A stretch of 64,000 nt of DNA from Plectrocnemia conspersa (Eukaryota; Arthropoda; Insecta; Trichoptera; Polycentropodidae). The notes under the pieces are model-generated. The model did not search any database. It saw only the letters and a program-made list of their open reading frames with translations, and was not told the origin of the DNA. Of this stretch, positions 1 to 64,000 are shown piece after piece (within the stretch, counting starts at the first letter, position 1; every line of letters begins with the position of its first letter). The stretch is taken from NCBI GenBank assembly GCA_009617715.1, contig VTFK01000189.1, positions 186,001-250,000 of the forward strand. The letters are read 5' to 3'. A program made the translations under genes and the position numbers.

Positions 1-1765
1 ACGGGTAAAAAAGAGGAACACCACCGTGAGCAAATCTTTTTGAAAATTAGGTCAAAGTATCTGTCATATATTAGAAAAATAGAAAGTTTAAGGAAAAGTT
101 TTTTTAGAGGTCACTATAACGACAATTCAAAACAAGTAAAATAAGAAATCACGCGTCTTGAAAATAGGACTCCACATAGCACATTTACACAACAATGAAA
201 GAGAGATCTCGTAACCAAATAATTGCGTCAATAATTCGAAATACTGTACCGACCATCTAATAGCACATCCATCACCAATAAATACCAGCGAACAATCTAC
301 GAATTTGTTGGAAAGGATGCGCACTAGAAAAATACATTAAATTATTTATTTTAAACATTACCGCTGTTTCTGATCGCCGGAGTGGTCATATGGACCTTTT
401 CTTTTAGGACGTAAAACATTTTGAGGGTGTACCCAAAAAACGATGCAATTGGCTCGCAAACATCTTCATCTACGATTCGCCAAAACTGCCTCAAACTAGC
501 TTTATAAATATTTGACACTTCATCACAGTGAAAAGATGCGGTGCAAGACGCAAAGAGAGGCGCTACACAGTCACAATTGCAGAGATGAGTCAGGAGACTA
601 CATCGATACGAAGGACATCAGCGGATCGTCCAGAGAGCGCCGCGAGAATACATCACAAGTCCTAGTTGCTTCACCAACATAATACAGCGAAGGCTCTCCG
701 ACATTCAAAAAATGTTTTTTTCTTCTGAAATCTCTGGATTGTGTTGAATCCTAAGAAGCAATCAGTTTTTCTATGCAGAAAAAAATTCGTGCAAATGATT
801 ACCTATCATATACATTGTGTCCGTCTAATGAGATTCGATTCAATGAATAATTAAATCTTTATTCGAGTTTCCGAATAATAATACTTAACATATTAAATAT
901 CCATTATTGACGTACCATAAGATAAATTACACCCATTAGGATTGTCAAAGTCAATTGAATGTGCCTAATAGTGTGTATAAAGTGACATCAATGTCACAAC
1001 GCGGATTAATTTACATATAATTTACACATGCGACACACACCAACAAACATTGCTCGCTCTTATTGTATATTTATGGTATGAGTACATGATCCAATTTATC
1101 ACGTTATCGTTTTGAATGCGAGTAAAAAAGAAGAAATTTCAAGAGAGAGAAGATCGAATGGCTGGGTTTCCTGAGTGGAAACTCAGAAAAGGCCCTTGGT
1201 ATTAGTTGCAGGTGAGTGAATTCCGGGTATTAACATTCGCCGTGGCTTTTTGTGGATGATTCATGATGATAGATTGTGTTTGGTGCGCTGTTTGCCGATT
1301 ATGGTTCGTGGCTTTTTGCCACAATTGAATTTTGACTTTATATTTTATATAACAAAACTAATGACCCGTATATTATAATAACACATAAAGGATAAACTCT
1401 CGCAGAAATGCCTAACGACACACTGAAAGCTCTCTACGATTTTTTTGTCATTATTATTTCAAATCGATAGTGTTAACTGCATTTACTAATATTAGTGAAA
1501 ATTAGCTAATAATACATTGAAAGCACTCATAGTCTCACCCCTTATGCTTATATTGTAGATTTGTGATAAAATTTATGCACGGTACATGTTTATAATTATA
1601 CTTTTATAACTTTTAGCTGATTACATACTTTAAAAGATTTTTAATAATATGAAAATTATAAAAAAAACTATATAAACTTTCATTCCTGCAAACATTCATT
1701 ATTAATATTTATCTAACACTAAACCTTTTCAATCGTTCAAACATACTTTAATAAATGGAAGCGAG
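1..1765. other. AT-rich gene-free spacer
   Basis: No recognisable gene apart from the unexplained open frame at 351-617, listed separately. A short imperfect hairpin lies near 1165-1195 (CTGAGT, loop GGAA, ACTCAG) and is followed by CAGGTGAGTG, which looks like a splice donor. The open frame in front of it is too short to support an exon. The rest is low-complexity A/T sequence. Confidence 0.5.
351..617 (-). other. ATG-less open frame, unrecognised
   Basis: Reading the minus strand, 88 codons stay open between a TGA at 618-620 and the TAA at 351-353. There is no early ATG; the first Met is about 20 codons from the end. The product is of mixed composition, with a central stretch around QFWRIVDEDV and a later FFGYTLKMF. 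I do not recognise the family. The frame could be an internal or terminal exon (AG acceptors are present near 505 and 562), a relic of a transposon protein, or chance. A second open frame at 127-324 on the same strand is in another phase, so a frameshifted pseudogene is also possible. Confidence 0.2.
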
Positions 1766-3397
1766 GGCCGGAACAACGTTGTAAACGCCGTTTTCATAAT
1801 TTTATAGAAAGCGAAAAAAACATATTTTAATAGGATTTTAGGCGTTAAGCAAATAATTAAACATTTCATTAGGTTGCTTTTATGATTTTTTTTAGTTTTT
1901 GTGTTTAATTAACCCGATATAATAGCAAATATACTCTCTTCCGTGGAACAACGTTGTACGTCCTACACATACAACGTTGTTGCTTTCATTTGTATGAAGA
2001 GTGAGCGCAATACATGACAATTAATAAAAGACAGTATAGACCTTAAAAATGCTAGATTTAGTTGTATATAAAAATTCTATATTTAGTTGTATATATACAA
2101 GTTGTAATAATAAAATTAAACTAACAGAATCAAAATCAGTAAAAAGACAAAATACCAGACACAAAAATGAAAAAATATAAAACACCAAAAACATAAGTTA
2201 TTAAAATAATATTTATTTCACTTATAATAAATTCATATAATACGTCCTTTCTTCTTTAGGTAAAAACTGACACATATCTAATAAATATTTTTTTTTAAGA
2301 GGGTTTATTGGCAACGAAGTTGAGTACATTGGTTTTAAACAAATAATATTTTGAATTAATGGTGTTGTATTATAGCATCCTCGTCCCTTCTTCTTCTTGG
2401 TAAAAGACGTGTTAATCCATGGCTGCATTACATTATGAAATTTTCGTGCTCTTAGTTCTGTGGGATTATCTGTAGTGAGTTGAAACCATAAATAATCTGT
2501 AATCTTCAAACAAGTTTTGTTATTTTCACTTTCAGGCAATGAGAAGTCCTTGAAATCTTCTGACTTTCTTGTGTAGGAAATGATTCTATGTGCTTTATTA
2601 CATAATTTTTGATATGGTCTTGAATACTGTGAGGACGATTTTCATGAAGCGCAAATCTTTTGTGTCGACTCCTATTTTAATTTTTTCTCTTAAAATTTGG
2701 ATTCTGCGACTGGTAACTTTCAAAGTATCACATAAAGTTTTTTGGCATATTTTTACTTTATCTACACCTATTTGTATACTATAAGTAGCTGTGCTATGCA
2801 GACGAGATTCAGATTCCTTTATTCTGCGCCGAATAGGTTCTCTTATTTCCATATAATTATTAAGGAATTAAGATTGTTCATTTGTCGAAATTTGTAGAAA
2901 AGATCAATCTAGTTACCGATTAACTTCTCAGCAAAGCATCCATATTGGCATTTACAAATTTTATCCTAAAACAAAAAATACTGGTCACGGGATGTCATAT
3001 AGTAAAATCTCGTTACATACAACGTTGTTCCACCCACCTCATTTGGCGGCAACAATGCCAGTTTTTCTATATTTCTGGAACTTGTATAACTATCTCCTTT
3101 ATCACGTTTGACTTTTCGAACAACACATTTCCATTTGTCAATGTTAATTTTGCGTTTTTTCCCACGATTTAGCCTTTTTGATAATAATTGGCTAGAATTA
3201 CAACCGTCGCGCTCGGACATCGTATCGACACTTACAACGTTGTTCCACGGGGAGAAAAAATGCACTTGCAATACATGACAATGGAAATTTTAAACATACC
3301 ATAAATATTATTGAAACGATATATTAAGTTACAAGGAACATTATTCCATGAAAATATCGCTTTTGAAAAAATTGTCGCTTACAACGTTGTTCCGGCC
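1766..3397. mobile_element. DNA transposon with palindromic terminal and internal motifs
   Basis: The ends are a 19-bp perfect inverted repeat, GGCCGGAACAACGTTGTAA, at 1766-1784 and (complement) 3379-3397. A second inverted pair, CCGTGGAACAACGTTGTA, lies inside it at 1941-1958 and 3233-3250. The self-complementary core ACAACGTTGT occurs six times: 1773, 1948, 1971, 3019, 3234 and 3381. The interior encodes the broken protein at 2222-3271 on the minus strand. The repeated motif is probably the transposase binding site (inference). The flanks show no convincing target-site duplication; similarity may continue a few bases outward (GAAGCGA on both sides), so the ends are approximate. The superfamily is unknown to me. 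Confidence 0.65.
2222..3271 (-). pseudogene. Broken transposase-like protein of an uncharacterised insect repeat family
   Basis: Three open pieces on the minus strand read in order: 2966-3271, 2598-2852 and 2222-2539. Between the first two, after an in-frame TAG at 2966, the same frame continues with a cysteine cluster C-K-C-x(3)-C (about 2930-2950). It then has a further TAG and a TAA before the phase shifts. The order basic region (KWKCVVRKVKRDKG), Cys cluster, then KICQKTLCDTLKV and a C-terminus near YLLDMCQFLPKEERTYY resembles, from memory, a family of uncharacterised repeated proteins common in insect genomes. It is inactive here, with several stops and frame changes. Two of the six ACAACGTTGT motifs lie inside the first piece, so the candidate binding sites are also codons. 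The transposase role is inferred from the flanking inverted repeats. Confidence 0.5.
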
Positions 3398-4156
3398 GTC
3401 GCGTCGCTTCAATTACTGAATATTTTTAAATTAATTATTAATTTCATCACAATATTATTGAATTTTTATCATATTTTATTTTTATTTATTTGCTTGATTT
3501 AAAAGAATTATTAAATTATTTTGAACACTAGTTAAGACTGTCCTTGCAATCGTAACGTTGTCGTCATTCAAGAAATATTATTATTAGATATATAAATGCA
3601 AAGTTATTCCTAAAATATAATATTACTTAGACTGATAAAACATCCGTTTATAGAAATAACACGGCCATTGTTAATTAAAAATGCTCGTTATATTTTAAGA
3701 ACGTATAATTTTAACAACAATCGTTGACGTTTCATTTGCGATGCTCGTTATTAAAATTTTGCCCAAAGAAGATTGGTTCCTGTTTATTAGGCGCTTAGAA
3801 AAACAGCTTTGAAATATTTCGTCTCATAAATGGTAATTTCACTAGGCGCGGCCTGTAAATTATATTTACAGAGCAGCAGCGGCCTCAGTTAGCTTCTGAG
3901 TACGGAAAGATAATGGCGGGTCGTTTAAATAAGTTGGTGGAAAATTCGAGGACGCTACTAAAATTTTGATACATCAAAAATGTAGGGATCTAAGATGATA
4001 AAAAAAAAATTTTTACTCAATAATTTTAGATTTTTTTTGTATAAAGATTGTTTTTTTTCAATAAATATAGTGTGTGAGTTAAAAATAGTTTTTTTATTCT
4101 TTCACATCGGCATAATACAAAAAAATATTCGCACCTGTAAGTTTATTAACATATAA
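3398..4156. other. AT-rich spacer with one small palindrome
   Basis: No gene is visible. An 8-bp-arm inverted repeat, CTGTAAAT, loop TAT, ATTTACAG, lies at 3853-3871 in a slightly GC-richer patch (3840-3960). The ORF at 3311-3502 runs across the transposon end and is not credible. Confidence 0.45.
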
Positions 4157-4186
4157 TTTATTTATTTATTTATTAAAATTATAACC

Positions 4187-4222
4187 ATCGTGACCTGACA
4201 GGCAAACCCAATGCGTCACGAT
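4187..4222 (-). other. LINE-A 3'-terminal RNA hairpin
   Basis: The arms ATCGTGAC (4187-4194) and GTCACGAT (4215-4222) pair perfectly over 8 bp around a 20-nt loop containing CTGACAGGC and CAATGC. The hairpin sits just before the (TAAA)n tail of the retrotransposon. The loop is nearly the same in the two SINEs at 16608-16649 and 37380-37421, while the stem bases differ in a paired manner. A role in recognition of the RNA 3' end by the reverse transcriptase is inferred from what is known of other stringent LINEs. Confidence 0.7.
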
Positions 4223-4286
4223 AGTCAAAAGTACAAATACATCATAATACATACAAATATAAACAAGACAAAACAACAGACACAAA

Positions 4287-5520
4287 TCACCTCAACAGGT
4301 GTGCATTGTCCCATACGAACTGAACCAAAACTCCATATGTGCAAGAGAAAATGTCAATATTTCTATGGACAAAATTGAGCAGATAAATAGCCTTGGCCAG
4401 AGAAGAGTTGGCAAGTGCTCCAGTTCTAGACTTAACAGGCAAGAATAGTGGACGCGACCGGGAACTATAACCACCTTCAGGAGCCCACATTTGAAGCTGC
4501 TCGAGCACTGAAGGATTGTCTACGATGCCCTTGAGCAATTTCCAGAAGTGTTTAATTACATAAACACTTCTGCGAGTCGACAAAGAAACGTATCCCAGGG
4601 CTCCCAAAATAAAAGCACTGGGAAACAAGAACGGATAATACCCGTATTCCTTCAAGTATAAATATCGAAGAAATTTACGTTGTACTTTTTCCAGCTTCAA
4701 TTCATTACATTGATTCATTACGCCTGGGATCCAAATGATGGAGCTAGTTTCTAGTATGCTGCGGACTAGAGTATCATAAAGAGTGCGCAATACTAAAGTA
4801 TTCCTGAAGTAACGCGCATTTCTCAAGATAAAACCGAGCATTTTTAAGGATTTGCTACGAGTCTCTGCAATGTGCTGGCTAAATTTCCAACGTTCTTCGA
4901 AAGTCACTCTTAAATCCTTAGTTGAAGAAAACCTTTCCATAAAATATCCGCCTAGATGGTATGAATATTTTGCCGGCGTTAATGACCTTGAAAATGAAAT
5001 TGTGCGACATTTATTTACACTGAAAGGCAATTGGTTATAGCAAGCCCATTTCCATATAGAGTTGACATCCTCCTGTAGGTCGAGGGAATCAGAAATCGAA
5101 TGCATTTTCTTGTAAATTTTCAAGTCATCTGCATATAATAAAAAATCTGAATGCTCTATTGCTGTTTCTATGTCATTAATGAACAATAAAACAACAATGG
5201 ACCCAAATTGGATCCTTGAGGTACTCCAGTAGGGTCTTATATCGTTCTGAAAAAAGAGTTATTATACTTGACGAATTGATATCTATTGGTCAAGTAATTT
5301 GAGAATCGATTTATGAGATCTTCAGAAAACCCGAAATTAGATAACTTTTTTTTACAAGTAAAGCATGGTTAACTTTATCAAATGCTTTTTCAAAATCTGT
5401 GTATATGACGTTTACTTGTACACCAGAGTCCAATGATTTTGAAACATAGTTAGACAAAACCATTAGATTAGTGACAGTGGATCGAGATTTACGGAGACCA
5501 TGTTGTTGGTCGCGAAGCAT
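4287..5520 (-). pseudogene. LINE-A reverse transcriptase, partial
   Basis: The N-terminal piece (5311-5520) has QHGLRKSRSTVTNL, then the catalytic A-motif TDFEKAFDKVNH. The B-motif GVPQGSNLGP is at 5198-5227 and is out of phase with the long downstream ORF (4287-5186, 299 aa). That ORF begins in FINDIE and has the catalytic YADD at about residues 18-21 (5124-5135). The thumb and C-terminal part follow, including LPFSVNKC and a cluster of aromatic residues (KEYGYYPFLFP) typical of these insect elements. At least two frame disruptions near 5187 and 5310, and the missing 5' half (endonuclease and RT motif 1), make it inactive. The protein would reverse-transcribe its own RNA at the genomic target site. 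The C-terminal ORF is intact for about 300 codons, so the copy is moderately young. Confidence 0.85.
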
Positions 5521-5522
5521 AC

Positions 5523-6379
5523 ACCTGCAATAAATAATAATAGATAATGATGCAAAGCATATTGTACTAATTTAAAAATAAGTAATATACTCTTAAGAAT
5601 TTTTAAATCAAAATCCTAATTGACTTTATTTTTTAACACTTATCACTTCATTTAATAGATAGCTAGAAACTACTACTTTAAAAAAAAATATGTTAATGAT
5701 AATTATAATAAAGATTTAAATCAATTCTGTTTATTAATAAATATTATTAAATCAAGCAAATACAATTCGCAAATATTTATCTGTTTATTGAAGGGTCCCC
5801 ACAATTTTGCTGTTATTATTTTTTAGAGGAATCTCCGCCATATTTCAACGCTGCATTTTTGTCGCTGCATAAATACTAAATCATATTTCAAGTCACACCT
5901 CGCTCGGGCGGATTACAATCCGGGGCTATGACGGTGGATGATGGATATTCACTTTTTGTTCATCGCCCCCCAGCTCTCGTACGTTCAGGTGGACAGGGTA
6001 GCAAACATTCCACAATCCGACCGACTCTTCTCTGCCCCAGGCAAATGGATAAATCATGTCCGTCACCTTGTCCCCGCGCCACAATCCATCTCAACCATCA
6101 ATCTGTGCCCGTTGCATATAAGATTTAAAAAAAATAGAACCAAAAATCAGCTCTTTGTTTTCTAAAATAGCACGGATAATAATTAAAAAAAAAATTGTTA
6201 TTCATTAAGCCTTTAGTTATTACATATACTACACTAATAATAGAGATACATATTTTAAAAATTAAAAAAATGGTTTAGTACACTATCGATGAACAAAGGC
6301 AATTTTCTACAATTTTGTTGTGTGTATTTTATTTAGTGGTTCCGCGTCGATAAAACAGTATACACCAACTGGATTTCGG
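5523..6379. other. Spacer with a GC-richer island at 5885-6130
   Basis: The first 350 bp are A/T-rich and featureless. From 5885 to 6130 the composition becomes balanced and two overlapping plus-strand ORFs (5928-6128, 5938-6165) appear. Neither resembles a known protein, and both start without context. This may be non-coding conserved sequence; no function can be assigned. Confidence 0.35.
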
Positions 6380-6864
6380 CAAAAATGTAACCCGTCGGTC
6401 GCGATTATGGATGACTTTCAGTTGAAAATCCGACAGTCATCCATGTCCACGCTTCGTCGGTCATCAATATTCTTCCGCGGTCGATATTTGACATGACCCC
6501 GGTCATGGTGTACGCTACAAAAGGCCCCGCGTCAGAAACTTTGTTTTCCGCTGGACGCATGAGTGATGGCAGGCAACACACCCTGTCACACGCGCGCAAT
6601 TCATCACAAAACTGCTCATTCTGGTGAGGTGCACTCTTTGTGATGTATCGCGGGCGATTCATCATTTGGAGATGGTACACAAAAACCGTGAATGCATCAT
6701 GTGTGCGAGTCAATCTGTTTTGTCGGTCGGTCGCAAATTGCGTCGAGAGCAGTTATTAAATTTGTGCAATTAGTGTGACGGATTGGTTCAAGAAAAATCT
6801 ATAGCAAGCGATCGCGATCGACCAGTCGACCGCGGGATATAACCCGGTCGATCGTGAAACACCG
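6380..6864 (-). other. GC-rich block, possible relic of a DNA transposon
   Basis: The block stands out in composition. Its right edge has an interrupted inverted repeat, CGATCGACC (6815-6823) and GGTCGATCG (6846-6854). On the minus strand it begins with a CGGTGTTTCACGATCG-like end, which resembles the CAGTG-type start of hAT terminal repeats. A minus-strand ORF (6405-6713, 102 aa) includes RILMTDEAW, reminiscent of the first catalytic Asp of Tc1/mariner transposases, but nothing else supports that. I could not find the other end. Confidence 0.25.
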
Positions 6865-8219
6865 TATTATCGCGATTGTTATCAATTTAAATCGCGGTCT
6901 AATTTAACAATATATTTATACATTTCAGCATTTGAAAATTAAATAAATATTTTGCGATGTGATATTTTTTTTTAAAGACAGATTTATGGACAAACATGTT
7001 TCCAATGATAATTATTCAAATTTATTAAGATGCTGCATGATATAGCAATACATTTAAAAGCGAATATCAGTAGTGTGATCATATCTTTTTATTATTCTTT
7101 ACAATACTTTTAAGATACAAATATAGCAATAATAGTCCACGAAAGATTAAATTGAATCAATCAACAATCTATCAACTTCATTCCAGACTTACTAAAAGCA
7201 AACAAATCGTTAGATAAATGAGTGGTAAAAAAATAATTATTATAGAAAAGAAGTATGGAATAAAATAGTTGTATAAGCTGTATTATTTGATTTTATTTCA
7301 TACTATGTTGAAATAAACGTTACAGATTTTTAATATAAAACTTGATGAAAATACGCAATCTTACGGTTTTTTTTATTACCACAAAAAAACATCGAAACAC
7401 ATTAAATCCTCGGCTTTCTCGTTTTTATAAAACAACATCTCGACGCTCAAACCCTCCCTTTCACAACAATATAAGATAACCAAAAATTATTTCATTCTTT
7501 ACGATCATCCCCATCTGGAGATAATGATGATGATCGGCATTAATTTCTAAATTAAACGGCACAACACGCATGATGGGAATTTTCATACAAGATGATCCAT
7601 AAGTAATTTTGCAGTAAGAATATTTAATAAATATTTGGATAGTTATATAATTATTGTATTATAATAGCATACAAAATTTTAGCATTGCTATACATGATTT
7701 TAAAATGAATGGTGGTGAAAAATTATTCAGTGTATAGTTTTATTGCAATGGCTGAATTTTTCTAGAGATTTTCAATCAGTATAATCTCTTCGATGATCAA
7801 CATTTTATTGACTTCAATGCAAATGAAAAGAAGTAATAATTACAGATTTTAAAAAGGTCTTTGTTAAAGTAATTTTGTTTATGATTTGATAAATACTTTA
7901 AACTACAATATTTGCAGAATTAAATAAAGGGTATTTAAGATAAACAATATTTATTAAATTTCGCTTCATTTCGCTTTGGGGTTAAACAGGTTAAGCTATA
8001 CCTTGGTTCATAATATATATTTATAAAAAAAATATGTGGTTACTAGTTCGACATCCCAAAATATGGATTATTGATTTAAGCTAGTTACTGACTGTCCAAA
8101 AGAGTTATTGAAATACTTGTTATAAAAGTTTTAAAAACAATTGTCCAAATATACAAAGTAACTTACGAACCACGCTGTATTAAAAAAAGTTATATTAGCA
8201 AACATCCCTATTTTTTTAA
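6865..8219. other. AT-rich gene-free spacer
   Basis: Long A/T runs; no ORF or repeat of note. A 13-base match to the 3' part of insect miR-1 at 7246-7259 lacks the seed and a hairpin and was rejected. Confidence 0.5.
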
Positions 8220-8515
8220 TGGCAACACTCTTTTCTCATCAACGAAATTTTGTTTCGCCATTTCGGCGTGTATCTGTGTTTGTGTTTATATATTTTTCAA
8301 TCACATCCTCGTTACAACGGTTCTATTATGTTCGAGCTTTCGCCGCGCGAGCTTTAAAGCTCGTATCGGACCCGATCTAGGGAGAAAGAGAGACGGTGGC
8401 TTATCTTTGAAGTAATGCTTCCAATTATCTACAAAATGAGAAAACCTTTCGCCCCCGAACAGGGGTAGCCGAGTGTGTGTAATGGATTTAAATTTTCGCA
8501 AAACTGTACTATAAC
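8220..8515. other. GC-richer island with a 16-bp perfect palindrome
   Basis: CGAGCTTTAAAGCTCG, a perfect palindrome, lies at 8348-8363 and is preceded 15 bp upstream by a half copy, CGAGCTT. The minus-strand ORF at 8301-8501 has no recognisable product. The island resembles a regulatory element or a small decayed repeat; the evidence is compositional only. Confidence 0.3.
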
Positions 8516-10921
8516 GTCAAATAGAAAAGTTTGTTTTTCTTCTTCTTCGCATGAAAATTTTCTTCGTGTTTTATTACGCTACATGGTAAACGTGTGCGTC
8601 ATGTAATAAACTCGCAAGTTTCGCTAATGTGTACATTTAGCTTGTGTGTATTAATAAATATATGAGTTTTAATATATGTACGTATAGATATTTAATGTAC
8701 ATAGTACATAATGCGTTAAAAGTTTGGCAAAAACAAGTCGACTAGTTCAGTAATGGTTTATTTTACATGCATTTTATTTTTTTAATATTTTAAAATGTAC
8801 GAACACGATGTCCTATATTGATTTTAAATATGTTTTTATATTATTATAATTTTTATATTTAGGTGTAAGTAGTATTTTTTTATTAATTTGAACCATTAAA
8901 ACAGCTATTTTTGCAATGTTACCATAACATAAATTTAACTTATTATAACACATGCATGTTTACAGATTTTGGATTAAAACGTATTTACGGGCTTAATCAC
9001 TATTAGCAAATACGTGTGAAAAATCACACAGTATTATTTATTTATTGCAAATGTTGTAGTCATAGTGCGAGAATAAATTTTATTTTTAAAACATTAAAAT
9101 ATGTTCAAAGAATAATATTATAAAATAATAGTCAAAAATATACATTGTTGAGATTACGTTTAATATTCGATAAAAATTATCAAATATGACAGATATACTG
9201 TAAATATATTTATAACAAGATGCAATGTTTAAAATAATCAACTTTCCTAATATATATGTATGTATAGATTTAATATTAAAAAAGTGAGCAATTTATATTC
9301 CATACACTACAAAACCTCCCAAAAAGACGTGTCACATCATCGCATCCATTAATCGCTCCCCTATTCTGTAGTATTTTTGTCGAATATTTGTACTGCAAAT
9401 ACATCTGGAACACTTATACTACTAATAGTCGTATATATAGACACCGCTAGTTCACGGCGCAATTTATTACTAGTTTTGGACTGCTGACAATCGTTGACAG
9501 CTCTGATCTGCCACCCCATTCGCATATTTCAATCTGCACAAAGATGAATGCTCCCGCTGATGTTCACCACCTTCGAGGTATACATTTTTTTGTTGGTCGC
9601 GATGCATGAATTTTTTATTCACACATACATTTCGAGGGGTATTTTTTTTGGGAGTAAAAAAAGTGTCGGCGGGTAGTAAGTAGTCAACCCCGCAGAAAGG
9701 CTTCCTTGCTCTCCCGTCAGTCAGCCGTAATGAAAAATGATTGCATTTCAACTTTTGCAGAAAGAAATATGAAAATTTTGGTTTGGATAAACAAACACAA
9801 CTCCCTTTCCTAACGGTCGAAGTTTTATGTATGTACATAAGTACTTGTATTCAACTATGAGTTTGATTTTTCACTTTTTCACTCATGGTTTTAATCTCTA
9901 ATTTAAATATGGTAACTTCATGGTTTCATATAAATTATAAATACATAGAAGTGGTGAAAAATATATTTTGAAGAATTTTGGACCATGTTTAAATTCTGAT
10001 GCTGTTATTTCACCGATTCTGCTAATTATATATTGTAATATATTTTTATCTATATCTAACTTTTCGACAATCCCATTCGACTACTTTCTATATTTTTGCG
10101 AAATATACGTGAATTTATAAAAATAGCAAGCAATGGCAAAAAATATGTAAAAAATAGACTACTATTTTTTTCCCCAAGACTACTGAATTTATCATGATTC
10201 ATTTAAACTCAAGGATAACTACACTTTTTAAAATTTTATTATTACTTAGAATATTTGCTTTAATTTTTATTGACATTTCTTGTTCATGCATATTTTAAAT
10301 AAGCCGAAAAAGAGTTAAGTGGTTAATATTGGTCATTTAAAAGATGAATAGAAAATAACCTTTAAAATACACTATGTCTGAAAGTTTGGCTCGTAATCAT
10401 TTTAAAGGGAACGAGTTACGTTTTTATTGATATTTCGTCTGTCTTCTTCTAAATTAAAATTTAATTTATAATGGTATTAAAATATTTATTAGTTTGTAAA
10501 AAAACAACTGAATTACAGATTAACCTTTATTTTATAAGAAAAAAAAAAAAAAAACCCGCCAAATATTTGGAAAATTAAGAAATGTAGTAACATTAAAATA
10601 TTATTATTGGGTTATTATGAAATGTAGTAAAATAAAAATAAATTTTGATTTTACAGTGAAAATGTTTACTACGAATGTTTTTGGGTGAAAAGCTATCTTG
10701 TTAAAATAAACCGTTTGTTTGATGAAATTCAATATATACGAGAGTTTAAAACTTTAGTGAAAATTTCCGGTTCGATGTCATCATTAGAGAAAAAACAATT
10801 ACTTCATAATTTTTTTTACCGGTTATCTTAAAAGGTATTTTAAGAGATTAAAAAAAAAGATTGACTGTTTTATTGTATAGATTTTTTCTTACTATAAATA
10901 AATGTCAAGAATACAAAGAGG
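8516..10921. other. AT-rich spacer with an island at 9300-9830
   Basis: Most of the stretch is A/T-rich without features, with a poly-A run at 10540-10555. Between 9300 and 9830 the composition is more even, and the minus strand stays open for 122 codons (9470-9838). That product has no family resemblance that I can see, and its codons are not those expected of a gene in so AT-rich a genome. I treat it as non-coding. Confidence 0.35.
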
Positions 10922-10924
10922 ATT

Positions 10925-11190
10925 TTGATTCTTAGCACTTTTTTGAATTCTAGGAATTGATAAATACCAGAAATTATCGTGGTTTTGAGTTTTGCACACA
11001 TACGTTTTTATTTAATGATTTTTTATATAAATTCCGAATAACGTATTTCGCGTTCATTTTTTATTATTGCTTTAAATACGTGTGAAGTTTACAGTAGAAA
11101 TTTTAATTCCTAGCACTTTTTGGAACCCTAGGAATTTATAAATACTAAAAATTTCAGTGGTTTTAAGTTTTGCACATTTTGATTTTGTAT
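10925..11190 (+). repeat. Diverged tandem duplication, 178-bp period
   Basis: The stretch beginning TAGCACTTTTTTGAATTC at 10933 recurs at 11111 as TAGCACTTTTTGGAACCC. The two copies stay aligned at a constant 178-bp offset to the shared GTTTTGCACA at 10989 and 11167, with scattered substitutions. Both contain CTAGGAATT and a GTGGTTTT segment. No coding function is seen. Confidence 0.7.
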
Positions 11191-12429
11191 TTAAAGATTT
11201 TAATTTTATTATTTTTTTTTATTGTTTTAAACACGAGGATTTCTTAGCTTTTTGAAAATATTTAAACAAGAAAACTTCTTCATATATTATCAAAAATTTT
11301 TGGAATAGCTGTCTTCTATAACATTCTTCAAACATTGCTGTAAAAAAACACCGACGTTTTACAACAACTCGGATATGAACAAGATAATAATTGTGAAAAA
11401 TTATGGGATATTCGAAGAAAATTACCACAGACTCCTGAGAAATGAATTAGTTATTAATTCAAAGTTTACATTTAGTCAACTATTTAATACAATAGTTGAT
11501 CGTTTATATAAGCAAATTAAATCTTGATTTTCTTCAATGTGCAAATTGGAATATTTTCACCTAAATAAGCGCAATATAAAGAAAACTTTCCAAATGAATT
11601 AATCAATACACTAAAAAAATTCTATGAAACATTATACAATTATTGTTCACGAGCTTGCTATTCTATATTCATGCTCTGATTTTTTTAATTTTTAAAATAG
11701 TAGAGTCTTTAAAATTTGATTTATGCATTTTTTCAATAAATCTACAATTTGGTATGCTGAGAAAATATTACCATAATAAATTACTTTAAACAGACTAAAA
11801 ATCAAACATTATATAAAAATCGCACTCTGCAAAAATGGCACTTTGGTAACATTGACGTAACGGCGGCGAAGGGCAGCACATTTTTTGGGTGACTGCGACG
11901 GGAGTTTGACGACCGGCGGCGCCTCACTCGTCGATCTGTGTCTAATTACCACCAGTCACTAACCATCCGGTAAAAGTTGTTATAGTCATGGTAATAAATA
12001 ACAAAAAGATTTAAAGACAAATTTCTAAAAATATCGAAAAAAACATGATTACATGCACTGTTGTAATACACAAAGGACAACCTTGCTTTTAGTGTTTTTA
12101 GAAATATAAAATTTCAAAATATTATACTACAGATAGAATCGAAACGAATAATTGGATATATATTCGAATAACGAGTAATTAAAGAACGTGCAAATAAAAT
12201 CGGTATTCGAATATCTGAGTTTCTAATCACTAGTATACAACAGTTTTTATTGCATTCAAAGAATATCCTTTTAACGTTAAATTATATTTTATTTAAAAAC
12301 TGCATATTTTTTAAGTGTATCTTAAATCCATAGCACACATCTTGCAAGCATACTTTTTTAAATTATTTGTAAAAGAAATATATACATATATTAATTATAT
12401 TTATATTAAAAAAAACTAGAGATTGTTTA
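11191..12429. other. AT-rich spacer
   Basis: No gene. A short GC-rich patch at 11865-11960 (GGCGGCGAAGGGCAGC) has no interpretable ORF. Confidence 0.45.
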
Positions 12430-12960
12430 CCCATTTTAGCACTCACTCGAGCCTAATCTCCGTGGAATGATTAGGGTGTTATTATTTCGCAAATATGCCC
12501 ACGTCAGGATTAGTGCTAGGGTTTTCGGACGCGTTATGCGTAGGCAGATCGCTTGATTAACACACGCGCGGAAAAAGAGGAAAGAGCCCCCGGGGCTGTC
12601 ACATTGTGAGGGGGTTCGGGATAATGGACAAGAGACCTCCCCGGGGGATGGAGGTGCATTCAAATTAGATTTGCTGCGGGTACTGTGAAGTGTGTCCCTT
12701 CGCGTAAACCTCAAACGAGAGTAAGCCCGCACACACCCTAAACGAGATACCTACCGCTAAAAAAAGTATATATGTGTATGTATATACACAGAAATTACCA
12801 TCTGCACGATGGCGGTAGGTTTGAGGATGTGGCGAATGTCAATCTGGGTGAGTTTTTGGTTGAATTAATAAGGTAGAAGGCAAAGTTGAGCAGTCGGAGC
12901 CTCTTGGATGGATGTGGGGACGTGATTTGTGATTACGGTTGTTTTGAATTATTAAGCGAG
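12430..12960. promoter_or_regulatory. GC-richer island, candidate cis-regulatory sequence
   Basis: The island contains several K50-homeodomain-like cores (CTAATC at 12452, GATTAG at 12469, GGATTAG at 12507, GGATAATGG at 12619) and a CCCCGGGG run. The minus-strand 98-aa ORF across it (12436-12732) is low in hydrophobic residues and unrecognised, so it is probably not a gene. The regulatory role is inferred only from motif clustering in an otherwise A/T-rich desert. Confidence 0.2.
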
Positions 12961-15900
12961 TTGCAAAAGATGTCTTGAAAGCTAGTTTAATTCAATTATA
13001 AGAGATGAAATGCAGAAATGGTAAAAACAGAGAAGGATTCACTATTTAATGCGAAAAATTGAAAACATTATGCATTCATTTCGGCAAAAAGGGAAATTCT
13101 AAAACCCTTATCAAATCAAAATATGGTAATTATATTATTATTACTCTAAAAAGTCGCGTCAGAATTCACGTGGTATTTTTGTTATATTATTTATAATAAA
13201 AATTTATTTTATAACAAAATAAATGTGCTGTGGATAATACTTTTTTTAGTGAATTAATTAAAAACACAATACACACATGGTATTTTTAAACACATGAAAA
13301 AAAGTATTCTGTTTTAAGGAATTTGTACAAGAAATATGGTCTATGTAATATATTTGAAGTTATAATAACAAATATGTAAGAAAATCAAGGGCAGAAGCAA
13401 TTTCTACCCTTAGTTCTAAAGTTAAATTACAAGCCGTCTCGTAAAAATGAATTAAAGTGACCAGAAATAGGGTAAGTATTGCATTAAATTCTGTAGAAGA
13501 ATGCAATCGGCACGACGTCTATGAAAAAAAACAATTATTATATGAGCTTAAGATTTGGAAGAGATGCTGGCAAAAAAAAAAAATTTTGTTAACTTGTATT
13601 TTGGAAATAGAAAACAATATTGTTTCAAACTACGTTTATTTATACTAAATTAAATATATTAAAAGCAATAATTTTTTTCGCAGAAGACCAGGAGTAAATA
13701 AACAACGTGATTTTTATTCTTATCGTAAAGGGTACAATAATACATCTCGATCATTTTCATTTAAAAAGTACCAAAAATAGAACATATCAATGATTGATTA
13801 TTAAATATCAACACATTATTTTATGAAGTATTTTCTTCAAATAAAATATTAATAAAAAAACAATATTCTAAACACGTCTGAAGATATGTATAATTCAATT
13901 ATTTTTGCTATATATATTACAATACATATGTATACAGTTAGTATAAAGGTTATTTCAACCTTTTTATATGTATTCAAATAAAATTGGGGTAACATCTGTG
14001 CTTCAAGTATCATAAGCTTATAAATTGAAAGCCAATTCTAGGCCATTATTTCCTCTCTTATACGAATATACGTACAGGCAAAATATTATATCTTATTAAT
14101 TTTTTTTTTTTTTATTAAAGTGACTTTTTATCACCATTTTTTTAACTAAATGTCCGACTTCTCAGATACTGACACAAAGGGTTCCGAATTTATTTGTATT
14201 TTTTAAATATTTATTTATACAGTGTAATTAATCGATAAAGCAATTTTAAAGTTCAGAACTTGAGATACGATCCTGTCGCATCTTATACGTTAAAAGCGTC
14301 ATAAACCAAATGTATATTTGTAATGCCGACTAGTGCAGACCGTACGTGGCAATAGAAGGATTAGTTTATAGCATTTCTCCAACGAACGTTCAATGCCTTC
14401 ATACACGCAAAAATAAAAGTATTACGTTGGCAAGCAAGTTGAATGCGAAACGACAATTGCGAGGTAGCCGAATCTTCAGCATCTAACAGTCAACATAAGC
14501 AATATGTTCCATTAAGAAAATATATGTTTATTGATTTCTACGATACATATATAAAATTCAAAATAAATTAAATATGACTACTATTATGGTAAATGCGGCA
14601 TAATATAATTCATTAGTCACAATTAATTTAATTTGAATAAGGTCAGTTTAGGTCTTTGATTTAAATAAATAATACAAATACATTTTGCAATAATCGGGTT
14701 ATAAAGGACTTATTTATATAGTTGAATAATTAATTAAGTTTTATTAACTTTTGGGAAGCGTAGGATTGAAACGAAGAAGCAACAGGCGATATGCTCGAGG
14801 CAGACAATAATTTAAATGCTAATAGCGCGACGAACTTCAATCATTTTATAAAGAGATCTCGTGCTTCTAAAAATATCCATAATAATGAGTTATGTAAATA
14901 ATAAAGAAGTACAGTAAAACGCTTTAAATTATTATTTTTATTATCTAAATGACGTTTTTTATGTTATTACTAATAAAGCAAACGTATTAGGGCGACATGC
15001 ATTACGTATTCCAAAATATGATTAAACATCAATACGATGTATTTTGAAGCATGATCGATTCGGACACGCGTTCGTTATGCAAATGAACCAAAAGTTCAAT
15101 AATCCTGATTTGTGAAGCTTGAGAACGAAACATGTGGACAAATATTGTTTGTTGGTGATGACACGCCTCATGATGGATTAAATTATACCGATTTCATTGT
15201 TATGGAAAAACTATTGTTTTATGTTATTGTTGAACAACTTTATATTTAATATATATTCAGATATAAAGACCTAAGCAATTTGTGTTATAAAATTAAAATA
15301 GACGTATCAATTCTTAATCTTGCCAAAATAAGCTGCTGAATTTTGTTTGTGAACAGGCAAAATAAAATAATTGTATTGTGAATTTTAATTACAAAGAAAA
15401 AAAAATACAAAAATAATATATTATTGGAAACAGTGCGTGTTTGGTGACATATATGAGTTTGGAAACAATAAAATTATTATTGTTCATGCAAGTTTATGAG
15501 GACTTGTTGAATAATAAATATAGGGATGTTTGCTTTTGTGTATAAAAGGCAGCTTTTAGATTTATAAATCTGAATTTGTCATATTGACATGATCGATCTA
15601 TATCTGAATAAAGCAATGCGAATGTAATGAAAATAATAAAGAATATACGATACACCGGAATAAAGGATCTCCTACAGATTTTTTACTTTTTCATGACAGT
15701 TATCCTACTTTTGAATTTATTGTGCGAATGGTTCCGATGCATAAATAATATATTTTCTAATGTTAAACTTAATTATGTTATATAAAATTAATATGTTAAA
15801 CCAAATTTAACTTTAATAAATATTTTTAGCAGAGCAATTTATATAAAAATTATAAATAAATGATTTCTTGCGGTTTTATTTCTGCCGAATTTTTAATATT

Positions 15901-16329
15901 TTTTTTTCTTTCATAATATATTTATATGTAGGCACGTTAAGCCATTTTCAAATTATAATTATTATCATAATTCAGTATATAAATTCACATTGCAATTTTT
16001 TAAAGCACAAGATCGAGAAAAATATTGTTTAACTCGTTTTAATATCGAATAAAATATATATGCAAATAAATCACTGATTAAAACTGTAAAACAATTTTAC
16101 TATCAACGTTTATTTACATTCTAGATAATCTAAGTTGAACTTCATGAATACTTAATTAACGTCACTTATTAAAGTACTATATTGTTAAATGTTTTTAGTA
16201 AAAAAAAACAGAACCATAATTAAATTTATAGTGGTTAAAGCTGTTTGATCTATGCTGTTTTTTAGAGATAATATTGTCTTTTATTATTTTATATTTATTT
16301 ATTGTATATAAAAATATATTTAGAAATCA
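12961..16329. other. Long AT-rich gene-free stretch
   Basis: No recognisable coding sequence. A poly-T run lies at about 14099-14114. A slightly GC-richer patch at 14270-14480 and one at 14990-15190 hold nothing identifiable; the latter includes a POU octamer, ATGCAAAT (15077-15084). The ORF at 13457-13648 is A-rich and not credible. Confidence 0.5.
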
Positions 16330-16400
16330 TTTTACATTTTAATGAAATCATATTGAAATACATTTTTACCAGTAGATAAATTTCTACAAATGAAAAATAA
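16330..16400 (+). repeat. Fragment of the TTTCACTAGTGAAA dispersed repeat
   Basis: A short segment runs from TGAAATCATATTGAAATACA to a CCAGTAGATAAATTTCTAC. It aligns with the parts of the copies at 17150-17500, 57690-57840 and 63420-63655 that read AAT-ACATTTT-CACC-GTAGATAT-TTTCTA. Partial copy only. Confidence 0.45.
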
Positions 16401-16597
16401 CAGCGTTTTGGAAAATATCAGAGATTTTTTTAACATTTATTAAAAAAGTGTAATATGGAACTATTAATTAAAGGTCAAATAAATTTTAAGTTATCCACAA
16501 TACTTTAAAGTAGTAATCTAAAGACATGTTTATGTCATTTTATATTCAAGGTGCTTAGTATGTAAAAGTGTTAATTGGAATTTTATTTTTTTTTTTT

Positions 16598-16915
16598 ATT
16601 AAATATTCCGTTGTAGCCTGACAGGCGAAAGCACAATGCGTTACAACGGGATAAATCTATACGTAGCAAATGATTAAGTCAATCAAATAAAATTAATACC
16701 TATAGGTATTAACCATCAGAATTAACGTCTGGAAATCGTCGACATCTATATATTATAAATAATTATGAATTATTATGTGTATCATAATTAATAACTATTT
16801 TTTTATAATAGCGTATTTTTTATACATAAAAAATCGAGTGCCACTGCCAGGGCTCGAACCTGCAACCTCAGAGTTACTAGTCTGAGACGTTACGGACTAC
16901 GTTATTCCGTTCTTA
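16598..16915 (-). mobile_element. SINE with tRNA-like head and LINE-type tail, copy 1
   Basis: Reading the minus strand, the element starts with a tRNA-like head: an anticodon arm CTCAGA / TCTGAG around CTAGTAAC, the core of tRNA-Thr(AGT), then the B-box-like GGTTCGAGCCC. A body of about 190 bp follows, then the hairpin at 16608-16649 and a T-rich tail on the plus strand. The body and tail match 37365-37660. The 5' part of the head (acceptor and D arms) is degraded. The tail hairpin has the loop of the LINE-A hairpin at 4187-4222, suggesting mobilisation by a LINE-A relative. It has no coding capacity. Confidence 0.65.
16608..16649 (-). other. SINE 3' hairpin
   Basis: The arms CCGTTGTA (16608-16615) and TACAACGG (16642-16649) pair perfectly; the next inward pair is G-T. 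The loop has CCTGACAGGC and CAATGCGT, as in LINE-A. Compared with LINE-A, three stem positions differ by compensatory changes on both arms. Confidence 0.7.
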
Positions 16916-17129
16916 TTTTTATACAATTATAATATGTTTAAAAATAGTTTATTTTTATAAATAAGTGACTTTTTTATTAAGAAATAGTTTTTAATGAAAA
17001 ATTTTTTTAAAAAATACATCAAAAATTATTGTACATTTTTCTGTACATCTCTAATTTTTTTTTATATCGAATCAGTATAAAGCACCGCTAAAAATGTTTA
17101 AATTTAAGTGATTTTATGAGTTTCTCATA

Positions 17130-17510
17130 CCTGACATTCGCTCTAATTTTTCACTGGGTATTTTGGTTCGATTTTTTTCACTGATATTTTAGTAAAATTA
17201 TATCAGAATACATTTACACTGGTTGATATATTTCTACCAGTATATAGAAAATTTAATTCACCTGCTAGGTGCTAGTGAAATTTATGCTATTCTAAATTTT
17301 CACCTGTCAATTTAAAGCAATATATAATTTTAATAATTAAAAAAGTCAAGTAAATGGTGGTCTTTAACTGAAAGTCGTATTATCCTTTACGTTATCAGCG
17401 AAGTTCGTTTAAAAAAATAGTTATTGTCACAATGTAAATACATTTTTATACCAGGAAAAAATATAACTTTACTGAAAAATACACATTCACTGTAGCAATT
17501 GCAAAATGTC
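17130..17510 (+). repeat. AT-rich dispersed repeat, interrupted copy
   Basis: 17150-17320 contains the CACTG-GTTGATATATTTCTA segment and GTGAAATTTATGCTATTCTA, both shared with the copy at 63420-63655. 17455-17500 holds the terminal part ACTGAAAAATACACATTCAC. The two blocks are separated by unrelated sequence, so this is either one interrupted copy or two partial copies. Confidence 0.45.
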
Positions 17511-20354
17511 CATTTAATGTTGAAATCCCAAGCTAACCAATAACTTATTAAAAGTTTTAAGCTAACTATATTTTGGTACGCTACTTTATTATTAAAAATA
17601 TATATTGCAAAATATAAATTAGTATAAGAAATATATTTTTGTTCAAACTCCACACAAAAATAAATTTAGTATTTTTATGCAAAATGTTAGATTTGGTTCT
17701 GTATTGACGTTTATAATCTGTTGTTCAAATACGTTTTTTTGCATAAATGTTTGTTATAGTAAATCTTGCCATTTTTATTGCAAGTAAATATTAACAATTA
17801 ATCAAGTCAAGAGCTTAAATATGATTAAGAATATACATTTGTATATTATTAAAAATCAGTGCATAAATTGACATATATTTTTTTTTATAAAAAAACATAA
17901 ATTGTAATCTAAGCAAAATAAAATATATAAAGCCTTAAAAAAATATATAATTTCTTTAACACAATGACGTGTTATGTAAAATAAAATAATAATAGGTATA
18001 GACTAAAGCAAAAGTTTGAAATAGGTAACACATTTAACCTAAATTTCTTATATTCAGATCAATGACATCTAAACATCTAAACATGATACTATATTATATT
18101 AAGATAGCAATAAAATAAATATTTGATCTATGTCTATTTTTGTCGCTTATTTATATGTACATACATATATACCGAAAATGTATAAAAATAAATAATAAAT
18201 TATTAGCAATAAAAAAAATGGCGAATTGAGATTTATATTTTCCTTTTACGTCATAATATTTCCAGAATCGGTAAAAAATCGAAAAGATATATCCGTGATA
18301 AGTTTGAACAGGGCCGTTTATACCTAAACGCCCGTCGGCTATTTGATGTAGGACGAAATTAGGGAAGTTTTCCGTTTGCCAATATTTGTACAAGGTTTGG
18401 GATTCGGCGCCCGAAAACGTTTTTGTTAACGATTCCGTCCACAAAACGACGAAACACAATGTCGAGAGAGAATCTTTTCCAAAAATAGAAAAAAGTAAAA
18501 TATACCATATTTTCAATATTTAAATCTTCTATCAAATAATCGCCTTCGTTCAATTTTTAATTCGTCGCTAAAGCGAATTCGGCGAGTTTCTCAAAGGCCG
18601 AATCGGATTACGATAAAAACTTTCGTTCAACACAAAGCCTGTATCGTTTGACACGCGATACGTTTTGAAAGTTTTCCAAATTAATTACTTAAAACGTTAA
18701 CTTTGTTTCCAGATTACGTTCTAGAGCACCTGTGCGTATTTATATAATATTTACAACGCGGATAATTTCGATAATAAATTTTATATGGCTGAACTTTCCT
18801 CGAGCGGCTAAATCTTCAAAGTGATAATTCTGAACGATTTTAGTGTTAATTGATAACGCTACTGTATAAAACGACGAAAAAATAAGACTGTAATTAATAA
18901 CCAACGGTAAAAACAGGGATTAACAGGGATGAACATTAAATTTTAATATTTTGCAATCTTATAATTTATATAGCTTAATATAAAAGGCAACATCTTTAGA
19001 CATTATTACATAAAAGCTCAAGTATCTGGTTGCTTCTTGACAACCAGTAGTAATACTTTTTCTTTTATCTAAAAAATCAATTAAATTAGAATATATAGAT
19101 TCGTTTTAAAGATCGGTTTCAGAAAAACCATTACCACTCAGCATTGATAAATTCCATATTTTTTTGTTCTTCAAAATCTAATATATTTTTCCTAGGAGTT
19201 CTCAAGAACATATAAGCTTCAAATGCATTTTTGGCAGCAGTTTAGTTGTTAAAGACTGCTAAAATATAATATCTGGTATATATTTTAGAGCTCATTGTAG
19301 TGAAAGAGAATTGGACCGTTTCAATTGCCCAGTACGGAAACAAGATGTCACAATTTTTGTTTTCTTGACAATAATTATCATAAATTACAGGATTTTAGAT
19401 CAAGCAAAGATCACCAAATATTGTAATTTTGCGAAATGATAAGGTTAAGACTTTTTATGATCTACTTTTTATCTCACGTTACAATACAATCGAAAAATGA
19501 TTTGTCTACTAAGTAATAGAAGCGTAAAATAAACCATATTTTATGTGGCACCCATTTGTTTAGCTCATTAAATTAATTAAACTGTTTTTAATGGTATATA
19601 ATTTTTGTTTTTTTGGCGGACGGATTTTAATGTGTGAAAATTACACACAGGCCGCTGCAGATTATTTACTAAAATTTAGTATACAGTTTAGTTACATGTT
19701 GAATCGATGTGAATGATATGAGAGATCGTCGGAAGAGGTTCCGCCGGTCGTCGAGGCCCGCAAAATAATATGTTGCCGCTTAGTTTCGGCTATAATGATA
19801 AATAAATAGACTCCTACAATTTATTATCGCCTGTGTATTTTTTTATATAAAAGTTAAATGCTTTATAATTGTTTTTTGTTTTCATGTTCAATAGGAAGCC
19901 ATAAAAACACCACAAAAGTGGTATTTTTTTTTTATCAATAACCAATGTTTTTAAAACGAAACCTTATAATAATAAAACAATGACTGATTGGTAACATACA
20001 ATAAATAATATTTTCAATATAAAAATTCATACAATAAGAACCATATTTTTTCTCAATTGCAGACACATCGTTACTCCACAAACAACACATCAAGTACATA
20101 AATCTGTTTCCCCTTTTCGACATTCCGAACACATTTTCCTCATCAAATGTCTTTTCGGAGTCGTTTTACCAACAGCGTGTCGACCACCTTTTCCTCTATT
20201 GCGGCCAAAAGTCATGTCGTTGGACTAATGTGACAGCAGCACCGCCTATTTCGCCTATTTGTATAAATTTAGATTATTCCGAACAACTTACCAAACCAGA
20301 TATACTGTATTGGGCTATATATATTGAATTAAGAGATTATTTTAGACCTAGAAA
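17511..20354. other. Spacer with GC-richer islands at 18230-18780, 19690-19800 and 20140-20270
   Basis: The minus-strand ORF at 18151-18516 (121 aa) lies over the first island. It is rich in aromatic and hydrophobic residues, but I recognise no domain and see no splice context. The other islands have no ORF worth naming. The remainder is A/T-rich. Confidence 0.4.
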
Positions 20355-22873
20355 TATATTTATTATTATTTTATTAATTTATTTAGCTTAATAGCTAATC
20401 TTTACATCTAACAAATTTAGTAAACAAATATAAAAATATATAAAAAATACATAACAGAAATAAAAAATAAAAATATACAATAATAAAGTCTTAATATTAT
20501 AATTTATTTCTATATGTACGAAGGTGTTTTTTTATTCCATTTATGAAACCCGTTATATTTTTTTTCTGTTTCGGATTTCTCTTGGAAGACTATTATATAA
20601 ATCAAAACCTCCGTACATAATTCCCCTAGCCGTACTCGTTTTCTTATACTTAATTATCTTTAAATTTTCTCTATTTCTAGTATTATATTTATGTACATCT
20701 TTATTTCTTATTAAATACTTATAAAAATATTTTGGTAACATATTATTTTCTAACTTATATATAAATACTAAAACATTCATACTCAATATTTCTTGAACAT
20801 TCAACCATTCTAATCTATCAATCATACTTTTACAATTAGTTAATCTATTTTTATTTAAGATTACTCTCATTGCCCTATTTTGTAATTTTTTGCAACATTT
20901 GTTTATCTAATTTATTTAACATATTTAACAGTGTTGCACAATAATTAAAATGGGGCAATATTATACTATTATAAATTTTTTTTTTTGTATTTATACTTAA
21001 TATATTTCTTAATCTAGATAATAAACCTATTTTTCTACTAATTTTTTTAATATGTAATTACAATGTTCTTTAAAATTTAATTTTGTATCAACAATTACTC
21101 CTAAATATTTTATATTATCCACTATTTCTATACTAGAGTTATTTATTACTATTTTGGTACTATTATCTAACACATTTTTATAATTAATAAACATACATTT
21201 AGTTTTATTCTCATTTAATTTAAGTACATTATTCTTGAACCATATTTCTAATATACTTAATTCATTATTTAAATTATTTACAATTTCTTTAATGTTATCA
21301 CCTATGCAATACATTAATGTGTCATCCGCAAATAGATGAATTTTACATTTTTTCACGTTATTAACTATATCATTATTACACAAAACAAATAACAATGGTC
21401 CCAATTTAGACCCTTGTGGTACTCCATAAGACACTAATTTCTCTTCAGAATATACATTATTTATTTTAACTTTTTGTTTTCTTTTATATAAGTAATTATT
21501 AAACCATCTTAAAACTATATCACTTATACCTATACTCCAATTTCTTTTAACATTATTTTTCTGTCTATTGTTTCGAAGGCTCTCTTGAAATCCAAGAAAA
21601 CTGCTCCAATGATTTTGTTTGTATCCTTAGCCAACAGCCAATCATTTATCACTACTTGTAATGCAGTTTCAGTGGAATGCTTTTCTCTGAATCCCGATTG
21701 TTGTTCACATATTATGTTTTGAGAAGTAATAAATTCCTTTAATTGTTTGATTACTACTTCTTCTATTATTTTTTCTATACACGGTAGCATGTTTATTGGT
21801 CTCATTTCTTCAACTTTTTTACTATTTTTTATTTTAGGTATAGGTACAATAGTAGCAATCTTTAAATTTTCAGGCATTTCTCCTAAGGAGAGTGATTTAT
21901 TTATTAAATAATTTAATTTAGTTCCTATTATTTCCCATGTTTCTTTAATTATATTTATATCTAGTTCATCAGTACTAGTTCCTTTTTTTAAATTTACATA
22001 TTATGTTATGAATTTCATCTAATGATACTGATTTAAATTTACTAAATTTTACAATTATTGCTTTATTATTATATTGTACTAAATTACTAATCATTGGTAT
22101 TGAATTCACAATTTCTTCTATGCTCTCAATGTAATATGTATTCATTTTTTCTGCTATTATATAAGGATCTTGATATATATTTCCATTAATTTCCATTTTT
22201 ATTATGTCGTTTTTCTGAGTTGGATTAATTGATTGTTTTATTGATTTCCACATCTTATTTGGATCATTTTGTATTTCATCTATCAATTTTTCATACCATT
22301 CCTTTTTAGCCATTCTTAATACTTTGACTGCCATATTTCTACATTGTGTGTATGTTTTCCATTTTTCATTAAAGACTTTATATTCTATTTGTTCTGTTTT
22401 TAATATTTGAAAAATTTTGTATGACTCATCTCTTTTCTTTATAGCATTTTTAACATCATCATTAAACCACGGTTTTGGGTTGTAACGATATTCCTTTTTA
22501 AAATTATATTGACTTTTTGTTTTACAATCTACTATATTCTTATAAATTTTGTTCCATATCATGTTAACATCCTTATTATCTACATTCCAGTCAGATTTTT
22601 GTAATTCTAATCTTAAATTATTAAAATTAATTTTTTTAATTATATCAATTTTTTTAATTATATCAATTTTTTTTGTTTTTTTAACCTTAAGTTCATTATG
22701 TTTTTCTATATAAATATATACAATAGAATGGTCAGTTATTCTTGGAGTTGATTTTACTTTACAATAAATTATTTTGTTGTTGGTAAATACTAAATCTATT
22801 AATGTGCTCGATCTATTATTTGTCCTTGTATTTTCTTTGACACAAATATGTTGATCAATATTGAAAAACATTC
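20355..22873 (-). mobile_element. Non-LTR retrotransposon LINE-B, copy 1 (longest)
   Basis: About 2.5 kb on the minus strand: the end of the endonuclease domain, the reverse transcriptase and the C-terminal domain, then a 3' UTR ending in a TAAA/TTATT-type tail near 20355. The 5' end is truncated inside the endonuclease near 22873. The coding sequence is extremely AT-rich. Copies 2 (35421-36660) and 3 (53705-54781) are very similar, implying recent amplification. A diverged relative starts at 63870. Confidence 0.85.
20553..22871 (-). pseudogene. LINE-B endonuclease/reverse transcriptase, frameshifted
   Basis: In order on the minus strand: 21975-22871 has the C-terminal endonuclease signature (TLIDLVFTN, then ITDHS) and a basic linker. 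21530-21877 has RT motifs 1-A (MRPINMLPCIEKIIE, QSGFREKHSTETAL, FLDFKRAFETID). 21027-21434 has GVPQGSKLGPLLF and the catalytic FADD (about 21321-21332). 20553-20870 is the C-terminal region with HKYNTRNRENL and YNSLPREIR. The frame changes between pieces, so this copy is dead. An 18-bp tandem repeat (KIDII twice) lies in the linker near 22640-22670. EN plus RT without RNase H fits APE-type non-LTR elements such as the CR1/Jockey group; the exact clade is not resolved. Confidence 0.85.
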
Positions 22874-24984
22874 ATGAAATGTACATATTAATAATCTTTA
22901 GCACATTGAACATATTGGGATGAATAACAGTGAACATAAAAATTAAAGAAATAAAAGTAAATTTTAAGAAAAAGCTTTCATTTACAGCTATAAATTTATT
23001 ATTACTGAGATAAATTTAGCCGATGTAAAATGTGCTATTGAAATATGGCAATAAAAATATGGGTATAATTATTAAGACATATATTAGGTACATAATTTAA
23101 ATATCTAGAGCCAGGTATGATGATTGATATGATACTGATGTGGTTAAAAAAATATGTATTTGTATGCTATTCAGTAATCTTTGTGATAAAAAATTAAATG
23201 TATTATATATGTATATATTTACTTTCTATATTATACAATCCTTCACACTGATCTAAATAAAAATGTGTGCTCAAAACATATGCTCGAATGATATGTTTTG
23301 AGCACACCCTTCCTTCCATAACATAATAAATTTATTTCCACCTAATTTTTTTTATTCAAGTCGCAGTTATATAATAAAAAAATATACCACCACATTTAAG
23401 TCTTCACTTGTATGAAGCAAATAAGGGCATACGCCAAACAGACACATGATTCGGTTAGGAGTATATTTTTATTCTTCTGTACTATGTATGTACAATAAGA
23501 ATCACCATCGTAAATAAAATTATTTTATATATAATATATATTATACTAATATCTAAAATATATTTCATAGTAAAAATCAAAAATAAAAGTTCACGTAATA
23601 ATTAAAATTGGTGATATAAAGTTGCACAAGGATACATAACGTAATATACGATAAAACTTCATGAGTAAAATTCAAGAAAATTAATATTAACGGCAAGAGG
23701 AGTTACTGTATAAGTCACCATAAAGGATATGTAGTGCAATGCAGCATATTAAAATAAAACTGTATTTGCAAAAATTAAAAATAAAAGAGCCACTAATAAT
23801 ATTTAAGCACACCTTTAAATTTTCTTTAGGCTTATATATTTTTGACGGTTTGTTGCCGAAGTGCGATATGATGTTGATTTTGAAGTTTAAAATAATAGTT
23901 TATTTTTAGAATGAAATGAAACCGCCTGCACTAATAGGAAGTTTCCACTAAGCTATATGTAGAATTCGGATTATACAGATCAAAGCGAACGTCAAGCTCC
24001 TAAATAGTATCAAACGTGTTTGTCGTATTCCATCAGGTGTCTGAAATAAATAGACCGCTTTTGTGAGACGATCAATCAGTTCTAGAGCATTAAAAAATAT
24101 CTCGAAATAAACACATTGTACTCTCTCATACGAGAGAGCGTCTACATAAATTTCCTTTTACGTATTGTACCTTGATACTCTGACATTTTTCATACTGTAA
24201 CAAATTACGAGCGAGTGGTTAAATCCACAAAGTGTTCCATTAACGACCCTGAGTGGTTACGAAACAGTCTAGAGGACTTTTTTTTGTTTCTTTATTTATG
24301 CTACAAACAATTACGAAGTTTTGGTCGTAATGTATAAATATTTCAAGGATCGAGGGTTCATATCGAAGCATTGTAAATAATACAAAAGTCGCAGCATTGT
24401 GGGGTTACTGAGACCACCTGCTGGGAATGTTTTACAGTCGAAACTTTTGGTTCGAGTCTGCTGCACTTATTCTCCCACACGTGTAATATTATTCGCAAAG
24501 TTCAACAAGAGTATAAAGTGCAGGAGTGCATGAAGTAAATCGGTTCAAAGAGGATAAAGAGTCGTTTTTTGATTTTATGTTTCATATTGTTATGTAACAA
24601 TAGTGTCGTAAGCTAAGAACAAATATCATATTAAGAACTTAATCACTAGATTTATATTGAAAATAACAACTTATATTTTCACTTTTAATGGTCAGTATTT
24701 ATATTAATTAATGGATAGTATTTTATCGAAAATATTTTTATCGTTTCAAAAATCCAAAGCATAGCTTTAAATCTTTCTAGTTTCAAAGACCAAATCGCTT
24801 TAAATAAATGCAAATTATACTACAAGTAAATGCATTTAAATTGAATTGCAGTAATAAACTGACTTATTTTTATAAAATATTATGAATATATTTATAAAAT
24901 TTTCACTTAATACAATTCTAGATCAATTTTTCATATATGATGTGTATGCTACAGTATTCTTAATATATTTTTTGTGATTACAAA
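22874..24984. other. AT-rich spacer with a GC-richer island at 23990-24560
   Basis: No gene. In the island, CTCTCTCATACGAGAGAG at 24121-24138 forms a 6-bp-arm hairpin. A related ATACGAGAGAG lies at 28008-28018. The rest is A/T-rich with no support for features. Confidence 0.4.
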
Positions 24985-25054
24985 TTCGCATGCCAGCCTA
25001 AACGAATACCGCAGTTCTGAGACCCAAATCAACGCCACTACACCACGCGGTCAC
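24985..25054 (-). repeat. tRNA-like segment (degenerate SINE head)
   Basis: On the minus strand the segment reads GACCGCGTGGTGTAGTGG, which fits the D-arm/A-box of a tRNA. About 35 bp later comes a decayed B-box-like GGTATTCGTTTAGG. The middle shares GTCTCAGA with the SINE head at 16840-16915. No intact acceptor stem can be drawn, so it is not a working tRNA gene. No SINE body could be recognised beyond 24985. Confidence 0.4.
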
Positions 25055-25445
25055 GTATTCCACCATGTACACATTCTTAATAAAAAAAGACACCCTCGGG
25101 GTGGAAAAAGTCAAATTAATGTTGGAAAACTTGCCCCCTGACCAGACGACGTGTGTCAAAATCGATGGAAAAACGGCAGTCGCTTATTGCAGCGCCAGAT
25201 GTATCCAGAAGGGCAAAAACCTCGACCGGACATCCTATTTCGGGATGACACAACTTTTGACCCCCCTGCGTACTCTTTTTATTGCCATTCGAAGCCAGAG
25301 TAAAGTGACAATATATGTCGCCGTTGAACAAGATCGTTGCAATGGCCTATACCCCATATCTATAGGGTGGACCTTACTACTTTTCACCATACAACAAGAG
25401 GGTGTCGTTGTTTCAAACGTTTACAGATATATATATATATTTTAG
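25055..25445 (+). other. GC-richer block with an unrecognised 126-codon ORF
   Basis: The ORF at 25065-25445 encodes 126 aa of mixed composition (LENLPPDQTTCVKIDG near residues 21-36), much unlike the low-complexity ORFs around it. No domain, signal peptide or clear membrane segment is evident, and the last 20 residues run into a TA repeat. The minus strand is also open here (25116-25331), as expected for balanced composition. It could be a relic of a mobile-element protein, a lineage-specific gene or conserved non-coding DNA. The start codon has no supporting context. Confidence 0.2.
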
Positions 25446-25602
25446 GTAATTAAATTATTTTTATTCTATATAATTTAATATCACTAAATCAATAATAAAA
25501 TTAAACGTATTTAAAATGTAGTAAATGAGAAAAGTATTGAAACATGTACTCATAATAATTCACTAAAAGATTGCTTATAATATATATATATATATATATA
25601 TA
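25428..25602. repeat. TA microsatellites
   Basis: Runs of alternating TA at about 25428-25440 and 25577-25601, with A/T-rich filler between. Simple sequence repeats; no other feature is present. Confidence 0.85.
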
Positions 25603-25619
25603 CAATATTACAAAAGAGA

Positions 25620-26052
25620 TTTCATCCAGGATTAAGTGTAAATGTTAGGAAAGTATGACGTTATATAGCGGCTAATGGTTTTGTAGTTCTTCAAGGGTTG
25701 AATTTGGGGCCTTTATTTTTCTCAATTATTTTTCTTTTCTCAATTAGTATGCAGATGATTTAAACTTGCTTAGATGCATCGCAGACTTTTTCTAAATAAA
25801 AAGTGATAATATTTACATCACTTTTGGAAGCATTTTGCCGTAAATAATTATATGGCAAAGGTCTGCCCTTTAGTGTCAGAAAATACCATATTATTATGAG
25901 ATACATTTACAATAAAATATTTGGTTATTATAAATTTATTTTGTCAGCTACTCACATCATTTTAATATGATTTTTTTTATTAAACACTATATATTATTTT
26001 TGAGCATCGTGACGCATAATAATATGTTTTATTTTAATTTAAATAAATTTAT
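25620..26052 (+). mobile_element. LINE-A copy with internal deletion (RT relic and half hairpin)
   Basis: Plus-strand relic. QGLNLGPLFF (25690-25720) matches the RT B-motif, and YADDLN (25748-25765) the catalytic C-motif in another frame. LPFSV (25863-25877) matches LPFSVNKC of the copy at 4287-5186. About 130 bp later, ATCGTGACGCAT (26006-26017) equals the first 12 bases of the LINE-A 3' hairpin as read on the transcript, and it is followed by an A/T-rich tail. The C-terminal RT, most of the 3' UTR and the second hairpin arm are missing. Stops and frame shifts abound. Confidence 0.6.
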
Positions 26053-28956
26053 GCGTAGAAGCTGTAGTGTTAATACATCAAAGATAATATAGGATCTTAC
26101 AACGCACATATTGTATTATTAATTCCAAGATATTAACTAGCAAGTCGATATCTCCAAGGTCTTAATTCGGATAAACAAGGCTTGCTAAAATTAGAACACG
26201 TCAGAGCCATAGACACTTTAAAATTGATTATACAAAGTCAGGCGATATTTTTTAAAAAAGTATAAAAAAGAAGCTTAATAAGAATAATAAATTCAGAATA
26301 ATCGATACTTTATAAAATTACAACATTTGCGTTTTTACTTTTTATTATAATCGTGAAGCTTAATCGATGCATCTTTAATGATTTTTAATCGCAAGCTTTG
26401 ACTCATGAGCTTAGCTTTGTATTTTTCGGGCTACTCAAATACCTAGGGCTGCTAGCGCCCCTTTTCGCGATTGATTGCATACCTTTAATTCTACGATGCG
26501 GTTCGTCGGTATTTGCTTTTGACGAGGATTCCTGGAATATTTGTGAGCGAAAATTTGTACCCAAAAATTAGGGACAAAAAAATATATAGGAAAACAATTG
26601 GAGCGTTGCGTTGTCCCTACTGTGAATTATTTCGGGTTCAAAGATCAAAGGGGCTGGTTATTATTATTTGTGAATTTGTATCGAAAACATTATTGTCTTT
26701 TGTGTTCCAAGAAAAGAGGACATATAGCGAAAATATATTTGCCTGATCATTTACAGGTCGTCGGACGTAGTTTTCTCTTAAATCCTTAAAATAAAGGCAT
26801 TGTACCGAATATACATGTAAACATAAGCCAATATTATTTGGATTAATAACATAGCTACTATACAATAAAACTTATTTTTTATTAAAATTTTTTATTAAAG
26901 CACTGATAAAAAATCTTTAAGAGTACATAAAATTAGTTTAAATTTATACTGTGTACAAATTTAATATAATTTAATTAAACTATATATTAGAAATAAATAT
27001 ATATAAATATTTAAATTTAAACGCTTTAAATAATGTCATCAAACATATTTTTTTAGAAACGGCTAAAGTGCCATCGGTAGTTTTAATATAAGTGTCAAAC
27101 TTTCACCCGTAATGACACACTTAGTGTCAAAATACGCACAAAAAATAAAGAACAGAAAGAAAACACATTTAAAAATCACACATGACAGGTGAAGGTATTT
27201 TATTGCGTCAAGAAAGTGGTGACAGTTCGCAAAACCAGCGTAGCATAAAAGTTAGTATTAAATTAAAATATTTATCTTGTAATGAAAACTTTTACGAGCA
27301 TTCGAGATCATAAAGCAGATGTCTGAGGCTTAACCTTTTTATACAAGTAAGTCGACCTTTCGTCGCGAGCACACAAAAGAAAAACCGAGGTTTCAGACAT
27401 GACGTTTTTTTGACATATGACCCTCCGGCTTGGTCCATATTTTTGGGTCATCGATCATCCGGCAGCCAAAATATCTAGAATTTGACGAGTCACGGTTAAA
27501 ATATAGATTATTATTCTATAATCCAGTAGTTTTTATATGCAATAAGCAATTTTTATTTGGGGGATGATTTCTGTTTTGTTTTATAAGCAACAAATAATTA
27601 ATTATTAATGGATAAAATTAAATTATAACTGCAATATATTTAACAATGGCTTTATTGCTTTTAGTAAAACTTTAAAAACTAAACTAATATGATCGATCAT
27701 AAAATTAATTATAAAACGATAGATTCAAAAAGCTAATCTGTTTATTTAATGGGCTGAAAATTTGTAAAAAATATGTCACCTAGTAAAAATAAGTCATTAA
27801 CGTGAGATTTATGTAACTCATAATTTATCTTATCAAAGATCAACGAAGCTTTTTTCCCGGTGATGGATAGCAGACGATTGTAGAAAGTTTAATGTATGGA
27901 AAATCACCTAGTGGGACATAAAATTCTCCTTTATGAACCTCCGAACGAGTATGTGCGAAAGTAATTTTGGATATCGCATCGGGGATGATCAGATAACACC
28001 TTTCACTATACGAGAGAGTGCTTTCAACCGAGAGTAATGTATTATTAACAAGGGAATAAAACAGCGTTTAGTTGAATACTACTGTGTATTTTAAGATAAA
28101 GCCGATTACCTCGAAAATATATTTTAAAATGATAATACAGTTTAAAAAGCGCAAATGGTAGTAGCTATTCAAAATGCAACGGAAAACTACTATAATTATG
28201 TTTTCCCAGAAAATTCGATATAGTACTCTTGAGGATTATGTTTTAATCCGAGCTGTTTTGATGTAAATGGTTGTAAACCGTTTGTGCTACAGCAATTAAA
28301 AATGTTGCATCTATTTTGGAAACAATGCTAAAAGCTTAAAAAAATAAATAAATATATAATTATTAATCATATTTAAATAATTAATAAAATATATTATTGT
28401 AGTAAAAATAGATAATATGTTAATATATAAGTGGAGATTTACTATTATAATAATATTTAATTAAATTATTATTATAAATTTACATATATTTTTAAACCTA
28501 TTAACAAAAAAATAATATAAATTTAGCATATTTTGAGAAAAATATTTTGCGACTGATTTTAGAAATTTTTATAGGGATCAGAATGAATTATATGACTATA
28601 TTAAAAAGCTTCTTTTAAACTATATTTATAGGTAGCTGTAAAGAAATATATTTAAAACAATTTTATAAAGCTCTGATATATTTTTTATATGCCCTTTAAA
28701 AAAAAATTACGTGATTTAAACGTTTGCTTACGTGATTTTACAAGAAAAAATTATTTTTTAGACATTTAGACATTACATAAGACACGTACAAAAAAAAAAA
28801 TTAAATGCAAATCATTTTAGAAAACACGATTTTGAATAAATTTATTACGTAAGACATAAAAGCAATTATTGAGCAATAATGTTTAATGATGTTTTGAGAT
28901 TTACTCAAAAATAAGTAAATATGACTTTTAGGCGTCATATACATATGTACATATAA
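26053..28956. other. Spacer with GC-richer patches at 26400-26560, 27300-27480 and 27840-28050
   Basis: Overlapping ORFs at 26513-26789 are short and unrecognised. The patch at 27400-27480 contains TCATCGATCA and CCTCCGGC-type motifs but no gene. TATACGAGAGAGTG (28007-28020) resembles the hairpin at 24121. The 28060-28950 part is A/T-rich. Confidence 0.4.
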
Positions 28957-30219
28957 TAGGAAAAGCGGAAAGTAATGATACATTTTTAAAGGGACGATTT
29001 TAAAATTAGTTTGCCACCGGCTGTCGTCGAGTTAATACGTAAGATTTGATCTTATTTTGTAGCTCTGTTAGTCTACTTTTGTTAATACTCAGAAGGTTTT
29101 TTTTACCATATAGAAAAAAATGTCAAGGCCAGAAATCGAGGAGACCCATTTGCGTTATTATATGCTATTTTTGTTCGATCAAGGAAAGAAAGCAAAAGAA
29201 GCCACTCAGATCATCTTTGAAATTTATGGAGACGTATTGCATTTTCAAAAATGTCACAGGTGGCTTAGAAAATTTAAAAGTGGTGATAGGGGCTTAAAAA
29301 TGCTCCCAAATCGGGAAAACCTACAAAATTAGACGATGTCGTGTTAAAATCAGCAGTGGAAGCGGATCCCCGAAAAAACCAGCAAAGAATTGTCAGAGGA
29401 GCTTGGCTGCCATTGGACGACCGTTAAAGACCATCTCAAGCGCATTGGAAAAAAAACACAGGCAAGGAATTTGGGTACCGCACGAACTTTCACAAACGGC
29501 CATTGAGCAGCGAATTACCATCTGTTCGTCGCTATTGTCTAGGCATGAAACGGCATAATTTCTGAAAAGGATCGTTACAAGCGATGAGAAGTGGATCCCA
29601 TACAACAATCCAAAGAAAAAAATCAATGGCTTTCTAAAAACAAAGTACCCATACCTACCCCTAAACCCTCATTGACCTTAAAAAATGTCCTTCTTTGTGT
29701 TTGGTGGGACATGATTGGCGTCATTCATTACGAGTTATTAAAACTTGGTCAAACAAGTACCGCAGAGGTATACTGTGGTCAATTAGTTAGAATGAAAGCG
29801 GAGCTGTTGAAAAAACGTTCAGTTTTGGTCAACAATCAAAGGCGAATTTTGCAGCATGACAATGCCAGATCACACGCGGCACGGATCACGCAGAAAAAAA
29901 TCAGGGAGCTTGATTTTGAAGTTTTACAGCATCCCTCATATTCCCCCGATATCGCACCCTCTGACTACCATCTTTTCAGACCTTTAGAGCATACCCTTAA
30001 AAATAAAAATTTGAATTCATTTGACAGTATCGAAAATCACATTGAATCATTCTTTAACGAAAAACCTGCAGATTTCTATAAGAAAGGGATTGAAAAGCTG
30101 CCTGATCGCGGAGAAAAGTAATAGAAAACAATGGAAATTATTTTACTTATTAAAATTGTATATATTTTTTTTTTAATAATTTTTTTGTATGTGAAAATCA
30201 TTACTTTCCGCTTTTCCTA
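28957..30219 (+). mobile_element. mariner-family DNA transposon, complete but dead
   Basis: The terminal inverted repeats are 21 bp and perfect, at 28959-28979 and 30197-30217, starting GGAAAAGCGGAAAGTAATGA. They are flanked by the TA target duplication (28957-28958 and 30218-30219). The element is 1,259 bp between the TAs, the usual mariner size. The internal transposase is on the plus strand and is broken by frameshifts. Intact ends mean it could still have been moved by a transposase supplied in trans. Confidence 0.95.
29120..30146 (+). pseudogene. mariner transposase (DD34D), frameshifted
   Basis: The N-terminal piece (29120-29332) is the paired helix-turn-helix region (LFDQGKKAKEA, then WLRKFKSGD). 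The frame then shifts repeatedly through the LDD and WVPHEL motifs (about 29325-29500) and the first catalytic Asp in TSDEKW (about 29580). The C-terminal ORF (29591-30121) has VWWDMIGVIHYELL, the second Asp in HDNARSH and the third in SPDIAPSDYHLF. Exactly 34 residues separate these two Asp, which defines the DD34D class. A last shift near 30108 moves the natural C-terminus, which would end near 30146, out of frame. The intact protein would cut and paste the element at TA sites in the nucleus. Confidence 0.93.
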
Positions 30220-32590
30220 TATTACGAATAAAAAATAAAAAATTGTGTGTGTGAAAGAAAATTATATTTTATAATATTTTTGTTTTTATATAGTATTTTT
30301 TTTAATAAGATTATTAATAAAAATTAAATTTTTATTAGTTGCTTTTAAAAAAATAATGGCGGATTAGGTTGGCTTACGAATTTATTAAAGACAAGATTAG
30401 TTTTTATACATGTAGCTGTATGGAATCTGCTAGATCACATATATATTATTATTCTTACTGAAATTGCCTTTGGGAGTTTTCTGATGATAGTCGAAGAGAA
30501 TCGAAGTCGAAGAGTAGTAGTAATAGTATTTTTATTAAATTCGAATCATTATGTAGGGGTTCAATCAAATGCATAATTAATTTAACAGTCATTCTAACGG
30601 CTGTTTTAAGCAAATAAAAATAAATACTAGCTCGACTCAAAAGTAAGTCCTAAAAATGGAAGAGAGATCTCGAGACTAAGCAATTTTGTTAAAGAAAAAA
30701 TACCAGAAATGCATTTATGGCTAATATGAAAAAAGAGATTAAAATAAACTTTCGTTTATAGTTTTCGTTCTATTCTGAAGCATAAATAGTTTAAAATAAA
30801 TTTTAAATCATATTTTTATAATATTTTGTAAGCAGCTGTTGTAAGAGGGATTAAATAATACTTAATTTATTTTTTATATGTAAAACGTTATTTTTGTACT
30901 TCTAATCTATAAGTAGAAAATTGACTTAATTTATATTTATTGATTATAAATTATAGTGAATTAGAATACCAAAAAATAAAAACGTTCCGAAATTAATTCA
31001 TAAAGATATGCTTTTGAGATTTTTTCTTTTCTTATTTACATAATACGATATAATACACATATAGAGGCCGCGATGAATTATTCAAGGATCTTTAATAATT
31101 CGACGTTGGATAATTATTTTAATGAGTTTAGATCGGCTGGTAGCAATTAGTGCTTTGACCGCTTCTTGTCGAATTGCCAAAAAAGGGAGTTTCTTTGAAT
31201 GAGAGTTTATTTTAAAAAGAGGGGTGGGTGGGTAGGAGTGAAAAGCTTCAAGAGAAAATTTATACAATGAAATTAATTTTAGGGCAACGACACACATCCG
31301 TAGATATTCAATAAGTATAAGAACTCAAGGCTAAGCTCAATTGTAAAAAACGTATATGTGTGTTAAAAATAACTGAACCATAAATGCTTTTTTAATAGTA
31401 CTATTTTTTTTACAATAGGCAAATGATTTGTCTATTATATCTCAAATAACCTATCAAACACAATGCCCTTATATATATTGTTATTATTATTTACAAAGCG
31501 TTATTGAATTCGCTTCAGAAGCAGAAGGAATGGTGCTATGGGATGGGGGACAATTTGTGTGTAAACGCACATGCTATCCGCAGTGATAACGTTAATATCT
31601 TGAATTAAATTTCGCGTGTAAATCTCCCTATTTGCACGAGCGTTCGTTGTTGTGCAAAGTGATAGCTTTATTTAAAGCGCGTGTATCGCGATAATTGCGC
31701 GAATTCGTTATTTGTGTTTGTGTGTGAGTGTATATGTAAACATCAGTCGGTGTGCGATGGTTTTTAATTAATTAAAAATATGTAAATAGCCATTTGGATG
31801 AGGACAGATAAAAATGGGTATAAATTGGTTGTTTAAATATTTTTCAATTAATTGTACGCACTGGACATATATTGACAATAGTTTAATTAAAATATTGATG
31901 TAACAATGATGAGCTTACTTTAATTTCATTATAGGGTTATAATGCTACTTTCGTTAAAAAATAATATGTACAGACATAGGTAATAAAAACGAATCGTTAA
32001 GTACAAAAACAACTAATATTTTAGAAAAGAACTATGCTATTATTTTTTGATATTCCTTGTAGTGTTTGATGTTTTGTTGCATTTTTGTACTAATTAATAA
32101 AATTGTAAGCCCGCACTTTTCGCGCGGCCGCAATAGCAGCAAGCCTTTTAAATTAAAGTTTTAAAATATTAAATTTAAGATTGGAGTCCAGGTCTAAGCC
32201 CAGATATTTAACACTAGATTTTCATTCTATATTTATAGAATTTTCACTATATAGATAAAGTTTTGTTTACGATTCCTGAAACTTTACGATCCGCAGTCGC
32301 TTTGGCAAAATTGTCCGCGAAAATTCGTGGGCAACAAAACGACATAACTCACCGTAGAAACGGCTGCGACTTTTCGAAAATTAACTTTGTCCGCGTGAAT
32401 AATCGCCGACGCGCGAGAAAATTCGCTAATTCGTGTTGATTAAGAACGCAGAGGAAAAGTAGGCAAGGAGAGATTTAACCGTGGAGGGCAATCATACTTT
32501 TAAAACTGTCTAAAAAAGACGGGCGATAACAGAATTAAAGGCGACTCTGGAACACAGTATAGTTTGGAGAGTAATGAATTGCCGACTTAA
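30220..32590. other. Spacer with GC-richer patches at 31060-31310, 31500-31780 and 32090-32590
   Basis: The mariner is followed by A/T-rich sequence. The patch at 31070-31310 carries an unrecognised minus ORF (31082-31297). Those at 31540-31740 and 32270-32450 are rich in CG dinucleotides (GCGCGTGTATCGCG, CGCCGACGCGCG) without coding support. Nothing else is seen. Confidence 0.4.
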
Positions 32591-32618
32591 CCCGAGCAGA
32601 ACATCTGCGCGTAAGTGC

Positions 32619-32672
32619 TTTATGACTTGTAGCTAAATTGTGTAAGCACACAATTTAGCTACAAATCATAAA
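32619..32672. repeat. Inverted repeat with 25-bp arms
   Basis: Arms 32619-32643 and 32648-32672 pair with a single mismatch around the 4-nt loop AAGC; the inner part is GTAGCTAAATTGTGT. The structure could fold as a hairpin RNA or be the relic of a palindromic element. It is the first of three inverted repeats within 450 bp. Confidence 0.8.
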
Positions 32673-32849
32673 TTGATAATATTGCTTATTGCGACTCTTC
32701 GCCTCATTGAAAATATTAACATCCTAATATAAATGGCAGCACTTTTTATTATATAAAAAAAAGCATTAATATATTATTAATTCATATCATTGTCGTTTTA
32801 AACACCTGGAATACAAGTAAATTATCACAAAACAAACTGTAGCGACCAC

Positions 32850-32894
32850 ACACATATGACCACGTTAGAAAGGGTCAAACGTGGTCATCTGTGT
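32850..32894. repeat. Inverted repeat with 17-bp arms
   Basis: ACACATATGACCACGTT (32850-32866) pairs with AACGTGGTCATCTGTGT (32878-32894), with one mismatch and an 11-nt loop. Confidence 0.8.
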
Positions 32895-32939
32895 CTGCCG
32901 TCTCAAACCCTAAACTCGTGTTAATGACTGTGACCAAAA

Positions 32940-33362
32940 ACGATGGAGACAAAGAACATAATCGCGTAAAAGGATTTGAAAACCGCACAGTAACTATTCT
33001 CCGTCATAAAGAGAATCACTTTGAGGCAAAACGGTCACGGATATCATAAATCACCACATCCGTGACCGTTTCGGAAAAATGCAGTACAACCTTGGAGGAG
33101 CGAATGTCGCATTCTAAAGGCGTAGATGTACTTCGCCGTTCTAAGAAGCGACTGCAGCGATTGGCCAGCAAGCCTTCAACCCCTAAAGGATATAAACCCA
33201 GACTCCGATGAGGAGATGCAGACGGTCAGAGAGAAATACAGCCAGAGAGTCACCAGCAGCCACTCAAAGAGACCAGCAGACGCGCCCCTATCAACAGACG
33301 CTAAGAGACAACCTGGAACTCCCGAACGACTCGCCACGAGAAGCACCACCTCCTGACGTTCG
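32940..33362 (+). repeat. Dispersed repeat R, copy A
   Basis: Aligns with copy B through landmarks in the same order: TATTCTCCG (32996 against 33712), a GGCAAAAC/GCGAAACTG segment, GTTCTAAGAA (33139 against 33870) and GAAATACAGC (33234 against about 33993). The plus-strand ORF 33126-33356 (76 aa, rich in Arg, Ser and Pro) may be a remnant of the element's protein. I cannot name the family. Confidence 0.5.
33029..33071. repeat. Inverted repeat with 14-bp perfect arms
   Basis: AAACGGTCACGGAT (33029-33042) and ATCCGTGACCGTTT (33058-33071) enclose a 15-nt loop. It lies inside dispersed-repeat copy A. The equivalent place in copy B (33750-33790) has lost the pairing. Confidence 0.8.
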
Positions 33363-33640
33363 CTACAAATCTTTTTTTTTTTAAATATGTCACAGTTTGA
33401 ACAAACAAATTTACAATTTTCTACACACTCCTTTCTCATTCTTTTGGATAATTGTAACTGACAAAAAATAATGAGTAATCTATTTTATTAAAATAAATTG
33501 CCGAGTGTTGCACTGACGGCTATTATAAAAATTAAGGAGGCTTCCAGAAACGGTCAATCAATGACGATCTTGTTTTAAATTTATTGTTACTGTAGGGTCT
33601 TATTTACTGGATAGCTCGCGTTAATGGCCGCGACCAAGGA
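33363..33640. other. Spacer between copies A and B of repeat R
   Basis: A poly-T run at 33373 is followed by A/T-rich sequence; no gene is seen. GAAACGGTCA near 33549 echoes the arm of the inverted repeat at 33029. Confidence 0.4.
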
Positions 33641-34255
33641 TGATCTTTCAATACCACACAAAAGCCCTCGTAACGTCTAGAAAAAAGCGTTCATATAAAT
33701 AACACGCAATTATTCTCCGATGCATTGAAAGAATATTTCTTTGTTGCGAAACTGCCATGGGTAATGATATATCACCGGAAGACAAAAAACACCGTAAGGC
33801 CACAATATTCCAGTTGCACAATTCGTCCTCGGAAAGAAGTTACTTTATAGAGGCGTATGCATATTTCGTTGTTCTAAGAAACGAGCGCAACAATTGTCTG
33901 GATGGTTGTGATTCGACAACTAGTTTTGCAACTCTTAATACTTAAAGCTGGTCTTCAATGAAGAGGGCAGGCATGTAGACTGGAGATACGCTGAAATACA
34001 GCACGTAGACGAGAACCATTCGGTCATGAATGACCATCACCCAAGAGGGACCAATCCCCACTAGACTGTCGCTGCCTCACGTACAAGGCCTCTGAGGAGC
34101 TTTCACTGACATCATCCCTCCGCCAGCTTCTCCACCACCACTCGGAGAAAACAATCTCGCCCATCATAGTAACTCGCAATATGTAATTTTAACTAATAAA
34201 TTATTACCAGTTTCCACCGGCGTCTTTTTGGCTGTAAAGTTACACCTCTTAGAGC
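33641..34255 (+). repeat. Dispersed repeat R, copy B
   Basis: Diverged partner of copy A that also holds the 3' part of the family. ACTGTCGCTGCC (34066), GACATCATCCCT, CTCCACCACCACTCGGA (34126) and CAATATGTAAT match 48985-49115. TTTGGCTGTAAAGTTACACC (34228-34247) matches the complement of 45131-45150. The 62-aa ORF 33757-33945 is the best open piece but is unrecognised. It is possibly the end of a retroelement or a non-autonomous transposon. Confidence 0.55.
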
Positions 34256-35420
34256 TAGAAAACGTTAAATTCCAAAACAAAAAATATTTGTGCCCGTGTT
34301 TTAGAAAATATTTTTTTTTAATTATTAAAAGTGCTTTAATTAAAATAATTTGTAATTAAAATATTAAATATATAATATTAAAACAATATTTTCTGGGGTA
34401 TTCGAATGCTTTGGATTTTCTAATCAATAAGCATGATGAATAATGCAAGCGGTACTCTGGATTATTTTTTCAGTCAAATACCGGTATTGACAATTCCGGT
34501 ATTATTGAAATCCCTATGCATAACGTCACAGTGGAATATGAAGCAATAGAAGCACGACATACGGTCATATTTCATAACTTATTAACTCGACGTTTGGCCT
34601 TTTGTAATATATAGTATCGGCAGCGGGCCGGATTTGGCTCGCGAGCTGTAGATTTTTCAGCTGAAAACGAGACGAATTAGTGTAAGAAAGCTAGTTGAAT
34701 TTAAAATAAAGAAGGATAATTGAAATATAACCAGAAATATAATTAATAAAATCCACTTAAGGTATCAAATTAGATCTTGGTTCTGGCATAGGCATTTATT
34801 ATGGTGAGTAAAATAAACTCAACATATCCAAATATAAAATCTGAACAGGAACTATATGATTTGAGTTATTGAGTTTAAGATTTTGAATAATAATAATACG
34901 TCGACATCAAAAAATCTGAAGCACGATCTGTGTTATGTTTTAATTCGCATTTCCTGGCTAAAAGCTCTCTCTGCTGCATTGTGTGCCACCGATTATAAAT
35001 CAAAGCTTTTCTTTTCCTCCGCTGTAGCCACACAGAGTTATTAATCAATTCTTGCTTTTGGCGCCCGTTTCCGCATTCGGATATAAATATTACGCCGTCG
35101 ACATTGCTCATAATTTCCGTCCGCCCGTTATTAACGCTCTTGCTTAATTGGTATTTGAAAACAGCGGATCCGCTACACGGCTTTTGCTCGCTTGGCTTTA
35201 TGATCAAACGTGAGAACTGATGTATAAAATAAATAGGAGGTTATATCGAAAAGTTCCAAGAATAAGGGTTAAATACATTCTCTATTAATCAAACGCGAAA
35301 GATGAAGCGATCATAGCGTTAATAGTACATATGTATGTAAAAAGCAATTATTTGTTTCCAGAATGACGCTAGATCATTCAGTGTCACGTGAAATTAAACA
35401 TAAAGTAAAACAGCATATCA
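34256..35420. other. Spacer with a GC-richer island at 34880-35230
   Basis: 34256-34870 is A/T-rich with a small GC patch at 34615-34690. The island at 34880-35230 is open on the minus strand for 110 codons (34875-35207); the product is unrecognised. TTTATGATCAAACG (35197-35210) combines Caudal-like and TCF-like cores. Treated as non-coding. Confidence 0.35.
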
Positions 35421-36660
35421 ATAGAGAGCCTTCGAAACAATAGACAGAAAAATAATGTTAAAGAAATTGTAGAGTATAGGTATAAGTGATATAGTTTTAA
35501 GATGGTTTAATAATTACTTATATAAAAGAAAACAAAAAGTTAAAATAAATAATGTATATTCTGAAGAGAAATTAGTGTCTTATGGAGTACCACAAAGGTC
35601 TAAATTAGGACCATTGTTATTTGTTTTGTATATTAATGATATAGTTAATACCGTAAAAAAATGTAAAATTCATCTATTTGCGGATGACACATTAATGTAT
35701 TGCATAGGTGATAACATTAAAGAAATTGTAAATAATTTAAATAATGAATTAAGTATATTATAAATATGGTTAAAGAATAATGTACTTAAATTAAATGAGA
35801 ATAAAACTAAATGTATGTTTATTAATTATAAAAATGTGTTAGATAATAGTACCAAAATAGTAATAAACAACTCTAGTATAGAAATAGTGGATAATATAAA
35901 ATATTTAGGAGTAATTGTTGATACAAAATTAAATTTTAAAGAACATTGTAATTACATATTAAAAAAAATTAGTAGAAAAATAGGTTTATTATCTAGATTA
36001 AGAAATATATTAAGTATAAATACAAAAAAAATAATTTACAATAGTATAAAATTGCCCCATTTTAATTATTGTGCAACACTATTAAATATGTTAAATAAAT
36101 TAGATAAACAAATGTTGCAAAAATTACAAAATAGGGCAATAAGAGTAATCTTAAATAAAAATAGATTAACTAATTGTAAAAGTATGATTGATAGATTAGA
36201 ATGGTTCAATGTTCAAGAAATATTGAGTATGAATGTTTTAGTATTTATATATAAGTTAGAAAATAATATGTTACCAGAATATTTTAATAAGTATTTAATA
36301 AGAAATAAAGATGTACATAAATATAATACTAGAAATAGAGAAAATTTAAAGATAATTAAGTATAAGAAAACGAGTACGGCTAGGGGAATTATGTACGGAG
36401 GTTTTGATTTATATAATAGTCTTCAAGAGAAACCGAAACAGCAAAAAATATAACGGGTTTCATAAATGGAATAAAAAAACACCTTCGTACATATAGAAAT
36501 AAATTATAATATTAAGACTTTATTATTGTATATTTTTATTTTTTCTTTCTGTTATGTATTTTTTATATATTTTTATATATGTTTACTAAATTTGTTAGAT
36601 GTAAAGATTAGCTATTAAGCTAAATAAATTAATAAAATAAATAAAATAAATAATAAATTA
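35421..36660 (+). mobile_element. LINE-B copy 2
   Basis: Plus-strand copy, 5'-truncated at AGAGAGCCTTCGAAAC (35422), inside RT motif A. It runs to a TAAA-repeat tail near 36630-36660. It is strongly similar to copies 1 and 3 along its whole length. No clear target duplication was found. Confidence 0.88.
35575..36453 (+). pseudogene. LINE-B reverse transcriptase, copy 2
   Basis: ORF 35575-35763 has the B-motif as GVPQRSKLGP (Arg where copy 1 has Gly) and the catalytic FADD (35677-35688). It stops at a TAA that replaces a Glu codon of copy 1. ORF 35815-36453 (212 aa) continues through IKYLGVIVDTKLNFKEH and the C-terminal domain HKYNTRNREN. It ends early after YNSLQEKPKQQ, where a one-base change of phase destroys the conserved SLPREIR. 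The premature stop, the B-motif substitution and the frameshift mark it as inactive. Confidence 0.85.
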
Positions 36661-37364
36661 CAGTCTGGCTCAGTTAAATAAGGATTGAATTTATACGCAC
36701 ATCAAATCAAATAAACTATTATAAAAAGTATTTTCTTAAATTTCAATAATTTTATCTCAATATTTCACAGCACGTTTGAAAAGCTCTAAAAATCTGACTT
36801 GAAGCTTTTTAATAAGCGGGTTAAGAATGCTGCAACCTACGCCTTTTCCCACTCTAACCACCAAAGGGGTGCTTTTATTTCAATTCCTACTATCTACTTG
36901 CAAAATTCGATTAGGCCGCGACAGTCATCCTGCGAGAGCAACAAGAGTCCTCGAAGCTCTCCTCCTCCCTTTACTTACACTTATCGGGCGCGGAAAATGG
37001 GATTGGTCACGGAAAAAGACTTTGCCCTATAATTGAAACCTTTATAGGGTTTTACGGCCAGATTAAGCCGCTGCGACAGTTCTGCTGGGGAAAGGTGTTG
37101 TTCCCGACTCCGAAGGGGATGGAAATCGGAGCTTTAGGAAGACGTTTTGTTAAAAAGGGAGATTTTACCTTCATTCTGTGCGTGTATGTCGCTGTGTTTG
37201 CATTATTTTTATTAGGGTACTTTTTAAATTTCCCAAGAAAACATTGTCGTGAAAAAACGATAGCATCCTTTTATTATTTTTAAAAAAGCTTTAAAATCTT
37301 TTAGGCTAATTAGTAATTTAAAAATATTTTTTGTAAGCGTAATCTTAAGTATATTTAATTTTAT
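36661..37364. other. Island 36780-37200 of balanced composition
   Basis: Two plus-strand ORFs (36799-37032, 36827-37036) and a third (37095-37283) overlap here, and none is recognised. Motifs include CTTTATAGGG and TTTTACGGCC (37040-37062), which look like posterior Hox/Caudal sites, and AACCACCAAA (36855). This is a candidate regulatory island, inferred from composition and motifs only. Confidence 0.25.
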
Positions 37365-37660
37365 TTTTTATTAAATCTTTCGTTGTAAGCTAATAGGCGT
37401 AAGCCCAATGTGTTACAACGGGGTAAATCTGTACTAACTAAATAAGGCAATCAAATATAATATATACCTATAAGTATTAATCACCAGATTTAAAGTCTGG
37501 GAATCAGTGACATTTATATTAATAATTATAAATTATTATGTGTAATATAATTGGTTCTATTGTGCCGCAATTTATGATAAAAACACATAAGTTATTGAAT
37601 TATTCCCATTTCTTTCACTTGACCTACACCTGGAACCTCTGTCACTGCCCATGCAGATGA
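37365..37660 (-). mobile_element. SINE with LINE-type tail, copy 2
   Basis: From the tail inward it matches the SINE at 16598-16915: hairpin, then TAAATCTGTACTAACTAAAT, TATACCTATAAGTATTAATC and AATTATTATGTGTAA on the plus strand. At the same distance as in copy 1, the minus strand reads GAGGTTCCAGGT, a decayed form of the head segment GAGGTTGCAGGT. The rest of the tRNA-like head is not recognisable. Confidence 0.55.
37380..37421 (-). other. SINE 3' hairpin, copy 2
   Basis: CGTTGTAA (37381-37388) pairs with TTACAACG (37413-37420), with an additional T-G pair outside. The loop has lost the CTGACAG of the other two copies (CTAATAGGC) but keeps CCCAATG. Confidence 0.65.
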
Positions 37661-38016
37661 TTTTTGGAATAAATTTTTTAACAAGTTTTATTTAATTTAC
37701 GCGATATTTCCTGAAACTTATCTACCGCATTATTCGAGGGAGAGTGTATCGTATTATTTTGGTTTACGCTATTCGTAGTTATTGTATCTGTACAAATATA
37801 CATTATTCATTCGAATAAAATAAATCCCATCTCAATGTGTACATCAAATCTAATTTAAATTTATCTCAAGTCGAATTTGAATATTTTTCCAAGCGGCAGT
37901 CGCCATATAAATCTTGCAAATAAATAAGCAAACGTTTTTATGGTCCGCGCGATAAAGGTACAGAAATAAAAATATAGCAGAGAGTAAAGGTACAACGCAA
38001 ACACATCTTGGGAACC
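37661..38016. other. Spacer leading into a conserved-looking block
   Basis: No gene. A 64-codon minus ORF (37850-38044) runs into the block described next and is unrecognised. Confidence 0.4.
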
Positions 38017-38105
38017 GCAAACACATGAATTTTAAACTCGTCATCCTCGGCTATCGCAAATTTAAAATGAATGCATGCAAATTTTACAGGACCTGCTAGA
38101 TTAAC
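38017..38105. promoter_or_regulatory. Non-coding block with POU octamer, copy A
   Basis: GCAAAC, TGAATTTT, AACTCGTCATC, AATGCATGCAAATTTT and an AGAT-AAC element occur in the same order and spacing as at 42001-42083. The octamer ATGCAAAT is at 38075-38082. No ORF crosses both copies in the same frame. An enhancer-type element is inferred; a short dispersed repeat is the alternative. Confidence 0.35.
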
Positions 38106-39875
38106 TCGCGCGAACCACTAGTCCGCATAATTTTAGTAACACTTTGTTAAAATGAGCATTTAGAAATCCTATATAATCTTCTCCTGGTGTACTTAAAGTA
38201 TAAAATTTTATATCTAGGGCTTTAACATATCTTTGAGCTTAAATATACTCGAATAAAAAATCACAATCAGTGGAGCTAGATATATATTGTTAATTTTTAT
38301 CAATAAGAAAGAAATGGATATATTTAGGTTAAGCCCCTTTAATTTACATCCCAATTAAGACATATTGGATCTTATAATTTATTTTAATAATATTAAAAAT
38401 AAATAAATATATGGTATATTATTGTTTATTATTATCAAAATTTATTTAATTTTAATTGTTGATTTATGAAAAGCTTTAAAGTAGTATAACTATTTTTTGA
38501 AAAACTGTTACTATTCTCGAATATATATTTTTTTTAAATTATTTATCAAAACACATAATGTTTCCAATATTTATCTATAGGCATTGATAACATAAAGATG
38601 TGATAAATCATTTTTAAGAAAGTATAAAACCGCATTAAAAATACATCTGGAAACAATGTATTAATCGGTGAAAAGAATCGGTTTTCTTAAGCAAACATCC
38701 TTTTAATTAAAAAGATGTCCGTAAGTGGTTAGTGTTATATATGCACTTAAACGAAGGTTATGTCACTTGCTCAGTAACCAACTTCACAGTTATTTTAAGA
38801 CGAAATGATGTCACCTTTATTTCAATATTTCCATTAGAATAATGTGATAAATTAGAAAATTTTATTTGTTGAAACTTCTTAAAATTAAGTTCAACGACAG
38901 TTTAGAACAGCTTATACAAATATTGTATAAATATATAGAATATATGTATATATACTTGAAATGATACACCAGTGAAAATGTAACCTCAGAGGTAATAAAC
39001 ATACTGTAACATTAATTAAAAATCTACCAAATAACTAATAGAGATTTATATAATTATATCTCAACGTCACATTAGGTATTATAATTATTTATGCTAATAA
39101 AATATTATGTTATTCATAAATTAGTTACTGTGATTATTTAACGGATGCGATACTAATGAATAACATAATAAAATATTGAATTTATGAAAGATGGAAATTT
39201 GCGTAATTTCACACAAAGATTATCCAATATAATAAACACATAAAACGAAACAATTATCTGATATAATAAACATACATAATGTTATAAAGCGATTGAAACA
39301 TAGAAAATGTTATTCTGGTGTCTATTTGTTAGTAATTTAAATATTAAATTATTAGTATCTACTATATATAGTAAATGATACATTGTCTGTTTATATATTA
39401 TTTAAGAATAGTCGTTGTGATTGAGCTATATAAAACCCGTTAAACATTGCGTTTTAGCGGACTGCCCGAAAGAAATTTTAGTGACGATATATAGTATCAG
39501 TGATATATTTTCTTTTCTGTGCAATTTTTGCTCAAATGGTTCTATCGAACTTAATGTGCATTTAAAAAGCACTGTCGGCAAGCTCTAGTAGACCAACAAC
39601 ACGGGTTTTTCCGCGTCGTTCCATGGTCATTGTGCACTTTTTTATTACTTTTTATTTTTAACATATATAATATATTCTCTATAAGCTAAAAATAGCTCAT
39701 TGATAAAGAATTTTCAATACTAGATATGTACGACCTAGTTCGATTTTAATTAATCATATTTATCCGTGATATATGGAAAATCTCAGTTAATCTATTCAGT
39801 GATGATCGTCAGGAGTTCTAATTATAGAATAAAAACTAATTTCGATCTCCAAGATACGATAGCACTTAAACACTA
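38106..39875. other. AT-rich gene-free stretch
   Basis: Long A/T-rich sequence with small palindromes such as ATATATAGTAAATG around 39365; nothing identifiable. Confidence 0.5.
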
Positions 39876-39955
39876 AGGTCCGTATGAGATTCGAGCACAT
39901 GTCTTTTAGGCCAATAGTCAGAATACCACTCGTCTATCGAAGGTGGTGACAAAAT
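39876..39955 (-). repeat. Possible degenerate tRNA-like segment
   Basis: On the minus strand, GACGAGTGGTATTCTG resembles a D-arm, TTGGCCTAA an anticodon loop and GTGCTCGAATCTC a B box. Stems do not pair well, so this is at best an old SINE head. Confidence 0.25.
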
Positions 39956-40937
39956 AATCCAGGTCAATAGAGTCTATCAAAAAAACTTCGACTTAGAAGT
40001 ATATGCGAGTTGGACTTCGACCAAAACACTATGAAGCAGCTGCTTTTCTCTGGACTTGATCATCTGATCTGTTGCAAGTAAGCAGTTGAATTGAATTGCC
40101 GAGAGTTTTTAAAGTCCAAAGGCATGTATGTCATGTCAAAAATGGTTTTACCATTACAGTCCAAAGTATCTTTGTCATACCCAATATATTTTCTATTTCT
40201 TGACGATATTTTAAGTGACTTGATATTAAAATTTCTAGACTTTTTTTTAGTAATTCCTAACCATTTTACCTAGAGTTGTTGAATTAAAAAAATTCATCCT
40301 AAAATCTGTTAATTCATCGATGGATTTTAAAAATAATTTTTTGACCAGTCTGTAGTAGCCTTAATCTAAACGTATAAATTGTTATCCATGGTTCCTAATC
40401 TTTACATTTACGTAGATATTTTCTTTAAATAAATTAAATTATTGTTTTTAATTCAACTCAATATTTAGATAATATATTTTTAGAATATTGAATTCCGAAT
40501 CATGAAGTTGATGTTGACGAAGCAATTGCCAAATTTTTGATATTTTTTACTACTTCAGTTTTCAAACTTTTTTTTTAAAATACGAATTTAAAGTTATCTT
40601 CTGATTTTTTTTTATGTATTTCAATAATTATGAAAAACAATATAAATTTCCTGCCTCTAGTACATTTATAACACTTGAAGGATGTTGGGTTTTAGGTGCT
40701 TCACGGCATTAAATCACATGACATTGGTGGCCAGTTTCTTAAGAAAAAATTTTTAAAACTAATTATAGTTTTAAAACTTTCATTAGGTCAAGCGCAAAAT
40801 ATTTCTTCTAGGGAAAAATAAGCGGAAGAAAAACATAATTTGTCTGCACTTGAATATTACAGTTATAAAAATATGAGCTATTCTTACTGATATTACTATG
40901 GACTTTCGGATATGAGAGTATTAGTTAAAGTAAGTTC
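39956..40937. other. AT-rich spacer
   Basis: No gene. The short plus ORF 40091-40273 is unrecognised. Confidence 0.45.
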
Positions 40938-41170
40938 AAAACGAATTTTGGTCAATAGGAGGGCGCAAAAACAATTATCACTTCTCAGAAGTCAAAAATT
41001 CACGCCAAAAGCAATAAAATCGTGTCGGCGCTGTCGCAGTGGGAACGCTCGGTAACGAGCGTTCCCACTGCGACCGCGACGGCACGATTTTATTGCTTTT
41101 GGCGTGGATTTTTAACTTCTGAGAAGGGATAATTGTTTTTTGCGCTCTCCTATTGGTCAAAATTCGGTTT
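40938..41170. mobile_element. 233-bp fold-back (palindromic) element, copy 1
   Basis: Nearly the whole element is one inverted repeat. The arms (40938-41051 and 41056-41170) meet at GTGGGAACGCTCG / CGAGCGTTCCCAC around the loop GTAA. The ends read AAACGAATTTTGG and CCAAAATTCGGTTT reversed. The copy at 57190-57422 has exactly the same length. There is no coding capacity; the 60-codon ORF inside is an artefact of the palindrome. A non-autonomous DNA element (fold-back or MITE) is likely. Confidence 0.85.
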
Positions 41171-42000
41171 AGCTGTGCTCCAATGATATTGTTGTGAAAA
41201 AGTTAGGCTAGAAAAATGCATATAATTGAAAGAAATACTATGAAATCAATCCATTAAAAAATGCCCACTGACTTTCATTAACTTTCCCTCCCCTCCCCAC
41301 ACAAAAATTGTAACGACGTCCTTGCATTTGACACTTTGAACACGCGTGATTATTGACAGCTGTCTGATTTACAGTGCTGCCAACATATGAAACTCAAATA
41401 TGTTAGATTGTGTGAATTACAATTGTGAACAATTAACTAAATATTATTTATTTTAATAAGGATAGAGCGAAACTTTTTTTTTTGTAATTGAATTCTTGGG
41501 TGGTTTTTTGTTTTGGTAGTGGCCCAAACATTAGGAACGGGTACAGGGTATACCATAAATAAATGATTTATAATTAATAGGTAAGAAACTTAATTTTTGT
41601 GATTAAATAAATTGGACCGCAGTGGATACATTAAGAAAAAGTTTTTGTCTTATAAAGGTTAACTTTATCTTTAAGACGACTTGAAATTGCACAATTTGAC
41701 TGTTTTTTATTTAACCTTATTTTAGGAATAATATGTGAATTTGATGAAAATATATATTATTACATAAAGATGCAATATAAATATCGCTTTAGATATTTTA
41801 TTCATATTTAATATACACCCTATTAAAATTTTAACGGGTATGTCAAACGACTTTAAAGTCAGTACCATTTTTTACACGATTAATACTACATTTCCAATCC
41901 TAGTGGTTAGATAGAGTTTAGGTGTGAAATTAACAGTCTAAAAATGACAAAATAGCCATTTTTATGAACTTCACAAGGTAAAAACACGTATTTTAAGTAG
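41171..42000. other. AT-rich spacer
   Basis: Short C-rich run at 41286-41300; no gene or repeat supported. Confidence 0.45.
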
Positions 42001-42083
42001 GCAAACGCTGAATTTTGAAACTCGTCATCGGGCCGCGAATACTTAATTAATGCATGCAAATTTTGACGGGCTGGCCAGATAAA
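42001..42083. promoter_or_regulatory. Non-coding block with POU octamer, copy B
   Basis: Partner of 38017-38105, with the octamer ATGCAAAT at 42054-42061. The GC-richer island continues to 42250 and holds a second octamer-like TATGCAAAT near 42105. The overlapping minus ORF (41907-42158) is not conserved in copy A. Confidence 0.35.
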
Positions 42084-43824
42084 CCGCTGGTTTTCGTGCC
42101 TAAATATGCAAATATGAAGAGGCGAAAGACGCCTGCAAGACGCCAGGGGTATTAACATTTTTTATGGAAGGGGCCCGCGCTTAAAATTATGCGATTACCT
42201 ATACGAAAGCGCGTTCGCTGTGATTTTCTTCACTTTCTCTTAGGGGCGATTTGAATTACCTGAAACAAAATAAGAAAAGCGTAAATATGATTCACATTCG
42301 TATAAAAGCTAATTAACATATTTATAAATTGTAAATATACAATAGATGATAGTAAAATACAATACCAAATATTTTGTGTTAAATATTGTAAAGTTTCAAT
42401 AATATCAGTTAAGCATTTTATATTAAAAAAATATAATAACACACTTAGCACGCAGATGCTATGCATACAGACTAAATATACAATAATATGAACGATGATG
42501 ATAAACATATGGCAATAATAGCGTTTCAGTATAATTTGTTAGTCCATAAATCATTTATCGTACCCTCGCGTATTATGGTGTATTTAATGCGACTATAATA
42601 TTTAGATCTCATTATAATTTATAAAGGTAATATTATTTGTATACAAAGATATAATAGTATATATTTAATAATGAGTTGTTTTCATTCTAAGCCATACATT
42701 TACATACATTTGAAACGACATACATATGCTATTTAATTTTAATGAAATACGTTTTTTCTAAGAATCTCAATTTGAATTTTGTGCGATATAAAGGTATCGC
42801 TTATTAATACAGTTTTGAGTTACTTTCGTGGAAGAAGAAAACTTATTTGCGAAGCTTGCTGTTGCGAGCTTTAATATATTACTTGTATACATTACAAAGC
42901 ATTACGTTGTATCAATTACATAGAGAGAAAGAGAGAGAGAGTGTGTGAGTTAATTGATATGTAGATTGGAGCAAGGAGTACATAATTTTAACTGTAGACG
43001 ATTAAGAGTTTAATTATTGCTTTTTTATTATACCAATTTGTCGAATACGACATGGACAGAAACACGTGTTGTTTAGTGATGTAATGGTTGTGCGAAATGT
43101 TACTGTAGCAATAAAATAGTACTGTATTATTATTATTAGTATTTAGACATCTTGGTAAAAATCTAAGGACAGTAACATAAGTGATTTTATTATACCCAAA
43201 AGCTAACGATACGATTAACTTGTTCATAGTTTTAATAATATCAAATACAGAAGAGCATAAATTAAGTGAAAATATGTTTTATTATATACATAGATGTATG
43301 TATATATATATATAATAATTATTATATTATATCTATATATAATATATCTATATTTTATATAGATTGAACCCTAATACCATATTATTATACTTTTAGATTA
43401 TTAAGTCACGGAAATATTAGATTATTACATTTTAATTGTATTTATAATGAAAGATATAAATAAAATATATACTACGTAGAAATGACTATTTAATATGCTA
43501 TTAAAGTTTGACCAACTTACGATGTGTTGGCTTTCAGGCTAAGACTATTATATTCGATTGTGAGTTGACCCTTTTTTTTTGTTTATTTTCAGAAAAAAAG
43601 AAAGGTCAACTAAATTATTCATACTATAATAAGATTGAAACCACTATGTTTGCTATTAAACAATCGTACCAATTATTTTCCATATCCATTAGATTTAATC
43701 TATAATGTGCGCACTTTGACTATTTTTATAATCATATCAACAGCAATAAACTATTGTTTTCTTAAAAAATATTTAACATACTGTATGTGATTTTATTTAA
43801 ATTCTTATCATAGAGATATAAATT
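42084..43824. other. AT-rich spacer with a GA repeat
   Basis: A GA-rich microsatellite lies at about 42921-42946, and TA-rich palindromic sequence at 43300-43370. The ORFs here are low-complexity and not credible. Confidence 0.5.
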
Positions 43825-44260
43825 TGTCGTTAATGATTCAGTATTCCGGAATGCTTCTACGTATGGTTGTCGGCTCTCTTTGGTCAGTTGCACATGTCGT
43901 GGGGTCAGGAAGCGATGAGGGTTATCCAGAGGGAATGTCCTGTCGGAAATTCTTTGTCGAGGGTGGGTCTTTTGTGTCGTTTTTCGCACAGAGATAGAAG
44001 ATGACACAGGTGGAGTTGATGCCTATTCCCCTGCGAGCGCGGAATGCCCGGTGCATTGTTCGCGAATTTTGTGCATCGCAGAAAGGGTTAAGCCGGAACG
44101 ATTCCATTCCGGAGCGCACATTCCAGGGATAATAATACTTTGGTGTATTTGCAATCCGTCATGATCGATAGTTATATGCAGCCAGATGGCGGGGAAGAGG
44201 AAATATGAGGAGCTATCAATTTAATTTTGTGGATGGTTCACTGCGCCAGAGTGCTAGTGA
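43825..44260. other. GC-richer island
   Basis: Two minus ORFs (43762-44007, 43922-44119) in different frames; neither product is recognised. It might be conserved non-coding sequence. TTCCATTCCGGAGCGC and an inverted GGAACGATTCCATTCCGG (44095-44113) are present. No stronger evidence. Confidence 0.3.
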
Positions 44261-45117
44261 TTTGTCAATACTTTTTTTTTTTTTTTTAGGCTTAAGGTTT
44301 GAGAATTTTAGTTTATGGCATCCTCTTATTTTTTTGGCACTATTTTTGACATTATTCCTCATATATTAATTTAAATATTATGATTTCAAAATAATTTACA
44401 ACAATTATATGCTTCCTATTATTACTAGATCTACTGAGAATTATAATGTAATCATTTTAAATGGTATATTTATGATTTAAAGGGTGGGATGTTAAAACCA
44501 GTAGGATGTAGCTTAATAAAAGTTGTACAATTTTTGCAAATGTAAGAAAAATCCCGCAAAACTAACGGAACAACCTGATACTAAAGTAAATATTTATAGC
44601 TAGTTGAGAATTAAAGATTTTAAATTATATAAATATAAAACTTTAGACTTACACGATGTTTTTTGGCAAATATTTGAGTAAATTCATACAGAATCTCTGA
44701 GAGCATAAGTAAAATGACACATTTTTTTATTAAAGCTCGATTATGGAGCAATATTAGGAAAACTTTAAAGTAATCATAAAACTTTTCTAAAAATATGCAA
44801 AATTGATCACTTTTACCTTTTTTTTTTGCTATTTATAAGATCAGATATATGATATAAGCGACATGTTAAAACTAAACACAATTTTAGGCATAAATATTTA
44901 ATTTATGAATTTTTCGAAGATATTAGCAAAATTGAATAATCAATTATATTATTTAATTTTTAATAAAATTTGTGCAACAAAATGTTTTTGCTAAAAGAAA
45001 AAATACAATGATTTTAAATCAGTCGTTAAAATTTTAAAGTGTTCATGAATCTTTTTTTAACTTAAATTTTTGTTGCAAAAAATACTTATTTTATATAAAA
45101 AAAATATTGTGTGCTAT
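44261..45117. other. AT-rich spacer
   Basis: Poly-T at 44271-44288, then featureless A/T-rich sequence. Confidence 0.5.
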
Positions 45118-45170
45118 CACGTCGGGTTCGGGGGTGTGACTTTACAGCCAAATAGAAGTCGGAAAAGATT
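45118..45170 (-). repeat. Dispersed repeat R, 3' fragment
   Basis: On the minus strand TTTGGCTGTAAAGTCACACC (45131-45150) matches copy B at 34228-34247, and the preceding TTTTCCGAC-TTCTA matches its TTTCCACCGGCGTC. A short fragment only. Confidence 0.5.
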
Positions 45171-46899
45171 ATTTGATAGCTACAGTTAACTACAGTAGCA
45201 AAACAGTGTCGTAACACGAATATGACTTTTGAAAGTCAAGAGTTTAAAGTCTGGATGTTTTTTGGTGTCTTTTATTCCGATCAGCCTTTGCCTGTGTCTA
45301 TGCGAATCTCCCTGAATTTGTATTGATGTCTTTTCAAAGTCTGCTTGTGCCTTTCCGTGTTGCTGCAGTCTATAGGCAGTGATAATTGGTGATTAACGCA
45401 CCGAAAACTAGGGAGCTTGAAGAGCAATGGTAATCTATGCAGAGTGAAAGGACTTCAAAAAACAGATTGTACTAAAATTTTTATTCTATTTTGTGATGTG
45501 TGCTCTAAGCTACAGAAACGGTTTGATAATGATGTAGTATAGGAGACTTCTATGTTCGGTGTGCAAGTGTTTGTTATGGTGCTCTCTAAATTGTGTCTAA
45601 TGGCGCCCTCGCGGTTTTATTCCTGAGAGTTCGTGATTATAAACAAGGAGTAATAAATAATATTTATAATAAAAAAACGCAAAATAATATATGTCTTTTA
45701 TTATTTTAGCAAAATTATTATAGACAGTGTTATTTTGTGAGTTTTTTTGTAATGGGGGTTTATAGCGAGTTTTGTAGTTTTATAGATAAAAATTACTTTT
45801 TTTTATCAATAAAAAATGAATTAGACCCATTTTAACATATGCCTGTTCGGTGATGACACAATTTATATAAATTACAAGTCATTCACAACAAAGCTATAAA
45901 AATAATATAAAGCACACTTTTTTATACTAATCTTGAAAAATATGCATATAAGTCTTTAAATACAAATAATTACAGAACACTGTTATTTTTATATCAGAAA
46001 ATATTATAAAAATATCTCGCGAAACTACACTAACCAACAAATTTCGTGTATCAGTGACTACGATAAAAACAACCTTAAATTGAAATACAGGCCCAAAGTT
46101 CCAAAGTACAATTTCTTTAGGAGCAAAAGAAAATATTAATAATTCCAGTTCTTCGATGAAATGTACTTAAATTATCACTAATTTATTGTTTTTAGTGTTT
46201 CCTGTATTTTTCATTGTTTTTCTTAAACTATAACGACAAAAATTTTGTTTTAAATTCTTATTTATATCAAATTGTAGCTAATAACTTATTATAAACATGA
46301 AAATGGTTATAAACTAGTAACATATATATTATATATAATTGATATGGCTAGAAAAATATTTATAAAATGGAAATATACGTATTTAAAAAAATACGGTTTG
46401 GTCAAACGAAACAAAAGTGAACACCTAAGATGTTCACAGTAACCACAAAATTTTCGAAAGCCATAAATTATCACAACATAAAAACTGAACCTTTATAGGT
46501 TTTGAGTGCAATATTCTTCACCATACATATAAATTGTTACATGGAAGTTACGCTTTGAGCAAGGGATGTACTGAAAATCAATAATACTATTGATCATAAT
46601 TTGGCATTCTCATTTATTAATCCAGACTTTGTTCAAAGACACGATTTTCAGACTGACTGACTCAATTTTCAAGTGTCGATATGTACCATTAAAATCTTAC
46701 AATACATATCAAACAGCCCTTCCGGGGTCTAACTGGCTGAATAAGTCACACAAATCAGCATGAAGAGTAACATACAAATTACGGAGATATATGTATATAT
46801 AATTTAAGATAATTATAGCTGCGCTTATTCACCTCCTTAATTAAGATTACTAATGGCAAAAATAAAGTAATAGATCAGTGACACAAACTGAGTAATAAA
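45171..46899. other. AT-rich spacer
   Basis: A moderately balanced patch at 45240-45620 has no recognisable ORF; the rest is A/T-rich. Confidence 0.45.
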
Positions 46900-47180
46900 T
46901 TTTTATCAAAAAAACTTTTCGAACGACCCCACATTGTTTACACGGTACATGCCAGCCAATTGATCGCCGCCATTATTATTTCCAACTTTAATTATGTACC
47001 GAGGCTTTTGCTGTGTTTGTTCGTGAGAATTAATTCTCGACGGGTGGACAAGTGGCGTTAATTAAAATTAATTTAGTTGCCGTCACCATACAGCAGCTCC
47101 GATCGTTTATCGGTTTAACCGATAGGTGGCACCGCGTGTCATTGATACCGAAATTTATTTCAACACAAACATATTTATAG
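46900..47180. promoter_or_regulatory. Palindrome-rich island, candidate cis-regulatory module
   Basis: Within 100 bp lie the perfect palindrome GAGAATTAATTCTC (47025-47038), a TTAATTAAAATTAATTTAG block of overlapping homeodomain cores (47058-47076), and the palindrome TATCGGTTTAACCGATA (47108-47124), whose CGGTT halves resemble Grainyhead sites. GCCAATTGATCGCCGCC lies just upstream. No ORF. The regulatory role is inferred. Confidence 0.4.
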
Positions 47181-48949
47181 CCTGTCCAACATAGCCACAG
47201 ATAGCCATCTGAGCTTAAAACAATCAGGTAGCTTTAGAACGAAATAGTTTACATACATATAATAATAAACTATGCCTAAATGTATAACAATATTTGTTAC
47301 ATTTAATCTAGATATATCAGTTAAAACTATCTCAAATTCGTGGAAGCACTAACTCTCAGGCGAAACCAATCAATCCTCAAAAAGCAACTAGTGCTACATT
47401 ATTATTATTATAAAATACATATAGTATACCAACTATTGCAAATTATTAAGAGTAAATTAGATGCATTATAGAGTATGCATTAAACATAATAAATATTTTA
47501 ATAATTGTTTATAATATAAATCATCGTTTCTTGCAACGTTTCTTACCGTTATTAAAAACATTACTTTAATCATATTGATACCTATACATATATGCATATG
47601 AATATATTTACATAGAGGAATATTAAAATGTATTTAGCTGAGTGATTAAAGGGGCAAAGTGAGCAACGCGATCAATGGGGAATGAATGGGACAGACGGCA
47701 GTGTCCATTTGGTGTCCGGTTCCCTACTTTGCCCGAACCAATTCCCGATGAAAGCGCGTCTGCTTGTAAATAAGTTAGTTGGCTTTTCTACGGCTTCATC
47801 CATCGGCTGGCAGTCACCCTTCCACGAGGATCGATGGTTCCCAAATCGCAAACCTATTTCTATTTAAATTTCTGGTGAAAACACTGCTCTCGAATTACTA
47901 TGTTTAGCTTCTCTTCCAATAAAGACAGTATATGTATTTTGTATTCAAATGTATTCATCAGCTTGAAAGCTATATTTTTAGACCATTTATTTAATTATAA
48001 TAATAGAGGGCAATACGTTCAACTGCTGCGTTAACAGTTGCACTAAAAAGATCAGTATAAAGCATTGGAATCATTCTCAATGGAGATGTCTATTTACAGA
48101 CGATTGCAATGAACTGTTTTCTGGCAATATGTATATATACTTAGTATAAATAAAGAGTGATGTTTACTTCCTGATTCTACAGTTAATTAAGATCGAAATT
48201 CAGGCATGAGTTGTGTGTGCTAAAGCTATAAATACAGAGAGGATATTTTGTATTGTACAACTGAAAATTAGATACTGATTACAATAATTGATTAAAAATT
48301 AAGCTATACGATAATAGATTGAAATTTTATTTTTCAGGTATTTTTAAATAATTCTGTAATACAGACAGTAAAGAAATACACAAAAAATAAGCACGCATTA
48401 AATATTTTAGTCAAGTAACGAAAGTCGTTATAAGTTTTTTTATTAAGATATTATTTAATTTGTCTTAGTAAAATGATTTTTTATTTCTTAATTTTTAGCA
48501 TAGCTCAGAATTTACAGAAAGTTTACTACATTAATTGTCCAATTACCAGTCAAAAATTTAATGGATTACGCCTATTGCAGTAGTTTGTATTTTAGCCTTT
48601 TCCAGATTAGTATTGCCTATTGTTTTTAATATTGGTATATTAGAATTTATATTTTTAACCGTTTAAATGCCATAAAGACGCTGGTTTCCGCATACGAACG
48701 ATGACATGAATGCTGCTAGGACGCGGGTGTCCGTTACTATATTTTTTTTTGTAAAATTATAGAATAATTTTTTTCTATACTTTTATGTATTTATTTGTAT
48801 AAACTGGATTTATTTTTGTTTCTAAAATAAACAGTTATTCATACAAAAAAATTATATTGTCAAAAATATTTTTTTAAGATATATTTATAACATCATTTGT
48901 CAAAAAATGCTTGGCATTTTTAGCATACATCGCCTAATTTTGATTAGCA
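47181..48949. other. AT-rich spacer with an island at 47640-47880
   Basis: The island has a 61-codon plus ORF (47682-47867) that is unrecognised. The remainder is A/T-rich. Confidence 0.4.
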
Positions 48950-49165
48950 CCATACGAGCACCGAAGCAGAGAGAGATCAACCTCCGCTATACTGTCGCTG
49001 CCACGCATCAGAGTTCTAAGAATCTTTCACGGACATCATCCCTATGCCAGCTCTTCCACCACCACTCGGAAAATAGCAATCTTGCCCAGCATAGTTTGTG
49101 GCAATATGTAATATAATCTAATTAATTCTCACCAGTAGTTTGTTTTTGCCTGCAATTTGATTATT
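48950..49165 (+). repeat. Dispersed repeat R, 3' part
   Basis: ACTGTCGCTGCCACG (48990), GACATCATCCCT, CTTCCACCACCACTCGGA (49054) and GGCAATATGTAATAT follow the order seen in copy B (34066-34190). The match extends to TCACCAGTAGTTTG and TTTTTGCCTGCAA, which corresponds to TTTTTGGCTGTAA. The ORF 48907-49116 covers it but is not maintained in copy B. Confidence 0.6.
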
Positions 49166-51067
49166 TTTTTTTAATAATGAAACAAAGTATTTGCAGCAAA
49201 TTTTGTAAAAATTGTGGAAATGCTGAACAAATTCTTTTAGGGAAGGTGCTATGCTAAAAATATTTTATGAATAACTCAATGGTTTTAAAATGGTTTCAAA
49301 GAAAATGAAAATAGCAAGAGAGATGGACGACACCAACTGTTGATTTTTTTGATAATCGTGTTTAGTAATTAATTTGATATCAAGTACAGTCCATTTAAAG
49401 CAATTTTGACTGATATTTGAGTCAAATTTGTTTTAAAACTGTTCATCGTAAAGAAATTTCTAATCAATAATTGTTAAAGTATGTCGTTATTTTTAACCAT
49501 AATGATAATTAGCATTCTGAATAATATATAACGCTATCATCATTATTCGTCCTAATCGATTGGGCGGATTTTTTAAAACACAACAAACATATATTTAGGA
49601 TGCGATAAATTATGCGATTTTATAGGTAAAGAACATGGAGGACTTTATAGTAATTTTATGTAATATTCATTGTGTTTAATGGGTGCTAGCCCAAATAGAA
49701 ATAAATATATGTACATATGAGTATACTACATACTATTTAATGCATAAATATTATTTCTTAAGCATCGTTATTTTTTCTGAAGCTGTATATTTCTTATATA
49801 CTGTTTTATTAAAAGAAACACTTTTATATTAATTACAATATAAAAAAATAGGCAATTTTATGAGATTCGTAAGTACATACATATGTATAGTGGTAATTAT
49901 TTTATTATTTACTGATACATCGTACATATGTCTACTTAAGTACATATGTATATGTTCAGCCTTAATAAACAGTTGTTATATCTGACCCGGAAAACCATAC
50001 AGTGAGAAAGAAGCAAGGCTTTACTAAGCAAGCAAGATTGTCACTGTTTTGGAACCATAGTTTTGGACGTATGGGACAGGGGTGGCGCTGCAATACGTGT
50101 TTAGTGTTATGGGAGCAAATGTTTGCTTTTGGGACGCCCCTACAATAAGGGACACAGGGTTCGTTTATATCAATGAGGGCTTTTCTGTCGGAGAAAGCGC
50201 CCTTTGCCCTCGATAATACGGCACGGTACCACTAATTAACGCGGACGGATGTTCATCCCAACCTGGCCACTAAATAGACCAGTTCGCCCAAAAGACATGG
50301 CGATTTGCCTGACCCCACTTAGGGCAGTGCCAAGCCGGAATCGTTTATGGTGCTTCTATTAAGGAATTAAGGGCTGAGGCGCAGCTGTTGTTGTTTGGTA
50401 TTAGCTAATTGAAGGGCAAAGCAAAAAATATCAATCCAAGTAAGTGGAGTCTCGAGAGACTGGATAAAAACAGAGATATAGAAATATGTAAGGAATAAAC
50501 TTTTTTATTGTTACAAAGCGACGTCAGAGATGTAAGCGAGATGTATGAAAAAAATATGTCTCGAAACTTTTTTATCACACCTCATAATGCGTCGCCGGGA
50601 TGATATATGTGTATGGATGAAAAAAGAGTAATATGCCAAAGTTGGCGAATATTATGCGTAAAGTAATAATATGCGGCGTAAGACGCGAACTGTCAAAGAA
50701 TGTTGTATTAAAATATTTTCGTCGTTTAAGATTTTTATAGAGATGTTACTTTATTTATATAAAAATATGTTCATTCTATGTGTTGACTGTTCATTAGTGT
50801 TAATATAATGAATAAAAAAATGTTAGCGTAATTTATATTTTATTTAAATAGCACTCATACTCATAAGAAACTGGTAGTTATTGCCATTAACATAATAAAT
50901 CCTTAAATACAAGTAATAAATTATTTTTTATGGAATTAAAAAAATATATTTTGCAGTATAAATTCGCTCTAAATTATTGATAATTTAAAAATAATATATT
51001 AAGATTGCATCAACATTTAAATATACACATACGATAAAAAAATGTGAAGGTGAATTATATGGCGGCC
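49166..51067. other. Spacer with a GC-richer island at 50025-50480
   Basis: The island includes an E-box CAGCTG (50381-50386), a TAATTA core (50234-50239) and TTAGCTAATTG, but no ORF. It could be regulatory. A/T-rich sequence surrounds it. Confidence 0.35.
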
Positions 51068-51224
51068 GGTCAAAAGAGCGTGCGTCAAATGAGCGCCGTC
51101 ATATGAGCGCTGCCTTATAAGCGCTGCGTCATAAGAGCGTTTACCAAAGTAGCGGGCGTCAAATGCGCAGACAGTCATATGAGCGTTTGACAAAAAAAAA
51201 AAAAAAAAGCACGTCATAAGAGCG
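51068..51224. repeat. Minisatellite of about nine 14-16-bp units
   Basis: Successive units follow the pattern N(2-3)-GTCA-A/T-A-A/T-GAGCG: GGTCAAAAGAGCG, TGCGTCAAATGAGCG, CCGTCATATGAGCG, CTGCCTTATAAGCG, CTGCGTCATAAGAGCG and so on, ending with GCACGTCATAAGAGCG at 51209-51224. One unit is interrupted by a run of 16 or more A. The core GAGCG is GC-rich in an A/T-rich setting. Function unknown. Confidence 0.85.
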
Positions 51225-52849
51225 AAAAAATACTTAGAAAATCAAGTAATGAATATTTTTGAAATTAGGTATACAAAATATAAGTGAATTGTAAGAAATT
51301 TTCAAAGAATAAAAATTACGTACGATATACATATATTTTGTACTAAAATGAAACGCAGATTTTGAATTTATCATTAGATTTGTTTTTTAATGTTTCATTT
51401 AATTGACAAATAATTATCGACTCGACTTGCAATGAATGCGTACAGTTATAGGGCAAGTATATGGCTCGTCAAACCTTTTTTTTCATTTATTTTAGACAAC
51501 TACACTTAATCGCGAATGATGGCTGAGTACAAATACTATATAAAATATTTTTGTTAATTAAAATATTAATGTTTTAATCGTTTATTTTTTAAGAAAATTC
51601 ATATATTATTAAACCCAAATATATGATATATGTTTGTATATCGAAAATTTCCATATCTATAGTCAGAAATGAGTCAAGACTAAAGGGATTGAATTGACCC
51701 AAGCGGTTTGGATAAGGTGACCAGATTTTAAATAGTATGATTTTCTCGTTTTATGTATTATTTTTTATCTTATTTGCATTATATAAATCTATATCTTTTT
51801 TTAAATACGCATTGAACATTTTTATTTGATTATTTTAAATGATCGAAACTTTATGTATATTATGTTATTATTATAAAAATTTATTTATGATATAGCTATA
51901 AAATATATAAAATCAATAATATAAGTAAAGATAGAGTTACAAAAATAAAGATAAGAAATACTAATGCCGTTCATTCTGAAAAAATAAATCATATTAAGGT
52001 ATATGATTTTCATAAAACATAATAATAAAAATTAAGACTTTAGTTAAATATGTTATATAGCATTAAAAATATAAAGAAAGTTTTGGATATTTGTAGTAAA
52101 AACATTACTCGAAAAAAAAAGCAATATCAAAAGCATTTGGCGAATCTTTTAGTACAAAAAAGAAAAAAAAAATAACACTTTGTAGTAGTTTAAAGTATAT
52201 ATTTATATGCTTTATTATGTAAACGAATATGTAAATGCTATAAAATACTTTTTATCGACTTGTAAAGGACTGCATTGAAATTGTTGAGAAAGCTCGTATA
52301 TATATTTATAAATATAAAGACCTTACATTTTTTGTAGCATTAAATGTTTATCTACTGTCTAACATATTTGTAGTTTTTTCTTTTATAACGATTTATATTG
52401 TTCTGTTTGTTTGTAAGTAAATATAAGCACAGATATTATTTATTTTATTATTAAAACCCATCCTGATGAAAAGTCCTATAATAATTATTAATTTACAATT
52501 TATGAATATTTAAACTATAAATTATTAATATTTACATGTTATTAAAAAAATAACAATAACTGTAAAACTATATGAAAGGGCGTTCTAAATTAATTGTAAA
52601 AAATCAAGCTTTGCAGATTTTTAAGAATCTGTAATTTAAATTTTTAGTGATCCAAAGTTTACTATGGGTTAATTGACATTAATTCCTCAATGTAAATTAA
52701 TTACAAAAGGAGCATTTTATTGACTCATGAACAACGCATCAGACATTCGAGCTACATTAGTAAAGATTAAGCAACAAAGGACAGAAATAAATAAAGTCCG
52801 CTGACCTATTCGCTTTATTGCAGCACAAATTATAGAAAATACGATAAAA
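51225..52849. other. AT-rich gene-free stretch
   Basis: No gene, repeat or island recognised. Confidence 0.5.
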
Positions 52850-53110
52850 TTTACTTTTTACGAACCATAAAATCGTCGAGACGCCTCGATCATTGGTCAG
52901 AGGTATTGTTCTCGAAGGGGTGCCTCGGAAATGGGGTGTGAGACACCCCCGGAAATAATTGATGCGACAGACTGGCGCCGCGGCTGTTTGCCGCCGTTTT
53001 AACCCCCTACCACCAAAACTTGTGTGTGTAGGATGCGCTCAAAACAAGGTATCAGATATGGATATAAACGAGGCCAACGCGAGGTCAGAGAAAAACACGA
53101 ATAAACAAAT
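52850..53110. other. GC-richer island
   Basis: CCTACCACCAAAACTTGTGTG (53007 onward) and GGTGTGAGACACCCCC (52936-52951, an imperfect inverted repeat) are the notable motifs. The plus ORF 52959-53195 is unrecognised. Candidate non-coding conserved element. Confidence 0.3.
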
Positions 53111-53473
53111 TAAATATGGATTTTATTACGATATTAAGATGTTGGACATGAGTATTAGAAGGGTGTATCCACTAGGGATATTCATAAAGAAATAGTTTTT
53201 AAAGCATATTATTTTTGGTTCGCATTGTATTAAATATATCTAGAATATCCTGATATGTATTTCTGATAGGCTAAGTTATGTGTATAGAAAATAGCAGTTA
53301 CTAAATCAAATCAATGCATCTACAATGATTTATTGTTCCTATTAGATACTTGCTTCGAGCTCTGCTCATTGAGAAGCGTTGTCATCTTGAAACAGTTACT
53401 TATGGAATATCTCATCATGATGAGATTCTATATTATGTATATGCTAAGCATCAGTGTGTCTTATATAGAGTAA
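53111..53473. other. AT-rich spacer with an 18-bp palindrome
   Basis: ATCTCATCATGATGAGAT at 53409-53426 is a perfect palindrome. No gene. Confidence 0.5.
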
Positions 53474-53474
53474 A

Positions 53475-53641
53475 AACCAAGGGGCGTACGGTGAGATACT
53501 TTTTCTTTCACTCGCTCGCGTATGAGTAAGAGATAAGGGCGTCCGTTCCGTGCGTTCTTCACGCCCTTATCTCTCACTCACTCTCGTCACTTAACACGCG
53601 AGCGAGCGAAAGTGAAAGTGTCGTACCGTACGCGCCTGGTT
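53475..53641. mobile_element. Second fold-back family, about 167 bp
   Basis: The left arm starts AACCAAGGGGCGTACGGT and the right arm ends ACCGTACGCGCCTGGTT. Inner arm parts GAGATAAGGGCGT (53530-53542) and ACGCCCTTATCTC (53561-53573) enclose a 17-18-nt spacer. The right arm has an extra segment around TCACTTAACACGCG. A single arm of the same family is at 61541-61607. Non-coding; probably a MITE. Confidence 0.75.
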
Positions 53642-53704
53642 AAACACATAGCTGGGGTGTGGGAGACACCTTTTTGCGTTGTTGTTTGCTTGACAGAAAA
53701 AAAC

Positions 53705-54781
53705 ATATATATTATTTATTTATTTATTATTTATTTTATTAATTTATTTAGCTTAATAGCTAATCTTTACATCTAACAAATTTAGTAAACACATATAAAA
53801 ATATATAAAAAATACATAACAGAAAGAAAAAAATAAAAATATACAATAATAAAGTCTTAATATTATAATTTATTTCTATATGTACAAAGGTGTTTTTTTA
53901 TTTCATTTATGAAACCCGTTATATTTTTGCTGTTTCGGATTTCTCTTGGAAGACTATTATATAAATCAAAACCTCCGTACATAATTCCCCTAGCCGTACT
54001 CGTTTTCTTATACTTAATTTTCTTTAAATTTTCTCTACTTCTAGTATTATATTTATGTACATCTTTATTTCTTATTAAATACTTATTAAAATATTCTGGT
54101 AACATATTATTTTCTAACTTATATATAAATACTAAAACATTCATACTCAATATTTCTTGAACATTCAACCATTCTAATCTATCAATCATACTTTTACAAT
54201 TAGTTAATCTATTTTTATTTAAGATTACTCTCATTGCCCTATTTTGTAATTTTTCAACATTTGTTTATCTAATTTATTTAACATATTTAATAGTGTTGCA
54301 CAATAATTAAAATAGGGCAATATTATACTATTGTAAATTTTTTTTTTGTATTTATACTTAATATATTTCTTAATCTAGATAATAAACCTATTTTTTACTA
54401 ATTTTTTTTAATATGTAATTACAATGTTCTTTAAAATTTAATTTTGTATCAACAATTACTCCTAAATATTTTATATTATCCACTATTTCTATACTAGAGT
54501 TATTTATTACTATTTTGGTACTATTATCTAACACATTTTTTATAATAAATAAACATACATTTAGTTTTATTCTCATTTAATTTAAGTACATTATTCTTTA
54601 ACCATATTTCTAATATACTTAATTCATTATTTAAATTATTTACAATTTCTTTAATGTAATAACCTATGCAATACATTAATGTGTCATCCGCAAATAGATT
54701 AATTTTACATTTTTTCACGTTATTAACTATATCATTAATATACAAAACAAATAACAATGGTCCCAATTTAGACCCTTGTGG
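53705..54781 (-). mobile_element. LINE-B copy 3
   Basis: Minus-strand copy from the TAAA-type tail (about 53705-53740) to a 5' truncation at 54781, inside the RT B-motif (GSKLGP). Sequence beyond that point is unrelated to the other copies. Confidence 0.88.
53863..54766 (-). pseudogene. LINE-B reverse transcriptase, copy 3
   Basis: 54524-54766 begins with GPLLFVLYINDIV and carries the catalytic FADD (about 54683-54694). 54388-54576 continues in another frame through IKYLGVIVDTKLNFKEH. 53863-54234 (123 aa) is the C-terminal domain, with HKYNTRSREN and the complete ending SLPREIRNSKNITGF, which is lost in copy 2. Two frame changes make it inactive. It is the best guide to the C-terminus of the family within this window. 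Confidence 0.85.
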
Positions 54782-56785
54782 TAAGTGTAACCAATGATTT
54801 TTGGCTTAAGTTATCAAGCATTGCATTTTGTGCCTGCGCGTTTTTATCTGTATATATATACGTATATATAAACGATTGTGTTGCGACCCTTATTCATATT
54901 TGTCATATTATCTAGTGACGAAGTACTATAATGACCAAGGGTGACACATTTGGGTTACTCGTGTGTCATATTTTATATTTTGCTATAAAACTTTGCGAAT
55001 GATTCCCTGGTATTAAAACTATGCACGCGTACGCCATGAAATGTCATATTTCACGAAGGCTCCCCTTTGTTCGAAACTTTTGACGCGTACGCAGCGGTCT
55101 CAGCAAGAAGCCTATAGGATCGGCCATAAAGATCGTTTATTGCCTATTTTGTGCGAGCCTCTCTTAGAAATTGCCGATTGAACTTGTCCATAACGGGGCC
55201 ATGGTGCATAATTTGTGCTAAATTCACGAGGCAAATTGAAATATTCGACTTGATGGAAGGCTTTACAAATTGCTATAACAAGCCATATCGACGTAGAGCG
55301 ACTAAGTATGTTTCTTTCGCGATGTACGGATTATTCTAATAAACCACAATAATTAGATATTTTAAAAATGAATTAAGAAATTTGGTAACAATTATATATT
55401 GATTATATTCAATCAATGTTTTCATCATAAAAATATCTACAGAAAAAAATCACAAATTTAACGAATAGCATACTGTCTATATTAATTTGACATAGCAATG
55501 AAGTCTTACCATTTATTTAAGTTTGATTTAAGCATTAGGTGACATTATTTTAAAAATCATAGATTTTTACCTTAATAAAATTTATGGAATGTAATATGTT
55601 ACACATTTATCAGTGAATGTTAAAGTACGCCTATATTAAGTGCAGGTTTCTGTAGACTCTAAAATTTAGATTAATTATGCACAGTTTCATTTATATTGGT
55701 CAACAGGTGTAAAAAATAGAAAGTGAAAATTAAAGGCATATTTTAAAATGTATATCTAATAATAAATAAAAATTCAAAATTTATGATAAAAATATGTCAA
55801 ATATTTTTATGATTGCTTGATCTTTGAATTTGTGACAAAACCTTAAAAATTCAGCTTGCAAATTCATAATATAATATAAGAAAAATATTAATTCGTTTAT
55901 TATCTCGTCAAGGTCGCATTTTATACCCAACAAATAATATAGTAGAGAAACTGGAATGAGATAAAGTAGTAAAAGTCAAGTTTTACGTCTGCTATTTTGG
56001 CAACGTATGGAGAGTAGATAAGAGGATTACAGGTACTTTTGCGTCGGTGTATATATTATTATACTAAAGGCGTTGCTCAATTCGTGTTCGTGTTTTGCAC
56101 ATACTCATACGTAAATATGTTCATATATAATATATATTTTGGTAAGTAAACTGTGCAGCTTTAAGCTTGGGAAAGCTTTCCGTAAACCATAGCGTTATTA
56201 GTTTGTATAATTCAGGACAAATATGCATGTGAATGGTGGTGAACGACCGACGGTTGATTATTTAAATTGGAATTTCAAGTGTTTTGTAGCGTTTGGGTCA
56301 TACGAGAAAAGCCTTATCGTATTTCAGTTAGAGAGTCATTTCAAATAACCCTTTGGTTATGATTTATATGTGATCAATCAATGCCTGCGCTGATCCTTGC
56401 TTATTGCATTTGAATTCGATTAAAGTTTGTTAGAGCAAAATTACATAATTTTTTTAATACACAATAAATCTATTAACATATTCTTTAAATTTATTTATAT
56501 TTTTGCAGGCCTTGTTAATAACAGATTTTATTTATCAAAATAATATTAATATTGGTATGCTATTATACTCGCAAATATTGCAAAATTTTATTGTGATAAT
56601 AAGCTAACTTTTTATTTCTAAACTTAAACACTTCACTTTTTAATTATAAGTTAGGGGTCTATTTTTCAATACTCGACCTAGATATCATAATATCATATCG
56701 CGGAGGAAACGCTCAATTATCAAGCGTTTATATTAAGACTTTATAACAATATTACGCGAGAGTTTGAATTGAATAAAGCACATCT
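54782..56785. other. Spacer with islands at 55020-55330 and 55990-56400
   Basis: The first island has a 62-codon plus ORF (55151-55339), unrecognised, and GCCATAAAGATCGTTTATTGCC (around 55120-55145) with two Caudal/Abd-B-like cores. The second is mixed in composition with no ORF. Otherwise A/T-rich. Confidence 0.35.
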
Positions 56786-56879
56786 AAACCGAATTTTGAC
56801 CAATAAAAGAGCGCAAAAAACAAAAATCCACGTCAAAAGCAATAAAATCGTGCCGTCGCCGTCATAGTGGGAACGCTCG
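56786..56879 (+). mobile_element. Half copy of the 233-bp fold-back element
   Basis: A single left arm from AAACCGAATTTTGACC to GTGGGAACGCTCG. It ends exactly at the symmetry centre of the full element and lacks 21 bases (the TTCTCAGAAGTC part), apparently lost between short repeats. It lies about 310 bp from the full copy at 57190. Confidence 0.8.
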
Positions 56880-57189
56880 AGGCGCAAAATATTGTGTACA
56901 TGGTGGGATCAGGGCCGCCGAGAGCGAACCCGGACCCTGGGAAAACAATGATTCCGGGCCTCATGACAAAAATGGCATTTTATATATTTTTAAAACCGCA
57001 GTATAATTTCTTGAATAAATAATAATAGGTACGAGTTAACTCTTTTTATGCTAAAATAGATATAAAAATTAGCCACCATTGCGATATATTTTTAGAAAAC
57101 ATATTTTATGTGAAATATTTAAATTAGGTATTAAAAATTATTAAAAATATCTGTTAATTAGTCGTCTAAACCGAATTTTTAGCACATTT
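56880..57189. other. Spacer with a possible hAT-type end
   Basis: CAGGGCCGCCGAGAGCG at 56909 and CCGGGCC at 56956 resemble the GC-rich CAGGG-type start of hAT terminal repeats. A matching opposite end was not found. The rest is A/T-rich. Confidence 0.2.
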
Positions 57190-57422
57190 AAACCGAATTT
57201 TGACCAATAGAAGAGCGCAAAAAACAATTATCCCTTCTCAGAAGTCAAAAATCCACGTCAAAAGCAATAAAATCGTGCCGTCGCCGTCACAGTGGGAACG
57301 CTCGGTAACGAGCGTTCCCACTGCGACGGCGCCGACACGATTTTATTGCTTTTGACGTGAATTTTTGCCTTCTGAGAAGTGATAATTGTTTTTGCGCTCT
57401 CCTATTGACCAAAATTCGGTTT
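57190..57422. mobile_element. 233-bp fold-back element, copy 2
   Basis: The same palindrome as at 40938-41170 and equal in length; the arms meet at the GTAA loop (57305-57308). The ends AAACCGAATTTTGACC and CCAAAATTCGGTTT are better preserved than in copy 1. A duplicated AAACCGAATTTTTAGCACAT lies just outside the left end. Confidence 0.88.
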
Positions 57423-57689
57423 GAATATACTTTAGTCAGCCCTTTTATATTAGAAGTGCATAGTAAAATCGGTAAGGATAGCTATAATATTTTAAAAACA
57501 TAGTGTAATATCGAAATGCAGACAAACCATGGAGCAATATGTGAGATGCGATGTCTGTCTGTAAATATTCTTTCGCTTATTTTCCCCTGAGTGATAATTA
57601 GCTTATTTTGTATTTTGGAAATGACATAAATAAAGTGTTCTAGAACTTAAATTAGGTTAAGTTTGGGTTTGAACGGCAAATGGCTTCAA

Positions 57690-57840
57690 TGACATTTTAG
57701 AGCAGCATATTAGCGCCGTTAAATTATATTTTTGCTAGTAGAAATATACATCTACTAGTGAACATATATTAGTACTTTATTAGTGAAAATATAATTTCAC
57801 CAAAAAATACACATTCACTGTAACATTTATACACTGGATG
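57690..57840 (-). repeat. AT-rich dispersed repeat copy
   Basis: It contains GACATTTTAGAGCAGCATAT (matching the complement of TATGCTACTCTAAAATGTC at 63543), CTACTAGTGAACATATATTAG, and the terminal TTTCACCAAAAAATACACAT shared with 17460-17500. Its orientation is partly inverted relative to 63420-63655. Confidence 0.5.
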
Positions 57841-58185
57841 TAAAGAAATAATGATAAGTATGTATATTAATTATTTGAGGTCGGACCCCTAGAATATGTC
57901 CTATCTACCCCCCCCCTCTTGGCAGGTCTGCTTACATGTAAATAAGCAGACAAGTATTACAGCTCACAATCAACGGATGTCACAATGCACTACCTAGCTC
58001 CGTTTTTTTTTATTATGTATCAGTGAGATTAGAAAAATCTAAGAAAACCTAATCTATGATGATATATTTGAATTATAATAATGTACTCATTAAACGATAT
58101 TCTTTTAGAACAAAATCTAAGAAAACCTAATATGTGATGATCGATTGAAATTTTAATTATATAATAATCATTAATTACGATCTCC
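57841..58185. other. Spacer with C-run and small hairpin
   Basis: A nine-base C run lies at about 57910. GTCTGCTTA (57927-57935) pairs with TAAGCAGAC (57943-57951). The phrase AAAATCTAAGAAAACCTAAT occurs twice (about 58034 and 58113), a short direct repeat. Confidence 0.5.
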
Positions 58186-59095
58186 CTCAACCCAGTAATA
58201 AGACTCAAATATTTTTAAAATCTTACAGCAAATTTTATCAAAAATGTTTGAGAAGCTACCGCTACGTATAATAAATCCAATACTGCAGAAATGGAGTTGA
58301 TATCAAGCAAACAAATTGAGTTTCTGAAAGAGTACGGCACAATTGCTCAAATACACAGAGTGGCAATCGAGATTAATCATAATCTACAAGAGAGGAAATA
58401 TTATTCAGCTGCTTTCCTAGAAATAAGTTAAGCTTTTGAAAAAGTATGAAATATGGGATTAAAATATAAAATTAAAACTGAACTACCTTACCCTATATAT
58501 GAAATTATAAAGACATATCCAAGCGGAAAAATATTTTATAATAAAACATCAATATGAAAATCCTCCTTCTGTTTAACCACTTAAACGCTAGCGATTAATT
58601 TTATTTAACAAATTCATTTTTTTAAATAAATTAATGAATTATTCACATTTTTTTAAAATTAATAAAGATTATTGGTTTAGCTTCATTTATCAGTAAACCA
58701 AGTATTTAATATTTATTTTAGAAAGAGTGTGAAGAAAAATAACAAGGAGTACCTCAGTGCAATCTAATAGGTACAGTGCTGTATGTATTTAGGGATGTAC
58801 TTTGACAAAAGGCTTACCTGTAAAATCCATAATTGGAGTAATAGAAAACCACTAGGACTGAGAAAATATTATTGACTATGGGCAAAACCTTCCAAATGAC
58901 ACAAAGAATAAGCTGTTCCTTAAACCAATTTAGATGTAAGGTATTCAACTGTGGGGATTTCAAAACACAATTTTTATATTGGATATTTCGTGGTATATCC
59001 CAATTTTTTTTTTTTCTAGGAAGAAGTGGAAAATGCGAGACAAAACAACAAGGAAAGCTTGGAGAAACATTTTAACAAACTTGGCAAGAAATTAA
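58186..59095 (+). pseudogene. Jockey-type non-LTR retrotransposon relic
   Basis: Plus-strand remains in several frames. ILSKMFEKL (58230-58260) is RT motif 1. RVAIEINHNLQERKYYSAAF, then FLEIS-AFEKV (58360-58445), is motif A of the Jockey type. GVPQCNLIGTVLYV (58747-58788) is motif B. It is followed at once by LGMYFDKRLTCKIH (58789-58830), so the catalytic YADD region has been deleted. A C-terminal ORF (58872-59075) contains CKVFNCG, corresponding to the YGIQLWG region. Stops and frame shifts show an old copy. It is distinct from LINE-A and LINE-B. Confidence 0.75.
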
Positions 59096-59699
59096 TTATA
59101 AAGGGATCGATTAAAAAAAAATTGATTTATAGTTGTTCTGATGAATCAGTGATGCGCAGGAAATCAACGTGAGATTTTATGATAAAAGTTTTTCTAAATG
59201 TCTAAGGACAGATTATAAAAAAAATTACGATCTCATACAGATAATACAAAGTTACATATAGAATTAAGATCCAGGTTTTTTAAATATTAGTCACCATTCG
59301 TACTATTTATACAATGTTTGTTAATAAAATATAAGTATAATATATATAATTAAAATTACACGAGAGATTTCAGCAGTCGCTTATTTTTTAACATAAGAAA
59401 CAGCCCACTAAACGTACTTTGCAGGATTTAATATTGAAATGGCCATTTTAAGCACACATACAGCTGTAACTAAGCCCTGGCGAATATTACGCAGAGCCTA
59501 GTTAAAACGCGGTGTTGCTCTCCCCTTTTTACTACCCTTTCTGAATTTAATTTTAGTAAAAAAAATATGACTTAATAAATATTAAGATTCAGATACTAAT
59601 CTTGACCAAAAAAGCCTATTTATCTTATTTAAGATTTATATTTTAAATTTATTAAATATTAGATATATTATATTATGTGAATACATCAAATAGAACGTA
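59096..59699. other. AT-rich spacer
   Basis: A balanced patch at 59440-59540 has no ORF; otherwise A/T-rich. Confidence 0.45.
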
Positions 59700-59990
59700 T
59701 TTTATTTAAGGGGTTTACCCTCAAACGACTACGCTGCTGTGTAGAAAACCGGTAGGGGGTCCATATCGCCGGTTTTATTTTAATGCTAATCGAAAATTGC
59801 TAACGGGAAAGCGTTCGGATGTGGAAAATTCCGCGAGGAAAACACCGTCGGATGCGGAAAAGTCGATTTATTATTCTAGGTACGTACAGCGAAATCGGTG
59901 AAATTTTATTTCACCGCTTTGGCAAAAATAGTTTATAAATCGAGGCTGACGATGCTTATCTTACGTGTGATTTAACTCGAAAATCTGACA
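59700..59990. promoter_or_regulatory. Island with inverted repeats and a Rel-type site
   Basis: AAAACCGG (59745-59752) and CCGGTTTT (59769-59776) form an inverted pair. GGAAAATTCC (59823-59832) fits the Dorsal/Rel consensus. CGGTGAAAT and ATTTCACCG (59896-59904, 59908-59916) are 9-bp perfect arms around TTT. No ORF. Enhancer function is inferred. Confidence 0.35.
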
Positions 59991-61017
59991 GTATTTAGAT
60001 TGATACAATATTCGATCTGAAATTGATATGTGACAATTGTAATGTCTAGCGTTTAAAAATATTACGTGAAGTGAATATCAAGGCTTACGTAACTTTCTTG
60101 ACAGTTAAATCGTTAGTAAGTAACGCTGTGTATAATATATGTAATATAACGTAAAGTGTCTAACGTTACCTTTTGTGTATATGTTAAGCACATTAAGACT
60201 TTGAGCTATTATGCATGACATGGAGAAGCTTTGAAAATCAGGAATTTTCAGTATGAATTTTGCGCATTAAATACTCAAATAAACAATAAGAAACTAAAAT
60301 ATAGTCAGTTTTTTATGTTTTAAAAAAAATATATTATACTTATGTATATATTAAAGAACTGATTAAATATTTACTTTTTGTTAAAACTGCTGCTATAAAA
60401 TTATTTATTTATACTAAAATGTACATGATCATATATTAATAAATTCACGAATTAAAATAAAATTACACAATTTCATTGATGCATACAAATTGATTTAACT
60501 GATGAATGTATGTATAATTAAAATAATTAAATTTTTTATGCATGATTGAAGCACATCCCATGATTTAGTTTTATAATGGTTATATATAGACTGTATTGTA
60601 ATAATGTTGACATAAATAAATGTGTGGATTGAACGCCGAACGATTAATATTATTATTTTTGTGTACATATTCGGTATTGTCCAGAGAATAATCAAATTTG
60701 TAGTCAAATTGAAATTGGCCTCCACAATTCAAATCCTTGTTAATTGACTAACAAACTGAATTAGCATTTAACGCGAAAACGCGACGGTTATACGATTGTA
60801 TAAAATAATCTATTATAATAATAGTAAAGTGAAAAAAATTATGTATAATATATTATTTGACTGGTAAATTTAAATAAATAAATACACCATACACAAATTA
60901 TTATTTATAAGTTTATTGATATATTATTAAGTAGTACATAAATTATGTTATAAAAATGAGAAGTATTGGAGTAGTAATATTTATTAACTAAGTTTGTAAA
61001 CTTTAAATTTACTTCAT
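59991..61017. other. AT-rich spacer
   Basis: Minus-strand ORFs 60495-60725 and 60905-61099 are low-complexity, rich in Ile and Tyr codons, and not credible. Confidence 0.5.
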
Positions 61018-61310
61018 AGATTTTGAGATAGCAATTGATTGCGTAAATCATGATAATATTATAGACTCTATATAATATAAAGGGTCTAAGTAATATCATG
61101 CTAGATGACAGATATGTTAGACTATTTTAAAATCAATGCGAAGTAATAAGCATTGAGGAAGATCAAATCAGAAATATTCCAACAAAGAGATGTGTGAGAC
61201 AGGGATGTGTACTTTTTTATACTTTTAAAATATATATTCTAAAACCATATTCAAAGAAATACAAAGTCGGCGGAAAAACAATCAGAAACATTATTTTCTG
61301 AGATCATTGG
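61018..61310 (+). pseudogene. Reverse transcriptase relic of another non-LTR family
   Basis: IDCVNHDNIIDSI (61033-61071) is a decayed A-motif. RCVRQGCVLF (61186-61215), then FKIYILKPYSKKYKVGGKTI (61222-61281), matches the VRQGCVLSP and NG-K-INNIRYADD region of R4/CR1/L1-like elements, ending just before YADD. The spacing is right, but stops interrupt the frame. It is truncated on both sides; the right side meets the inverted-repeat block at 61328. Confidence 0.6.
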
Positions 61311-61327
61311 CGACTTTTATGCATGCA

Positions 61328-62380
61328 CTACACTCTCTGGAAGTTGGCCAAGGTTGGCCAAGGACAGAGAATATAGTGGGTTACTTCGGTCGAGTTCTGT
61401 CCGCTCTAAAATCTCTCAGAAGTTGTCCGAGGTTACCGAGAACGGGAGATAAAGTGGGGGTAATTCAGTCGACTTGGCCAGCTTCGAGCGCTTCCGAACA
61501 TTGTCGGCAAACAGACCGAAGTCGGAGCTGCTCTTTCGAGCGCAAGCGGTGAGATACTTCCCCTTTCGCTCTCTCGCGTGTTAAGTGATGAGAGTGAGAG
61601 AGATAATGATATGGTTTTTTGCAAACTGAGATAGAACGAGTAGCTTGGTTCAATTTCAGTATGCGCGTAGGAGTCCTATGGTCAACACGCATGACGAGCG
61701 CTGCATCGTAGTCACGTGGTCAAGTTATATTACCACATGCTTATCGGGGACTTCAACAGACTCTTACTGACATCTTTCAATATTTTAGGGCACCAAAAGG
61801 GAATAATTCTATTTTTGATAGTATATTCTTCTAACAGATATCGTTATTATATATTTTTTCATATAAAATAAATAATTAAAAAATAAGTAGTGGTACTTGA
61901 TTTTGTTACAAAAAATCGTTTCGAAAATCCTTATGTATTTTTCTAGATTGGTTTATATAAATATCACACCATAACGAATTCTTATTTAGAATCGATAGCG
62001 ACAAATTTTAGAATAGTCACAGATGTGGTGTTCGTATTCTGAAGTATTATTTTTATGCATTATGGCATTTTGCAAAAGCCGACAAAGGTTTTCCGTAAAT
62101 TAAATATTTACGACCGAAAAGTTTTCACTGATATTGTATTGGTGAGTGCCCACACAAACATTTATAATTATCAGTAGCGTAATTTTAATAATATGACAAT
62201 TTTAAAATTGCGATTATTTGGCACATTTCTCGATCGCGCGCAAATATACCAGCTGTACGTGACAGCAGCTGCCGCGCGGACGTCATATGAAATTTGTAGC
62301 AGTGTGGCCGCTACTCGGAAGTCGGCGACCTCGGCCGACTTCAGTTGAACTTCGGTTTGGACAACTTCCAGAGAGTGTAG
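61328..62380. mobile_element. Block bounded by 19-bp inverted repeats, probable non-autonomous DNA element
   Basis: CTACACTCTCTGGAAGTTG at 61328-61346 is perfectly inverted at 62362-62380, and similarity runs about 5 bp further in. Next to the left end, two diverged units of about 75 bp lie in tandem (GAAGTTGGCC-AGGTT and GAAGTTGTCC-AGGTT, 61340-61480). The GC-rich ends contrast with an A/T-rich middle. ORFs at both ends start with LHSLEV because of the inverted repeat and are not genes. No target duplication could be settled. Confidence 0.5.
61541..61607 (+). repeat. Single arm of the second fold-back family
   Basis: GCGGTGAGATACTTCCCCTT, then CTCTCGCGTGTTAAGTGATG and GAGTGAGAGAGATAA, follow the left arm of 53475-53641, with the extra GTGTTAAGTGA segment of its right arm. 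It lies within the inverted-repeat block at 61328-62380. Confidence 0.65.
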
Positions 62381-63419
62381 TTCAAGCATTAGAGATTCAT
62401 AGATAGTGTATAAAAGTGTCATACGAATAAACATCGATGAAACAAAATTTATGGTTATAAGCAAGCTACCGTGGAGTTTAATATTAAACAGAGGTAGAAT
62501 TAAGAGGGTCAGTTTTTCAAATACATGAAGAGTTGGATACGTATTAAACCGTTAATTTTGTTATAGAACTGTATAATCTAAGAAAAGTTTGTCGTGAATT
62601 TTAGTATGTTTATAATTATGAATGTAGTAAAATGGCATAACTTGTAACTAAGTAATAGGTATTAATAAACGTTGAACGATCGATGGTTAATGCCAAGAAG
62701 TGTCGTTTAATAGTAAGAAAGTTTAATAAAAGGGACTAAGACTGTATCTGCTAATATATGATATTATATACTTTTATACTTTATCATTATTATATACTTA
62801 CTGTATAATATATAGTCCGTTTCCTATCTGTTGAAATTCAGAATCGACAAAATTTACCCTGATGTTTTAAAGCATTCGCATTTTAGAGCTGTGCGTTTTT
62901 ATACATGTATTTTTTTAAAACCCAAAAGCACAAAAGCTTTATAGCGATCCGGCCGATAATTGAACTTCATCATTCCCTGTATGCGGCGTGCGAACAAAGC
63001 GAAAATCATTCCCAATCGTAAATTGAAAGGTGAAAACGTTTGTGAAATGACACGTCGACAAATGAAAATCGAGAAAATCGCTAACACACACATATACAGT
63101 CTGTCATTCAGCGCGAAAAGTCATTTCGGAGCGGAAAATATATACAACAGATACATAATGGATACGTGTGTCGAGGGGTGGAAAAAATGTGCTGTGTCCA
63201 GACTTTTTTTAACACTGCCAACCGTCGATTGATAGCTTTTTACAGACACAAACAAATTATACGCCGACGATGAAGCCAAACAAATTATTTTGGCCGCGGA
63301 TGCGCGGCGTTGTTACAAAACGAAAGCAAAGAGGAGTCGTAACGTGTACCCGTAAATTATTTTTGCAGCGTACCTAGGGTACTTAATGAGAGCGAGGGGT
63401 TGAAATATAAAATTAAGTG
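62381..63419. other. AT-rich spacer and GC-richer island at 62880-63390
   Basis: The island has one ORF on each strand (62899-63093 minus, 62960-63232 plus), both unrecognised. GCTTTATAGCGATCCGGCC (62936-62954) is a notable Hox-like core. Non-coding interpretation favoured. Confidence 0.35.
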
Positions 63420-63655
63420 ATACAAATATGTGTATTTTAAAGTTATATTTTCACTAGTATAAATATAATTTTAAAAACTGTGTCAGTGAAATCATATCTT
63501 AATACATTTTCACCGATAGATATTTCTATTAGTGAAAATATATGCTACTCTAAAATGTCTATGAAACGCAATGAACAGTTAAATGTGTATTTTTTAGTGA
63601 AGTTATATTATCACTAGTGAAAATATAATTTCACTAACTAGACCAGTTAAAACGT
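63420..63655. repeat. AT-rich palindromic dispersed repeat, fullest copy
   Basis: TTTTCACTAGTATAAATATA, a GTGAAATCATAT block, TATGCTACTCTAAAATGTC, GTGTATTTTTTAGTGAAG and ATCACTAGTGAAAATATA follow in order. Parts match 16330-16400, 17130-17510 and 57690-57840. The recurring palindromic core is TTTCACTAGTGAAA with variants. A MITE-like element is likely. Confidence 0.55.
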
Positions 63656-63869
63656 GTCTAGCAATTGATTTATAAATCATTGGTCATATTAGCGAAACTG
63701 TATTTATTCATTAAGGCAAATGATCAGATACATTCGAAACATTTTGGCTTTAATAGGCGATGTGTTACCCAACAACTATTTTTAAAAACGAAATTCCGAA
63801 TTATTTTTTATTTACAATTACTTTTAAATATTTTATATAACCAACTATTTACTAACCTATCTGTATTTG

Positions 63870-64000
63870 AAATATTATAAGTACATTATTTTTTAACCAT
63901 CTTTCTATTATACTTGATTCATTATGAAACTTCTTTAACACTATCACCTATGCAATAAATTAAAGAATCGTCTGCAAACAGATGTATTTTACATTTTTAT
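63870..64000 (-). mobile_element. Diverged LINE-B relative, cut by the window end
   Basis: On the minus strand the sequence reads through FADDSLIYCIGDS, aligning with the FADDTLMYCIGDN catalytic region of LINE-B, and through GTACTT at 63879. The 3' continuation below 63879 is too diverged to align base by base. The 5' part lies beyond the window. More diverged than copies 1-3. Confidence 0.75.

What the first reader, a model, noticed from the sequence alone, without database searches (positions are those of the whole stretch)
4187..37421. Covarying 3' hairpin shared by a LINE and two SINEs
Hairpins at 4187-4222 (LINE-A), 16608-16649 and 37380-37421 (SINE copies) have nearly the same loop (CCTGACAGGC and CAATGCG in the first two), while the stems differ. 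Aligned from the loop, three stem positions have changed on both arms so that pairing is kept (G-C to A-T, C-G to T-A, A-T to G-C). Paired change in unlinked copies indicates selection on RNA structure, as expected of a 3' signal read by the LINE reverse transcriptase. Such tail sharing is established for other LINE/SINE pairs; this pair I cannot match to a described one.
Basis: partly seen in the sequence, partly recalled or inferred. Interest (0 to 1): 0.75.

Follow-up and report, generated by a model that had tools for sequence, protein, structure and literature searches.

The report
Shared 3' hairpin of LINEs and SINEs
Two related families of self-copying elements and a short parasitic element in this genome, probably an insect's, end in the same RNA hairpin, whose stem letters change in matching pairs while its inner letters stay fixed, so it is probably the handle by which the copying enzyme grips its RNA; the arrangement is known from other animals and plants, but this pair seems new.

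Summary
The three hairpins are at the stated places (sense strand is minus), and three stem pairs differ on both sides between LINE-A and the SINEs. The window alone was weak evidence: both SINE copies share one state, so it is one contrast, all transitions. The genome (393 Mb) adds much. The SINE is a real family (40 of 40 scored of 3,111 candidates match). LINE-A is young and abundant (40 scored of 1,695 candidates, 98% identity or more). The hairpin is in 30 of 30 SINE and 30 of 30 LINE-A copies fetched. A second LINE family (55% amino-acid identity to LINE-A) carries it in 18 of 20 tails read, with its own compensated pair. Between the two LINEs third codon positions are 41% identical, the hairpin 33 of 40. 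All ten outer pairs form in all three family consensuses. LINE-A and SINE are alike only over the last ~66 nt. Best reading: a stringent-type 3' tail, inner part read by sequence and outer stem by shape, which a SINE with a tRNA-like head shares with LINEs. The kind is known; this pair is a new member as far as my searches reach.

The parts
4141..5521 (-). LINE-A copy, 5' truncated (boundaries approximate)
   Evidence: Same 3' part in 40 of 40 scored genome places at 98-100%; candidate target-site duplication TTACAGGTG at 4132-4140 and TTGCAGGTG at 5522-5530, 8 of 9 letters, which chance could also give.
4287..5258 (-). LINE-A open frame, end of reverse transcriptase and C-terminal part
   Evidence: RVT_1 below the gathering score (22.5 against 29.6 bits, E 1e-4); 95% identical to P0001; longer relatives bear endonuclease and RT domains (P0098, precomputed Pfam).
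4185..4224 (-). LINE-A 3' hairpin: 10 bp outer stem, 4x4 internal loop GCAT/TCAG, inner stem, loop TTTG
   Evidence: found in 30 of 30 fetched LINE-A loci.
4141..4184 (-). LINE-A terminal A-rich tail after the hairpin, TTTTAATAAATAAATAAA
   Evidence: Sequence; TTTAATAAA is also next to the SINE hairpins.
16582..16912 (-). SINE1, whole element (5' end from the family consensus, approximate)
   Evidence: 40 of 40 scored genome places match over 308-346 bp at 75-100% (the 100% one is the window itself); consensus.
16846..16904 (-). SINE1 tRNA-like head, with box B-like GGTTCGAGCC at 16850-16859
   Evidence: Rfam tRNA 17.8 bits, below the gathering score of 29, E 0.23; ARAGORN finds it only with relaxed settings, not by default; four other SINE loci give no tRNA match at E up to 1.
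16608..16649 (-). SINE1 3' hairpin (one private A.C mismatch in the outer stem)
37354..37552 (-). SINE2, copy without the head
   Evidence: 79% identical to SINE1 over 208 columns, not beyond.
37380..37421 (-). SINE2 3' hairpin (two private mismatches in the outer stem)

Best explanation
The hairpin is the 3' recognition tail of a stringent-type LINE lineage, present in LINE-A and in a second family (LINE2), and borne also by a SINE with a tRNA-like head. Inferred mechanism: the LINE protein binds the hairpin next to the A-rich end of the RNA and starts target-primed reverse transcription there. The internal loop (GCAU / UYAG) and the inner stem with its U.G and G.U pairs are read by sequence; the outer 10-bp stem is needed as a helix and may change letters if both arms change. 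The SINE is copied because it shares this end. Shown here: position, orientation, sharing limited to the last ~66 nt, presence in nearly all copies read, family-level compensation, constraint on the hairpin between the two LINEs. Inferred: binding, priming, trans-mobilisation.
For: Hairpin in 30 of 30 SINE and 30 of 30 LINE-A loci, 12 of 12 further LINE loci, 18 of 20 LINE2 tails, 4 of 4 and 6 of 6. All ten outer pairs form in the three family consensuses; two-sided changes: LINE-A/SINE 3 pairs, LINE-A/LINE2 1, LINE2/SINE 4; chance that no pair breaks 0.0009, 0.018, 0.0005 for random substitutions. Among the first 100 listed of 1,099 genome matches to a LINE-type pattern with three pairs left free, the 83 with the LINE2 loop have pair 14-39 as G-C 58, A-T 20, G.T 2, broken 3; 78 of 83 Watson-Crick against 49 expected when partners are shuffled, 0 of 20,000 shuffles as high. 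On 61 distinct hairpins covariation is 0.333 against 0.233 for shuffles (0 of 500) and at most 0.106 for slid structures. LINE-A and LINE2: amino acids 107 of 194 identical, third codon positions 41%, hairpin 33 of 40, P 9e-8, while the 3' UTR upstream of it is no more alike than shuffles. LINE-A/SINE: stem 7 of 20 letters differ, inner 16 letters 0 (Fisher 0.011; LINE2/SINE 8 of 20 and 1 of 16, 0.026). LINE-A upstream of the hairpin is not like the SINE. In zebrafish L2 LINEs stems can be swapped, loops not (PMC4176376, passages).
Against: With transitions only, the family contrasts are not significant (0.07, 0.22, 0.05), and the number of independent two-sided changes is small, about four. 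In one search two of five measures do not beat shuffles (pairs with two-sided change 7 against 6.3; further pair types 23 against 22.6), the alignment was fitted to the structure, and the input left out 8 LINE-A loci and the two LINE2 tails with deletions. LINE-A/LINE2 do not show more change in stem than inside (3 of 20, 1 of 16, P 0.61). Four of ten older LINE-A copies have pair 11-42 broken, three by the same change. The SINE hairpin is only slightly more conserved among copies than the body (0.933, median window 0.913). No LINE with the SINE-type stem was found. LINE-A/LINE2 RNA binding is untested.
Confidence: 0.85

Rival explanations
1. The SINE tail descends from an old LINE tail but the hairpin has no present role; the likeness is ancestry, and every copy keeps its 3' end because reverse transcription starts there.
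For: 3' ends are kept in any target-primed copy; transition-only nulls are not rejected; decay in dead copies is unconstrained.
Against: Between LINE-A and LINE2 the hairpin is 33 of 40 identical while third codon positions are 41% and the UTR beside it is at shuffle level; a pair within LINE2 occurs in two compensated states with few intermediates.
Confidence: 0.08
2. The hairpin is conserved for another job in the element RNA, such as 3' end formation (AATAAA follows it), stability, or avoiding small-RNA silencing, and not for binding by the LINE protein.
For: TTTAATAAA lies just after it in LINE-A and SINE; no binding data.
Against: The SINE looks like a polymerase III unit and the LINE must be an mRNA, so a shared need is most simply the shared copying enzyme; LINE2 has TTTAATC in that place.
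Confidence: 0.06
3. The short element is not a SINE but a deleted LINE relative with an unrelated 5' part.
For: tRNA models score weakly or not at all.
Against: Hundreds of bp repeated from end to end in 40 of 40 scored places, head with box A- and box B-like motifs (motif consensus recalled), no LINE sequence above the hairpin.
Confidence: 0.03

Closest known systems
Eel UnaL2/UnaSINE and zebrafish ZfL2-1/ZfL2-2 (L2 clade), stringent 3' tail
   Same: A 3' stem-loop next to a terminal repeat; SINE and LINE share it; in ZfL2 the loop is read specifically and the stem can be exchanged (PMC4176376, passages).
   Different: Other clade and animal; here a 10-bp stem, a 4x4 internal loop and an inner stem; no experiment; A-rich (TAAA)n tail.
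Grass L1 (LINE1-1_ZM) and ZmSINE2/SINE2_SBi
   Same: About 50 nt shared, hairpin with compensatory changes in the stem and conserved letters in the loop (PMC3747384, passages, and section 21 part 1).
   Different: L1 clade, plants, tail of T.
Moth pairs HaRTE1 with HaSE1/HaSE3, and PxLINE1 with PxSE5
   Same: Insect SINEs with a LINE tail (PMC3272025 and PMC8010984, passages).
   Different: The words stem and hairpin do not occur in these texts; terminal repeats TGA and ATGT there, TAAA here; partner of HaSE1 is RTE-type.
Mosquito Gecko SINE with I-clade LINEs
   Same: tRNA-headed insect SINE with LINE tail; the one protostome entry of the 2013 table.
   Different: I clade.

Membership tests
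Stringent-type LINE/SINE pair with a common 3' tail | SINE and LINE 3' ends are homologous and nothing else is | tested here: met
   Alignment over ~66 columns, score 48 against at most 37 in 500 shuffles for SINE1; SINE2 not above shuffles (30 against 41); LINE upstream part against SINE below the 95% shuffle level.
Stringent-type LINE/SINE pair with a common 3' tail | A stem-loop in the tail, stem variable with pairing kept, loop conserved | tested here: met
   transition-only nulls not rejected.
Stringent-type LINE/SINE pair with a common 3' tail | Tail needed for retrotransposition and bound by ORF2 protein | not testable with these tools
   Needs bench work.
tRNA-derived SINE | Repeated short element with a polymerase III-type tRNA head | tested here: inconclusive
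   Repeat family met; box B-like motif; Rfam tRNA 17.8 bits below the cut-off of 29; none in four other loci; no default ARAGORN hit.
APE-type LINE of the CR1/Jockey group | Endonuclease plus reverse transcriptase, placed in a clade by a tree | tested here: inconclusive
   Relatives with PF03372 and PF00078; LINE-A copy holds only part of the RT; one 32% hit is named jockey (P0044); no tree with reference clades was made. Clade placing is recalled, not tested.

The most novel reading that the evidence does not exclude
One hairpin code serves several elements of this genome: two LINE families with different stems, the SINE, and perhaps further SINE-like families with the SINE-type stem (L047, L058, L032). 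The SINE-type stem is not found on any LINE read here, so the SINE would live, or have lived, on LINEs whose outer stem differs from its own: recognition that ignores outer-stem letters and reads only the inner part.
Probability: 0.3. Interest if true: 0.55.

Novelty: new member of a known kind. Interest (0 to 1): 0.42.

Why it matters
It gives, in one probably insect genome, three to five families with natural stem swaps around a fixed inner part. That is the comparison made by hand in zebrafish L2, here done by evolution, and it makes loop-versus-stem recognition testable in a lineage for which I found no described hairpin. It would add a LINE/SINE pair to a group in which a 2013 table lists one protostome case.

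Tried and rejected
Tried without gain: motif scans of viral and bacterial collections (0 hits; 19; 11; chance); RT searches of viral contigs (none). Rfam on the whole window: no match. PDB search finds L1 ORF2, R2 and group II or retron RTs only, no clade. A third LINE family with the SINE-type stem: queries P0098, P0003, P0006, P0008 and P0020 gave, where tails were read, only LINE-A and LINE2; only 48, 108, 84, 92 and 96 of 9,210-18,378 candidates were scored, so one may exist. Loci first taken for a third family (L127-L132) proved to be LINE-A and LINE2. Target-site duplications of the SINE copies: none convincing. LINE-B hits gave no species name. P0005 and P0016 as genome queries did not complete.

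Rejected: that the two SINE copies are independent witnesses; that the + strand is the RNA (G.U pairs of LINE-A exist on minus only, though SINE1 + folds better).
Full report
What is there. On the minus strand the window holds a 5'-truncated LINE copy (LINE-A, about 4141-5521) and two copies of a short repeat (SINE1 16582-16912, SINE2 37354-37552). Each ends in a hairpin followed by an A-rich tail. Hairpins: 4185-4224, 16608-16649, 37380-37421. A covariance model of the three finds only these three as strong sense matches in 64 kb (59.6-68.3 bits; the next match away from these sites is 10.7 bits).

Random-substitution P values are 0.003 and 0.013, transition-only 0.05 and 0.14. On the RNA strand SINE1 has one broken outer pair and SINE2 two. 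SINE1 folds better on the plus strand (z -4.9 against -2.3).

The genome. The window is part of a 392.9-Mb assembly of 959 contigs. SINE1 finds 3,111 first-look candidates; the 40 scored all match, the 39 other than itself at 75-81%. LINE-A's 3' end finds 1,695 candidates; the 40 scored are 98-100% identical, with two more pieces at 77% and 66% that belong to a second LINE lying tail to tail with one copy (L066). So LINE-A spread recently, the SINE earlier. I fetched 30 places of each. The hairpin is in 30 of 30 SINE and 30 of 30 LINE-A loci.

A second LINE family. The neighbour in L066 and similar copies are 55% identical to LINE-A (107 of 194 residues) and 58-79% to protein P0003. Searching with P0003 gave 108 scored places of 18,378 candidates; of 20 tails read, 18 carry the hairpin and two have deletions inside it (L116, L122). 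Twelve loci from a full-length relative's search all carry it, as do 4 of 4 and 6 of 6 further tails.

Family hairpins, sense, outer stem | internal loop | inner stem and loop | internal loop | outer stem. LINE-A: CTATCGTGAC|GCAT|TGGG-TTTG-CCTG|TCAG|GTCACGATGG. LINE2: CCATCGTGGC|GCAT|TGGG-GTAA-CCTG|TTAG|GCCACGATGG. SINE: CCGTTGTAAC|GCAT|TGGGC-TTAC-GCCTG|TCAG|GTTACAACGG. All ten outer pairs form in all three. Pairs changed on both sides: three between LINE-A and SINE, one between LINE-A and LINE2, four between LINE2 and SINE. The chance that random substitutions would leave no pair broken is 0.0009, 0.018 and 0.0005; with transitions only 0.07, 0.22 and 0.05. The event count is small, and this is the main weakness.

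Compensation inside a family. A 34-letter LINE-type pattern that leaves three pairs free has 1,099 matches in the genome and 0 for the reversed pattern. Of the 100 listed, 83 have the LINE2 loop; their pair 14-39 is G-C 58, A-T 20, G.T 2, other 3. When partners are shuffled 49 Watson-Crick pairs are expected; 78 are seen, and none of 20,000 shuffles is as high. This ignores relatedness: it may be one double change in one subfamily. For the SINE type 344 matches exist; in the part listed I saw, by eye, 11 departures at the two free pairs, none two-sided.

Larger alignment. 88 hairpins, 61 distinct: 91.5% of cells paired, covariation 0.333 against 0.233 in shuffles (0 of 500) and at most 0.106 for slid structures. 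Two other measures equal the shuffles (7 pairs against 6.3; 23 types against 22.6). The input omitted 8 fetched LINE-A loci and the two deleted LINE2 tails, and the alignment was fitted to the model.

Constraint. LINE-A and LINE2 third codon positions are 41% identical; the hairpin is 33 of 40 (P 9e-8 if sites behaved like third positions). The UTR between stop and hairpin aligns no better than shuffles (42 of 54, shuffles 60-80%). Between LINE-A and SINE, 7 of 20 outer-stem letters differ and 0 of 16 inner letters (tetraloop left out; P 0.011); LINE2 and SINE 8 and 1 (0.026); LINE-A and LINE2 3 and 1 (0.61).

Decay. Single copies decay freely: SINE 385 of 450 cells as consensus, 41 broken, 1 compensated on both sides; LINE-A 444 of 450, 2 broken. 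Of ten LINE-A hairpins from another search four have pair 11-42 broken, three by the same letter. The SINE hairpin is not much better kept than the SINE body.

What the SINE is. Its 5' part has a box B-like motif and, in the consensus, a box A-like one (motif consensus recalled), but tRNA models score weakly (17.8 bits, E 0.23) or not at all. I call it tRNA-like. Likeness to LINE-A is confined to the last ~66 columns.

Mechanism. Best reading: the LINE protein holds the RNA by this hairpin and starts reverse transcription in the A-rich end beside it; the inner part is read by letter, the outer stem by shape. In zebrafish L2 a stem swap was tolerated (about half the rate in one direction), a loop swap was not (PMC4176376, passages). 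Shared tails with compensatory stem changes are described for grass L1 and SINEs (PMC3747384). Binding and mobilisation here are inferred.

Novelty. The kind is known. I found no description of this pair; these cover open-licence PMC papers only, and Repbase was not searched.

Noticed in passing
window 20354-22871 (-), 35423-36653 (+), 53716-54783 (-), 63803-63998: A second, unrelated LINE (LINE-B); three copies are about 97% alike and end in their own small hairpin TTAGCTATTAAGCTAA before an A-rich tail.
   Followed up: partly
L047:1926-1975, L058:2062-2112, L032:2057-2106: Hairpins of the SINE type at the end of sequences unlike the SINE body; L047 and L058 are alike above the hairpin too (71-74%), so further SINE-like families may use the same tail.
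   Followed up: partly
window 1766-3397: An element with 19-bp inverted ends GGCCGGAACAACGTTGTAA, CAACGTTG six times near its ends, and open frames 2222-2641 and 2966-3289; looks like a DNA transposon.
   Followed up: partly
window 29588-30121 (+): Transposase_1 (mariner-like) fragment.
   Followed up: no
window 40839-41179 and 57181-57526: Two long near-palindromes, 88% alike, each about 90% its own reverse complement.
   Followed up: no
SINE consensus: The body of the SINE folds into several further hairpins, among them CCAGACTTTCAGTCTGG and a long AT-rich one beginning GACATCTAT; their role is unknown.
   Followed up: no
L086:2082-2131: A SINE 3' fragment lies right behind a LINE-A tail.
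   Followed up: no
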